NCBI RefSeq assembly: GCF_037975245.1
Contig: NC_092576.1
Location: forward strand, 19,676,111-19,740,110
Direction: 5' to 3'
DNA length: 64,000 nt
Origin: Apostichopus japonicus
Taxonomy: Eukaryota > Echinodermata > Holothuroidea > Aspidochirotida > Stichopodidae
Shown here: positions 1-64,000 of the stretch, piece by piece
How positions within the stretch are numbered: position 1 is the stretch's first letter
Layout: every line of letters starts with the position of its first letter
Notes under the pieces: model-generated
What the model was told of the DNA's origin: nothing
The model's database searches: none
What the model saw: the letters and a program-made list of their open reading frames with translations, nothing else
Made by a program: the position numbers and the translations under genes

Positions 1-832
1 CTAAATGCGGGTTGACAATTGAATTACATTGAAGCAATTTCCAACCCTAACGGACAATTCTTTCTCAAGTTATCGCCGAAAAACTAGTTTTTTATCATTA
101 ATTGACCTTTGGTGACCTTGGATCACATGACTGTAAGTTTGAAAATATTCCCCTATACCATTTGCACCTTGTCCCAAAATATCAACCATGTCACACGTTG
201 ACAATTGGGATTATTGCATTAAATATCTGATATTTAACTTTGATCTTGTATAACTTCGCACTAGAAGGTCACACGGGGGTCAACCTATTGACATTTATGA
301 TCAGAAGGTACCTTTGACATCTAAAAATAGCATCGAAACTGTAATATTCCCCAAAACAAGTAAAGGTTACCAGAGGTCAAATTGATGTCAAAGGTCACCC
401 AGATGAGGGTCGACAATTGGATTACATTGAAGCAATTTCCAACCCTAACGGACAATTCATTCTCAAGTTATCACAAAATACTAGTTTTTTATCATTAATT
501 GATCTTTGGTGACCTCGGATCACATGACCGTTAAGTTTGAAAATGTTCCCCTAACCTTGCCGCACATTGGCACTAGGAGTTATTGCAGTTTTAATATTTT
601 CGGTTTTTGGACCATAACTGACCTTTGGTGACCTTTTTGGGCACCAAAAACAATAGGGAACACCTTCTCCATATGGCGGATCTATAGTCCAAGTTTGGCC
701 TCAATCCAGCATTCCCTTATTGAGATAGAGCGTACCCAAGCAAGTGTCACAGATGCACACACACACACACACACACGCACACACGCCAACCTGACTGCAT
801 AGGTTCCTTTTGCTAAAGCAAGGAACCAAAAA
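1..832 (+). repeat. TGACCT-rich interspersed repeat, copy 1 (3' part)
   Basis: This is the 3' portion of a repeat family also present at 2,683-5,592 and 11,487-14,110. It is built of roughly 300-400-bp subunits rich in TGACCT/AGGTCA half-sites, then a (CA)n stretch at about 755-782, and ends in a hairpin at 802-827 (GGTTCCTT ... AAGGAACC) followed by AAAA. The 5' end lies outside the window. The 3' hairpin recalls Helitron or other non-autonomous elements, but no CTRR end or host dinucleotide is clear, so the class is left open. Confidence 0.8.
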
Positions 833-2480
833 TGTGACGTACGGGACAAAATGTGACGTACGGGACATAGTGTGGGGGAAACCCTGTATTTATACATAAT
901 AAACATGCATGGGCTCCAATGGGGACCTCTACTGGAAACCTTCCAATGCTTACAAATTTATTTTGTTGAAAGATGGTAGTTGCAACTAATAATCCCTGCA
1001 TGCCTGAAGAGCCCATCATGGCTTCACTATTGACCGATGACCACCAACAGCCCAGGTGTTGTTTAATAAACTATCGGGAAGTCAATTGTGTGTGTGTGGG
1101 ATACAGAATTATCTACAATGCTATTCAACATTGACATTGAATGAGGACGACTTCAAGAATGTTGAGTTTTGCATTTCAACATGTCGTAGGCCTATTGTGA
1201 AGTTTGACTATCATGACTGTGCAAAAATGTTCTTGTGTCCTGAACTTAGATAGTAGACATTGAGATTTTAAGTTACAAGTGTAGAGTTTCGCTTGCCCAA
1301 TTTTTGCAGAGGACAATCACTCATGAGTTTGTTCAATAATCAGTATTAGGTCTATAGAGTTTTCTTTGTTGTACCAGAGTCATAGATGGACATTACATTG
1401 GCGTTACTGTGGAGAATTTGATATGTTTTGAATGGGATGGATCATATTTCAACTTCAGGGTCAATAGTGGGGAGTATGATAGTGTTGTAAAGTATATACC
1501 GAAACAGTTTTGCATCAAAACTTTGCATCTTGAATCATTTGTGGTCTAACAAAGCTAGAATTGATGTTATGAGTATTTGTCTGGTAACCAGTATTATGTC
1601 TATAGAGTTTTCTTTCTTGTACTAGTTTCATAGATGGACATTATGTGGGCGTTACTGTGGAGATTTTGATATGTTTTGAATGGGATGGATCATACTTCAA
1701 CTTCAGGGTCAATAGCGTGGAGTATGATACAGTGTTGACAGTATATACCAAAAGTGTTTTGCACCAAAACTTTGCATCTTGAATCATTTGTGGTCTACCA
1801 AAGCTAGAATTGATGTTATGAGTATATGATGAATGTGTAGAGTAGATTTATTCTTTATGCATTCCATGTTTTATGTACTTGGAATGAACTCACAGGTACA
1901 GTGACTGCTCTTTTCGATCCCAGAAAGAAGGAAATATGGCATGAAATTACCAATGACATTGTTCTGGCATATACAAATTAATGTTTTAATGTAGAAATCA
2001 GCTTGTTATGGTATATTCAGAAATAAAAATATGAGTTTTCATAGTCAATTTTTATTTGGACAAATTGTCCCGTACGTCACATGTCCCGTACGTCACAGGA
2101 CAATTTTCATTTGTGTAATCACTGTACTGGAATGGCTTCATTTTTTTTTCTAATATGTTACAGCTTAGCCCTTGGAAGGTTAGGCTATTCACTAGTTATA
2201 ACAGCTTGTTCACTGCCCTCCTAATTTCAGAGCGATTTCAGCTTAGCTCTTTAGCAAAAAAAAAAAACAACACAAATTTCTCTTGTCCCGTACGTCACAT
2301 TGTACATTAATTAAGATTGGACCTAATTAAAGCAAGTGTAGGAAATCTTCATGAGTTTGTAATACAGTAGCAGCAATAACAAATATGAAAACCTGAAAAG
2401 GTTCTGGAAAATATATTTTTTATAACTTTTAGACACATTTAAGTCTCTGAAATGTCCCGTACGTCACAGTGCAAATAACT
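833..2480. repeat. Segment bracketed by GTCCCGTACGTCAC motifs, with internal tandem duplication
   Basis: A 14-bp motif occurs six times: as GTGACGTACGGGAC at 834-847 and 853-866, and in the opposite orientation at 2,067-2,080, 2,083-2,096, 2,285-2,298 and 2,454-2,467. Between the clusters lies a two-copy tandem duplication with a 248-bp period (about 1,340-1,587 and 1,588-1,836). No credible coding region was seen. Inverted motif clusters at both sides suggest a non-autonomous element, but no target-site duplication was identified. Confidence 0.6.
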
Positions 2481-2682
2481 TGGACCTGCCCTACACCTCG
2501 CGTACCTAACTACAGTACAGAAAATTGGTCGCGAGGGTAGCCATTTTCGTATATCTAACATGTAGCTGTCATGAGCCGTAACCAATCTGCTACAAACCAG
2601 ACTTGAAGGCGGGGCTTAATCATCAAAAACGGACCTTTTACTAAAAGTAGGGGCTGCAGCTCAGTGTTGTTTTAAGAAAGAA

Positions 2683-5592
2683 CAAGAGCCCAAGGGCACT
2701 GTGGTTCCTTGCTTGGGGTATGTGACAATACACATAATATTATCAAGCAAGATTGTGCTCAAATAGTCCAAGTAATTGTGGTCCTACATGATCCCATAAA
2801 GTAACCAACACTATAGCCAACATTTTTTTGATCACAAAATGTAATCGAATTTTTTATCAAAAGGCACTTTTGATATCTAAATATGGCGTCGAAAATGTAA
2901 GAAATATAAGAGACCTAAAAGCGTGTCAACAGATATTATAACATTGATGACCTCAGATGACATGACCTTTAAGTTTCAAAATGTTCCACCACCCCATTCA
3001 CAACTTGTCCCAAAATATCAACCATGTCACACCTTGGCATTGAGATTTATTTGCATTAAATGTCTAAAAATTAACTTTGAACTTGTATACATAACTTCAC
3101 ACACAAAGGTCACCCGGAGGTCAATCAATTGACATTTTTGATCGGTGAGACCTAAATGGAGCATGACTGTAAAACTTGAAACCTTTTTTCTTTGCCCATT
3201 TTCTCCCCCCAAAATACTACTTTTTTAACATTAGCTGACCTTTGGTGACGTTGGATCACATGACCGCTACGTTTGAAAATATTCCCCTATACCATTTGCA
3301 ACTTGTCCAAAAAAATCAACCTTGTCACATCTTGGCACTGGGAGTTATTGCATTAAATGTGTGAAAATTAACTTTGACCTCATATAACTTCGCACACGAA
3401 GGTCAAACGAGGTCAACCCTTTTGACATTTATGATCAGAAGGTACCTTTAACATCTGAAAATAGCATCGAAACTGTAAAAATCCACAAAACAGGAAGAGG
3501 TCACCAGAGGTCAAATTGAGGTCAAGGGTCACCCAGATGCGGGTTGACAATTGGATTACATTGAAGCAACTCCCAACCCTAACGAACAATTTTATCTCAA
3601 GTTATCGCAAAAATACTAGTTTTTTATCATTAATTGACCTTTGTTGACCTTGTATCACATGACCGTTACGTTTGAAAATGTTCCCCTATACCATTTACAA
3701 CTTGTCTCAAAATATCAACTGTGTAACACCTTGGGACTGGGAGTTATTACACTAAATGTCTGAAAATTAACTTTGACCTCATATAGCTTAACATGCAAAG
3801 GTTACTGTACCTTTGGGTCAACTTATTGACATTTTTGATTGATGAGACGTAAATAGAGCATCAAACTATAGAAATTCAAACAGTTTTTTCTTTGCCCATT
3901 TTCTACCCCCAAAATACTAGTTTTTTAACATAAATTGACCTTTGGTGACCTCGGATCACATGACCGTTAAGTTTGAAAATATTCCCCGATACCATTTGCA
4001 ACTTGTCCAAAAATATCAACCATGTCACACCTTGGAAGTGGGAGTTGTTGCATTAAATGTCTGAAAATGAACTTTGACCTCGTATAACTTCGAACACGAA
4101 GGTGACACGGGTGTCAACCGATTGACATTTTTGACCGGAAGGTACCTTTGATATCCAAATCTAGCATCAAAACCAAACATTTTCTTTTTTGCTCGTTTCC
4201 TCCCAAAATAAGAACATTTTTTCTAATGTGACCGTTGACCTTTTGACCTTGGTTTCAGATGTAGTTTAATCTTCTGATTCAAAAAAAAAAACGACAAGTC
4301 TGTACAACCATCCTAACTCCGACCGAAAAACTTTGACCCCATATAACTTTGCACATAAAGGACACAAGGGGTCAATCTATTGACATTTATGATCAGAAGG
4401 TACCTTTGACATCTGAAAATAGCATCAAAACTGTAAAAATCCCCCAAAACACGAAAAGGTCACCAGAGGTCAAAGGTCACCCAGATGCGGATCGACAATT
4501 GGATTACATTGAAGCAACTCCCAACCTTAACAGACATTTCGTTCTCAAGTTATTGCAAAAATACTAGTTTTTTATCATCAATTGACCTTTGGTGACCTCG
4601 AATCACATGACCGTTAAGTTTGAAAATGTTCCCCTAACCAGTTCACAACTTGTCCCAAAATCAACCTTGTAGCACATTGGCACTGGGAGTTATTGCAGTT
4701 TTAATAGTTTCGGTTTTTTTGACCATAACTGACCTTTGGTGAACTTTGTGGGCAATAAAAACAATAGGGCACACCTTCTCAATATGGGGGAGCTATAGTA
4801 CAAGTTTGGCCTCAATCGGGACAAACTAAAACGAATGACAGCGAATGACCGAATGACAATTGACTTTGTACAGGGTAAATTATCATTTGCGAATGACAGC
4901 GAATGACAGCGAATGACAACGAATGACAACGAAGGACGGTGGTGAGTGGAGATAGAATGAATAACGGAGTGGAGTAAATGCGGTTATTGGTTTTCTGCGC
5001 AAAAATGATTTGAGGAAAATCGCATGTTACGTGGTTGTAGGGTTTTGGTGTAATTTACGGATAGAAACCACAGGAAAGATTTTGTGTGAGAATGCACTTG
5101 AGTGCTGTGCTTTTTACCTCTGTAGATTTATATAGAAAGATAACTGAAGCCGTTTCAAGATCATAGTATTGTTAGTTTCTAACAATTAATATCGGATAAA
5201 TGACGTTAAATTTACTTTTTAAAATCAGACTTACAATTTCGCTTGCTATAAGGTGCGTTTTTATCTTTTCTGTACTATACTAGATCTAGATACCCACGAA
5301 GTCTGAACTGTGATATCCAGTTGAAGCAAATTTCTGTGCTGTCATTACTGTCATTCGTTTTAGTTAACGCATTTTTTTAGTGTGTACAACATATTGTCAT
5401 TCGTTACGTGTAACGCAATTGTCATTCGTTTTAGTAACACCCCCTCAATCCAACATTCCCTTATTGAGATAGAGCGTACCCAAGCAAGTGTCACAGACAC
5501 ACACACACGCCCACGCAAACATACATACATACACACACACATACGCCAATCTGACTGCATAGGTTCCTTTTGCTAAAGCAAGGAACCAAAAT
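2683..5592 (+). repeat. TGACCT-rich interspersed repeat, copy 2 (near full length)
   Basis: It begins with AACAAGAGCCCAAGGGCACT, shared with the copy at 11,487, and ends with the hairpin at 5,562-5,587 shared with copy 1. The body is made of diverged tandem subunits with many TGACCT and GGTCA words. It is interrupted at 4,818-5,442 by a younger MITE. No coding capacity is visible; the short ORFs are read-through of the repeat. Confidence 0.8.
4818..5442. mobile_element. 625-bp MITE with 8-bp target duplication
   Basis: The 8-bp sequence CCTCAATC occurs at 4,810-4,817 and again at 5,443-5,450, and the flanking repeat continues without loss across the join. The ends are inverted repeats sharing ACTAAAACGAATGACA, with GGG at each terminus. 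Additional GAATGACA/TGTCATTC copies lie just inside both ends. An 8-bp duplication fits hAT-like or P-like elements. There is no coding capacity. Confidence 0.88.
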
Positions 5593-6405
5593 CATTTAAA
5601 CATCAAATAAAGCAAATAAAAGCCATAAGATGTCATTTACAGCTAGTAAAATTCTTATTCATACCTACCTGTAAAAACAAATGAAAGTTTAAAATGTTAA
5701 TAAAATATATAATAAACAGGACCCTATCTTAGACGATACCACTGTTGAAAGACAGTTCTATTCTCTTTCATAAAACATAAAACCGCAGATAACAAACCAA
5801 TCGCTAAGAAGTAATATGTCACGTGCCCATAATAAACCATAGACATCGAATAATAATTAACAAATGAGCAGGAAAATGTGGGCAAAAGTTCCCTACAAAC
5901 AAGTTTTGGAGCATGTGCAAAAAAGGGAGGCAACAATCGTTTTTCAGTCCGATTTGGCCCAATTTGGACATAAATCGTTGAAAAATTCATAGAATGAGAT
6001 AAAATTCTCGAATAAAAAATAGTAACTTTTGTTGGTCTACTGTGTATGATATATTCTTGCTCTTGATATTCCAGAGAAAAAGAGCTTTGTATGAAGACGC
6101 TGAAAATTTTTTAAGAGAAGAGAGAGTCCCACTTACTGTTAAAATATCTCTATACATGTAATGTATTGAGAAAAAAATAGCAACTACGCATGCGCAAAAG
6201 GTCATAATTGTTACAACTAGTCGTAAGAATAGCCACTTTGCCCAAAAAAATGTGCAAAACTGGTGGGAGGGTGTTAAAAGCTTAAAAAATACCACAACTT
6301 GGTCAGCAAATAGCTGAAATGGATTCAAACTCATGAAATATGTCATTCTGCTTGACTGCAAAAAGTTGAGGTGGCCTGCTGTATTGTTGCTAGTAATAAT
6401 TGAAG
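5593..6405. other. Unannotated left flank of the giant element
   Basis: No gene, domain or repeat structure was recognised here. Two minus-strand ORFs (5,724-5,990 and 5,987-6,361) are hydrophobic and low-complexity, have no splice context and resemble no family I know. Confidence 0.4.
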
Positions 6406-6415
6406 GTGCGTCAAT
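6406..6415 (+). repeat. Left direct repeat (target duplication) GTGCGTCAAT
   Basis: This 10-bp sequence immediately precedes the left inverted terminus and is repeated exactly at 46,690-46,699, just outside the right terminus. It may be a 9-10-bp target duplication or, if a tyrosine recombinase acts, a shared crossover core. Confidence 0.85.
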
Positions 6416-6417
6416 TA

Positions 6418-6652
6418 CTACACTCTAAAAACAAAAGAGTGAATTTTCACTCGTTTGGAGTGAATTCTCACTCTTTCTGAGAGTGTAGTGAGTGATCACT
6501 CCATGAAGAGTGAAATTCACTCTTTCAAAAGAGTGAGAATGTTCACTCCTTCAAAGAGTGAGCTTTTCACTCTGAAAGAGTGGGCTTTTTCACTCTAGAA
6601 AGAGTGAGAATCACTCTTTTAAAAGAGTGAATTTCACTCTTTAAAGAGTTAA
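6418..6652 (+). repeat. Left inverted terminus and subterminal GAGTGA/TCACTC cluster
   Basis: The terminal 35 bases match the right end inverted. The following roughly 200 bp hold about twenty GAGTG or CACTC words, mostly arranged as short palindromes of the form CACTCTTT...AAAGAGTG. Such clusters are typical binding sites for proteins that pair transposon ends. The left cluster is clearly denser than the right one. Confidence 0.85.
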
Positions 6653-7633
6653 TGATATTTTACAGCTGATTTTGAGGGACGGGATTGATAGAATGAGTTT
6701 GAGACTCAATGGAAAGGCCCTATCTATTCACAGAAATATTGCTAAACAAGGATGCATCCAAAGATCAAGACAATGGAATGGGCTACTACGCTGATGATAA
6801 GACGATTTACTAGATTTAGACACTGTTAACAAATATAAAAAAGGACAAAGACAACAATTTATGGTACTAAATATATATTAAATAGTGAAAATGATACCAA
6901 GTTTCATATACAAACACAGAATGAAGCAAAATTACAAACATACAAAGGCACAAAAATTTGCAATGAATGATTCACTCACCCCACTTGTATGTTCCTCTCA
7001 TACAAATGTGATTTTCTTATAATTAAAAAATAATTCTAGTTACGTCTATGAAACATGTACCAGAGTGTGCTGGCAATACCTCAAAAATGTTTTTGCAAAT
7101 AACTCAATCTTACAATTTCAATTTGCAATATGCAAACATTTATCATTTTCGAACTCGTTTTGGCGTCTTTATAAATCTGTGAAAAATGTATGAAGAACAA
7201 CAATCACACTGGGATACTACTGTTTATGACTGGTGAACCGATATTTTACAGCAAAATGGTTAATTCCTGACAGATAGTAATTAAACGCTCCATCCTATGT
7301 ACATCTAAACCCGTCAACCCTCTGGGTGGCAACACTTTTAGGTTTAGAATAGTAATTTATGCAAACATTTGAAAGGAAATTAACTGAGTACATACCACGT
7401 ATTATTAATTCATATTAAGGCACTAGTAAATATATTTAAATAAAAAAAAAAAATCTAAATATTTTAACTATGGGAATTGGATCACAACAATTCAATTTGC
7501 TTTTTGAAAACAATACCCACCTAAAAGAATTTCATGTTATAGGGTACTCATAACAGAGTTTCAAAGTTCAAAATAATGGTGGCGTCTGAAAACAGTCTAA
7601 GAGTGTCCAATTTTTAAACAGATGCATTTAGAC
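6653..7633. other. AT-rich spacer, nothing recognised
   Basis: I see no coding region, repeat or splice-supported exon between the left subterminal cluster and the foldback repeat. Only short homopolymer runs are present. Confidence 0.4.
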
Positions 7634-10600
7634 CGGGAGCCCAGAGGGTTTGGTTAGCTGGGAAGGTAACCAATTGCCTTGTACATCACAATGTTCACAG
7701 TGCATTCCTGTATATGAGACCAGACGACTGGCAAACCGGCTGTGGTGGGTGTGGCTGGGAGAGCAATTTTAAAGTCACCTAATAGCTAACCTAGATCAGC
7801 TTTCATGGTAACCACATCAAAGTAAGTACAATGTGTCAGGTATGGCCCCAAGAGCAACAAATGGCCATCGCCAGTAATTATTGGTGGTGGGGTACCCCTG
7901 CCAGTCATCAATAATTGACCCCTCACGGCTGACCTAGGTCAGCTCACGAGGTAACCAGTTGAAACCTACTGGAAAATGATGGTTAGGATTTCAGATACAA
8001 GGGATGGGCATTGCCAGTGATTTTTATTGGTGGGGTACCCCTGCCAGTAGACCCCCAAAATGCCCCTCCCCTCATTGACCTAGGTCAGCTCATGAAGTAA
8101 CCAGTTGAAAACTACTGGAAAATGATTGGCAGGACTCTATGTGTAAGGAATGGGCATTTCCAGTAATTTATATTGGTGGGGTACCCCTGCCAGTAGACCC
8201 CCAAAATGCCCCTCCCCCTCATTGACCTAGGTCAGCTCATGAAGTAACCAGTTGAAAACTACTGGAAAATGATTGGCAGGACTCTATAGGTAAGGGATGG
8301 GCATTTCCAGTAATTTGTATTGGTGGGGTACCCCTGCCAGTAGACCCCAAAAATGCCCATCCCCTCATTGACCTAGGTCAGCTCATGAAGTAACCAGTTG
8401 AAACCTACTGGAAAATGATTGGCAGGACTCTATATGTAAGGGATGGGCATTTCCAGTAATTTATATTAGTGGGGTACCCCTGCCAGTAGACCCCCAAAAT
8501 GCCCATCCCCTCATTGACCTAGGTCAGCTCATGAAGTAACCAGTTAAAAACTACTGGAAAATGATTGGCAGGATTCTATATGTAAGGGATGGGCATTTCC
8601 AGTAATTTATATTGGTGGGCCACCACTGCCAGAGTCCGCCCCCCCCCCCCCTTATTAACCTAGGTGAGCTTATGGTGTAACCAATTGAAAACTACTGGAA
8701 AATGATAGGTAGTACTCCAGATTTAAGGAGAGTCATTTCCAGTAATTTCCACTGGTGGGGTACCCCTGTCCATTGTCCCAACATCTCCAACCACTGTCTC
8801 ACATTATATTATAGCTCACACCCCAAGACTCCCCGAAACACCCCAGATACAGTGTAACCACTCATAGGTGGCCTCAAATGACTGAATACAACCTGTGTGG
8901 TTATTCAGGAAGTATGTTCTTGACAGTCTACGTTCATTTCATTCAGCTGTTCTGAAGTGGTCCGTTCAAGTTACCGTAGCTTTACTAATGCCAAGGTGAT
9001 TGTCTGATTGAAACACGTGGTCCATGCCAGTGTCACCAGCCTGTTTCCCGGGGTCAAGGAAAAATATATTAATCTGGTGAATGATTCACTGTTTGTGATT
9101 TTTGTTGCCATTCCAATTTCTTTTAGCATGGGGAAATTTTTTGTGAAAAACCATAAAACAATAATCTACGACCTATGACCTGAAACTTGGTTTCTTTGAG
9201 AGGACTATATATAAACTCTGATCATTGACTTTGACCTCTCGATAACCACTGTGAATAAACAAATTCCATGCAATGAAAGAAAGAAGTTATGACTTTTTAT
9301 AACCCTCCCCTATGTCAGTATGTGTACTAACTTTATATGAAGACCTATTATTAGAGGTAAACTTTAATTTGTTCACTGTTTTTAGTACAATTGACAATTG
9401 GGACAATGGACAGGGGTACCCCACCAGTGGAAATTACTGGAAATGACTCTCCTTAAATCTGGAGTCCTACCTATCATTTTCCAGTAGGTTTCAACTGGTT
9501 ACATCATGAGCTCACCTAGGTCAATGAGGGGGATAGGCATTTTGGGGGTCTACTGGCAGGGTTACCCAACTAATATAAATTACTGGAAATGCCCATCCCT
9601 TACATATGAAGTGATACCTATCATTTTCCAGTAGGTTTCAACTGGTTACATCATGAGCTCACCTAGGTCAATGAGGGGGATGGGCATTTTGGGGGTCTAC
9701 TGGCAGGGGTACCCCACTAATATAAATTACTGGAAATGCCCATCCCTTACATATATAGTCCTGCCAATCATTTTCCAGTAGTTTTTAACTGGTTAGCTCA
9801 TGAGCTCACCTAGGTCAATGACAGGAGGGGCATTTTGGGGGTCTACTGGCAGGGTTACCCAACTAATATAAATTACTGGAAATGCCCATCCCTTACATAT
9901 GAAGTGATACCTATCATTTTCCAGTAGGTTTCAACTGGTTACATCATGAGCTCACCTAGGTCAATGAGGGGGATGGGCATTTTGGGGGTCTACTGGCAGG
10001 GGTACCCCACCAATATAAATTACTGGAAATGCCCATCCCTTACATATATAGTCCTGCCAATCATTTTCCAGTAGTTTTTAACTGGTTAGCTCATGAGCTC
10101 ACCTAGGTCAATGAGGGTATGGGCATTTTGGGGGTCTACTGGCAGGGGTACCCCACCAATATAAATTACTGGAAATGCCCATCCCTTACATATAGAGTCC
10201 TGCCAATCATTTTCCAGTAGTTTTCAACTGGTTACTTCATGAGCTGACCTAGGTCAATGAGAGGAGGGGCATTTTGGGGGTGTACTGGCAGGGGTACCCC
10301 ACCAGTAAAAATCACTGGCAATGCCCATCCCTTGTATCTGAAGTCCTAACCATCATTTTCCAGTAGGTTTCAATTGGTTACCTCGTGAGCTGACCTAGGT
10401 CAGCCGTGAGGGGTCAATTATTGATGACTGGCAGGGGTACCCCACCACCAATAATTACTGGCGATGGCCATTTGTTGCTCTTGGGCCATACTGTACCTGA
10501 CACATTGCATTTACTTTGATGTGGTTACCATGAAAGCTGATCTAGGTTAGCTATTAGGTGACTTTAAAATTGCTCTCCCAGCCACACCCACCACAGCCAG

Positions 10601-10702
10601 TTTGCCAGTCGTCTGGTTTCATATACAGGAATGCACTGTGAACATTGTGACGTACAAGGCAATTGGTTACCTTCCCAGCTAACCAAACTCTCTGGGCTCC
10701 CG
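7634..10702. mobile_element. 3.07-kb foldback (long inverted repeat) element
   Basis: The left arm (7,634-8,782) and right arm (9,394-10,702) are long inverted repeats around a spacer of about 610 bp. Each arm has a unique outer part beginning CGGGAGCCCAGAG and then about 145-bp tandem units, six on the left and seven on the right. The units contain GGGGTACCCC-like sequence, CTGGAAAATGAT, and TGACCTAGGTCA palindromes. No target duplication was found. This fits a foldback-type non-autonomous element; transcription would give a long hairpin RNA. Confidence 0.88.
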
Positions 10703-11124
10703 CTCTAATTGGTACCATGTAAAGTAATAAAGATGAATGAAAAATATATCAAAATAGAAAGTTAGTCAAGTAGTCTAAATTTTGAGTTCATAATATGCTA
10801 TTGAATAATTCCTTTACAAAGAATGCATCATTTATTAAAGGTTAAATTAAACCTTTTAATTACTAACATAGCAGTACGTAATGAATAAAACATACCTTCA
10901 TATGCTTCTTAAAACTATCAAACTTGTTAATAAAGAATAACCAAAGTTGGAATTTAAAGGTAAACAGACAGGTCAAAGTTCCCATTCATATAGAAGTATA
11001 TGTAATTCTGAGTAAGATGGTCTCTGAAAAGTCAAAATAGCAGCTGCACTTTTCAAGTAATATCCACTTTAATTTTAAGCTGACAAAATTTGATAGCAAA
11101 ATGTCATAACCCCTCTGACAGGGT
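10703..11124. other. Spacer, nothing recognised
   Basis: AT-rich sequence between the foldback element and the small hairpin. No coding or repeat structure was seen. Confidence 0.4.
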
Positions 11125-11234
11125 GCTATTACTTCAGTTGAAATATCATAAACCACCCAAATATATATATATATATATAATTTTTTTTTTTTTTTGGGGG
11201 GGGGGGGTTATGATATTTCAACTGAAGTAATAGC
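11125..11234. repeat. Perfect 27-bp inverted repeat around (AT)n, T and G tracts
   Basis: The stretch 11,125-11,151 is repeated exactly, inverted, at 11,208-11,234. The loop is (AT)n followed by T15 and G12. It may be a minimal hairpin MITE or a replication-derived palindrome. Confidence 0.85.
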
Positions 11235-11486
11235 TACCTGTCTACATACCTTTAATCTTTGAATCTATGAATGCTCACACATTTGCCAGAGAAACATTCA
11301 GAGACCTAACTTTCGGACTTACCTTATCTGGTCTTACTATGCACCTTAAATATTAGCCCTTCAAAAATATAATTGTAAAATGTTGTTAATGGAATGGCAA
11401 AATGAATATTAAAACAAATGAAATTTAAAAATCCTGCCAATTGCAACTGTGATGGAGTCCCAAACTGGTGAGCTTGTTGAATCAAC

Positions 11487-14074
11487 AAGAGCCCAAGGGC
11501 ACTGTGGTTCCTTGCTTGGGGTATATGACAATACACATAATAATATCAAGCAAGATTGGGCTGAAATAGTCCAAGTAATTGTGGTCCTACATGTTCCCAT
11601 AAAGTAACCAACACTATAGCCAACACTTTTGTGATCACAAAATGTGATCGGATTTTTTATCAAAAGGCACCCTTGAGATCTAAATATGGCGTCGCAAATG
11701 TAAGAAATATAAGAGACCTACAAGCGTGTCAACAGATATGATAACAATGGTGACCTCAGATGACGTGACCTTTAAGTTTCAAAATGTTCCACCACCCCAT
11801 TCACAACTTGTCCCAAAATATCAACCATGTCACACCTTGGCATTGAGATTTAATTGCATTAAATGTCAAAAAATTAACTTTGAACTTGTATGTAACTTCA
11901 CACACAAAGGTCACCCGGAGGTCAACCAATTGAAATTTTTGATCGGTGAGACCTAAATAGAGCATGACTGTAAAAATTCAAACATTTTTTCTTTGCCCAT
12001 TTTCTCCCCCCCATAATACTACTTTTTTAACATTAGCTGACCTTTGGTGACCTTGGATCACATGACCGTTAAGTTTGAAAATATTCCCCTATACCATTTG
12101 CAACTTGTCCAAAAAAATCAACCTTGTCACACCTTGGCAATGGGAGTTATTGCATTATATGTGTGAAAATTAACTTTGACCTCAAATAACTTCGCACACG
12201 AAGGTCAAATGGGGGTCAACCCATTGACATTTATGATCAGAAGGTACATTTAAAAACTGAAAATAGCATCGAAATTGTAAAAATCCACAAAACACGAAAA
12301 GGTCACCAGAGGTCAAATTGAGGTCAAGGGTCACCCAGATGCGGGTCGACAATTGGATTACATTGAAGCAACTCCCAACCCTAACGGACAATTTGTTCTC
12401 AAGTTGTCGCAAAAATACTACTTTTTTATCATTAATTGACCTTTGGTGACCTTTGTATCACATGACCGTTAAGTTTGAAAATATTCCCCTATACCATTTG
12501 CAACTACTCCAAAAATATCAACCTTGTCACACCTTGGAACTGAGAGTTATTGCATTAAATGTCTGAAAATTAACTTTGACCTCATATAACTTCGCACACG
12601 AAGGTCACACGGGGGTCAACCCATTGACATTTATGATCAGAAGGTACCTTTGACATCTGAAAATAGCATCAAAACTGTAGAAATCCCTAAAACACTAAAA
12701 AGGTCACCAGAGGTCAAATTGAGGTCAAGGGTCACCCAGATGCGGGTCGACAATTGGATTACATTGAAGCAACTCCCAACCCTAACGGACAATTTGTCCT
12801 CAAGTTATCGCAAAAATACTAGTTTTTTATCATTAATTGACCTTTGGTGACCTCGGATCACATGACCGTTAAGTTTGAAAATATTCCCCTATACCATTTG
12901 CAACTTGTCTCAAAATATCAACTGTGTAACACCTTGGCACTGGGAGTAATTACACTAAATGTCTGAAAATTAACTTTGACCTCATATAACTTAACATACA
13001 AAGGTCACCTTGGGTCAACTTATTGACATTTTTGATCGATGAGACCTAAATTAGAGCATCAAACTATACAAAATCAAACATTCTTTTCTTTGCCCATTTT
13101 CTACCCCCAAAATACTAGTTTTTTGACATTAATTGACCTTTGGTGACCTTGGATCACATGACCGTTAAGTTTGAAAATATTTCCCTATACCATTTGCAAC
13201 TTGTCCAAAAATATCAACCTTGCCACGCTTTGGAATTGGGAGTTATTGCATTAAATGTGTGAAAATTAACTTTGACCTCAAATAACTTCGCACACGAAGG
13301 TCACGCGGGTGTCAACCAATTGCCATTTTTGATCGGAAGGTACCTTTGATATCCAAATCTAGCATCAAAACCAAACATTTTCTTTTTTGATCGTTTCCTC
13401 CCAAAATAAGCACATTTTTTCTAATGTGACCTTTGACCTTTTGACCTTGGTTTCAGATGTAGTTTAATCTCCTGATTCCAAAAAACAAAACGAAAAGTCT
13501 GTACAACCATCCTAACTCCGACCGAAAAACTTTGACCCCATATAACTTCGCACATAAAGGTCACACGGGGTCAACCTATTGACATTTATGATCAGAAGGT
13601 ACCTTTGACATCTGAAAATAGCATCGAAACTGTAAAAATCCCAAAAACACGAAAAGGTCACCAGAGGTCAAATTGAGGTCAAGGGTCACCCAGATGCGGG
13701 TCGACAATTGGATTACATTGAGGCAACTCCCAACCCTAACAGACATTTCGTTCTCAAGTTATCGCAAAAATACTAGTTTTTTATCATTAATTGACCTTTG
13801 GTGACCCCGGATCACATGACCGTTAAGTTTGAAAATGCTCCCCTAACCAGTTCACAACTTGTCCCAAATTATCAATCTTGTCGCACATTGGCACTGGGAG
13901 TTATTGCAGTTTTAATATTTTCGGTTTTTGGACCATAACTGACCTTTGGTGACCTTTGTGGGCACCAAAAACAATAGGGCACACCTTCTCCATATGGCGG
14001 ATCTATAGTCCAAGTTTGGCCTCAATCCAACATTCCCTTATTGAGATAGAGCGTACCCAAGCAAGTGTCACAGA

Positions 14075-14108
<34 letters not shown>

Positions 14109-14110
14109 AG
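11487..14110 (+). repeat. TGACCT-rich interspersed repeat, copy 3
   Basis: It starts with the same ACAAGAGCCCAAGGGCACTG sequence as copy 2 and follows it through to the (CA)n tract at 14,076-14,102. It lacks the GGTTCC...GGAACC hairpin end seen in copies 1 and 2; a different hairpin sits at that point. Internal subunits of about 400 bp repeat, for example the CACATGACCGTTAAG word at about 12,060, 12,460, 12,860, 13,157 and 13,816. Many perfect AGGTCA direct repeats with 4-bp spacing are present. Confidence 0.85.
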
Positions 14111-14114
14111 CATT

Positions 14115-14184
14115 GCATACTGATGTGGGACAGGTTTTTTCACCTACTGTTGTGGGCCACTTTCTCTGTCCCACATCTGTATGC
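14115..14184. repeat. Hairpin carrying the CTGTCCCACA motif
   Basis: GCATACTGATGTGGGACAG at 14,115-14,133 is answered by CTGTCCCACATCTGTATGC at 14,166-14,184, a nearly perfect 19-bp stem with a 32-base loop. The right arm matches the core of the minisatellite units at 21, 23, 34 and 44.5 kb of this window. It lies about 0.8 kb upstream of the SET/recombinase start codon. Confidence 0.8.
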
Positions 14185-14248
14185 AAAGTACTCACACAAC
14201 TGTTCAGATTAGTGTAAGCCATTCATTGCCCATTGCAGCCAAAATACA

Positions 14249-14347
14249 TTGTGTGAGCAATGTGCAATGCTGCCCCCACTTTCTAGTTGCCATGAAGAAC
14301 TGTCTGACTCAGAAGGTAGAGATTTGGTTGTGACTTTGGATTTAAAG
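14249..14347 (+). other. Possible 5' untranslated exon of the SET/recombinase gene
   Basis: A good donor (TTAAAG|GTAAGC) ends at 14,347. If spliced to the exon at 14,942 it would be upstream of the start codon and noncoding, because its own reading frame is not compatible with the SET frame. There is no promoter evidence. This is tentative. Confidence 0.25.
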
Positions 14348-14948
14348 GTAAGCCATTCATATTGGATTTCAACTTCTGCAATTTTGCTAAGAGTAAGGCC
14401 TAGACTTCTCCCTGTTCTTCAATTAGTTTAGGCTTAGTAATATGAGGATTGGCTGGGCCCCACAGGCTTAAGTACTACCCTAACGTTAGTAGGGGCCTAC
14501 TGGCTAGCCTAACGCCAGCCTAGCCTACAGTAGGCATCTAGGCTACATGGCTTAGGCCACTGTAAGTGTAAGCCTAGGCCTATTTCTCAGCAAATTTTTG
14601 TATTTCCACCGGCATGCACAAGCTTGTCCAAAAACAAGGTTTGGGGATAAAAATGGAAAACTATATCAGCTTTTGGCAACATTGTGCGTTGTACTGTTTT
14701 GTGACAAGAGTCAGAAAGAAAATACATGTTTTGAATTTAGGTCCTAGGCTAGGCCTAGTACTACATGAAATTTCCTTAGGCAAATCATTAGTTATTGAGA
14801 AAGTGGTGAATATCTTCTGTACAGTAGGTGTTCACTCACACCTGGGTGGGGATGATCCTTAATGGCAAATCAATTCCAGTTTCATTTATATTGTAAAAAA
14901 AATCCAAACTGCCCAAGCCAAAATGTTGTCTTTTATTACAGATTAATC

Positions 14949-17900
14949 ATGAAAAGGAGCGAGAAGCTACCACCGGTAAGTAACATTATTTTTACTTAAT
15001 ATCGATGAGAAGCTTAAACTAGGCCTATGGGGGACCGATAGGCAAGGCAGGAAGTAGGGGATCAGCTAGTTAGGAGTGCAAATTAGGCTAGATCAAGCAG
15101 TGATTCCCACCTATTTCAGTGAATGGCATTCGGCAAATCCCACCCCATGTTGATACATATTGAGTGAAAGAGTAGAATAAAACTCTATAAAAGACTATGT
15201 ATTGAAAGGGGGGGGGGGAGAAAGACAATGGAAACTGAAGGCTGGGGGTTTGGCCTACTGTACTACTACTTGTACAAGTTTTAAAGTGATACTTTGTAGC
15301 CATTAGCCTATATGAAATGTTTGGCAAATTTCTTAGCATATATACTTGGTACACATTTACAAGTGTTTGATATGCTTGACTGAATGCATGCCTGTAATTT
15401 TTCTGTCGTGCATTATAACATACATGCAGCCTAGGCCAGCAGCACCAAAACTGTATGTAGTACAACTAAGATTAGCCTAGTACCTTGATTAATACTTGAG
15501 TTATTTATTTTGCTCGAACAATTGAATTAAAGGCTAGGCCATATATCCGTAAATTAAACAAAGGTCCAATAGCCCTAACATATATTGTTGATCACGTTCA
15601 ACTTAGCCAGCTTGCTGATTATTAAATGAACATAACCATGATAACGTACATACGCCTATATTCGTGAAGGATGATACTGGGCATTCAGATGCACTAAAAC
15701 CATCTCTTAGGTGTAATAAGCAATGATTAATTAATTGTGTGATAACGGGTTCAACCATCTTACTCAAATTAGTGAAATAAATATATACTGGCCAATGCCT
15801 ATATGTTGACACCAAAATAGCACCCAAATAGCACCTAAATCATTAAAATTACAGGAGCGTGTATTCTGAATGTTCAGGTAACTTTCATGGCAAACAGTGA
15901 ATCAATCAGGGCTATTGTCAATCATTTTTTCACAAATTTTGGTAGTTTGATAAAGCAGGTGGCTAGCCTAACCTTACACTAACTCTACGTAAAAAAAAAA
16001 AGCCTAAGCGTTTTAGTATATTAAAAAAAACCTTACAGGCGAAATGTCATTACTCGAGCCGGCCAAAAGGACCAGCCTCCCAAGGTGGTCTACTTGAGCT
16101 GTTTGACGCATTTTACGTCACATAGCAAAATGGCAACTCATATAATTGACCTGCTGTGCGGGAAGTAAGTTCCAGTTATCATAGAATAAGGCCAAGAAAC
16201 TTTCTTGGATCAAAGTATTAAGTGAGAAAAGAAGTAAAGTTAAAGCAACCCTTCTGTCGATACAAATCTAATTCAATTTTTCATATAACAGTTAGTGGTA
16301 TTTAAAAAGAAGTTTATTTTTCCGGAAATTGTTATGAATGGAAGTAAACGGAGTGTAGGCCTAGGCTATACTATAGCCTGGGAAAAAGCTAAATTCCTCA
16401 GCTCGGTTTCGGTTGTAAAAATATGGAGAAATGTAGTGATAACATCATTCATTTTGAACGTTTCTTCGTTAGGCTATTCGAGTATCAAGTAACCTTAGCT
16501 CATATTTCATAGACCACCGTTAGGCCTATATACTACTGATGACCCTATATATGGATAGCATGCCGCCTGTAACTACACCGTTGATACGCAAGCTGGCTCA
16601 GCTGATATCGAATCGGCTCGAGCTGCGGCGCAGGTCTGCAAATCGAACGCAGCTATTGACTAGCGTAGTGAAAAGTATGAAGTCCATTAGAACCATCAAA
16701 AATAAAAGGTTTTCAGAGTTGAGAGTGGAAAAGAAAAGGTTTGCAAGGGAAAAAATGACCCTTCCCCTAAGAGTCAGATTAAATATATAAAATCACAATA
16801 CCAAAAAGAAAGATTTAAAAAAGGCATGATGCCAAAAAAAAAATATCCTAATGTCCAAAAAAAAAAACTCGTACTGCCAAAAAGAAAATCACAACGCAAA
16901 AATTTTGTTCACGACCTGGGTAGACTTTGTACTGCACATTATGCATTTTTATTTGATGGATTGCAGCACCGTTTCTGTATATTTTCCATCCCATATTATT
17001 CTTTGCATCATGCAGTTTTTCCCCGCATCGTGAATTTCTTTTTTTTTGCTTTGTGATTGATTTTTTTTGGCATCCAGAATTTTTTTGGGCATCAAGATTT
17101 CTTACTTTCTATTTTGATCATGAATTTTTGTAATTGTACTAATGGGCTTTCGTAGAAAAGTGGGGTGAAAACAAAAACAGGCAAAACACTGGTTATGTAC
17201 GGTCGTAACAAGTAGTAACAGTTACTGAGTCGGTTTCAGCTATTTTTATTCTTCTGAAGGGTAATTTTGTCACTGGACAATACCTTAAACATATATATCT
17301 TTATCTAGCCCCCTATGATATGAATATATTGCTATTAAAGGTTTGAACATTCAGAGATGTTTTAAATAATTCTTACCCTAACCAGGTCAGACGCAGTCGA
17401 ATTTCACCATTAGATAAGGCTAGAAATCATTGCATCAAAAACGATAAACCTAGTGGACTGGAAGTTAGATTTGTCAATGACTGGATTGGTAAGTCAACTT
17501 TGTATAATTTTATGTTTTGTTGCATTTTTGCTCACAAAGTTTAAGTTCTGCAAATAACTCAGTGGATGTTAAACAAGCATACAAGCTTTAAGAAATAGCT
17601 TGTGTAGAGTGCGTGTTTAAAAGTATTTAGTGTGTTCAACCTTTAAGGTGCGTACAAAGGTTTTGGAATAATGCTTTTGTAGGCAAACTGTAATATCCTA
17701 TTCCTTGTTTTCCCTACCATATCCTGCCCTACCCTACTTTACCCACCTAACCATATGCCACTCATATTTAACTAGTTGCTTCTTCTCATACAGGAGTATA
17801 GGAATTTTACAAAACTTGAAACAGTGATCTTTGGGTCATAAGGGGAGGAATAGCAGTCAAAAGGCAGTGGGGTCATTTTTGGTCATTCTTTGAAAGTCTG

Positions 17901-20900
17901 CAAATTTCTGAATATATATATATATATATACAGTACCTTGCTTCGACAATATATAATGATCTTTTGTCTCACAGGTTGTGGACTTTTTGCTACATGTGAT
18001 ATCACATCAGGAGATTTTATAGCAGAGTACAGAGGCAACTTGACAACAGCAGATGAAATCGGTGCAGATTGTGACTCAACTTTCCATTACTACTTTGGTT
18101 TTAAAGGAAATAATTGCTGGTAAGCTTTTTATGTTTAATGAAATTAAGGGTGGTTATAGGGATTATCTTTGCCTGACTGGCAGTGCATGGTCAGCTCCAG
18201 ATGGCCAAAAAAGTACATTGTAAGGTAGTAGTGCATGGATCACCTTTAAGTCACTGCAGCATGTATGTATATGCATGGTACAACTGCACAATAATACATG
18301 TGGTATGCAGGTAGTGTGTCTACCACCCAACAGAATAGGCAATAGCAAACAGGGCGAGTAACTTTAGAATAATACTGAATCCAACAGCTGGTAATATTAC
18401 AAATATTGCCCAAAACTTAAGTAAAACAGTTCCATTATCTTTAATAGAATGACATCATGCTATTCTAACATCCATTACAGCCCCATCCTTGAGTTATAGG
18501 CACTAAGTCAGGGAACAAGTATTAGTACAGCCATAGGCGTAGGAGCCCAATTTGATTTGGGGGGGGGGGGCTGTAACGACTTGCCCGAAAAATATAAGCA
18601 AACTTTTTCGCGCGTCAACATGTTTATGTGCATATCATATAGGCATTCATTGGTTATTAAATAGCATGCCAATAACATACAATCATTTTTCGTGTTATTA
18701 CCCTTCCATATTGGTTATATTTATTGGGGAAGTTGTTACAATAATAATGATAATATCAGTTTCACCATTGAAAAACACATTGCAAAATATATTTAGTTCA
18801 GTAGGTGCCCGAAAAATTGTCAACATATTGCCCAAATTTTCCCAAACAATTTTTGGTTGGGGGGCTGCAGCTCCCCCCCCCCCCCTGCCTCCTATGCCTA
18901 TGAGTACAGCCATCTTGCCTGTCAGTTGTGATTTAGCCTTCACACCTTCATGAAGGGGTCTAACAAGTACTGTCATGACTACCAAACATAAACAAACATT
19001 TAAGTGGTACTAATTCCAAATTGTAAACACTCACTCCTTAGTATTACATGCATGAATTAATTTATGTAGACAGACTTTAATTGGCTTTGCAAGCATGTCA
19101 CACCTCCCAGGAGGACTGTATTTACCTAAAGGATTAACTGTGGTTAGATGTGTACAACCTATGCCTAATGGTTGAATCACCTCATGTATTCTGTTGAATA
19201 GTATATTGTATATAGAGTACTTTTCCCTTAATTTTCAGATTGTATCTACTTGCTCTGGATTCACAACCTGCAACCCCATTTATTTCCCACCTGCCATCCA
19301 TAGCAGTACAATATTGTTGATATTAAAGATTTGTTTTCTTTCAGTATCGATGCTTCAGCAAATCCATGTTTAGCAAAGTTTGCTAATGATGACATCAGGG
19401 GAAATTCTTCCATGAAGGTTATAGACGTGCAAGGCTCTCCACACTTGTGTTTATTTGCTACAGCAGACATAAAGGTGAACGATGAAGTTCGGTATGACTA
19501 TGGAGTATCATCTCTACCTTGGCGGCTCAAGCAACACCAAGTAAGTATGGATTAATTTGATGAGGATTTATGATAATAGTTACAATTATTTAGTCCAAAA
19601 TTCATACATTCATATTTTTCAGCGATAATGAAGATTGAACTTTTAAACATGTTGTATTTTCATAGATAAATATACTAAAATAAATATATAAACTAAAAAT
19701 AAATAAAATAGTAGATCTACACTAGGATGCATACATTATATTCCAATTTGCAGAGTAAATGTTTCATGACCTTAACAGTATTGGAACTAATTTATTATAT
19801 TTTACATGCATTTCATTGTTACTATGTATCTCAAGTTTGGAATATAAAGCAAAGAATTCTATGTGTCTAATTTTCTACACAGGAAAAGCCTCATAAACTA
19901 TCAGACAAAACTTTTGAACAGGAAGGATGTAAATGTTGCACATCTCCCGTATGGAATGGACTTTTCTGTCAAGGTAAATTAGTTTATTCACCTTACATTG
20001 GCATTTTTATGTTTTCAGGTTTATATTTGATATGAAAATGTCTGTACTGATAACTGGCAAGCAATGGAATACAAAATTGTGTACTATTTTCAAGTCCTCA
20101 CAAAGGCAGTACTTTCAGAGAATATACAAAAATTACATAATTGTAATACTAGTTTATACAAGTATTCAAATCCTCATCAATGTAGTGCCTTCAGATACTA
20201 TATGATCCTAACTGGTATGGATAAGGGGAACAATATTATAAGTAATCACTAGTTACCAAGACCTCACAAAGGTAGAAACTGTGTCACTGCAGGCATTCTG
20301 AAGGAATAAAATTCTGCATATTTTGAGTTTCCACAAATGCAGTAGTGACAAGGTACAGAACTCATCAATTTCAAATGCTGATACCTCAAAAATGGCATGC
20401 AGGAATTTAATTAAAATTTCACCAAAATTCTTAAATAATGTTCTTATTTATGTTGAATTAAGTTCTGGAGCTATCCTTTAATTTCATATTACGTTTGCCT
20501 CCCTACAAAAGTGAGCGGTAATATTTTTTTCACAAGTGGTGTTTTGCTTTAATTATGTTTTGCTATATATTGGGGAAATTCCCAGTCCCACACTATACTT
20601 TTGCAGGTTATGAAACAATATATGCAGGAATGCAAACCCAGCAACACAAACTGAAAATGTTAATATGGGATTTCTTCTCATTTTCTTACAGTGTGTCAAG
20701 GGATTTGGCATGAAGTTTGCTTTGGGCAGTTGTCTGTGGAGAAAAGATGCTGCGATGTTTTTCCAGTAAGTTACAGTTTACAATTCATTTGCCCAATTCG
20801 ATTTTTTTAATCATTTGACCACATGGAAATTGTGAAAGTTATTGCCAATTACTATTCATGTCCTTTCTAAGGTAGTACCTTCTGATAATATATGTGGAAA

Positions 20901-23900
20901 TTGTGAAAGGTATGGCCAAAGCCTATTCTGGTCCTCTCAAAGGTAGTACTTTCCAGAGTTGTAGGACTCGACCAGTCTTGGTCTCAAGACAGGTCTTTGA
21001 GTCATGTCTTGCTGGCTTGCTGGTCTCTGTCTTAGGTTGGAGACCTGGACTCGATTTCGAGTGCTAAGGATGAAGGGTAATGCCAATTACAGTTCAAGTC
21101 ATCTGAAAGGTAGTAGAAAGGGTAACTTATGTGGAAATCATGAAAGATAATTCTAGTCCTCTGAAAGATAGTAGAAAGGGATCAGTGTCGAACAGGGGCA
21201 TGGATTTCCCAATTGGATCCCGCAAATTGTGTGAGTTAAGTTTGAAATGGGAATGGATTACTGTCCCAGAACTGTATGTGTGTGAGGTAAGTTCTATAAT
21301 ATGGGAATATGTTACTTCATTTGACCCACAACTGTAAGTGTGAGGTGAGTTCTATCATGTCGGAATCAATTGTATGTCCCACAACTGTGTGTAAGGTATG
21401 TTCTATCATATATCGATGGAATGCTTCGATTGGGTCCCAGAAATGCATTTGTGTGAGGTAAGTTCAACATTGAAATTGGTTACTTCAATTGTCCCACAAC
21501 TGTAAGTGTGTGAGGTAAGTTCTATAATATGGGAATATGTTACTTTATTGTCCCACAACTGTGTGTGTGTGAGGTAAGTTCTATAATAGGAATGGATTAC
21601 TTCAATTGTCCCACAACTGTATGTGTGTGAGGGACGTAAGTTCTATAATGGATAACTTCAACTGTCCCACAACTGTATATGTATGAGAAAAGTTCTATAA
21701 TAGGAATGGATTACTTCAATTGTCCCACAAATATATGTAAATAGGCGAGTTCTATGGAATATGGGAATGGATTACTTCAATTGGGTCCCACAAATTTATT
21801 TGTGTGAGTTGAGTTTGACATTTGAATGGATTAATTCAATTGTCCCACAACTGTATGTGTGTGAGGTAAGTTCAACAATAGTAATGGATTACTTCAATCG
21901 TCCCACAACTGTTTGTGTGTGAGGTAAGTTTTAATTGCAAAGGATTACTTCAACTGTCCCACAACAGTATGTGTATGAGGTAAGTTCTATAATAGGAATT
22001 GATTACTTCAATTGTCCCACAACTGTGTGTGTGAGGTAAGTTCTATAATATGGGTATACTGTACATTACTTCAATTGTCCCACAACTGTGTGCGTGTGTG
22101 AGGTAAGTTCTATAATAGGAATGGATTACTTCAATTGTCCCACAACTGTATGTGTGTGAGGTAAGTTCTATAATAGTAATGGATTACTTCAATCGTCCCA
22201 CAACTGTTTGTGTGTGAGGTAAGTTCTTATTGGAATGGATTACTTCAACTGTCCCACAACGGTATGTGTATGAGGTAAGTCCCATCATATGGGAATATGC
22301 TACTTGAATTGTCCCACAACTGTATTTGTGTGAGAAAAGTTCTATAATAGGAATGGATTACTTCAATTGTCCCACAAATATATGTATGTGAGGTGAGTTC
22401 CATCTAACAGGAATTGATTATTTTGATTATATCAGGGGCTTCCAACCCTGTTTATATTAGGGTAGTAGCGTGGTGCAGTGGAATAAGTGACGGCTCTCAT
22501 TCAGGCTGCCGGGTTCCAATCCCACTCTGTGTCTTGAAACTTGACTATAAAAGCTGTAATGTAGTTGAATGAAATTAAAACAAGTATTTTACCTCCACCT
22601 TACCACACCCACTCATCTTTTTGAAAGATAATAATAATAACACATTTTTTTTACATGCAATGTCTGCTTGTTAAACTAACATCTCTCTTTGTTTTTGTAG
22701 GACCAACATGACACAGAGGCGTTACCAGAAGGAGATGGTGATAATGTGGTATGTATTGGTAATGAGTTAACAGTATTCACCCATATAGGACATTGGTGCA
22801 CTGTGCACACTATGGAGGTTTTTGTCAAAACAGAATGAGTATAATCATGGGGCACTGATGTGATGTTATGTTCCAAAACTAAGTGAAACAGCACATGGCA
22901 TCCTGATAGATCATTTTAACTTCCACATAAATAGTAAGGGTAAGTAAGGTAGGCCATCCAAGAGGGTCATAGGCAGGTTAATGGACTGGGATGAGCTACA
23001 ATTATTGTGTCAGGAGAGCTCATTATAGAAAGATGTGTATATGCATCACAGCAACATTGTGCAATGCAATCTATGGGAGGGGTGGGAATTTAGAGTAAAT
23101 TAATGCCCAAATCAATGTGGATGGGTTACTAGATGTCCCACAACTGTATGTGAGAGAAGTTTTATGATGGCATTACTTGGGATTACTTCAATTGTTCTAC
23201 AAATGTATGTGAGGTAGGTTCAATACTAGGAATGAATTACTTTGATTGTCCCAATACTGTGTGGAGGTTAGTTCTATCATATGGGAATCAATTGTATGTC
23301 CCAATTGTGTGTGAGGTATATTCTTGCATATATGGAGATGGATTGCTTTGATTGGGTACCAGAAATGTATTTGTGTGAGGTAAGTTCCATATGGAAATTG
23401 GTTACTTCATTTGACCCACAACTGGAAGTGTGTGAGGTGAGTTGTATCATAAGGGAATCAATTGTATGTCCCACAACTGTGTGTAAGGTATGTTCTATCA
23501 TATACCGATGGATTGCTCGTGTCCCAGAAATGTATTTGTGTGAGGTAAGTTCCATATGGAAATTGGTTACTTCATTTGACCCACAACTGGAAGTGTGTGA
23601 GGTGAGTTGTATCATAAGGGAATCAATCGTATGTCCCACAACTGTTTGTAAGGTATGTTCTATCATATACCGATGGATTGCTCGTGTCCCAGAAATGTAT
23701 TTGTGTGAGGTAAGTTCCACATTGAAATTGGTTACATCAATTGTCCCAAAACTGTAAGTGTGTGAGGTAAGTTCCATCATAAGGGAATAACTTCAATTGT
23801 TCCACAACTGTATGTGTGTGAGAAAAGTTCTATAATAGGTATGGATTACTTCAATTGTGAGGTAAGTTCCATCATATGGGAATTGATTTTTTGGATTATA

Positions 23901-26900
23901 TTAGGGGCTTCCAACCCTGTTTATATTAAGGTGGTAGTGTTCCGGCTGCCTGGGTTCCAATCCCGCTCTGTGACTTGAAACTTGACGGTATAAGCTGAAA
24001 TGTAGCTGAATGAAATGAAAACAAGTATTTTACCTCCACCTTACCACACCCACTCATCTTTTTGAAAGATAATAATAATAAAAACATATTTTTTTACATG
24101 CAAAGTCTGCTTGTTAAACTAGCATCTCTCTTTGTTTTTGTAGGACCAACATGACACAGAGGCATTACCAGAAGGAGAAGGAGATGGTGATAATGTGGTA
24201 TGTATTGAGTTAACAGTATTCAACTCTGTGTCTTGAAACTTGACTGTAAAAGCTGTAATGCAGCTGAATGAAATGAAAACATGAATTTTATCTCCACCTT
24301 ACTACACCCACTCAACTTTTATAGGTAGGTATTTAGATAAATAGGTAGGCAGATAGGTAGGTAGGTAGACAGATGGGTAGGTAGATAGACAGACAGACAC
24401 TGCACCATAACTATAGCTCGATCATACTATGAAAGTGGGTTAAATTGTCAATCAAGGATTATCATAGCATATTTCCAGATTAAAGAATTACTGTTTATTA
24501 AATTTCAATGTTAGTTGTTAGTGTGTTACTTTTTTGCAGGGTAAAGAAAGAGTGACATGCTCCACATCAACCTCATTAATTGGTAAGTGGGATTTTTTTA
24601 ACAGTGGAACCTCATATTAACTTTTGTAAACCGAAATTGATGTAGTTCTGAATGTCACACCCTATTTCTAGATCAACTCATATTCTATTCAATAAGCAGA
24701 TACTAACATTATCTGTTACCATTATATTCTCTTAAGGACACATGTGAACATCAACATTACATATGTCGCACACTTTGGGGCATATCTTTTGGAACAAAAT
24801 GGTTCATACAATGAACGAAATAATAGTAAGTAATTATCATGTCTCAAGGAGTGCAATATCTTGCATTTTCTTTCATACAATCCTTAGGCTGGACCAGACA
24901 CTTTTGTTCAACTGCATTCTGAACATTGGTCTAAGATAATGACTTTTTTCTTCTCCTGCTTTACAGAATCCACTGGTGGTACACTTTACTTTGATTCAGT
25001 TCTGGGAAAATATAGTAACTCCCTTTTTGGTAAATAATATGAATATACCTTTGATTTTGATCCTAATTTTGATTTTCCTATTCATTTCCATTGTTTTCAC
25101 ATCACATAGGTTCTGATTTTGTAGGAAAAAGGCCCACCTATAATGGAACACAAAATCAAAATTTAACATGGACCCACAAAAGAATGATCACCAAATATTT
25201 TGCATGTTGATCTTGAGACACAGATTCTTTTTCGAACCTGATCTGAGCACTCTCCTACAAGTTGCAAAGTGGAGAAGCATTTAGCTCCCATAGATACTCT
25301 GGAGCTTGACCATTCAGACACTTCCAGATGATTGTTAGTATCATAAAATTGACACGTAGTGTTCCATGCAACCATGTAATTCCTTTAAGCACACGGTGGA
25401 GCTGTCAAGCTTTTCCCTGCCTAACACCAGCTTAACAGCCATGTTTTGAACATGTTGTAATTTATGGATTTTACAACTGGCAAGGCCATAGAAGAGGCTG
25501 TTACAGTAGTCAATATGAGAGATAATCAGACCATGAACTACAAGCTTCCAAATTCAGATATCTCCTAATATTTGCATTTGTTCTTTACGTGGGATTTCAT
25601 AGAGTGATTTTCATCAAGATACTGTAAGTGCCGGGATATTTTATTACTTTTGATATCTCACAGTTATCGACAGACAGTTTTGGGGTAACACACTTTGAAA
25701 GCTTTTGGCAATAGTGAACAATGCATGTACCCCCACTCATGATGTAATAGCAGCTATTTCAAATCTAAAAATGGTTTTAAGTAAGTATATAAATTTGTGA
25801 TCAACCTGTGAAATATGCAGCAAATTGTCTATTAGGTGTCATGCATAATTTAAGGTCAGTAAATGATATTTCTACTCTATTAGATGAAATTGTAATCAAT
25901 CTAGTGACACCTTGTTTATGTGCCTCTTGATGTCATTCTTCTGTTTATCCAAAAAAAAAGTTTTTGCAGATTCCACCTAACTTTGTCTGGTAAATGTAGA
26001 TATTAGGGTATGGACCATCCCTTTCATCATATTCCTTTCATATATTTTATAGACACAGACAAGGAAGACAACCTGTTCATGGATGAGTTGACAGGGCATA
26101 TGTACTCCTTTGGTAAGTAACAATGAGCAACTACAACTTGAGTGTGTATGTTGAGTTTGTAACATTCCTCAAAATGGGTCATTGTGGAAGTAATTACAAA
26201 TGAATCTGACACGTTATTTTACAAAATGAGTTCAACCTTTCTTAACATTAGTTTTTCAAGACTAAGATACTGTCATATATCATGACTTATTACACCTTTA
26301 TTTGAACTATCGTGGTCATATTTGAAATGGACTAGAACACAAAATGGTGGAGTAGCTCATACTAATCTCAATACCATGACCAAAGAAAACAAATATTAAC
26401 CAAGATTCTCCCTACAGAATATTGAGCAACTTACTCCAAAGATTTACAAGGTTTTGTAAGTAGATGTTTCAATATGCAACATAGCAATACAAATGTAACA
26501 ATTGCTTCTTTATACAGGACATGCTAGTTGAATATATATGGCTCAATCAATGATAGAATAAAATGTACAATGTTTTTAGTATTTTAATATGTTCACACTA
26601 AAACTCAAACATAAATCATAATTTAAGCCTAATCACAATTCACACATAACCTGATCAACAGTATAAACAATGATGACTTTATACAATGATGAGCCTCCAT
26701 ACTGACATTGAGCTTGGGTTCTGAAGTATTTGACTCCAATTGACCACATATGACCATGAACATTTGCAAAAACATAGGAATCCTGAATTTTTTTTGTGAG
26801 GAACAGGCATATACCAAGTAAAAGCCTGATCCAAGTTAGTAACAACTATCATCAAGCTCTTCATTGGGTTCTCAATGTTTGACCCCTATTGACCTTAGAT

Positions 26901-29900
26901 GGCTTTTAATTCAAAATCTTCAAAATCTCTAGAGGCATTGCTAACTACAAGAAGACTGTCAATGACCCTTGATGGCTATTAGATGATTTTATACTCAAAT
27001 CCTTGCCCCCTTCCCAAAGAAAATACACAAGAATAGCTATTACCAAGTAGCTATACCAAGATAATACAATACAAGAAGAATATCTTTGTTTTCAGTTGAT
27101 GACCTCTAATAACCTGTTACCTATGACAATTTAATATCTGATTGCCCATCATCCAATGATCATTGTGTCAAAGTATCTCTGAAATATCATTGAAATACAT
27201 AATTAAATAGGTGCGACACCATTACAATAGTTCATTCAAACTTCTTCCAGTTAAAAACTGATGCTATCGTTGCAGCAATGCATATTGTTCTGGCTAATCA
27301 ATAAGTCGTACAATAAAACAGATACTAATTTGAATCAGGAATCAGTCTATTCTTGATTCTTGATGTGTTATGCAGATACAAAAATACTACCACAATAAGG
27401 TACAGTATTTGATCAAAAGTATTCAGCCTGAAGAGGTTTAATATATTCACACATTAAGACAATCAATGAATACTTTCATCGTACTTGTTTAGGCTATGCT
27501 GGAGTGTTGGTGACAAATATGAAGACAAATCTTTTTATCCTGCTGATTACTTGTAACATAGCCTCTAGTTCATTTAGGTGTGAGAATTATGTTGTAATAC
27601 TAATCAAGGATGAGAAAGAAGCTTTCCAAACACAATTCAAAGAATAAGGCCAAATTATATTATCAGTGTGTTAAGTTGCTATTGGTAACACATTCACATT
27701 GCACATTCATATTTATTCATGTTGATTGAGTGAATGGAATGTCAGCCTCGACTGATTACTGTGGACTATAGGCATATATGCCATCATATACAAGAGGGAG
27801 GAAAATTATCAAATTGATCAAGATCTCATTATATGCTTATAGATGATTTTTTGTTCTTTAATCTTGAACTATTTTGTTTGAAGCAGGGAGAAAAATGGGG
27901 AGGGGATTGAGGGGGGGTTGGATTGACAGCATTATTTTATTCCAGAGAATACTACTAGCTCAATAGTATGTCAATTGATCTGCTGTACTGTCCAACACTA
28001 TTATTGCATTATAAGCCTTTGTTGATTTAAAACCTAAGAAGTTCTAGTTCCTGGGATCGACCTGCATCGTTTTACACAGGAATTTGCTATTGAAAGTAAG
28101 CACTGTGGGTAAAACACAGTAAAATGATCCGGTTCAGATCCGGCCGAAACAAGCAGGCTCTGTGCCAGGCTCTGGCCAGGCCCTAACCTGGCACAGTGTA
28201 GAAACTCAGAGATGTGTCATTCATTCTTGCTATCCTGAAGGTACAAATTTCATGTAGGTCTTTAAGTCAAACAATATATTTTATAGCTCTACAGCGGTAT
28301 ATATTTGGGGATGATTTTACTAATTTTTATAGCTGATGAATATCCTATGAAATAATGGTGTATCAATATTTTATGATCTAATTTATCATATTGTATTTGT
28401 TACAATAATATTTAATCGCAAATTTATAAAAAATTGCTCCTACAGACATCTTGAACACAGATTGTCAGGCAGTAAGTATGAGACTATTGTATCAATACTC
28501 TTTAAATGCCACAATTGTTTTTGTTTTGCAAGACAAATATGTTACTGTCCAAGAGAATTTCATGGTCCAGGGCATTCATTCTGCATTGGTCCATTCGGTG
28601 TCAACTATACCATACATTTCTGCACACACCCATGTCATTGTTTCCTAGTTATTGCCACAATTCAAAGTAACATTTACATGCTTCACAACTGATAAGGGCG
28701 ACATGTCTTGAGAAACTCAATAATTCCTCACTATACACTCAACATTAACTCTTCATTATTGCCTTTTCTTCTTGAGTATCGATCTAGCCTAGTACTCTTT
28801 CGTAAAGTAATTTCATCTAAGAAAAAGCTACATTTTTGAACATAAATTTGATTTAAAAAGTGCTCTTTGTATCACCATTTCACATCTAAGCACCTTAGGC
28901 ACTTGAACATTTTTCCAAAGCCACGCATTTATCAGCCACGCATTGAATGTCCCTGATTCCAGTCAGGCAATATGGTCACCTTACGGTAATCTGACCTAGT
29001 TTCGAATGAGGTGTAACAAAACTGTTAGACACCACCATCGATCGCAGAAAATACACACACACACAGCTTGCTACCATCGGTAATTAGACACTAGTGTACA
29101 GTCAGTACATACAGCTGCGGTCAATACCCACAGCACTGTGTACAAACAATACAGCGATGGACATCTCAGGTCCAGCTAAAGATAACAAGGTATCACGTTT
29201 CATTACTGTACTGTCTGCATTTGGTAGCGACACGAACAAAACGTCACTTGCAAGCAACGGAAAGTTAACTTTTTCAGATGGCCGCACGTGGTTTGGGGGG
29301 AGTCTTCAATGCCTTTAAGGATGTTCATTGCACAAGACTGCATGCTAGTCCTATTCATCATTATATGACCAATATTAAAATATAAATTAGGTCTGTACAT
29401 GATTGGTAAAGTAGGCTATATCATATTCCAGTTTGTAATTCTGTAGTTTATATTATCATTTGCAGTTTCTATTTCAATAAAATATATTCACAGGAACATC
29501 CCGAACTAAAACCGGTTTTCGAGAAGATGCTTCAACAACTTAAAGAACAGGTAAGATAAAAAACATTTGTATTCCACGGTTTGTTAGAACAAGAGCCCAA
29601 TGCATACTATGGTTTCTTGAATTATTGTGTACAGGTAATTATGGAAGCCATGCATGCTCAGTTTTTCATTTGTGCACATTTTCAAAAAAAGTGGGGAAGG
29701 GAGCATGCTCCAACCTCCATGCCCACAAGGGACAATCTGATCACCTTTATATTTGGCAGAAATTTTTTTGCATATCTAATATTTGACTTTCAATGGACCT
29801 CATTGACCTACAAATGACCATCATTATTTTAGCATGGAATGTTGAATATATCAGGCAAGATGCATGTTACACCATAATTTGACAAATTGGCAATCCTAGT

Positions 29901-32900
29901 AAGCTTCTCAACTCACATTCCAGCTTCAAAGCAGCAATGAAAAATATTTATTTGGTGCCAAAAAGAGAAATTTTAATGCATTTAGGAGAACGAATAAACA
30001 CATTACTATTGTTTTGGTTAGTCTAGCTAGGCTGAAAAGGCTGGGCCGCCAAAAGGTATATATACAACACTTTCCCCACGCAAATTAGTTTATAGTCTGT
30101 ATGACTGTAAACATGAGAAAGTGATCTATTACATTTCTTCTTGAAAGTTAAAATTTTTAGTCTGATCCTTGATTCAATAACATACACCAGAAATAAACTT
30201 ACATACAAAGTGGGTCACATCTATTATAAGAGAGGATGATTCTGCATTTTAGGCATACAGAAGCCTATACACACCTCTTTCTGATAATTTGTCAATAATT
30301 TATTGCCAAATCAGGAAGTCTCACAAGGAGCTGATGTGCTTTCCAATCCTCTAAGACAACTGATGACCTAAAAATTGCCTTCAGAATTTCTACTAGTTAT
30401 GACCACATATACTGAATAAGAAGTCATTTGACCTTCGCACTTCCAAGTTATGGTAGTTACAAAGTTTTCACTAATTGATCTCTGTTGAGCCCAGACAATC
30501 TTTTTAGTAAGTTTATTCAGTTATTGCATACCAAAGTTATGGGGCTTATTCCTGCATTTGACCTCTGCTTTATATTTTTCAAACGACCCTCTTTTTTTTT
30601 AAACTGTTCATAACAACTACACATACTAGATATGAGGCCGTCTGATATGTTTGCACTGCAGATATATGGTGATTATAAATTTTCCATAAAAAAACCAGTT
30701 CAGAGTTCAAGTTAATGATATTATAAGCATATTAAATTGATATGATGTCAGAGGTCACTGGAGTATCAACAGGGGCACACACAATACAAACAGTGTACAA
30801 GGATTTTTTTTTCAAAGCTCACTTGAACAAACTGCTTATCATGCTAACATAAAATTTCACAGATATTACCCCCATACCTAGAACAATAAAATGATCAAAG
30901 AATGGAGCAACTTCTTTACGTTTTCGAAGAGTGATGACGATTTCAGTGAAAACTGCAACAGTAACCCTATGAGGGATTGTCTTGTTTATACTCAGTGCAA
31001 ATTTTCTTTCTGGGCATGCGCAATTGTAACTCTGAACTGGCTTATTGACCCCTGTTGACCCCAGACGACCTTTGACATCCACCAAAAACTATACAGCAAA
31101 CCTTATTAGGATACATCTGTCCACAGATTATTATAACAATTATAATAACAAAAAATTTGACACCTAGGTCTCATCAATACAACAGACTTATCAGTACTAC
31201 TGAACACAATCCTGGCATATATCTGACCATGACATCATAAATCTGAAAGCACAGCAAAAGAAAACTCAAGCCACTAAAAAATTTTTTTTTTAAACAGCTG
31301 AAACAAAATGTCAGGAGTTCTTGGCATGAATGATAATAAACTGGGAGAATATTGAAAGCAAAGCATTCTGCAGATCCAATATTAATTACTTAATTATTAT
31401 ACATTTTACACACAGGACTCAACAAATCAGGACACTACAATGGATGAGGAACATGAGAAGGTAGGTTCATTTTTACTGCAGTGAGTTTCTACTTGGCAGC
31501 TGGATGTTTTCCCCTACAGATATGTTGCATAGGTTTTGGCGTTGGTTTCAAAACGTGTCATACTGTACATATATTCTGTTCTAATAATACATTGGGAAAT
31601 ATATCTTCTGAATGTGATTCATTAATAATAGCCAAAAATATCTTGCATTTGATATAGTTTTTGATACCACAAGAGGTTTCAAAGTGCTTCAGAGGTATTA
31701 CCCTGGTCATTGGTAACCCTGGTCATTGGTAACTGTACAACTTATTCCCTAATTAGCAGATTAATTTTACCCTGTCTAGATGACCAACTCTTGCTGCCAC
31801 CTCCATGTTGGTACTACCACAAACTTACTGTACCCCTACGCTCAAACGATCTCATCAGTGTTCAAGATGTATATAGCAGAATAGCTACTAGTAATAGGAC
31901 TTAGCATTTTGTGTGCATGCTGCCTTTTGATTGGAAGTGCGCCGAGGATGGGGGGGGGGTTTATTAGCTGATTAATAAAGTACAAACAAGACTGGTTTTT
32001 GGTTCAGGTCTCCATATTGGTGTATTCGTCAAGATCATTTGACAATTTAAACACCATCCAATGAGGGCGCACAATCAATCACCCTAAACGAAGGTGCAAA
32101 CACATACTGATAGGGTGACCCTGCAGTCAACGAGAGCATGTTTGGATCTCTATATTGGTATGAATGAGAAATTTCCACTGCAAATTGTAGACTATCAGCA
32201 TTAAAAATCGCTGGTATCGCATCACAAAATGCGACACACTTAAAATCACCACACGTGATAAATTTCGCAAAATGTATAGCGTAAAAATGCGGTGCAGTAC
32301 GTTTGTCGATTTATTTGGTAATTACAGAAGAATAAAAGAGAATCCAGTGTCAAAATGAGTCTGTACTCTACAAATATTATTGAAGGGAAACACAAACCAT
32401 GATCCATTAATTATCGCATTGAAACCCTGCATCAATCGCAGAAGCATTGTAACCAATTTCACCAAAGTTATATATATATCATAGTAGCCTATGAATGCTG
32501 TGTACACTGAATGATGTCATCAAGATTTGTTATTGTCACATCTACTTAAGAATAATAGTGTAAAATTACACTCAACAGTGTTCTCTCCACACCATCATCT
32601 CAATATCTGTGTAGGGGTTTGGAGAGAAAGATCCCCTCTTGATTTCAATGATAATGAAACCCACTTTGTAAACTATCCATGTCTTTACCTAATAATCTTT
32701 CTTGCCTACATAGACCAAACACGACACAGAAGCTTTCCCAGATTATGGTGGGCCGAGTCAAATAGTGGTATGTACAGGATTCATCTCTAAATATATTGGA
32801 CATTAAAGTGCTTCAGTGGTTGAACAGCTCAAAATTGGAACCTTTGAGAAAGTGAGAATGAATGACCTGAATCACTCTCTCATTCGTGGAAAAACATTTT

Positions 32901-35900
32901 CATAATGTATATGTACTATACTGTATGTTAGAAATAAATAGCAGAAGAAGTGGGTTTTATATCTTTATTTTGGCCGACAAATTCTGATGAATTCTGACCA
33001 TGGTAATTACTTCTAACATACAGTTTGTATAGTTGTGGAAAATATGCTCAGCTGTCTTTCATTCTTACTTTATTGAAAGTTAAAATATGGAATAGTACAG
33101 ACACCGATTTCCTCCTTATTTCAAATTCCTCATATGGGCAATTCCATGCCAAAATTTCAAATTGATTTCCCAATTTTGTTTCCACAATTGCAGGTTAGGG
33201 TGATAAATACCTATACCTTATGAATATGTATTGATATCATGTAAATTTATTTGTTCTCATTTTTGGGATGTTTGAAAAGGCATTGTGTGAAAAAGTGACA
33301 AATTGCAAATATTTCTGTAAAAAATAGGCCAATTAAGTTCCATTGTACTTTACGGTAAATGAAACTTATTCTAAAAATTTTTTTATGCATTTACTTTTCC
33401 ACGGACCATGTAACGTCCAAAACATGATTCACTGATTATTACCATACCACATATTTAAAGCTAGTTTATGATGTGTTAACAACTGATATAGGAAATTTAA
33501 AATTTTGCTTATTAAAACTAGGTTAACAGATATTACTTTATTTGTTATTGTGTGCGGGAAATTTTTATCGTAGGTATTGATTAGTTCAATTGTCCCAGAA
33601 CTCTGTGTGCGAGGTATGTTCTATCATAGGAATGGGCTACTTCTCTTGTCCCATAACTGTATGTGTGAGGTAAATTCTATAGTAGGAATGGGCTACTTCT
33701 CTTGTCCCATAACTGTATATGTGTGGGGTACATCATATCATATGGATTGATTACTTCAAATGTCCCACAATGGTACCATATACCGATGGATTGCTTCGAT
33801 TGGGTCCCAGAAATGTATTTGTGTAGGTAAGTTCTATCATAGGAATTGATTACTTCAATTGTTCCACAACTGTATATGTGCGAGGTTAGCTTAATAGGAA
33901 TTGATTACTTCAATTGTCCCACAACTGTATGTGTGTGAGGTAAGCTCTTTCATAGAAAATGATTACTTCAGTTGTCCCACAACTGTATCTGTTTTAGATC
34001 TATCATAGGAATTGATTAATTCATTTGTCCCACAACTGTATGTTTGTGAGGAAATTTCTATCATATGTATGAATTATTCAACTGCCCCACAACTGTAAGT
34101 GTGAGGAAAGAGCAATAATTGGAATGGATTACTTCTATTGTCCCACAGTTGTATGTGTGTAAGGTAAGTTCTATCATAGAAATTGATTACTTCACTGGTC
34201 CCACAACTGTATATGTGTGAAGAAAGTTCTGTCATAGGGATTGATTACTTCAACTGCCCCACAACTGTATGTGTGAGGAAAGAGCAATAATTGGAATGAA
34301 TTACTTCTATTGTCCCACAGTTGTATGTGGGTAAGGTAAGTTCTATCATAGAAATTGATTATTTCACTGGTCCCACAATTGTATATGTGTGAAGAAAGTT
34401 CTGTCTTAGGGATTGATTACTTCAACTGCCCCACAACTGTATGTGTGAGGAAAGAGCAATAATTGGAATGGATTACTTCTATTGTCCCACAGTTGTATGT
34501 GTGTAAGGTAAGTTCTATCATAGAAATTGATTATTTCACTGGTCCCACAATTGTATATGTGTGAAGAAAGTTCTGTCTTAGGGATTGATTACTTCAACTG
34601 TCCCACAACTGTATGTGTGAGGAAAGAGCAATAATTGGAATGGATTACTTCTATTGTCCCACAGTTGTATGTGTGTAAGGTAAGTTCTATCATAGAAATT
34701 GATTACTTCACTGGTCCCACAACTGTATATGTGTGAAGAAAGTTCTGTCATAGGGATTGATTACTTCAACTGCCACACAACTGTATGTGTGAGGAAAGAG
34801 CAATAATTGGAATGAATTACTTCTATTGTCCCACAGTTGTATGTGTGTAAGGTAAGTTCTATCATAGAAATTGATTATTTCACTGGTCCCACAATTGTAT
34901 ATGTGTGAAGAAAGTTCTGTCATAGGGATTGATTACTTCAACTGCCCCACAACTGTATGTGTGAGGAAAGAGCAATAATTGGAATGGATTACTTCTATTG
35001 TCCCACAGTTGTATGTGTGTAAGGTAAGTTCTATCATAGAAATTGATTATTTCACTGGTCCCACAATTGTATATGTGTGAAGAAAGTTCTGTCATAGGGA
35101 TTGATTACTTCAACTGTCCCACAACTGTATGTGTGAGGAAAGAGCAATAATTGGAATGGATTACTTCTATTGTCCCACAGTTGTATGTGTGTAAGGTAAG
35201 TTCTATCATAGAAATTGATTACCTCAGTGGTCCCACAACTGTATATGTGTGAAGAAAGTTCTGTTATAGGGATTGATTACTTCAACTGTCCCACAACTAT
35301 GTGTTTGAGAAAAGTTCTATCATAGGATGGGTTGTCCCACAACTGTATGTGTTATATGTGTTATATTATAGGAATGGACTACTTTAATTGTCCCACGAAT
35401 GTCCCACAACTGTATGTGTGTAGGTGAGTTCTACCATAGGAATTGATTACTTCAATTCACACACAACTTTTGTTATTTAAAAATTACAAAGCAGGTTTGA
35501 ACATCCCTAAAAAGGTACAGTGGACTTCGCATGTCTAAAGGTGTCTTATTCTTTGACCTCTGTTTACCTCTCCAAAAACCACAGGAACCATGTAATTATC
35601 ATGAGGAACCTACACTCCAAGTTTGAACTTGATAGGACCAGGTATGACCCAATTGAGCTCAGACAACCAAAATCAATAGAGTACATGTCACATTGCCATT
35701 GCTCCATCTGATATGGGTGGTTATGACAATCCTGCAATACTAGTCACTATCCAGAATCAGTTATTATTCCAGTCAATTTACTGATCAGTATGATTATCAA
35801 TTATCGAAAAGAGTTATTGCAATAGAAATCGAGCAAACAGTTTTGAGCCAAAAATTGCATTTCTTGTATGCAAATGAAATTTGCGGAAAATGTGAATTTG

Positions 35901-38304
35901 ACACATTTTCTCTGTAATAAATCTGGCCACTCAGCCCTAATAGATCCTTAATGCACAGTAATGCACAAATCACTTGTTTGCCTTTATAACTATAAAAGAA
36001 TAACTAATTTGAGTTTGGCTGGTTTATTTGTTAATGGTGAACATTTCAAATCTTATTTCAAAGATTCCAGACAGGCTAAGACACCTAACTCACCTTTACG
36101 AGAGTGAAGAAGAAAGTGAAGAAGAAAGTGAAGAAGAAAGTGAAGAGGAAAGTAGTGGATTCGAATCTCCAGGCCCACAGACCTCATCTGACGACACTAG
36201 TAGTTCCTCGGATTCCATGCCATCTACATCCAAAGTTCTAAAAGTAACATCTACCAAATTTAGCACAGCCCCCACCTCCAAGAGAATGTGGGACAGAGTA
36301 CATTGCTGTCTGTACTGTGAAAAGGTTGTCCCTAAGATTGCGCGCCATCTGCAAACCCACCATGCAGGAGAGGCCTTAGTGGTCAAAGCTCTTCTGTTGC
36401 CCAAAAAATCATCGGCTCGTAATGCAGTTTTTGAAGATATTAGAAAGAAGGGGGACTATGCATACAATTCCAAAGTTATAAAGGAAGGGATGGGGGAATT
36501 ATTGGTATATAAGCGGCCAAAAGTGGGGACCATGGGACCAGCAGATTATTTACCATGTCCTCATTGCCATGGGTATTTTGTCAAAACTGCTTTGTGGCGA
36601 CATGAGAGCAACTGCACAGCTAAAAAGACCAGTGAATCACCCAAGCTGTCAAACTGTCAAATGGCTGGAGGTGCTCTTCTCCCAACTAAGGAACCTTGCA
36701 GTTCCAAACTTCAAACTATTCTAGCTAGTATGAGGTCAGATGGGATAGTTCTGACAATAAGGGGGGATGAGTGGATTTGCAAGTATGGAGAGCACCATGT
36801 AGATGATGGTCATAATGAAATGACTTGCCGGAATATTGTGTCAGAAAAGATGAGACGCATTGCCGGGCTTCTTTTAGAAGCTAAGAAAATATGTCCCAAT
36901 GTGGAGTCTGCAAAGGACTTGATTGATCCATCAAACTTCACAAAAGTTGTTCAGGCGGTCAGAGTTTGTTCTGGGTTCAATGCCAGCACACAAGCCTTTG
37001 CTTCACCTTCTCTTGCGAATAAGCTTGGACAAAGCTTGGCAGTGCTAGCTGAGCTTGTCATTAGTGATGCCATTGAAACTGGAAACACTGAGTATGAATA
37101 CAAAGCAGAACAGTTCCTTAAACTGAAGAGTTTCAAATGGAAGAAGAACATTTCTTCCAAAGTGTATAAGCAGCAGTGTAAACAGACATGGGAGAAGCCC
37201 AAAAAGATCCCATTAACTGCTGATACAGTTAAACTTAATCAGCTGATTTTGAACAAAACAAAAGAAACAAAACAAAAGATAGAATCAGATGGTGTCACAA
37301 CCTCCCTCTGGAGAGAGCTAGCCTCCCTAACACTAAGTAATGTCATAACATTCAACAGACGCCGGCCTGGGGAAACACAGTTCCTCAACTTGGACTGGTA
37401 TCAAACCCACATCACCAAGGCTGATGAGTTTCACGATGAAATATACCAATCACTGCCTTTGCCCCAGAAACTAGCCTTGAAAAGGCTGACATTAATAATG
37501 ACTCGAGGGAAGAAGGGCCGTGGTGTGCCAATCATGCTCACAGAGGATATGGTTGAGTCTTTGACCATACTGAATGAGAACCGGGAGGCTGCAGGGGTTT
37601 CTGGAGAGAATCCTTACGTTTTTGCCTGCCCAAGTGACGAATCAGTGCAGCCTCTAAGAGGCCATCAATGTTTGAAGCAACATGCCAAACAATGTGGTGC
37701 TAAGCATCCTAGCAGGCTTACGGCAACAAATCTCAGGAAACACTTAGCCACAGTGTCACAAATCCTTAACCTGTCCTCATCAGAACTGGAGCAATTGGCC
37801 AACCATTTGGGCCATGACGTCAATGTTCATCGACAGTATTATCGCCTTCCCCAGGATATTATTTTCCTGGCCAAAATCAGTAAGTTGCTACTGAAGGCTG
37901 AGGAAGGCAGCATCCACGATCTGAAAGGTCAGTCACTGGATGACTGTCAGATCCAAGGAGATCAGGTCCTGTCCGACATAGAGATAGATAGTGATTGTGA
38001 TGGGAGTGATGACAGTGGTGATGACTGTGTGCCAAAAAAAGCCACAAAAAAACCTAAAAAAGAACCCAAAAAAAGGGTGAAAGTTGTGAAAAAGAAATGG
38101 AGTGAGACCGAAGAGAGTGCTATCATGAGTGATCCTCATCTGCAAAAAGCTCTCAAAACAATGCATCCGCCCAACACTGATGAGTGTCTCCAAGCAAAAT
38201 CTAAACATCAGTGTCTCCAAAACAGGTCTGTCAGCCAAATAAAATCCAAAGTTTGGAACATAATTCAGAGGGAAAAAAAAGGAATAAATCGGGCTGAACA
38301 CTAA
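14949..38304 (+). CDS. SET domain-tyrosine recombinase-SANT fusion protein (16-exon model)
   Basis: Exons: 14942-14975, 17386-17488, 17975-18119, 19345-19540, 19883-19973, 20692-20765, 22701-22748, 24144-24197, 24540-24582, 24967-25029, 26053-26112, 28446-28471, 29494-29550, 31416-31460, 32714-32767, 36064-38304. All junctions are GT-AG, phases agree throughout, and the model is 1,108 codons with no internal stop. Residues about 30-150 are a KMT5A-like SET domain (GCGLFA, EYRGN, YDYG). A Cys cluster follows (173-189), then short acidic exons, an ESEE repeat (375-392), zinc fingers at about 443-462 and 527-546, a tyrosine-recombinase domain (about 790-970) and a SANT-like end (about 1038-1102). 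I recognise related SET and recombinase proteins in fish and invertebrate predictions. The likely role is mobilising DNA and/or acting on chromatin in the nucleus. Small in-phase exons could be missed. Confidence 0.82.
17386..19540 (+). CDS. SET-domain exons (exons 2-4) of the fusion gene
   Basis: Three exons (17386-17488, 17975-18119, 19345-19540) encode the methyltransferase-type domain. The N-flanking helix region ends FVNDWIG, followed by GCGLFAT, DFIAEYRGN, YYFGF, CIDASANPC, FANDD, PHLCLFATADI and YDYGVSSLPWR. In KMT5A the AdoMet-binding motif is NHS; here it is N106-D107-D108, a change I recall as typical of a separate SET subfamily in fish predictions. The catalytic tyrosine equivalent is Y144. 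Known SET proteins of this class methylate lysines; the substrate here is unknown and the altered NH motif leaves activity uncertain. Confidence 0.85.
18532..18902. mobile_element. 371-bp hAT-like MITE in intron 3
   Basis: The termini are inverted repeats CATAGGCGTAGGAG and CATAGGCATAGGAG. AGTACAGC occurs at 18,524-18,531 and 18,903-18,910 as an 8-bp target duplication, as expected for hAT. G-runs and C-runs lie just inside the ends. The element is noncoding. Confidence 0.85.
21258..22425 (+). repeat. Minisatellite array 1, about 58-bp units
   Basis: Roughly twenty units share the core TGTCCCACAACTGTATGTG, followed by GAGGTAAGTTCTAT and an AATGGATTACTTCAAT stretch. Most units contain the U1-type splice-donor consensus GAGGTAAGT. 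The array fills the intron between exon 6 (ends 20,765) and exon 7 (starts 22,701). Confidence 0.9.
22461..22535 (+). mobile_element. tRNA-derived SINE head
   Basis: A tRNA-like stretch has an A-box-like TGGTGCAGTGG near 22,471 and a B-box-like GGGTTCCAATCC near 22,511, 30 bp apart. A copy at 23,931-23,975 keeps the B box but has lost the A box. RNA polymerase III promoter function is inferred only from these boxes. Confidence 0.65.
23125..23875 (+). repeat. Minisatellite array 2
   Basis: This array uses the same unit family as array 1, with a longer internal period of about 175 bp visible at 23,340-23,700, where neighbouring blocks repeat almost exactly. Long open frames on both strands here are artefacts of the repeat. 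Confidence 0.85.
24310..24402 (+). repeat. Degenerate TAGG/TAGA microsatellite
   Basis: A run of TAGG, TAGA and CAGA tetranucleotides follows the partial third copy of the duplicated segment. Confidence 0.8.
25150..25640 (-). mobile_element. L2/CR1-type LINE fragment (reverse transcriptase end)
   Basis: Read on the minus strand, the sequence encodes YGLASCKIHKLQHVQNMAVK and, after an interruption, residues resembling the end of L2 reverse transcriptase with a KIFGDHSF motif. The usual LQxxQNxAAR motif is recognisable as LQHVQNMAVK. The fragment contains stops and is decayed. It sits in the intron after exon 10 (ends 25,029). Confidence 0.7.
26113..28445 (+). other. Long intron without recognised features
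   Basis: The interval between exon 11 and exon 12 shows no further exon in phase, no clear repeat structure beyond scattered TTGACC words, and one small inverted repeat (TGTGCCAGG ... CCTGGCACA near 28,170-28,200). Confidence 0.4.
29586..31110 (+). repeat. Diverged relative of the TGACCT-rich repeat family
   Basis: It starts with AACAAGAGCCC as in copies 2 and 3, and contains scattered TGACC and TTGACC words (for example near 29,800, 30,360 and 31,050). The identity is far lower than among the three main copies and the 3' limit is uncertain. It lies within the intron between exons 13 and 14. Confidence 0.45.
33560..35465 (+). repeat. Minisatellite array 3, 172-bp higher-order repeat
   Basis: Three related subunits of about 57 bp form a 172-bp higher-order unit repeated about six times between 34,150 and 35,270, with looser single units at both edges. 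Subunit cores are GTCCCACAGTTGTATGTG, GTCCCACAACTGTATATG and GCCCCACAACTGTATGTG. Only the first subunit keeps the AAGGTAAGTT donor consensus. The array lies in the last intron, before the recombinase exon. Confidence 0.9.
35466..36063 (+). other. End of last intron
   Basis: There is no gene here. Scattered TTGACC words at 35,550-35,680 resemble the dispersed repeat. The probable acceptor is TTATTTCAAAG at 36,063, which restores phase 0 with exon 15. Confidence 0.5.
36064..38304 (+). CDS. Tyrosine-recombinase exon (exon 16) of the fusion gene
   Basis: This single 746-codon terminal exon ends with TAA. In order it holds an ESEE acidic repeat, a C2H2 finger (CLYCEKVVPKIARHLQTHH), a second C2HC finger (CPHCHGYFVKTALWRHESNC), a helical core-binding-like region, and a recombinase catalytic domain. 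The catalytic residues in the 1,108-aa model are R794-R796 (FNRRRPGE), K845/K846 (GKKGRGVP), R920 (NLRKHLAT), H946 (HLGHD) and Y954/Y955 (RQYYRLP). A lysine-rich nuclear-localisation-like stretch precedes a SANT/Myb-like tail (KKKWSETEESAI, QNRSVSQIKSKVW). Crypton and Starship recombinases share this fold. Retention of R, R, H and Y suggests an active enzyme, which is an inference. The exon may have a history as a separate gene. Confidence 0.88.
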   Translation: MPDRLRHLTHLYESEEESEEESEEESEEESSGFESPGPQTSSDDTSSSSDSMPSTSKVLKVTSTKFSTAPTSKRMWDRVHCCLYCEKVVPKIARHLQTHHAGEALVVKALLLPKKSSARNAVFEDIRKKGDYAYNSKVIKEGMGELLVYKRPKVGTMGPADYLPCPHCHGYFVKTALWRHESNCTAKKTSESPKLSNCQMAGGALLPTKEPCSSKLQTILASMRSDGIVLTIRGDEWICKYGEHHVDDGHNEMTCRNIVSEKMRRIAGLLLEAKKICPNVESAKDLIDPSNFTKVVQAVRVCSGFNASTQAFASPSLANKLGQSLAVLAELVISDAIETGNTEYEYKAEQFLKLKSFKWKKNISSKVYKQQCKQTWEKPKKIPLTADTVKLNQLILNKTKETKQKIESDGVTTSLWRELASLTLSNVITFNRRRPGETQFLNLDWYQTHITKADEFHDEIYQSLPLPQKLALKRLTLIMTRGKKGRGVPIMLTEDMVESLTILNENREAAGVSGENPYVFACPSDESVQPLRGHQCLKQHAKQCGAKHPSRLTATNLRKHLATVSQILNLSSSELEQLANHLGHDVNVHRQYYRLPQDIIFLAKISKLLLKAEEGSIHDLKGQSLDDCQIQGDQVLSDIEIDSDCDGSDDSGDDCVPKKATKKPKKEPKKRVKVVKKKWSETEESAIMSDPHLQKALKTMHPPNTDECLQAKSKHQCLQNRSVSQIKSKVWNIIQREKKGINRAEH

Positions 38305-39155
38305 ATGCAGGCTATGGTCCTCTTAGTACGTCATTCACTATGTCTGTCTGTTACGCCGCTTAACATCCGAAGGACCATGCCACTCTGTCACCCTATCATG
38401 TCATTTCAGCTTGAAACCCCCCCCCCCCCAACTTGAACATGCCTAGTTGGATCAAGTTTATACTTTGTATGCATGTTCCCCATGATGGGCAATTCCACTA
38501 TATGCTTCACATTACATTTTAGTCATTTTCACATAAATATTTCAACCATGCATTTTATGTTTCCATCATCATAGTGTTGGAATATGTTGGCATAAGGCAT
38601 AAAATGGTAACAACAAATAATCATTGTATCACATACATCTGTTTAATTGGCACAAAATACAGCATGACCCACGTTACATGAAAAGGACTAACAAGCATTT
38701 TTTCTATACATGACAGAAAATAATCAATAACAAAGGTGGTTTAATTTATGTGTGCAATATTGGGATACATTGGAAGCAATTTTAGGTGATATGTAAATAA
38801 AATATTGATAAGTGTGACTCGTGCTATTGTGAGTCACGTTACATGTTTTTTTAACAGTTCTATAGGGCACAATCTGCGATATTTTTATGCGCTTTACAAT
38901 CTATCCCCTGGTCATCATTGACTTGTTAGACCTTCCTGCACACAGACATGTTCCCTCACACAATCTCTTTACTTCTCATGAACTTCTTCAGGTAAAACAG
39001 ATAAAAAGTAACACTAACCTTGTATTGTTTGGTAACCTGCAGATTGTAGTTAAACCTTAGAATACAGTTATTAACAATGTTAATCATGGACAGCCCATAC
39101 TGTCTGATACTGAACTGTTTGTCTGCTATCTACAGGTCCACAATGGACTGTTCAG
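38305..39155. other. Convergent 3' region between the two element genes
   Basis: The 3' ends of the + and - genes face each other here, 851 bp apart. A possible polyadenylation signal (AATAAA) for the + gene lies near 38,797-38,803. A C14 run is at about 38,415. No coding sequence was seen. Confidence 0.5.
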
Positions 39156-39944
39156 TTATTGGTGTTTCCGCTTTCTCACTAGCGTATGTATTTGATAATA
39201 TATCTCATCTGGGGAGTTAGGCCACTTCCAGTGTTTCCCAGCTGGGACCATAACAGAAACCTGGTAATCATCACCAAAGATCACTTGACTTCTCCTGGAT
39301 AGACCATACCCCCGTACTCAACAGCCCACCAGTCTCCCACAGAAATGCTGATGGCATTTTCTTCCAAACACTCAGAAGTTGCATCTTTAGTCAAAGTGAA
39401 ATGCACAGCTTTATAATAAACGTGCTTCATGTGATGTACACCACCAATAAACCTTTTGGAAACCTCAATCATAGCAAGTGTCACATTCATTGAACCAAAG
39501 TGAAAGGCTAGGTGGATCACACAGGAAAGCCTGTGGTAGATCATGTGTGTATGTTGGTGCAGAAGGGTCAGGTTAAGGCAAAGTGTGTATTTCAGTCAGT
39601 GTTTCAAACCAAACAAGTCAGGAGTATTCTTATCAGGGTAAATCATTACTCAGGCCTGTTATAGGCCTACAGTTTATGAATATACATATTTACAGGAGAA
39701 CTTGTCTAACTTTGGTTAGAAGAATTAACCCCACAGTGCGTCAAACGTTGTATACTCGTTTTCAAACAAAGGAGGGCACCCATAGCTCTAATGTGTGCAA
39801 ATTCATGTGATGATGACTGTAGTCATCCAGTGCCTACTTGCTTAAAAACGGGCCGCAACACCCAGTGGCGTGTGAACTAGGAACTAAGTTCCGTGTTCAA
39901 TCAATTTCTGAATGGGTTTAAAGCTTTGTTTCAACAAATTGCTT

Positions 39945-40030
39945 CGTTTTTTTTTGTGTATGCTAGATTATGGAATTCATCTTTAATATGTATGTATGCT
40001 AGATTATGGAATTCATCTTTAATATGTGCA
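39945..40030 (+). repeat. Two-copy 38-bp tandem duplication
   Basis: The segment ATGCTAGATTATGGAATTCA plus the following 18 bases occurs twice in direct succession at about 39,959-40,028. The remaining sequence to 41,900 is AT-rich with no gene seen. Confidence 0.7.
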
Positions 40031-42099
40031 GCTCTCAACAAACATCACTAATACAGCTTAAGGTGACATCACACTATAATTTGGAATATTTTATTTTTTT
40101 GTATACAAGCAATGGATTGATCAATTACAATGATTCATTTTTAGAAAATTGCATAAATTTCTGAAAATGTATGTACATTGAGATGTTTATAATAAAATTG
40201 TTGACAATATAATCAAATTGGAAGCCAACTGAAATGGACAACTTCAAATTAAAACCTATTGTAATTTTGCAATAAATTGATCAATTTTAATCTTTTCTAA
40301 AAAATGCCAATTTCTTTAAACACATGATATTATAATTATTGACAGTATAAAATTGAATGCAATCAAATTGGAATTTGAATGAAGTTAGCTCTGAACTGAA
40401 CAAAGTGCAAGTAATGCAATGAACTAAGATACAGGTCATGAATTGTTGGTATTCTTGTTAATTAATATAACATATTAATTCCATACTAGTTTGTTTATTG
40501 TTTGAAAAACTATTTGTAACAGCGAAGTGCAATTAATGCAATGAACTAAAATACAGGTTAAAGATTATGCTTTGTTCATGCTCAGTGATTAACCTTCATT
40601 ACATACATGCAGAAGCAAGCCTAACCTTACCAACAAATTTGATATTTGTTCTGATTAATTTGTTAAAAAAATAAAAATGTAACTTTAAGTGATTTGTTTG
40701 AGAAGTTGGAGTTGGAGTAAATTCAAGTGGTTGGAGAAGAGAGTTGTAGTTTGAAAGATCAGGTTATTTTACTTTATTGAATATTGTACCATTATTCTTG
40801 TTCAAACCAGTTTTACAAAGTTTATTCAATATATTCTAGAAAACATAGAAACAAGATTTTCACTTATTTTTGTCTATTGTCGAGGAAGCAAGAGTGTGCA
40901 AGCATGCAAAATGTTACAGTATATCAAAAAGTCTGCATTCATCTTAGCTGTGTAAAAATCTTTGCTTGTAATGAAATGCTTTTAATCTATTAATTTACAA
41001 ACTTCAAATTTACATGCTTTCAAGGTTCAAACTTCACCAAATTTCATTAAATTTAATTGAATTCCATCATGTAAACAGTATTACTTCCTATTCAACACAC
41101 TGATCCTCTTTTTATTGTTGAATAAATAATGATCCAGTTGTGACACTATGGATGCATGAATTCTAGGTCAAATGTCATATTTTCAAGTCATTTTGTGGTA
41201 AATGAATATTTCTGTTCATACATGATTCACAAGAATCAGTGCAGCAACAGAGTGAATAAAATAAAAATCACCACAAATAATGTGCAATTAAGAAGTCAAT
41301 CAGTCTAAGATTGAGATAATCTAAATTTGTATGCAGTTAGTGATCGAATGAGCATACATTTCCAGGAACACACCTCTCCCATATCTTTTCTATTGATTTT
41401 CATCAGGATTGTCATGAAAACAAGGGGATAAGTGCATCAGTCTGGATCCATCTAAATTTTTCTGGTACACATCAAAAGTCCTTTGTCATTATTAATCATT
41501 CAACATAGTGGTGATATAGTATCATGTGGTTCACTAGCTGTTTAAATTATCGTAGTGCAAATAGAAAACAATACTTATGTACCGATGTCTGTAATATAAT
41601 ATAGTATAGTTCATTATCAGCGAGCCATAAATGGGTCCAGACTTTGACTGACCGAACTAGGGACTAGTGAACAACACCCATATTCTCGGGAGCTACAGTA
41701 TGTTCAAATCTGCAGAGAAATAAGTTATTCTGGTCAGTTCAATTGTTGTAATATATGTGCATGAGTTAGAGTTAACTATCTGAAAAACATTGTCCCTGGA
41801 AACTTGACTAAAAAATTGCCAGTTTCAAGATTGTGATTCTAGGGAAATTTCAGGGGCGCCAACATTTTTGGGGAGGGTTGCATGGAACACCATCCATAAT
41901 TGTATCAGTATTTTTTGTCCTGGGGGCAGGGGCGTGGCTAATTATAAATCTTGAGCAGTCCAATAATTTCATGGGGGAGGGCGGTCACCTACTAAAGTTA
42001 AGCAGAGCACCACAATCGGTTGGCACGCAGCGTAGTGACGAAATGACACTTTCCAGACCTTGCAGATCTCATGAAGAAAATATTTTGACTTTTAGTTTA

Positions 42100-42835
42100 T
42101 ATAGTTTGATAACTATATCAATTGGTAATGTTCAGGTTTGCCCTTCCACTCATGCGCATAATCTTGGTGCAGTGGCATAGGAAGGTACTTTTGAGTGGGG
42201 GGGGGGGGGCTGAAGACTGATGGCTGGCCTGGGGGAGGGGTCTAAGGGGAGGGGGTGTCCCCCTCCCCTTTGGATTTTTTTTGCATTTCCAGGGGGCCTC
42301 AGATGCAATTTGGTGCAATATAGCACACTTCAACCCACCCACTCCATTTTGTATATAATTTTGCATTTTCACCTGGCCTTAGATGCAATTTGGTGCTCCA
42401 AATGAGATTTTTTTCTCATTTGGAAATGAAAAAGGGGTTTTCTGACGTGCGAAGCGGGGGGGGCGGAATGATACTTCCGCCCCTCCACATTTTTCACTGG
42501 GGGGGGGGGCTGGCGCCCCCCCCCAGCCCCCCCGGTTCCTACGCCCTTGTCTTGGTGTAATTTTGATTCCAATATGTCTATGAAACTCCACATTTCCAAA
42601 TTAACAAGTTCTGCTGCATTTCATCTCAGAGGCATCTACAAATTACGAAAATATTTAAATGATAAGGCAACTGAACAAAGTGTACGTTCTTTTATCACTT
42701 CAAGGTTGGATATGGGCAATTCCTTACTTCTCAGTCTTCCACAAGAACAGATTCATAGACTCCAAATAATCCAGAACTCAGCTGCGCGTATTGTAACTCA
42801 TTCTCATATAATCGTATTATTATTATGTTAACTAT
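42100..42835 (+). mobile_element. L2/CR1-type LINE fragment, split by a MITE
   Basis: The left part (to 42,169) reads VCPSTHAHNLG and the right part (from 42,558) continues VILDSNMSMKLHISKL, FHLRGIYKLRKYL, SFITSRLDMGNSLL and LQIIQNSAARIV, all hallmarks of the C-terminal part of L2/CR1 reverse transcriptase. Removing the MITE and one target copy restores the frame. The fragment is truncated soon after ARIV and is on the opposite strand to the fragment at 25 kb. Confidence 0.85.
42170..42549. mobile_element. 380-bp hAT-like MITE inserted in the LINE
   Basis: The ends CAGTGGCATAGGAA and (inverted) CAAGGGCGTAGGAA resemble the CAGTGGCGTAG-type ends common in hAT MITEs. TCTTGGTG occurs at 42,162-42,169 and 42,550-42,557 as the 8-bp target duplication. 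G-runs and C-runs lie at the edges. It is noncoding. Confidence 0.9.
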
Positions 42836-44310
42836 AGGTGGGGTATTCAAACATCTGATTCCCGTCTGGATTTATGTTGGGTGGGACTGCACTTTTCTGT
42901 AAAGCGGTACGGAAGGACGCATATTTGGCTATTGGCTATAAGGCGTGATTTCAATCCCCCCCCCCCTCAGGCTTGGTGGCGAAAGTTCCGACTGATTCCA
43001 AACTGGCGGTTATTTGCTAGAACGTGAACAATTCTAATGATGCTGCCGAATACTAATACACACGTGCCCAGAGCGTGCGAAAAATTTTGGCCACTGTGAA
43101 ACATGTTTTACCTTAATATGATGTTGGAATTGAATACAGTTTAAGAATAATCAACGGGTACAAAAAAGGTCATTCCTTAGTCCCTTCTATTTTCTCTCCT
43201 TCATGCACTTTTTAAAATCCCCATACATCCCCATACATTTACCTCAGATTGAACCCTGAATATTATATACTATACTAATGAGTTATTTATTCAAAATGCT
43301 ATTAGATGTTGCTTTTCCCCGAAAATGACATTTACAATGAGTCAAAAAGAGGGGTTTCTCCCTGAATGTAAGGGTAAATGCAGCCTTTTAGAGGGTTTTC
43401 CACAGTATGTTAAAGGAGCAATGAGGTTTTTAACTCAATTGACTTATTGTAACTTAGTCATTTCAGGGATTGACACCAAATTTGTGACATGTCATGACCG
43501 AGAGACATACAGTTTTTAAAACATACCTTCACCTCAATCATAAATCAGTTGGGGAAATCCCTCTTTCTGACTCAGTGTAATGACCATTGACTCACTGCAA
43601 TGGGGTTTCAATCTCATTGCCCCCATATACTTATTGTAGACAAACACATCAATATTAATGAGGTTGCATTTTACCATTACAAGCAGGAACACATTGAATA
43701 TTTAATAGGTTATGACCAAGAGGCATATTGAAAATCAATTTGAGGCCCAAGGTTCAAATCAGTGTTGATACCAAGTTTGACAGCAGGTCAAGGGTCATTT
43801 TTTAGAAAAATGTCACAATACAGCATTTTGAAATGCAAATATATCCACAATATTGGGTTATATTCACTCAAATTCTAGTATTCCAGAAGACCTCAATAGG
43901 GTGAAAAAAGTGATGCAACTTGAAGTCAAAGGTTATTGTATTTTTCATGTACATTGCTCCTCAAAATGACTGAAAATTGATTTAAAGTGATTTACAAATG
44001 AGTATATCTCAAAAATGAACATGTCAATTTACAATTAGAGGCCAAATTTACAATCTATTACAAAATTATAGGCATTTGCAGACATTGGGATGTTTCGTTG
44101 TCTTTTTGGTAAATTGGATGATTTCACATGGAATGACCCACAAATGCTCTGGATGCCTGGTCTATCATTTGAAAATATTAAATTTTAACTTCTGCCACAA
44201 AAATATTTTTGTATTTTGTGCCAGAGATATGGGTGTTTATTACTATACATTTTCCCATCAAAAGGCTCTTCATAAATATGATATGGCATACAATGAATGA
44301 AGTACTCACA
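42836..44310. other. Unrecognised sequence inside the element
   Basis: No coding or splice-supported exon was identified. The sequence at 43,320-44,060 has short repeated phrases such as GACTCA...CAATGAG and GTCAAAGG and may be an old repeat; no family is proposed. Confidence 0.35.
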
Positions 44311-44317
44311 TACCAAC

Positions 44318-44684
44318 ACTTGTGGGACAGTTTCTATCCATTAGGCAAAGAAAGTGAAAATACTCTTGTGGGACGGGAGGGCGCTATTGCACTCATTTAG
44401 TTTCACTCTTTCACACAACTTGAACAAAAGTACATACATTTGTGGAAAAATATTTTTTTCGTGATTTTTTTTAGAATTTGTCATTTTGTAATTTTTTTAG
44501 CCAAAGAGCTATTGTGGGACGTCCCACAACCGTATGATACACAGAATATGTCCCACAACGGTATGGAAGTATGTTCCCGGCTGTCCCACAACGGTATGGA
44601 CTGCAAGTGCACACATACACACGCACACACACACATACGCCAACCTGACTGCATAGGTTCCTTTTGCTAAAGCAAGGAACCAAA
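44318..44684 (+). repeat. GTCCCACA motif cluster fused to the 3' end of the TGACCT-rich repeat
   Basis: The motif appears as TTGTGGGAC at 44,320, 44,367 and 44,512, and as GTCCCACAACNGTATG at about 44,520, 44,551 and 44,582, with a GTGGGACGTCCCAC palindrome at 44,515-44,528. A (CA)n tract and the hairpin GGTTCCTT...AAGGAACC (44,656-44,681) follow, identical to the 3' end of repeat copies 1 and 2. Confidence 0.8.
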
Positions 44685-45439
44685 AATGAAAAAGAATTGG
44701 GTTGGCCTCCTGTCTGGACCTTGGCCCAGCAGAAAAGGTTGGGTACACTTCAGGGGCTTCTCCTTAACAAATTGGCCAACGTTGGTGCACACAGCCTACC
44801 TGAAACGACAAAGTTATTTCAAATCATTATTACCCAGTTAAAAATGTGTGGTTATGGATATAATGGACAGATTTTTTTAGTTTATAATTCTGTGGTACAC
44901 TTTAGTTGACAAAATAACGTCTTTACATCACTATCAATTTTGTCTATTAAAAACTATCCAACAGTTGAAGCAGGAAGGGTAATAACCTTTACACCAAACA
45001 CAACAAATGGTCCTTACCTTTGGTACTGCACTAACAGAACAATACAGTGTGTGTAGTCATATATAACGCTCTTAGGATATTCCCTTTTAGGGCTTAGAAG
45101 TTCAATCAATCTTTTGGCATAAGTTTCTCTCTCTGCTGCATAGGACCATTAACATCCCTGTTGTAAGCAATCATTCAGATTTTCCAACACAGTTGATAGA
45201 TTAATTCTATTTTCTGTCCATATTAATTTTGTATTCCCTTGTGAATTAAATAGTGAAAGGGGATACATCTTTGTTGTATAATTAACTGGTAAAGGGCAAC
45301 GTTATAATTATTGATATTCCTTTCAGACCCTGACTGGTTTTCTACATTATTACTCATTGCTGTCTGTACTATGAATGAAGAAGTTACTCAACATCACAGA
45401 TAGTACCCATTTTAAAGTAGATGAATCTTGTGTTTGCTT

Positions 45440-45590
45440 TGGAGGGTGTTTCATTTGCTATGTCCATACACTGTGTATAGGCATTTGTAACTCTTCGGAT
45501 ATTCGCTTTTAAGGGGTTAGAAGGTCATGCAATCTTTTGGCATAAGTTTCTTTCTCAGCTGCGTAGGACCATAAACATACCTGAATTGTT
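45440..45590 (-). pseudogene. Degenerate duplicate of the middle exon of the minus-strand gene
   Basis: Read on the minus strand, the sequence encodes SYAAEKETYAKRLHDLLTP and, after a one-base shift, KSEYPKSYK. This parallels SYAAERETYAKRLIELLSP and KREYPKS in the exon at 45,018-45,135. It has no good donor and an in-frame stop, so it is a tandem exon copy that has decayed. Confidence 0.75.
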
Positions 45591-46483
45591 TGTACTGTAA
45601 ATGCTATTTAACCTTAATGCCATGTAGGCTAGTATTTTTCTCCCGTATATTGAGGTTAAATTGATATAGACCTAGTGAACTTTGTAAAGAGGGACATACA
45701 TATATATTATTAGCTATTGCTATTCATGATAGTTATGATTGAACATTGCAATTGTTTGTCGTCCGAAGTTGATTGTTTCTACTATTATTTTGTAATTTTC
45801 TTTCAGGAAATTTCCCCTTATTCCGAATTTTCCACCTGTGAATAAATGTATCCAAAAACAACCTGGTAATTCTGCTGTCTCTGTTTCAGTTTGTGACGTT
45901 ACATCTTGATACGTGAAATAACAAAAAATCATAAAGGAAAACGTTCATTAAGAAAAAACAATTCCTGGACCTTAGCTGCATTAACTTCTGGCCCATTACT
46001 CATAGGCCTAACATTAGCCTTAAGCATAGGCATTACCTCCGAACACAGGCACTCGTAACGTTATGTAGGCGTGTTTATATACTATACACCTATACATAAC
46101 GTTACGAGTGCTTGTGCCTCCAAACAACTAGCCAATGTGTTAATGTGTATGGTACCAAGCCTAATGTTAAATGTTTCCGCTACACTGTTAAGCGTAACGT
46201 TTAAGAGCCTAGCCAATCGACTGTAGGCAACGACGACCTGCGGCCATGGCAACCTTCTAAATTCTATATAATTTCACGTTCTTTCAACATTTGCTTGTTA
46301 ACCTTACCTCCAAACAACTGAATACCATCACGTCCAAATCCGCTTTCTTCAAGCCACTGCGAAACTGACATGTTTTAAGATGTAAAACGACACGAACGAG
46401 CGAAGGCAAACGAGTAAAAAAAATGGCGTAACTACAAATATTTCTGTATTCGAAGAAACGCGTACTGACTGATTGGTTGATCC

Positions 46484-46688
46484 TTCACTCCAAAGTAAGA
46501 GTGAGCGTTCTTAGCATTTGATTGGCTCATTTGTTCACTCCTTTGTAAACAGTGAATATTAAGTAATTTAGCTTTGAAATACGAAGATTTCTGTTGTCTA
46601 ATGGAGTGAATTTCCGCTCCTTTGGAGTTAAATTTTTTTCACTCCGTGAGAAGAGTGAAAAGTTCACTCTTTTGTTTTTAGAGTGTAG
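46484..46688 (-). repeat. Right inverted terminus and subterminal cluster
   Basis: The outermost 35 bases match the left terminus inverted. Further TCACTCC, AGTGAAA and GAGTGA words occur from 46,484. The start of the minus-strand gene (46,371) lies just inside, so this end may also serve as its promoter region. Confidence 0.85.
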
Positions 46689-46689
46689 C

Positions 46690-46699
46690 GTGCGTCAAT
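46690..46699 (+). repeat. Right direct repeat (target duplication) GTGCGTCAAT
   Basis: An exact copy of 6,406-6,415, one base outside the right inverted terminus. Confidence 0.85.
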
Positions 46700-46919
46700 A
46701 AGCCAGTTCAGAGAACAGTTTATTTGCATTGCGCAATCGAGGTCAACAGGTCAAATAAGAATACTCTCGTTGAGACGAGAGTAGTCTGTTCGCGTAACCA
46801 TGCTAACTTAATGAGCACCTACAGTAAACATTAAAAATCGCATAACTTAGGTCTAAATTTACTCTTTTTTTTTTTCGCTTCGGGATGGATATTTCTACAA
46901 CTTTGGAACAGTTTAAACT

Positions 46920-47443
46920 TTGGAAACTGACAGACTGAAGGAATTTTTAAAGAAACGAAAGTTGAAAATGAGTGGCCGAAAAGAAGAGTTGGTTGCTTTA
47001 GCGTATGCTGTCGTTCAGATGAACATTGCTGAAGTTAACATAGCAGATGCGCGAAATGAAAAGGCAGATGACTACGCATCGGTACTTCAGGTTGAAGGAG
47101 AGACCCCGTCGATCATTTTTCGGATTTGCCACTTGCATGGGAAGGCGAATTTGCAATGGAAAAATGGCCGCCTTACATGTTCATTGATATTGCGCATTAT
47201 TTTACCAGTATTGATAACATTGAACTGAAGCAAAGACTGATGACGGACTATAAAGATGGTAAAGTCTTCAGCTATTTAGGCTCGGGGAATTTTTTACAAT
47301 GCCATTTCTGCCGAGTCAATGTTGTGCTTTCTAAAGGCAGAGTGTACAGTACACCATCGCAGCGTAATACTAATATTCCTTGGAATAACCCCTGGAAATT
47401 CCCCCACCCGCTGATTATTTTTTATAATGTTCTTACCAAATAA
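46920..47443 (+). pseudogene. 5' fragment of a SAP-domain protein (SWIM/YqaJ type), frameshifted
   Basis: The N-terminus reads TDRLKEFLKKRKLKMSGRKE and ELVALAYAVVQMNIAEVNIA, a SAP-type DNA-binding motif. The conserved continuation PLAWEGEFAMEKWPPYMFID, then DIAHYF, YKDGKVFSYLGSGN and TPSQRN, is in another frame, so there is a one-base frameshift near 47,095. The homology ends near 47,370 with neither a SWIM zinc finger nor a YqaJ domain in view. The order SAP, then WPP...FxDI...YKxGKAYxY, is what I recall from large invertebrate proteins with SWIM and YqaJ-like nuclease domains. It begins about 220 bp outside the right end of the giant element. Confidence 0.7.
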
Positions 47444-49043
47444 AATAAATATCTTTTTTTCTGTTTGAACAAATTGAACCCACCCTATAAGTAGTAGGAA
47501 TATGCCAAGAATAAGACTAAGCTTATTTTAAATCATGCATAAAAATGAAGAGAACTAATATTTCGTAACATGAAAAGCGAACTAAACGATATCAATGCCT
47601 CTACTATGCAGGCTCCTCACTGCCAGAAAAAAATGTTTTTTTTTTTCCCCTGGAACATAAATCCAACTAAGTCGGATTTCCCGCCGCGGAACGCATTGTG
47701 GGGGGGGGGTGCCCCCATCAGATGCTAAAGCTTTTTGAAAATTGAAGACCCAAATGACGTGATTTGGTGGTCCATTTTTACAGTGATTGCCAGTGTACTA
47801 CACATACATGTGTTAAACCATGTTACGGTAGCACATAAGTCGTTTTGGTGCAACATGAATCCCGGTATCGTAACTACAACCGGTATTTTCCTCAACTTTC
47901 ATCTATGGTTCAAAGCATTTAGTGACGAGACTGTCAATGTCATAAATTCAATAGGCATAGCCTAGGCTACAGTATGTACACCCTAACACGCACGGTTATA
48001 AAAAATATAAAAAATAACACGCTATATTAGAACCTTTGTTTTTTAACATACACTTCCATAAGAAAAGCACAAACCGTGGAAAAAAGCAACACACACCATC
48101 CTTCATTCATACTCGACGTAAGATATTAGATTATCACGTTCGCACATGGATTAAACTAGTAATCCGTACACAAAAAGAAATTGGGAGTTTCCCACTATTC
48201 CATGATATTGGAACAGGGCAACCCCTTCAAGTTCAAAAGTTCACAATGAAAAGTGTTTAACTACCAGCACTTCACCACGTGTTTGGAACTTCAGACAATA
48301 AGAATGTATCATAGGGGCTACGTAAACACGGGATTATAAACTACATACATAGGAATAGTACAGATTTATTTCTATCGTTAATCGGCTATCGTTTATTCCA
48401 GAAAATATACTTTCAATACGTACAATATCAATCTTTCGTACAAAAAATCTAAAAAATTAAAAAAGTGGCAAAGTCCCGTAACATGCTGAGCCCAAGTAAC
48501 GTTCGATATTTGGTGTAGCCTAGGCCACGTAGTACACATAGGCCTATATTGACCCGCAGATAGTGACTGACGGTAAATCGGTAATAATAGAGTTTAATGT
48601 GCTAATTTAATGGTTCACCTATGATATTTTATTGTCGGACACGTCTTATTTCTTATCATTTTTCCCATTCTTTCTTCCTCCCTCTTCATGTTTTTGCTGT
48701 CTGTATTTTATTTTATTTATATCTCTGCTCCAAAATTTCCCGCGAGTAACGAAGATTTTTTTTTTTTATCTCTGCTCCAAAATTTCCCGCGAGTGAATGA
48801 AAATTTCCCGGGAACGGGGTTCCCGTGTTACATACTTTTTCCTTTATACACGTTTTAGGTCGTAAACTCACCGAAATATGCACTTGAATTAAATTCCGAA
48901 TGTCGCAGTAACCCATTCTTAGTGCGATTATCGTTATGAAAAGCTGTCATTGTTTACGTTTTCCGAGACCTGATTCCAAGTGAGAATCGGGCATGCGCAC
49001 TCGTAACTCTGAACACGCTTATTATGAAGCCTTTACTATACTG
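47444..49043. other. No gene recognised
   Basis: AT-rich sequence with G-runs near 47,700 and a short direct repeat of TCTCTGCTCCAAAATTTCCC at about 48,722 and 48,770. No coding feature is supported. Confidence 0.4.
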
Positions 49044-49051
49044 ATTCCGTG

Positions 49052-49894
49052 CAGTGGCGGCGGAACCGGGGGGGCTTGGGGGCTCACCCCCCCAATGAAA
49101 AAGTTGAGGGGGCAAATGCATGATAAGCCCCCCCCCCCCAATATTTACCAAGGCTCCGAAACGTGCATCTGCCCATTTTTCAATGCATACTTGTCGATCT
49201 GTCCGATGCACACGTATACTATATAGGAGTAATAATTTTAATAAATGCTGGGGGACCCTCGGCCCGTCCCCTGGCTATAGACCACATTGTCACCCCAACC
49301 GCGTTTCCACGCCCCGTGAAAAGTGGAAGCAGTGAGTGTGAGTACCGGTATGCGCAACACAACTTCGTCTTAGGCCATTGACTTGCCTCATTTCAGCCAG
49401 TTCTCCAACATCGATGGTGTATCCACTGAAGGATATATCAGTGCTTGGTTGATAAAAAATTGTTGGCAACTGCACATGGTTTTGGAATTACCCATTTGTT
49501 GACATTAAGAAATGCTTTCTGTTTTTTCTTATGACATTTATTTAATTATTGCATTTAATTGCAAGTAGCAATTTACTACACTCAAAAACGTCTTTGCGAG
49601 TACACTACGAGTAATATAGCTTCTCTCTTAAAACACCATCGAGTATACAAATTACAATATTTTTACAGAATTGTACCTGCAATCTGAGAAATTGCAGGCC
49701 TGAGACCCATATTTTAGGGCTAGGTATTCGCAGCATAAAACACTCGGGAAGTGCCGTTTCCGGCCATCTGGGGATTTGAAAAACCCAAAAATTTTCTTGT
49801 ACGCTCCGCGCCAACCGATGGTGGCGCTCCGCTTAGATAGTCTCCACACATTAGCCCCCCCCCACCCAATAATTTTCCCGTTCCGCCGCCCCTG
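49052..49894. mobile_element. 843-bp hAT-like non-autonomous element
   Basis: The ends CAGTGGCGGCGGAAC and (inverted) CAGGGGCGGCGGAAC match the CAGTGGCG-type hAT ends, with G-runs and C-runs inside. The flanking octamers ATTCCGTG and ATTGCACG agree at only five of eight positions, so any target duplication has diverged. No transposase is visible. Confidence 0.7.
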
Positions 49895-49904
49895 ATTGCA
49901 CGGT

Positions 49905-52100
49905 AATTTGTCAGCCTTATCGAAACAAAAGTTGGCTATGAAATTCAGAATAAACTCACCTCAGACTTCACTTCTTATGGACCTTGATATTATAACAAAA
50001 TTTGGTCTTCGAAAAGGTGCAAATATCCACGACAATCAGAATATCCTGCAGTCTGTTACAGAATATCACAATACCTAGCCGGCAGTGGTATTAGCATACA
50101 TCTGTAGTTGACCAATTGCCTGCATAGATACACCACACATTTTCTGTGTCACATAATCAAACAATCAAAACAGATCTAATCAGTTGGGAGTCTGACCCCG
50201 TGACCTCGAAGAATGATCAACGATCACGCATATCATTAAATTTGAATTTGCCCGCATTTTACGTAAAGTCGGTCCTACGTTTCACTCACAGAATTTACAG
50301 ACATTGATAGTTTACAACTTACCGGAACCTCACAGAATGGATTAAAAGTAATTCCAATGTATGGTAGGGCAAAGAAACCCGAGAAAAAATCAACGAAAAC
50401 CTATGAAACAACGATTGCAATCCAACTTCGTCCTCACACATGTATTCCTAACTGACACAAAATAGGTCAAAACGAACCAACGAAAGAGAGTTACAGCAAA
50501 AAAGTTCTCCCATTTGTGGATCTTGTACTCTCCTACATGATGCTGTAAAGATTAGGTGAAATGGTTGTCTAAGACGGCCAGTCACAAAACGATTACCTCG
50601 ACTCGGCGATTTTGTTGCTGTCGCCGCCATTTTGAAATTAGGTAGACTTTCGCCAAGCCGTTTGCATGCTATGGGCTACTACCGACAAGACTTCACTCAA
50701 ATCGTTTTCAATGTAGTGGAACCCATTCCTTTAGTGTACGGTCTATTAGGAATGTTAGGTTTTGTGGCGTAATTTAAGTTGTGCTAAGGTTTGGAAGAAA
50801 TTTTGTCCCAAATTCTAATATATGATTAGGTAAAATGTAAAATTACTGAGAGCTGCGTATGGGAGGGGTAAGAGAGACAAAATGGGGAGGGGGCAAGGGA
50901 GATGATGTTTCCTTTCTAGCTTAATTAATGGTGGTAACTATTAAGGTAACACAAATTTTCCCCGAGTCTGTTGTCAAAACTGAAGGGGTCATACCACATG
51001 TCGAATATACAAAGCTAACATGGCCTAGGCCAAACCTTATTTCTAGTTGTTTTCTAAGGAACTTCCAACAATTCCGAATGATTTATACCTACAATACCAA
51101 ATGATTTATACTTACCCACTTACCATAATTCCACAGTAGCCCTTACTCAGTGAGATTCTGCAAAGCTGGGTACTCATCTGTTGCTTATATTCATCAATAA
51201 ATATCAGTTAACAGTTTTCCAGTCAATACCAATCCTTGTTTGGTTCATGTATCACACTACATAACCACTTGTCAATATTGGAGTTAAGTACTGTGGCTTG
51301 GGTAGGGGTGTGTTGTTTAGGGGACGGGTGTGGTGTTTTTAGGGGTTTTGGGGGAGGGAATGTGGTGCTTAGCAGATTTGGGGAAGGGTTTTGAGTTTCC
51401 CAGCTTTGGGATGGGTGTGGTGTTCACCAGCTTTGGGAAGAGTTAGGGTATTTTGGAGGGATGAGGTGGTTTTGCCACATATGGGGACTTTAATTAAAAG
51501 TGGACTTTCAGTACACAGGACGTGTTTAGATACATTATGTTCTATGGATACTCTGACCAAATATTTTGAGTAGGGCTGTTTTTTTCTTCTTTTGCACATG
51601 CATAGAAGAACATTAGTCAACAGTGGAAATAGAGTTGCCTGGTCTTTTATTGATTTTATAACTGTAACAATAAGGCACTTTAAGCAACAGAAAAAAGAAA
51701 ACAAAAACATTTGGTGTGACACTCTCCATGAAAGAACATGTTTTAATGTCCTGTGAAAATATGGGCATGAAATATAAATTACTTCGATCACTTCAAAGTG
51801 AAATACTTTGTTCAAATGGAAGGAATAGCTTAACAAAATTTGAATACTTCTTGAAATGAAACACACTTCATACTGTGAAGACTTCATACAATAATATTGT
51901 CTGAAAAAAAATCACACACAATGTCAAGTGCAAGGGGTATTTCAAGGTGGCATAGTGAAGGCATGACATAGCAACAACAGTTCAGGTGGCAGGATGGATA
52001 GTTTTGTAACTTTGAAATGGTGAGATATACCTGTGACATATAGCATAAGATATAGCATAAGATTAAAATTAAACGACAAATATATAAAAGTAAAAGGTAA
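49905..52100. other. No gene recognised; GT-rich degenerate repeat at 51,300-51,480
   Basis: The region contains TTTGGGGAAGGG/GGGTGTGGTG-type degenerate tandem sequence near 51,300-51,480 and a CpG-containing GCCGCCATTTTG stretch (YY1-like) at 50,621-50,636. No exon with convincing conservation was found. Confidence 0.35.
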
Positions 52101-52109
52101 GAGTAGAAA

Positions 52110-52625
52110 CTAGAAAGTAAATAAATAAGTCCAAACTTGACATATAACTTTAACAACCTGGTCTTCTTCAGAAATAGGAGCACCAATAGCAGCCCAACGA
52201 TCCATAATTCCTTTCGTATAATTCAAATTATTTCCAACTGACTTGCCCTCTGCCATTTCAGTTCTGAGGTACTTTTTCTTGAGCTGAATTTTGTTGGTTA
52301 GAGAATCCTTTTCGAACAGAGTACGCAAGGCATCCTAAGCATCACTTGGTTTGTCACTTGTTGTAATAATTCCAGCTGACTAGATGCTATTGCAAGCACA
52401 ATGGTGAAAAATGCCAGTTGTGTCTTTTTCAAGTTTGCACTCTTCTACTTCTCACATACAGTAACCCCCAACTTTCCTGAGCCATCCTCATAGCCCACAG
52501 GCCTTTTGCAAGAAACAAATGTCTCATCTGGAAATTCCATGTCAGCCAGCTCGAGCCATCCATTTTGTTAATTGTCCACGTCATATCTTCTGTTGTTCCA
52601 GCCATATTGGTCAGTTGTCACGACT
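52110..52625 (-). pseudogene. Ty1/copia-type gag relic
   Basis: On the minus strand the order is MDGSSWLTWNFQMRHLFLAK, then TIVLAIASSQLELLQQV, then ALRTLFEKDSLTNKI, KKKYLRTEMAEGKSV and AAIGAPISEEDQVV. This matches copia gag (UBN2-type) organisation from the start through the SLTNK...EGxSV region. It has at least one frameshift and a stop in the SDAxDALR segment, and no protease, integrase or RT is seen beside it. It is a decayed fragment. Confidence 0.75.
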
Positions 52626-54400
52626 AAATTAACCAATTTAAGTACCGACATTTCCCAAGAAATGGTTCCAAAATCAGCACATAAATTCCAAACAACAATC
52701 TATTCTACACAGTTAACTTCCAGTGTATGTGTCTGGGCCAATAACCTGTTCGAGTTAGCTAGAGAATAAGCATGAGACTGCTGAGTATATTACAGCCTGT
52801 TGCTGCACACAACTTGTTCTTTCTATAAGAGTATAACAGAAACTGAGGAAAAATGTAAATTACATATATATAGAAAACAAAATTGCTTAAAGGTAGCACA
52901 CTAATAATACAACCTGATTAAACAAACAATAGTTTGGAGCAGAGTTGTAACAACAGGCACTTAACTGATCCACAGGCTGCATTCCTTCTTACTACGGGTA
53001 CATATAACAGAGCTAGGAACTTAAAGATATATAGTATTAAATAGAATGTGAGACTACATTTATTAACAGATTTCTATAAATTAACTCTTACATGAAGACT
53101 TCAGATATGAGGATAATAAACATGAGGATGTAATAAACTCTGGAAGTTCTCTGGGCTAATACTTAATACCAGTGGAACTGCATTTTGCAATGTTAGTCAT
53201 TATACATAACAAAACAAATTAAATAGTGAATGAAACTTTTCTCCTTTTTGGGAATAACTTTTTTTTGGTCATATATACATGGGAAAGCACCTAGAGAAAT
53301 CTGTGTGTGACACACACACACATAGGGAAGACTGTACGTGAATGACTAACTAAGTACTTCTACTACTGTACCTATCATAGAAAACAACTTAACAATAAAA
53401 AGATCGTAAACTCTCGTTAACAGCAAAACATGTTGTCACAAAATGATCCCTGATATTGTTTTAAGTCACCTGGAATTATAAGTAGCTATGTACAACTACA
53501 TGGCTCTATGAGGTGCAATTGTTCTCAAGTACCAACAGTAGGTCTAACTGTAATAGCAATAAGTATAAAGTGTAAGCAGTATAAAGCAAGCTAGTTTTAT
53601 TTCTGTGTTACATATCTTGCTCTACCTAACTACATATTAAGCATAGGGAATTGGGCCTAGACTTAAGTCATGGATCTAATAACGGTCTTGAACACTTGTA
53701 ACAAAGTGACACTGAAATGGATCCCGATCCCAGGATGGAGGAAATTTTCACCCAATCCAGCTTTAATAAAACTCATAATAAGCCATGATCTTAACTTATA
53801 CATAGTACAAAGGCAGTCTACTAGTACTACTAATAATTTTTGTATAATAATAATACTAAATTGTATCTTATGCAGTCCAAATCTTTTCAAGAACAGGCCC
53901 CTTAGAATTATTACACAAGGACAAGAAGGCGTAGGCTAAGAACTAAAGGTTATAAGCCTTAGTCCGTTATTAAAATTGGACTAAACTATGCAGGTATTCT
54001 AGTATTACTAAAACTAGGCTAGGGCCTACCTGTAGTAAAAACTTGTCGTAGTATATTACTTTAGTAAATACAAAAGTACTAGGCCTATAGGCCAGCCTAG
54101 GCTTGTACTAGTACAGTAATATTACTGTCCGCTATGCACTCGAATTTTTAAATTTTAACTATTTAGTAGCCATAAGTAGTACCGTGACTTATCAACTCCC
54201 TGATTTTTCCATATTAACGCAAAAAATGAAGGGAATCTATGCCGAATAGAAAGATTACGAAAAATACGAGACGTTGCAAATCTAGCACTAGCTACATCAT
54301 AGTCGACATATAGCGCTAGGCTGCACGTTATAGGATACGGTGCTTTCGTGTATATGTGTATTATGTACGTTAGGACACATGTATTAGGGGCAACCAAAAC
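52626..54400. other. No gene recognised
   Basis: AT-rich sequence with simple repeats (a CACACACA run near 53,310). No splice-supported exon was found. Confidence 0.35.
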
Positions 54401-54579
54401 CACATAGGAGCACCATTTTCGTTGACCAAAAAATCACATTTTTCGGGGGAGTTACAACTTTTCTGAAAAATATGAGTAAGATTCAAGCTTATATATTACA
54501 AAAATGCTATTTTTACGGTTAAAAGTTGTCTAAGACGCGAAAGTCACATAACGATAGACGTCGACTCGATTTGACTTAC

Positions 54580-54753
54580 CTTTATGTTTTTGCGTTGGTC
54601 GTCGATAAGAAAATGCACTGTTCTATTGGTAAAATCTTCGTTTCTTTCCGGAAATGATCGTATTTGAGTCTCTAAAGTATCCTTTATCGAGCTACGATAC
54701 TCGTAAACCCGAATGACATTGGGATGTTTGCGAATTTTACCGATTACAATCAT
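54580..54753 (-). CDS. Probable first coding exon of an unrecognised gene
   Basis: An ATG-led frame of 58 codons ends at a consensus donor (ATAAAG|GTAAGT) in phase 0. The product begins MIVIGKIRKHPNVIRVYEYR and includes RTVHFLIDDQRKNIK. Upstream, at 54,800-54,815, is CAATTACTTCCGGGT, an ETS-like site within CpG-containing sequence, which suggests a housekeeping-type promoter. I do not recognise the family. Downstream exons should lie below 54,500 and I could not identify them. Confidence 0.55.
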
Positions 54754-55319
54754 ACATGGAAGTAGCGAACCGAAGTCCGTAGAACCGGATTTGCGCGAAA
54801 CAATTACTTCCGGGTCAAGTAGCTGTGCTCGAAAATTTGCTAGTAACGGTCATATATTGAGGTCAGACTTCCAACTGTAATGATTAACGATTTCCTGGAT
54901 AGACGACATGCCTTGGACGCGTGTGTACGGAAGCGTAGATAGTCCATCGGGCATCTAAAAAGTAGAACGATAGTGACAGAAAAAAAATCTCTCATTTTCA
55001 TATATAATGTAGTTTATATGTTACCAAGCAACATATTTTTTAATTTTCCAAATAGCACACCGGAAAGTTATAAACAAGGGAATTGAAACATCGTTTTTTC
55101 GTCTACGTAATTTATGAATTTGCAAACACTGCAACGACCTTGAACAGCCCTTAGGTCGGTGAATGAATCACTGTCGTGATCTTTCCTGTTGTGCACTGTT
55201 CACCACGTGTTTACACGTTTTTCTTTTTACGAAATTTGCGGGGATTTCGCAACGATTTCCCAATATCTGAAGAGGTAACTCGTAAGTTGACCCAAAGTAA
55301 TGTAAATCGCAAGATCACC

Positions 55320-55378
55320 TTTTTTTCTTTTTCTTTCTTTTTTTTTTCTTTTTTTTTGGGGGGGTGGCGGGGGGTTTA
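55320..55378 (+). repeat. Polypyrimidine and G-rich tract
   Basis: A run of TTTTTCTTT units is followed by GGGGGGGTGGCGGGGGG. It is simple sequence. Confidence 0.85.
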
Positions 55379-55449
55379 TACAGAGTGATGTATGAATTAG
55401 ACCATGGGATGATAGGCAAAATAATGCTTAGATTTTGAATTCTGTGCAT

Positions 55450-56035
55450 ATGTTGTGGGCAGGAGCTGAATTTTGGCAAGCAAGTACTTTCGAAGGTGCT
55501 GAATTCGAAAAATGTGTTGTTTTTCTCTTAACATGCTCAATCACAAGTTAATTGATTATTTAAAGGAGAACCCTACATGAATAGTTGAATTTATAGGCAG
55601 GAGCTGAAATTGGGCAATAGAGTACTTTTGAAGTGGCTCATTTTGAATAAGTGATTTTTTTTTTCTCTGAACTTGCACAATGAAAGTTAATGAGCTCTCT
55701 AATTGGTTAATTAAAGGAGTACTCCCTATTAAAAATTGAATTTATAGGCAGGAGCTGAAAATTGGCAGGTAAGTACTTTTGAAGGGGCAGATTTTGAAAA
55801 AGGGTGTTACTTCCCCCAAAACTTGCTCAATCAAAGGTTAATTAGCTCCCCAATAAATTAAAGAGGAACCCCACGTGAAAAATTAAATTTGCCGACAGGG
55901 GCTAAAATTTGGCAACTGAGTATTTTTGAAGGTGCTGATTTTGGAAGAAGTTGTTTTTCTCTGAACTTGCTCGATGAAAGGTTAAGTAGCTTCTCAAATA
56001 ATTAAGGGGGCACCCCACATAAAAAAAAAATGACT
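55450..56035 (+). repeat. Four-copy tandem repeat of about 148 bp
   Basis: Units start near 55,455, 55,593, 55,746 and 55,893 with GGCAGGAGCTGAAA or a variant. They share AAGTACTTTTGAAGG, TTTTTCTCTGAACTTGC, AATGAAAGGTTAA and a GGAACCCCAC-like end. The copies are diverged, so this is an old array. Confidence 0.8.
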
Positions 56036-58080
56036 ATTTGAGGAAACAACACATTTAGAGTCTTGAGACGGAGGATTTCCTGGCCTTTAATAAGGCGGGC
56101 TGTTACGATTAACACTTTGAATGATGGTTCAAATTTGCTTTCCTTTTAAGCTGTTGACTTCTTTTCAGTGACACCACGTGTAAAGTTACGATAACATTTG
56201 TTATGGTATCGGACTTCAAGTACTGAGGAGTTCCCTTCATTACCGCAATCAGACTCAATATCAGCATCTGTGTGAAAAATTAAGTAAGGTGTCCATTAGA
56301 ACCAGATACCATATAGCTCACCACTTCCAACCAGAAATGACTGGAAGAACAAACTCTCCCAACTTCAACTCCTCATAGGATGCTATGGGACTTAATTAAT
56401 GATTGTGTTGACAGGACTTTACCTCTAGGCCTATGTTTAACTTTCCTAGCATCTGAGTATCTTTAGCCGAGGAATAATTACCAGCCTAAGCTACATGATG
56501 ATTAAAACCTAAGAATAAACCACCCCACTATGGACCATATGTACCCAAATAGGCCAACAACCACTTTCAGAAATTGTGAAATCAAACATATGTTCAACTA
56601 GGCAAAAGGTTGGGGCTATGACGCAAGCCCCCTCCCCACCCCCACTCATGGTAGCTCCTTGGTTTTAAGATCTTTGTGATGTATTGAAGTCAGCATTTTG
56701 AAGTAATTTACTCCGTGTGGGCTAGTTTTGATCATTTTTTCCCCTGGGTGAAAAACTATATGAATGTTATGGTATCCTAAAACCGTATGATCTCAACCGT
56801 GGAAAATATCAATATTTCTTTTTACTCCGAAGGGTTGTGTAAATGGGCGTGAGCCTAAACTCTCCCAGTTCCTTGTGGTCAGGGGTTGCCTAAACCAAAT
56901 TATTTTGTCAGACACCTTTCAGGGGGGAGTGGCACCTGGTTTGTGCATGGTAAATTTGTAGGGGGCATATTGCCCACCCTCATTTGCAACAATACTGCTA
57001 CTGTGCAGTGTATAGCAGTGTATGGAGGAAACAATTATTCCTTCATTAAAATTAAATTGGTCATTTGTCAGATCAGATCATCCATATATATCTGGATCCC
57101 ACAAATATAACAACTGATCACCACCCTACACTGTCGCTGGTTTATTAAGCAGAACAATATGCTCATTCGGGCCCTACTCGAAGGACTAGTAAACTATAGA
57201 AATATACGCTCATCGGCCAGGTGCCGTCAGAATATGCGCCATGCAGACTTCAAAACATAGCATACAATTTTACCAAGCTAGACTTAGCTTGCTGACGTTT
57301 TCGGCTCATTTTTTTTTAATGCATGCCTATCTGGCGGCTCATTTTTTTTTAATGCATGCCTATCTGGCTAAACCCTAACTTAATACACACAACCAGTGGA
57401 ATAATTAAGAATAAAATTCTACCAAATATATGAGACAACATTATCAAAGGGGCAAAACTCCAAAATACTCCAACAACAAACCATTACTGCGACTTTACAG
57501 GGGGCAGAGTCGCATTAACCTATATAAAATAGTACATCATCTCATCACATTGACTGCACCCTCCACCAAAAAATACATTTCGATAACTTAATTTTTAAGT
57601 TCATCAAGCTACCTAGGCCCTTATATTATTGATGAGTCATTCTCATGAAGTTCAACTGCAACTCCGAACTTTTTTTTAACATTTTTTTTTTTTAACCATG
57701 GTACACAATATGACTTTACATTTCTTCAATTCGACTTGGCCCTGTATTCGATTTGAAAAAACTTTATTATTAATTTAGTCAGACATCACAAAACACCACT
57801 GTCACTCTGTCCTCCACTAAAAATACAATGAAAAGTTCAGCATTTTTCCATCATGAACAGTGATCGGCTAAGTATTACCCACCCCCATTGTTTCCCAGCA
57901 AGATAAAAGGGCACTGCTTCACTAGCTGTGACTCAGCCCTTCACTGCAAATATGCAGTCAACATGGAGTTACTCTCACTTAACCACTGGGGCTAGTTAGG
58001 CCTAGCCTAGGCTTCAAGTTTTGAGTACCATAGCATAGTTCTACCCTATGCTCTAGGCTAGCATAGGGGTCGTACAAAAT
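56036..58080. other. No gene recognised; small tandem duplication
   Basis: A 33-bp unit, CGGCTCATTTTTTTTTAATG plus 13 bases, is duplicated at about 57,301-57,367. Otherwise there is no coding, splice or repeat structure that I can support. Confidence 0.4.
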
Positions 58081-58108
58081 CCCTAATTTTATACATGGGT
58101 CTACTTAC

Positions 58109-58436
58109 CTTCATCTGTCTGCAATTTTCTTCTCTTGCTTTCTGCTGTCTGTAACCTTCGTACGTTACAAAATTTCTGGTAACACTCACGGTGATAACCA
58201 GAACCGGGTATAACATTAGGCTCCGTTTGTGTTAGGCTCAGGCCAAACTGTTGTGTAGTTCGCCTGGCAATTTCACCCTCGAAACAGTCTATGTTTAGCC
58301 ACCGACTTTGGCATTCTATGAATTTTGACCAGCTCTTAATTTTGAAAGGTGTCAAACTCTAATTGGTAGTAGTTACGACGTGCATACAGCAAAATTTAGG
58401 AGACAATTCGTTCTCCGCGTTTGGCGTAGCTGCCAT
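58109..58436 (-). pseudogene. First exon of a Cys/His-rich protein gene with an in-frame stop
   Basis: The frame begins MAATPNAENELSPKFCCMHV, meets TAG at 58,361-58,359, and continues in the same frame as SLTPFKIKSWSKFIECQSRW and NVIPGSGYHRECYQKFCNVR to a consensus donor (GATGAAG|GTAAGT). The CC...W...YHRECY pattern is a recurrent N-terminal zinc-binding-like module in multi-exon invertebrate proteins of unknown function that are often repeat-associated. Homology on both sides of the stop argues that it is a true lesion, or a recoded or sequencing site. A TATATAAG sequence lies at 58,471-58,478. Confidence 0.6.
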
Positions 58437-58559
58437 GGTGACTAACACATATAGGCCTACTGCGCTATGCTATATAAGGGTTGTAAATAAAATGTTACTA
58501 CATGAGAGCTTCGCTGTGATTGGATTGTCGTTATTCTTACATGGCACCTGATTAGACAA

Positions 58560-59786
58560 TATAATGTTGCTAATAATTATACATTTTATCATATTTAATC
58601 CGTTTGAGCAGATTTTACTCGAAACAACATTCAGTTTCTTGTAACATTTTTAAAACAATATATTTTAATGTATTGTTGTCGTCCTGCCCTGAAATATTCA
58701 CAAAACAAGAAGATAATCCACATCATCCCATGGTCTAAATGTACTCACTTACCAGTCAAACTGGCACAATAACAATAGTGATGATAGTCTCAAACGTAGT
58801 TTAGCATAACATCCGAAAGAAGTTCTAAACAAAGTAGATTCGCCTGTATGCACTAGGCCTACTGTTAAACATAAACGTTCCTTGTTCCGTGCGTCATTAA
58901 ATCCAACAGAAAGGTTTCACTGAGCGTGAAATACAACCGCATTTGAACCCAATCGAGTAGTTAGTCTAGCTCGAAAAATTTTCTCACTACATGCAATGCC
59001 TATTGCATTTATTCACATGCATGCCACGTGGTTTGGGCTTCAGGAGGAATCGTATTCTAGCCCAACTTCACGTAAGTCCACAAACGTTACTTTCACACTG
59101 TGCAAACATAAGTGACAGTGTGCGCTACCGTAAGTAATACTTACACGATGTTCTGTTTCGCTCGAGTATACATAAGAGACTAGGAAACATTTGGGTAATT
59201 AAGGAAATATGACTTTTCACTTTTTCTCCAAGTAAAAGCTGAAAAATGAAAGATGTACGAGTGAATTCAACCCTTTTACGTTGAAATGTGGTCTGTTAAC
59301 CAAGGCCTGGTTTTTGCATTGTATAAGTACATGAAAAATATGACATTTGAAATATGTTGCGTATTTTCTCATTTATTTGCATGTAACATTTCTTATTTGT
59401 AAAATTCTGTAAATATACATTTATTCAGAAATGCAGGATACATAGCCATTTACATGGAATAATTTTACACAACAGTGTTACCTTGTTTATTCATAGTAAA
59501 ACGAGCAGACATAAACATTTTATCTCTATTCTGGTGGATTAGATGTCTTAAAAGAGTTTGCTGTTACAGATACTAACAAATTAAGCAATTTAGCCATAAC
59601 ATTCACTGAATTTTGAATAAACCATCACTTACTAACAAAAGCAAAGATTTTTATCAATCAAGTTGACAAAATATAGCAAAAATTTAATATATGATTATTT
59701 TTGGTATGATTTTCCCAAAGCGAACATAAAATACAAGTATTTGTTGATAAATAGTCATTTTGGGGCAAAATGGATATATTGTACAA
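58560..59786. other. No gene recognised
   Basis: AT-rich sequence without splice-supported exons or visible repeats. Confidence 0.35.
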
Positions 59787-59796
59787 TTTTTTTTGT

Positions 59797-60340
59797 ATCT
59801 TTGGGGCGTTCCAATACACCCCAACCAGTTAAGTGTAGCAATACACCACTATGATTAATTATATATATATATATCTTTGGGGCGTACCAGTACGCCCCAA
59901 CCAGTTAAATGTTGAAATATACCACTATGATAAATTGTATTTATCTTTGGGGCGTACCAGTACGCCCCAATCAGTTAAGTGTAGAAATATAGCTCTATGA
60001 TAAATTGTATATATCTTTGGGGCGTACCAGTACGCCCCAACCAGTTAAGTGTAGCAATACACCACTATGATTAATTGTATATATCTTTGGGGCGTACCAG
60101 TACGCCCCAACCAGTTAAGTGTAGCAATAGACCACTATGATAAATTGTATATATCTTTGGGGCGTACCAGTACGCCCCAACCAGTTAAGTGCTGAAATAT
60201 ACCACTATGATAAATTGTATATATCTTTGGGGCGTACCAGTACGCCCCAACCAGTTTAGAGTAGAAATACACCCCTATGATAAATTGTATATATCTTTGG
60301 GGCGTACCAGTACGCCCCAACCAGTTAAGTGTAGCAATAC
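59797..60340 (+). repeat. 70-bp minisatellite built on a palindrome, 8 copies
   Basis: Seven units spaced exactly 70 bp apart, plus a diverged first unit 76 bp upstream, contain GGGGCGTACCAGTACGCCCC, an inverted repeat with a 2-bp centre, then AACCAGTTAAGTGTAG and an AT-rich tail. Cores are near 59,803, 59,879, 59,949, 60,019, 60,089, 60,159, 60,229 and 60,299. Confidence 0.93.
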
Positions 60341-60455
60341 ACCAAGAAAATTGTGTGTGTTTCTCAAAACTACATATCTTCTTTTACACAAGTTGTTGCA
60401 AGAAAATAAGAGTACACACTGCCCAATCAATAGTATGTGTAAAACATAAGGTTTC

Positions 60456-60843
60456 CTAGTTATTCAGCTCAAATTCTTTATCTATAGCTGCATATCTTTC
60501 TTTCAAGTCACAGACTTCCCTCTTTGGAAGGCGATTTTTATGGGTTAAATTAAAGTCCCAGAACATTAAGGAATGGAAAGAAACTGATGTTGTGTATGGC
60601 TGCTTATTTCTTCCTTGGCCACAGTCTAGCAGTTTCCAGTCTCCAGTCCAGGATCCCTTCATCCAATGTAAAATAACCTCATCCTTTTACATTTTATTGA
60701 CTTCTCCAAAGTATGGTCGTGTGCTTGAATCAATGAGGTTTACGGCTGCTATATTCCCAACTTGAATATAGTCAGATACTTCAATAACTTCTTTAGCAAA
60801 GTTATAACATTTATATATATCACCACTCTGAAGATCTTCAACT
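60456..60843 (-). pseudogene. Terminal exon of an unrecognised gene with an in-frame stop
   Basis: A strong acceptor (TTCTGCTCCTTGCTTTTAG) precedes a frame reading VEDLQSGDIYKCYNFAKEVI, then VGNIAAVNLIDSSTRPYFGEV, TAA at 60,689-60,687, and in the same frame DEVILHWMKGSWTGDWKLLD, TTSVSFHSLMFWDFNLTHKN, RLPKREVCDLKERY and a final stop. The PYFGEV...VxWMKGSxTGDWK...DFxLTxxxRLPK pattern resembles a C-terminal domain I recall in large invertebrate proteins of unknown function. Upstream exons would lie above 60,850 and were not found. Confidence 0.6.
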
Positions 60844-60849
60844 CTAAAA

Positions 60850-62080
60850 GCAAGGAGCAGAAGGGCAGAAGGACAGAAGATAGCGGTTCTTATTCTCCCT
60901 GTAACAATTATCCATTTGCAAAAACAGATCCTTCCCAAGAGTATCCTTGTGCTTCACTAGTGTCCATAAATTGCATGTAATGGTCATGTTTGAATCATGT
61001 TGGATATGCTTCAGGTCAGTCATAACATATATGCAAACTTGTCACATGGACCTTTAGTGTGAATTAGGACACCTGAAAAGAAAGAGAAGAATGAATATAC
61101 TACTTCATTGACATGTATGATAAAGAGGTTGTTATTACTTTTTTTCTGCTATTAAATAAAGTTTGATAATTAACCTACTATGTGCTTTAACAAAAAAGAA
61201 CAGTCACATAGTATTTGATGGATACTAAGGCCATTATCTTTATCAGAACAACAAAATAAAGAACAGAACTGATTTGACCTCAACCAAAACAATAGGAACA
61301 CTAGACTTCTTGTAACCTTAGGTGTCCATCCTTATACTATTTATGAAGATAATCAAGTTTCCCTCTTGAGACATTGTGTTGTAAAACAAGGCATCATACA
61401 AACAAACACCCTGTATTAACACCCACACACACATACTGCTCACGCACATACATACTGTACTATACACCAACATGACATCACAATTTCATACTGTAGGATT
61501 ACAATTTCTCGGAAACCAGAAAATGTGATGTTTACACTTATAATGACATAAACACTTTCCGTCTTGTGCACTCTTAGGTCACTTCATAATACCATGGAGG
61601 TAAAACAGACCTCCATGATAATACTGACCTGTTATGTGGCTGTGGATGTTTTACATCCTTATCACTCTGGACAAAATGTGGCAGATCAGTCTTTGATTGG
61701 TCCATTCCATCGACTATAAGGGTATTCAGTTCCAAAGAAACCTGGCACGCCTTAGTGCGGGCAAGATGTTACTGCTCTCCTTTTGACCTAGTAAAAATAG
61801 AACATATTATGATACAAAATAAACTATTAACTGATACAGGGTTTACGATATCAGATAAGAAATATTGATTTGAGTTTTGATCCAATATCATTTGAGAAAT
61901 AATGTAAATGATATATGGGTCAATCCATGCCAAATCAACAGATTTTTGGGTCGATTCCACGTCGACCCTCTTAGAATCGCCTGGAACTGATATGGTGTCT
62001 TGCCATATGTCTCAAAGGATGAAATTGGGAAAAAAAAATTGAAAACTTTTTCGTTGCTAGGTTACGACCCCGCCTAGCAA
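60850..62080. other. No exon recognised
   Basis: The upstream exons of the minus-strand gene ending at 60,456 should be here or beyond the window, but none is clear. A GGTCAATCCATGCCAAAT stretch at 61,919-61,937 resembles GGGCAATTCCATGCCAAAAT near 33,137, suggesting a dispersed repeat edge. Confidence 0.35.
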
Positions 62081-62084
62081 CCAA

Positions 62085-63327
62085 CTTAAAGTGGCAAAAA
62101 TGAGAGTTACATCAGCCCTACAGAAACATGCTTGCGAGGGCAAACAGTGGTAACATTGTATCTTCATTCAAGGAGACCACGTAAAACAACATTAGAAACT
62201 ATTGAAATGTTATTTATTAAAAGGGTTCTGTCTAGTACTCTTTGACTCCCTCTCACCCCTCCCCCCAACACCCTCCCCATAGAGCACTATGCAGATTTGT
62301 ATGCATATATGTGACTGAATTTTAATACTGCAAAGAGACTGCATAAACATGCATTCAAGGTATACTGAATTATTTGCTTCAAATTGTCTGTATGCATGTA
62401 ACTCACCCCCCTCCCACCCACATCCTCTACCCAACCCTATATCAGATAAGAATATGAATGTGAACCAGTGCATACATACAGTGTGCACTATATATGTGTG
62501 TAAATGTTCAGTACAGTGTTATTTTTACACCAAGCACTAAATAAATACACACTGTCCACAATCATGTACAGTACACACTGTGTACTGGTCATTCCATTCA
62601 ATACTGTGCATATTTCAATATCATTTTAAATATTTGCAATTTAGTGTATGCTTTTGCTAATTCAATAATTAAAAGACTTTCAATAATTTAAAAGGAATGT
62701 TTAACCAGTACATAAATGTGCAGTGTGTACTGTACATGTTTTTGGACAGTGTTTATTTAATAGTAATTGGTGTAGAATAACACTGTACTGAACATGTACA
62801 CACATATATAGTGCATAGTGCATATTTCAATGTCTTTTTAAATATTTGCAATGTAGTGTATAATTCTTTTGCTAATTCAATAAATTAAAAGACTTTCAAT
62901 AATTTAAAAGGAATGTTTAACCAGTAAATACATGTACAGTGTGTATACTGTTCATTATTTGGACAGTGTGTATTTAATAGTACTTGGTGTAAAATAACAC
63001 TGTACTGAACATGTACACACATATATAGTGCACACTGTGGACCATACCAATAATTCAGTATACCTTGAATGCATGTTTATGCAGTCTCTTTGCAGTAAAA
63101 GTCAGTCACATACTGTATGCATGTATACAAATATGCATAGTGCACTATGGGAAGGGTGTTAGGGGGGTGGGAGTCAAAGAGTATTAGACAGAACCCTTTT
63201 AATACATTTCAATAGTTTTTAATGTTGTTAGCATGATCTCCTTGAATGAAGATATAATGTTACCACTGTTTGCCCTCGCAAGCATGTTTCTGTAGGGCTG
63301 ATATAACTCTCTATATGCCACTTTAAG
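62085..63327. repeat. 1.24-kb inverted repeat with nested palindromic core
   Basis: The outer arms 62,085-62,376 and 63,048-63,327 are inverted copies, including GTTTGCCCTCGCAAGCATGT and its complement. The inner part repeats inverted as well: CAGTGTGCACTATATATGTG at about 62,480 against its complement near 63,020, with the right inner arm tandemly duplicated (about 62,712-62,830 and 62,935-63,040). No target duplication was found. Confidence 0.88.
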
Positions 63328-64000
63328 CTGCTCTCCAGAGCATTAATAACTTATATAAAATATGTTTTAGCACATTCTTTGCATTATAACTATACATATC
63401 TTACTAGTTTGTATTGAAAACCAAAAATAAAACTTTTAATTGTGACCAAATTTGACCTTGAAATGCTCAAAATAGCCCAAAATATTTGTAAAATGTGATG
63501 TTTGAGGGTGCTGTTCACAGACATCGTTCGGCATATGACCCTGGAAATGCAGTTTATTTGTAGTCCTTATGCTAGTGGACCACCCTCTTAATTGTTAAGC
63601 ACCTGTATGCTAATGCTAAGAAGTTGTTGTCATTTGAATTACTCAAATCGGCTTGTGCAAGCATTTTCATACATATGAACGAGGTGATTTTCGCAATTTT
63701 CGAGTCATAAATTTGAGTAGATAACACAAAATACACAACTTTTTTACTTGAGTTTCTAAAAATAGGGTCAATACGCTCCTGAAAAATGGTATTTAAAACA
63801 TTGAAATATACCCACAGGCCCAAAATGGACCCCCAATTAGGGCCAGAAGTGAGATTTCTTAAGTTTGAGGGCGCTGTTCATAAAACGTACCACCCGCTTG
63901 ACTTTTTTTTTGCACTTTTCCCGTACAACTACTACTGGGCAAGGATCGTATGGAAATTAAAACTCAAACATGCATTTGCTTGTGAATATAGAGCACACTC
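63328..64000. other. No gene recognised
   Basis: The phrases TTTGAGGGTGCTGTTCACAG (63,501) and TTTGAGGGCGCTGTTCATAA (63,865) are a diverged direct repeat. No coding region is supported. Confidence 0.4.

What the first reader, a model, noticed from the sequence alone, without database searches (positions are those of the whole stretch)
6406..46699. A 40.3-kb element with inverted ends and a 10-bp direct repeat
The two ends share 26 identical inverted bases, then 9 more after a one-base gap. The same 10-bp GTGCGTCAAT flanks both sides, and both ends carry GAGTGA/TCACTC palindromes. The interior holds a recombinase gene and a second gene reading inward from the right end. Animal DNA transposons of this size are rare. 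The closest concept is a giant tyrosine-recombinase element, such as the fungal Starships, but in an animal and with introns.
Basis: partly seen in the sequence, partly recalled or inferred. Interest (0 to 1): 0.95.

Follow-up and report, generated by a model that had tools for sequence, protein, structure and literature searches.

The report
Giant recombinase transposon inside nested repeats
What looked like one 40-kb jumping element is three mobile elements nested in one another, and the innermost, about 30 kb, belongs to a family of giant transposons in this genome that pair a recombinase with a histone-methyltransferase (SET) domain and insert into simple CA repeats.

Summary
The paired ends exist, but they bound a nest, not one 40.3-kb element. 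(1) Outer: a 7.1-kb element with inverted ends starting CACT and a 2-bp (TA) duplication; 21 other end pairs span only 2.7-12.6 kb. GTGCGTCAAT is no target duplication: three of three copies read of a common host repeat carry it twice, 17 bp apart. (2) Middle: a repeat that looks like a Helentron-type non-autonomous element, inserted at 11485. (3) Inner: a 30.5-kb element (14105-44609) inside that repeat's CA tract, with KMT5A-type SET exons and an intact 763-aa tyrosine recombinase (YR).

Five further copies (21.6-25.2 kb) and a third family (about 50 kb) share this anatomy: 18-bp inverted arms, 11 bp, 6-bp CA-type core. All 14 junctions have such a core; 13 of 14 lie in CA-rich repeat. In the window, 58 arm-like sites lie inside the element, none outside. 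Of 59 scored YR matches, 41 have a SET match upstream on the same strand, against 0 in three control positions; eight pairs appear to share one reading frame. Ten searches of an open-access library showed no published description.

The parts
6419..6420 (.). TA target duplication, left, of the outer element
   Evidence: empty sites of copy L002; same dinucleotide on both sides in 21 of 22 end pairs read: 19 TA, 1 TG, 1 TT
6421..6443 (+). left terminal inverted repeat of the outer CACT-type element (CACTCTAAAAACAAAAGAGTGAA)
46663..46685 (-). right terminal inverted repeat of the outer element
46686..46687 (.). TA target duplication, right, of the outer element
6406..6415 (.). GTGCGTCAAT copy 1, in the host repeat that received the outer element; not a target duplication
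   Evidence: the repeat carries GTGCGTCAAT twice, 17 bp apart, in 3 of 3 copies read; 38 of the 41 matches listed are other places that align over query 1-134 or 1-135, which spans both
46690..46699 (.). GTGCGTCAAT copy 2
6421..11484 (+). left 5.06 kb of the outer element, with GAGTGA subterminal repeats and inverted arrays of 146-bp repeats (about 7930-10402)
   Evidence: 97% identical to L002
44682..46685 (+). right 2.0 kb of the outer element
   Evidence: 98% identical to L002
11485..44681 (+). middle element, Helentron/HINE-like by anatomy: starts ACAAGAGCCC, 400-bp tandem repeats, CA tract, ends in the hairpin GGTTCCTTTTGCTAAAGCAAGGAACC; inserted at GAATCA|AAAATG without clear target duplication; split by the inner element
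   Evidence: uninterrupted site in L002; further copies in the window ending at about 827 and spanning 2682-5587
14105..44609 (+). inner element, 30.5 kb: giant SET-YR transposon between CA-type cores (borders good to a few bases)
14099..14104 (+). left 6-bp core (CACATA)
44610..44615 (+). right 6-bp core (CACACA)
14116..14133 (-). left outer arm CATACTGATGTGGGACAG
44581..44598 (+). right outer arm CTGTCCCACAACGGTATG
17974..18120 (+). SET exon 1 (GCGLFATCDITSGDFIAEYRG...), with splice-type AG and GT borders; ends approximate
19340..19531 (+). SET exon 2 (...HLCLFATADIKVNDEVRYDYG...PWR); ends approximate
24936..25034 (+). stretch holding an exon conserved in the C11 and C9 copies (the C9 exon in turn matches C13)
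26052..26117 (+). exon conserved in the C11, C9 and C13 copies; ends approximate
29482..29556 (+). exon conserved in the C11, C9 and C13 copies; ends approximate
36013..38304 (+). tyrosine recombinase, 763-aa open frame with two Cys/His motifs in its N-terminal part; R451, K500, R575, H601, Y610 are among the columns invariant in 16 of 16 aligned sequences
21262..22420 (+). 57-58-bp tandem array of the outer-arm motif
23258..23857 (+). further array of the same motif
33571..35314 (+). further array of the same motif

Best explanation
The stretch is a nest of three insertions. A 7.1-kb non-autonomous DNA transposon with CACT ends landed at a TA in a host repeat; a Helentron-like repeat landed in it; a 30.5-kb transposon landed in that repeat's CA tract. 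The inner element is one of a family of giant tyrosine-recombinase transposons whose coding exons, spread over introns, hold a KMT5A-like SET domain and a tyrosine recombinase. Shown: the nesting, the termini, the CA-type target, the conserved catalytic residues, the SET-YR linkage, the internal arrays of arm motifs. Inferred: the recombinase excises the element as a circle whose joint reads 18-bp arm - 11 bp - 6-bp CA-type core - 11 bp - inverted 18-bp arm; strand exchange across the core with CA or CATA repeats inserts it and leaves a core at each end, sometimes of different sequence. The arrays may let the SET-YR protein coat the element, where the SET domain could mark its chromatin; this last step is speculative.
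For: Nest: L002 equals window 6418-11485 plus 44677-46692 at 97-98% and lacks the 33 kb between; its own empty site in two paralogues gives TA as the duplication. The middle element starts where identity to L002 stops, and has further copies in the window with an unbroken CA tract. Inner termini: CATTGCATACNNATGTNGG has 6 hits in 671.6 Mb (0 for the reversed control), 6 of 6 lying 14-22 kb upstream of a YR match on the same strand; a 17-mer from the right end of the second family has 5 hits (0 control), pairing one to one with that family's 5 left ends at 21.6-25.2 kb. A third family with the same layout spans about 50 kb, read in one copy. All 14 cores of 7 elements fit CAYNYA (0.66% of background positions), and 13 of 14 stretches of core plus 24 bp outside hold 7 or more CA (background 120 of 41,504). 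YR: Pfam Phage_integrase in 3 of 16 sequences, best E 6.8e-5. SET: Pfam E 7.1e-14 in the window, 7.5e-20 and 9.3e-19 in two other families; nearest solved structures KMT5A. Linkage: 41 of 59 scored YR matches have SET within 40 kb upstream on the same strand, 0 of 59 in each of three control positions. Arm motif: 58 sites inside, 0 in 33.3 kb of window outside.
Against: The window YR has no Pfam match at E<=1; the Phage_integrase hits in 3 of 16 relatives are below the curated cut-off and cover only part of the profile, and an unrelated family (MOM1) is hit weakly by 4 of 16, best E 0.035. The PDB profile search gave two hits, at E 0.55 and 0.71, over the Cys/His motifs. The single-sequence fold was useless (mean pLDDT 35). 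The box II histidine position reads T (mapping recalled). 18 of 59 YR matches have no SET match nearby. One of 14 outer flanks (C9:31457445) is not CA-rich beyond the core; nor is the C17 locus that shares only the right 1.36 kb, left out of the 14 because its left end is unknown. The window element's left end has no second copy by DNA search. No circle, transcript or insertion polymorphism was seen. The SET copies read ND where KMT5A reads NH, so activity is uncertain.
Confidence: 0.86

Rival explanations
1. One reading: a single 40.3-kb element bounded by CTACACTC ends with a 10-bp target duplication, mobilised by the recombinase inside.
For: Perfect 26-bp inverted ends and a flanking 10-bp repeat. 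The composite could in principle move as a unit by its outer ends.
Against: The 21 other end pairs read span 2.7-12.6 kb and the one read in full lacks the interior; the duplication is 2 bp; the 10-bp repeat pre-exists; the inner ends recur at five other loci that have no exact CTACACTCTAAAAAC within 100 kb.
Confidence: 0.02
2. The inner element is real but is moved by another enzyme; the SET-YR exons are passive cargo.
For: Some endogenous nimaviruses insert into (AT/TA)n microsatellites with a DDE transposase instead (PMC10871703, passages). No activity test was possible.
Against: SET and YR exons are what is conserved in order across three families; downstream of YR, the C9 and C13 copies share only the terminal region and weak short matches; an arm-core-arm layout is what YR sites look like (recalled); no fixed target duplication was seen.
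Confidence: 0.07
3. The inner element is the remnant of a large integrating DNA virus, like the YR-bearing nimaviruses that insert into microsatellites.
For: C2H2 plus YR protein and microsatellite target resemble nimaviral YRs (PMC10871703, passages).
Against: No relative of the YR in viral contigs in two scans; no further well-conserved gene seen between families. I did not scan every frame against viral profiles.
Confidence: 0.04

Closest known systems
Starships (fungal giant YR transposons, DUF3435 captain)
   Same: Tens of kb, moved by a tyrosine recombinase, some with terminal inverted and direct repeats, some inserting into other transposons (PMC12134995, passages).
   Different: No DUF3435 match in any of 16 YRs; coding exons split by introns, with a SET domain; YR toward the 3' side, not a leading 5' gene; CA-repeat target.
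Animal Cryptons (CryptonA, CryptonI)
   Same: Animal DNA transposons with a tyrosine recombinase.
   Different: Animal Cryptons are described without terminal repeats and without a C-terminal domain (PMC3212892 section 8); these have inverted arms, 22-50 kb, an N-terminal Cys/His part, a C-terminal extension in the two families read that far, and SET exons. Reverse transcriptase was not looked for.
Endogenous nimaviruses with tyrosine recombinases
   Same: C2H2 plus YR integrase, large element, insertion into microsatellite DNA, some multi-exon genes (PMC10871703, passages).
   Different: Those are crustacean viruses (one of 579 kb in the passages) that target (TAACC)n or 28S rDNA with their YRs; here no viral gene was seen and the target is CA/CATA.
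Outer element: CACTA/EnSpm-like transposons
   Same: Termini start CACT; subterminal short repeats in both orientations (family features recalled).
   Different: 2-bp TA duplication; no transposase found, so membership is open.
Middle element: Helentron-type non-autonomous elements (HINEs)
   Same: Tandem repeats, microsatellite, 3' hairpin, subterminal inverted GGTTCCTTGC, A-rich target without clear duplication (family features recalled).
   Different: No autonomous partner or RepHel protein was searched for.

Membership tests
Tyrosine recombinase superfamily (inner element protein) | catalytic R, K, R, H, Y in order | tested here: met
   R451, K500, R575, H601, Y610 invariant in 16 of 16 aligned sequences; the box II H position reads T572 (mapping to the signature recalled)
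Tyrosine recombinase superfamily (inner element protein) | profile match to Phage_integrase (PF00589) | tested here: inconclusive
   3 of 16 sequences at E 6.8e-5, 1.2e-4 and 0.01, all below the curated cut-off and over part of the profile; window none
Starship | DUF3435 (PF11917) captain as leading 5' gene | tested here: not met
   PF11917 not among the 18 families found at E<=1 in 16 sequences; YR lies 21.9 kb from the left and 6.3 kb from the right end; definition from PMC12134995 passages
Starship | fungal (Pezizomycotina) host | not testable with these tools
   genome unnamed, 671.6 Mb in 35 contigs
Animal Crypton | no terminal repeats | tested here: not met
   18-bp inverted arms in three families; definition PMC3212892 section 8
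Animal Crypton | no C-terminal domain | tested here: inconclusive
   153 residues follow Y610 in the window, with a stretch 57% identical in C11; most of the other sequences aligned were cut before this part
Animal Crypton | YR phylogenetically within CryptonA/I | not tested
   no Crypton reference sequences on hand
Endogenous nimavirus | viral core genes | tested here: inconclusive
   YR has no relative in IMG/VR by two scans; interior not scanned frame by frame
CACTA/EnSpm (outer element) | CACTA-family transposase | tested here: inconclusive
   no frame over 95 aa in L002; larger copies not read
CACTA/EnSpm (outer element) | CACT termini, 2-3-bp duplication, subterminal repeats (recalled) | tested here: met
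Helentron/HINE (middle element) | no target duplication, 3' hairpin, subterminal inverted repeats (recalled) | tested here: met
   one insertion compared with its uninterrupted site
Helentron/HINE (middle element) | RepHel-coding partner | not tested
   not searched

The most novel reading that the evidence does not exclude
A previously undescribed class of giant animal transposons in which one protein joins a KMT5A-type histone methyltransferase domain to a tyrosine recombinase. It inserts as a circle into CA/CATA microsatellites through an arm-core-arm site, and amplifies its own arm motif into long internal arrays, so that the element can be coated by, and chromatin-marked through, its own recombinase. 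The many compact SET-YR frames in the same genome would be smaller or older members.
Probability: 0.5. Interest if true: 0.87.

Novelty: new variant of a known kind. Interest (0 to 1): 0.78.

Why it matters
Giant recombinase-moved transposons are known from fungi and, as viruses, from crustaceans; a microsatellite-targeted family of 22-50 kb with a linked histone methyltransferase would extend them to what looks like an animal genome. It suggests a simple rule for where such elements can live harmlessly (CA tracts, themselves sometimes inside other repeats) and gives defined ends, core and recombinase with which circle formation and target choice can be tested directly. It also warns that some KMT5A-like gene predictions may be transposon genes.

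Tried and rejected
Rejected: the 40.3-kb unit and its 10-bp duplication (see above). An early test of flank similarity over 23 end pairs (window family without the duplicate L045/L046, plus L001 and L003) gave permutation p of 0.0003 and 0.00075, with the highest scores from the window and an AT-repeat insertion (L049) and two 7-bp matches (L023, L041); after the empty sites I read it as repeats already in the targets, which is shown for the window only. In my notes I first wrote a 16-bp spacer between the arms; the comparison gives 11 + 6 + 11.

Led nowhere: Pfam on the window YR; PDB profile search with 16 YRs; single-sequence fold (mean pLDDT 35; no fold search made); viral scans; the left inner end as DNA query (only itself); the C17 locus that shares only the right 1.36 kb; minus-strand frames 39159-39595. 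The third family (C13) was read end to end in one copy; of the other four YR copies of that family one was read in part, three not at all. Species not identified.

Rows and limits: one search scored 59 of 291 YR candidates; two of the 59 rows are fragments of one copy on C1, so 41 of 59 rows is 40 of 58 copies. One search scored 150 of 288 SET candidates and listed 148. One search listed only part of 279 places. Of 17 YR proteins aligned in the script, 16 went into A1; L085 was left out because its frame holds a stop. The duplication count uses 22 end pairs, of which L027/L028 and L045/L046 look like one insertion in a duplicated segment; L001 and L003 were left out of it. A weak upstream exon shared by the C9 and C13 copies was not found in the window.
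Full report
Observation. The ends described are in the sequence. Left CTACACTCTAAAAACAAAAGAGTGAA at 6418 and its exact inverse at 46688 match 26 of 26; GTGCGTCAAT occurs in the window only at 6406 and 46690. The 15-mer occurs 86 times in the 671.6-Mb genome against 5 for the reversed control.

Outer element. DNA searches with the two ends gave many paired copies. I read the borders of 22 end pairs: the window, L002 and 20 more, spanning 2.7-12.6 kb apart from the window. L002 (C16:14774853-14781954), the one read in full, is window 6418-11485 joined to 44677-46692, 97-98% identical, without the 33 kb between. Two paralogous empty sites of L002, on C16 and C8, read CACCTAGACC where L002 reads CACC-TA-CACTC...GAGTG-TA-GACC. 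So the duplication is TA and the inverted repeat starts CACTC. The flanking dinucleotide is the same on both sides in 21 of 22 pairs: 19 TA, one TG, one TT; L055/L056 is the exception.

The 10-bp repeat. The window's left flank belongs to a high-copy repeat: 38 of 41 listed matches of the joined flanks are other places that align over query 1-134 or 1-135, which spans both GTGCGTCAAT. The three copies read (L100-L102) carry GTGCGTCAAT twice, 17 bp apart, with no element between; the joined window flanks have the same 17-bp spacing. The letters between the two differ in the window, and its right flank follows another stretch of the repeat, so the exact empty site is not in hand; but no 10-bp duplication is needed.

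Middle element. Identity to L002 stops at ACAAGAGCCC (11485) and resumes after the hairpin GGTTCCTTTTGCTAAAGCAAGGAACC (ending 44681); L002 reads GAATCAAAAATG across this place. Further copies of the same repeat lie in the window, ending near 827 and spanning 2682-5587, with an unbroken CA-type tract before the hairpin. I call it Helentron/HINE-like from anatomy that I recall; no RepHel partner was sought.

Inner element. In the window copy the CA tract is broken: (CA)n, then CATTGCATACTGATGTGGGACAG at 14111, and on the right CTGTCCCACAACGGTATGGACTGCAAGTG followed by CACACATACACACG. The pattern CATTGCATACNNATGTNGG has six hits in the genome and none for the control; all six lie 14-22 kb upstream of a YR match on the same strand. 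Five belong to a second family whose YR is about 60% identical to the window's; a 17-mer of its right end, TATGGCTAGTAAGAACA, has exactly five hits, none for the control, one for each left end. The five elements measure 21.6, 22.2, 23.2, 25.2 and 25.2 kb. A third family (C13, YR 55% identical), read in one copy, has the same layout over about 50 kb.

Aligned, the 14 junctions of these seven elements give: 18-bp outer arm, 11 bp, 6-bp core, and outside it CA or CATA repeat. Cores: 13 of 14 fit CAYNCA, the window's left core is CACATA; all 14 fit CAYNYA, which matches 0.66% of background positions. The core was defined after seeing the alignment. The two cores of an element agree in 3 of 7 and differ in 4 of 7. 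Counting CA in the core plus 24 bp outside, 13 of 14 have 7 or more against 120 of 41,504 background 30-mers; the exception is the left flank at C9:31457445. The C17 locus that shares the right 1.36 kb ends at CACACA but is not CA-rich beyond. Three of the seven (window, C1, C16:155) sit in the CA tract of the same kind of middle repeat, judged by eye. The outer arm motif, at up to 4 mismatches, occurs 58 times in the inner element and not once in the 33.3 kb of window outside it that I scanned; most sites form the 57-58-bp arrays.

Genes. The YR frame (36013-38304, 763 aa) is open. In an alignment of 16 YRs of this genome, R451, K500, R575, H601 and Y610 are invariant, as are two sets of Cys/His in the N-terminal part. 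Pfam Phage_integrase is matched by 3 of 16, best E 6.8e-5, below the curated cut-off and over part of the profile, and not by the window sequence; MOM1, a family I take for chance, is hit by 4 of 16 at best E 0.035. Upstream exons lie in the same order in the window, C9 and C13 copies: two SET exons, short exons, then YR; in C11 the SET exons are at the matching place. The SET peptides match Pfam SET at E 7.1e-14 (window), 7.5e-20 (C9) and 9.3e-19 (C13); the nearest solved structures are KMT5A/SETD8 (best E 4.4e-14 for the window, 9.2e-22 for C9). Where KMT5A reads NH in GRLINHS these read ND (the motif's role is recalled).

Linkage across the genome. Of 59 scored YR matches, 41 have a scored SET match within 40 kb upstream on the same strand; 0 of 59 have one downstream on the same strand, and 0 of 59 on the other strand on either side. 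Two of the 59 rows are fragments of one copy. In eight pairs the open-frame lengths reported for the SET and YR matches are equal (1429, 1263, 1190 twice, 1169, 1096, 1022, 951 aa), so SET and YR very probably share one frame there; I did not read these frames through. In the window element the two are split by introns, and whether they are one protein is inferred. 18 of 59 have no SET match in reach; both lists are capped, and the SET query came from one family.

Mechanism. Shown: ends, target, conserved residues, linkage. Inferred: excision as a circle, pairing of the core with CA or CATA repeat, strand exchange over the core. Differing cores at the two ends would follow from a circle core meeting a different target core; repeat change after insertion is an alternative. 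A role of the SET domain in marking the element's chromatin through the arm arrays is a guess.

Known relatives. Starships are defined by a leading DUF3435 captain in fungi (PMC12134995, passages); none of 16 YRs matches DUF3435 and the YR is not leading. Animal Cryptons are described without terminal repeats or C-terminal domain (PMC3212892, outline with abstract and sections 5 and 8). Nimaviral YRs with C2H2 domains insert into microsatellites (PMC10871703, passages); two scans of viral contigs found no relative of this YR. Ten literature searches of the open-access library (listings only, apart from the three papers named) showed no SET-YR transposon; most subscription papers, bioRxiv and Repbase were not covered. 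I recall many KMT5A-like gene predictions in fish, unverified here.

Age and limits. Within the second family, C11 and C9 copies are 97.7% identical over 16.6 kb including arrays, and two others match the C11 right end at 99.8-99.9% over 0.6-0.9 kb, so movement was recent.

Noticed in passing
G000: L001, L003-L018: Several element families share the terminus CACTCTAAAAAC but differ in the subterminal motif (GTGCT, GGTGAAA, GGTTAA and others); two paired copies (L001, L003) span about 6.3 and 5.3 kb. A superfamily of CACT-ended elements.
   Followed up: partly
window 7847-10485: Large inverted arrangement of 146-bp tandem repeats inside the outer element.
   Followed up: no
window 1-827 and 2682-5587: Two more copies of the Helentron-like repeat left of the nest.
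   Followed up: partly
C17:12066555-12067764 (L067): A locus that shares only the right 1.36 kb of the inner element (94%), ending at the same place next to CACACA; perhaps a non-autonomous or rearranged member.
   Followed up: partly
L063-L066, L070, L071 (C9 and C11 copies): Tandem arrays of about 495 bp between the SET exons and the YR, apparently of different length in the two copies; the C13 copy has 204-bp and kilobase-scale arrays.
   Followed up: partly
window 39159-39595, minus strand: Frames with an aromatic-rich motif (DWWAV.Y...YPG, W.WP), no relative in the C9 and C13 copies.
   Followed up: yes
window 59796-60344 and 62102-63311: A 70-bp tandem array and a pair of inverted repeats right of the nest.
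   Followed up: no
C13:9228860, 9268887, 9308914: Three SET matches exactly 40,027 bp apart: a tandem duplication or an assembly feature.
   Followed up: no
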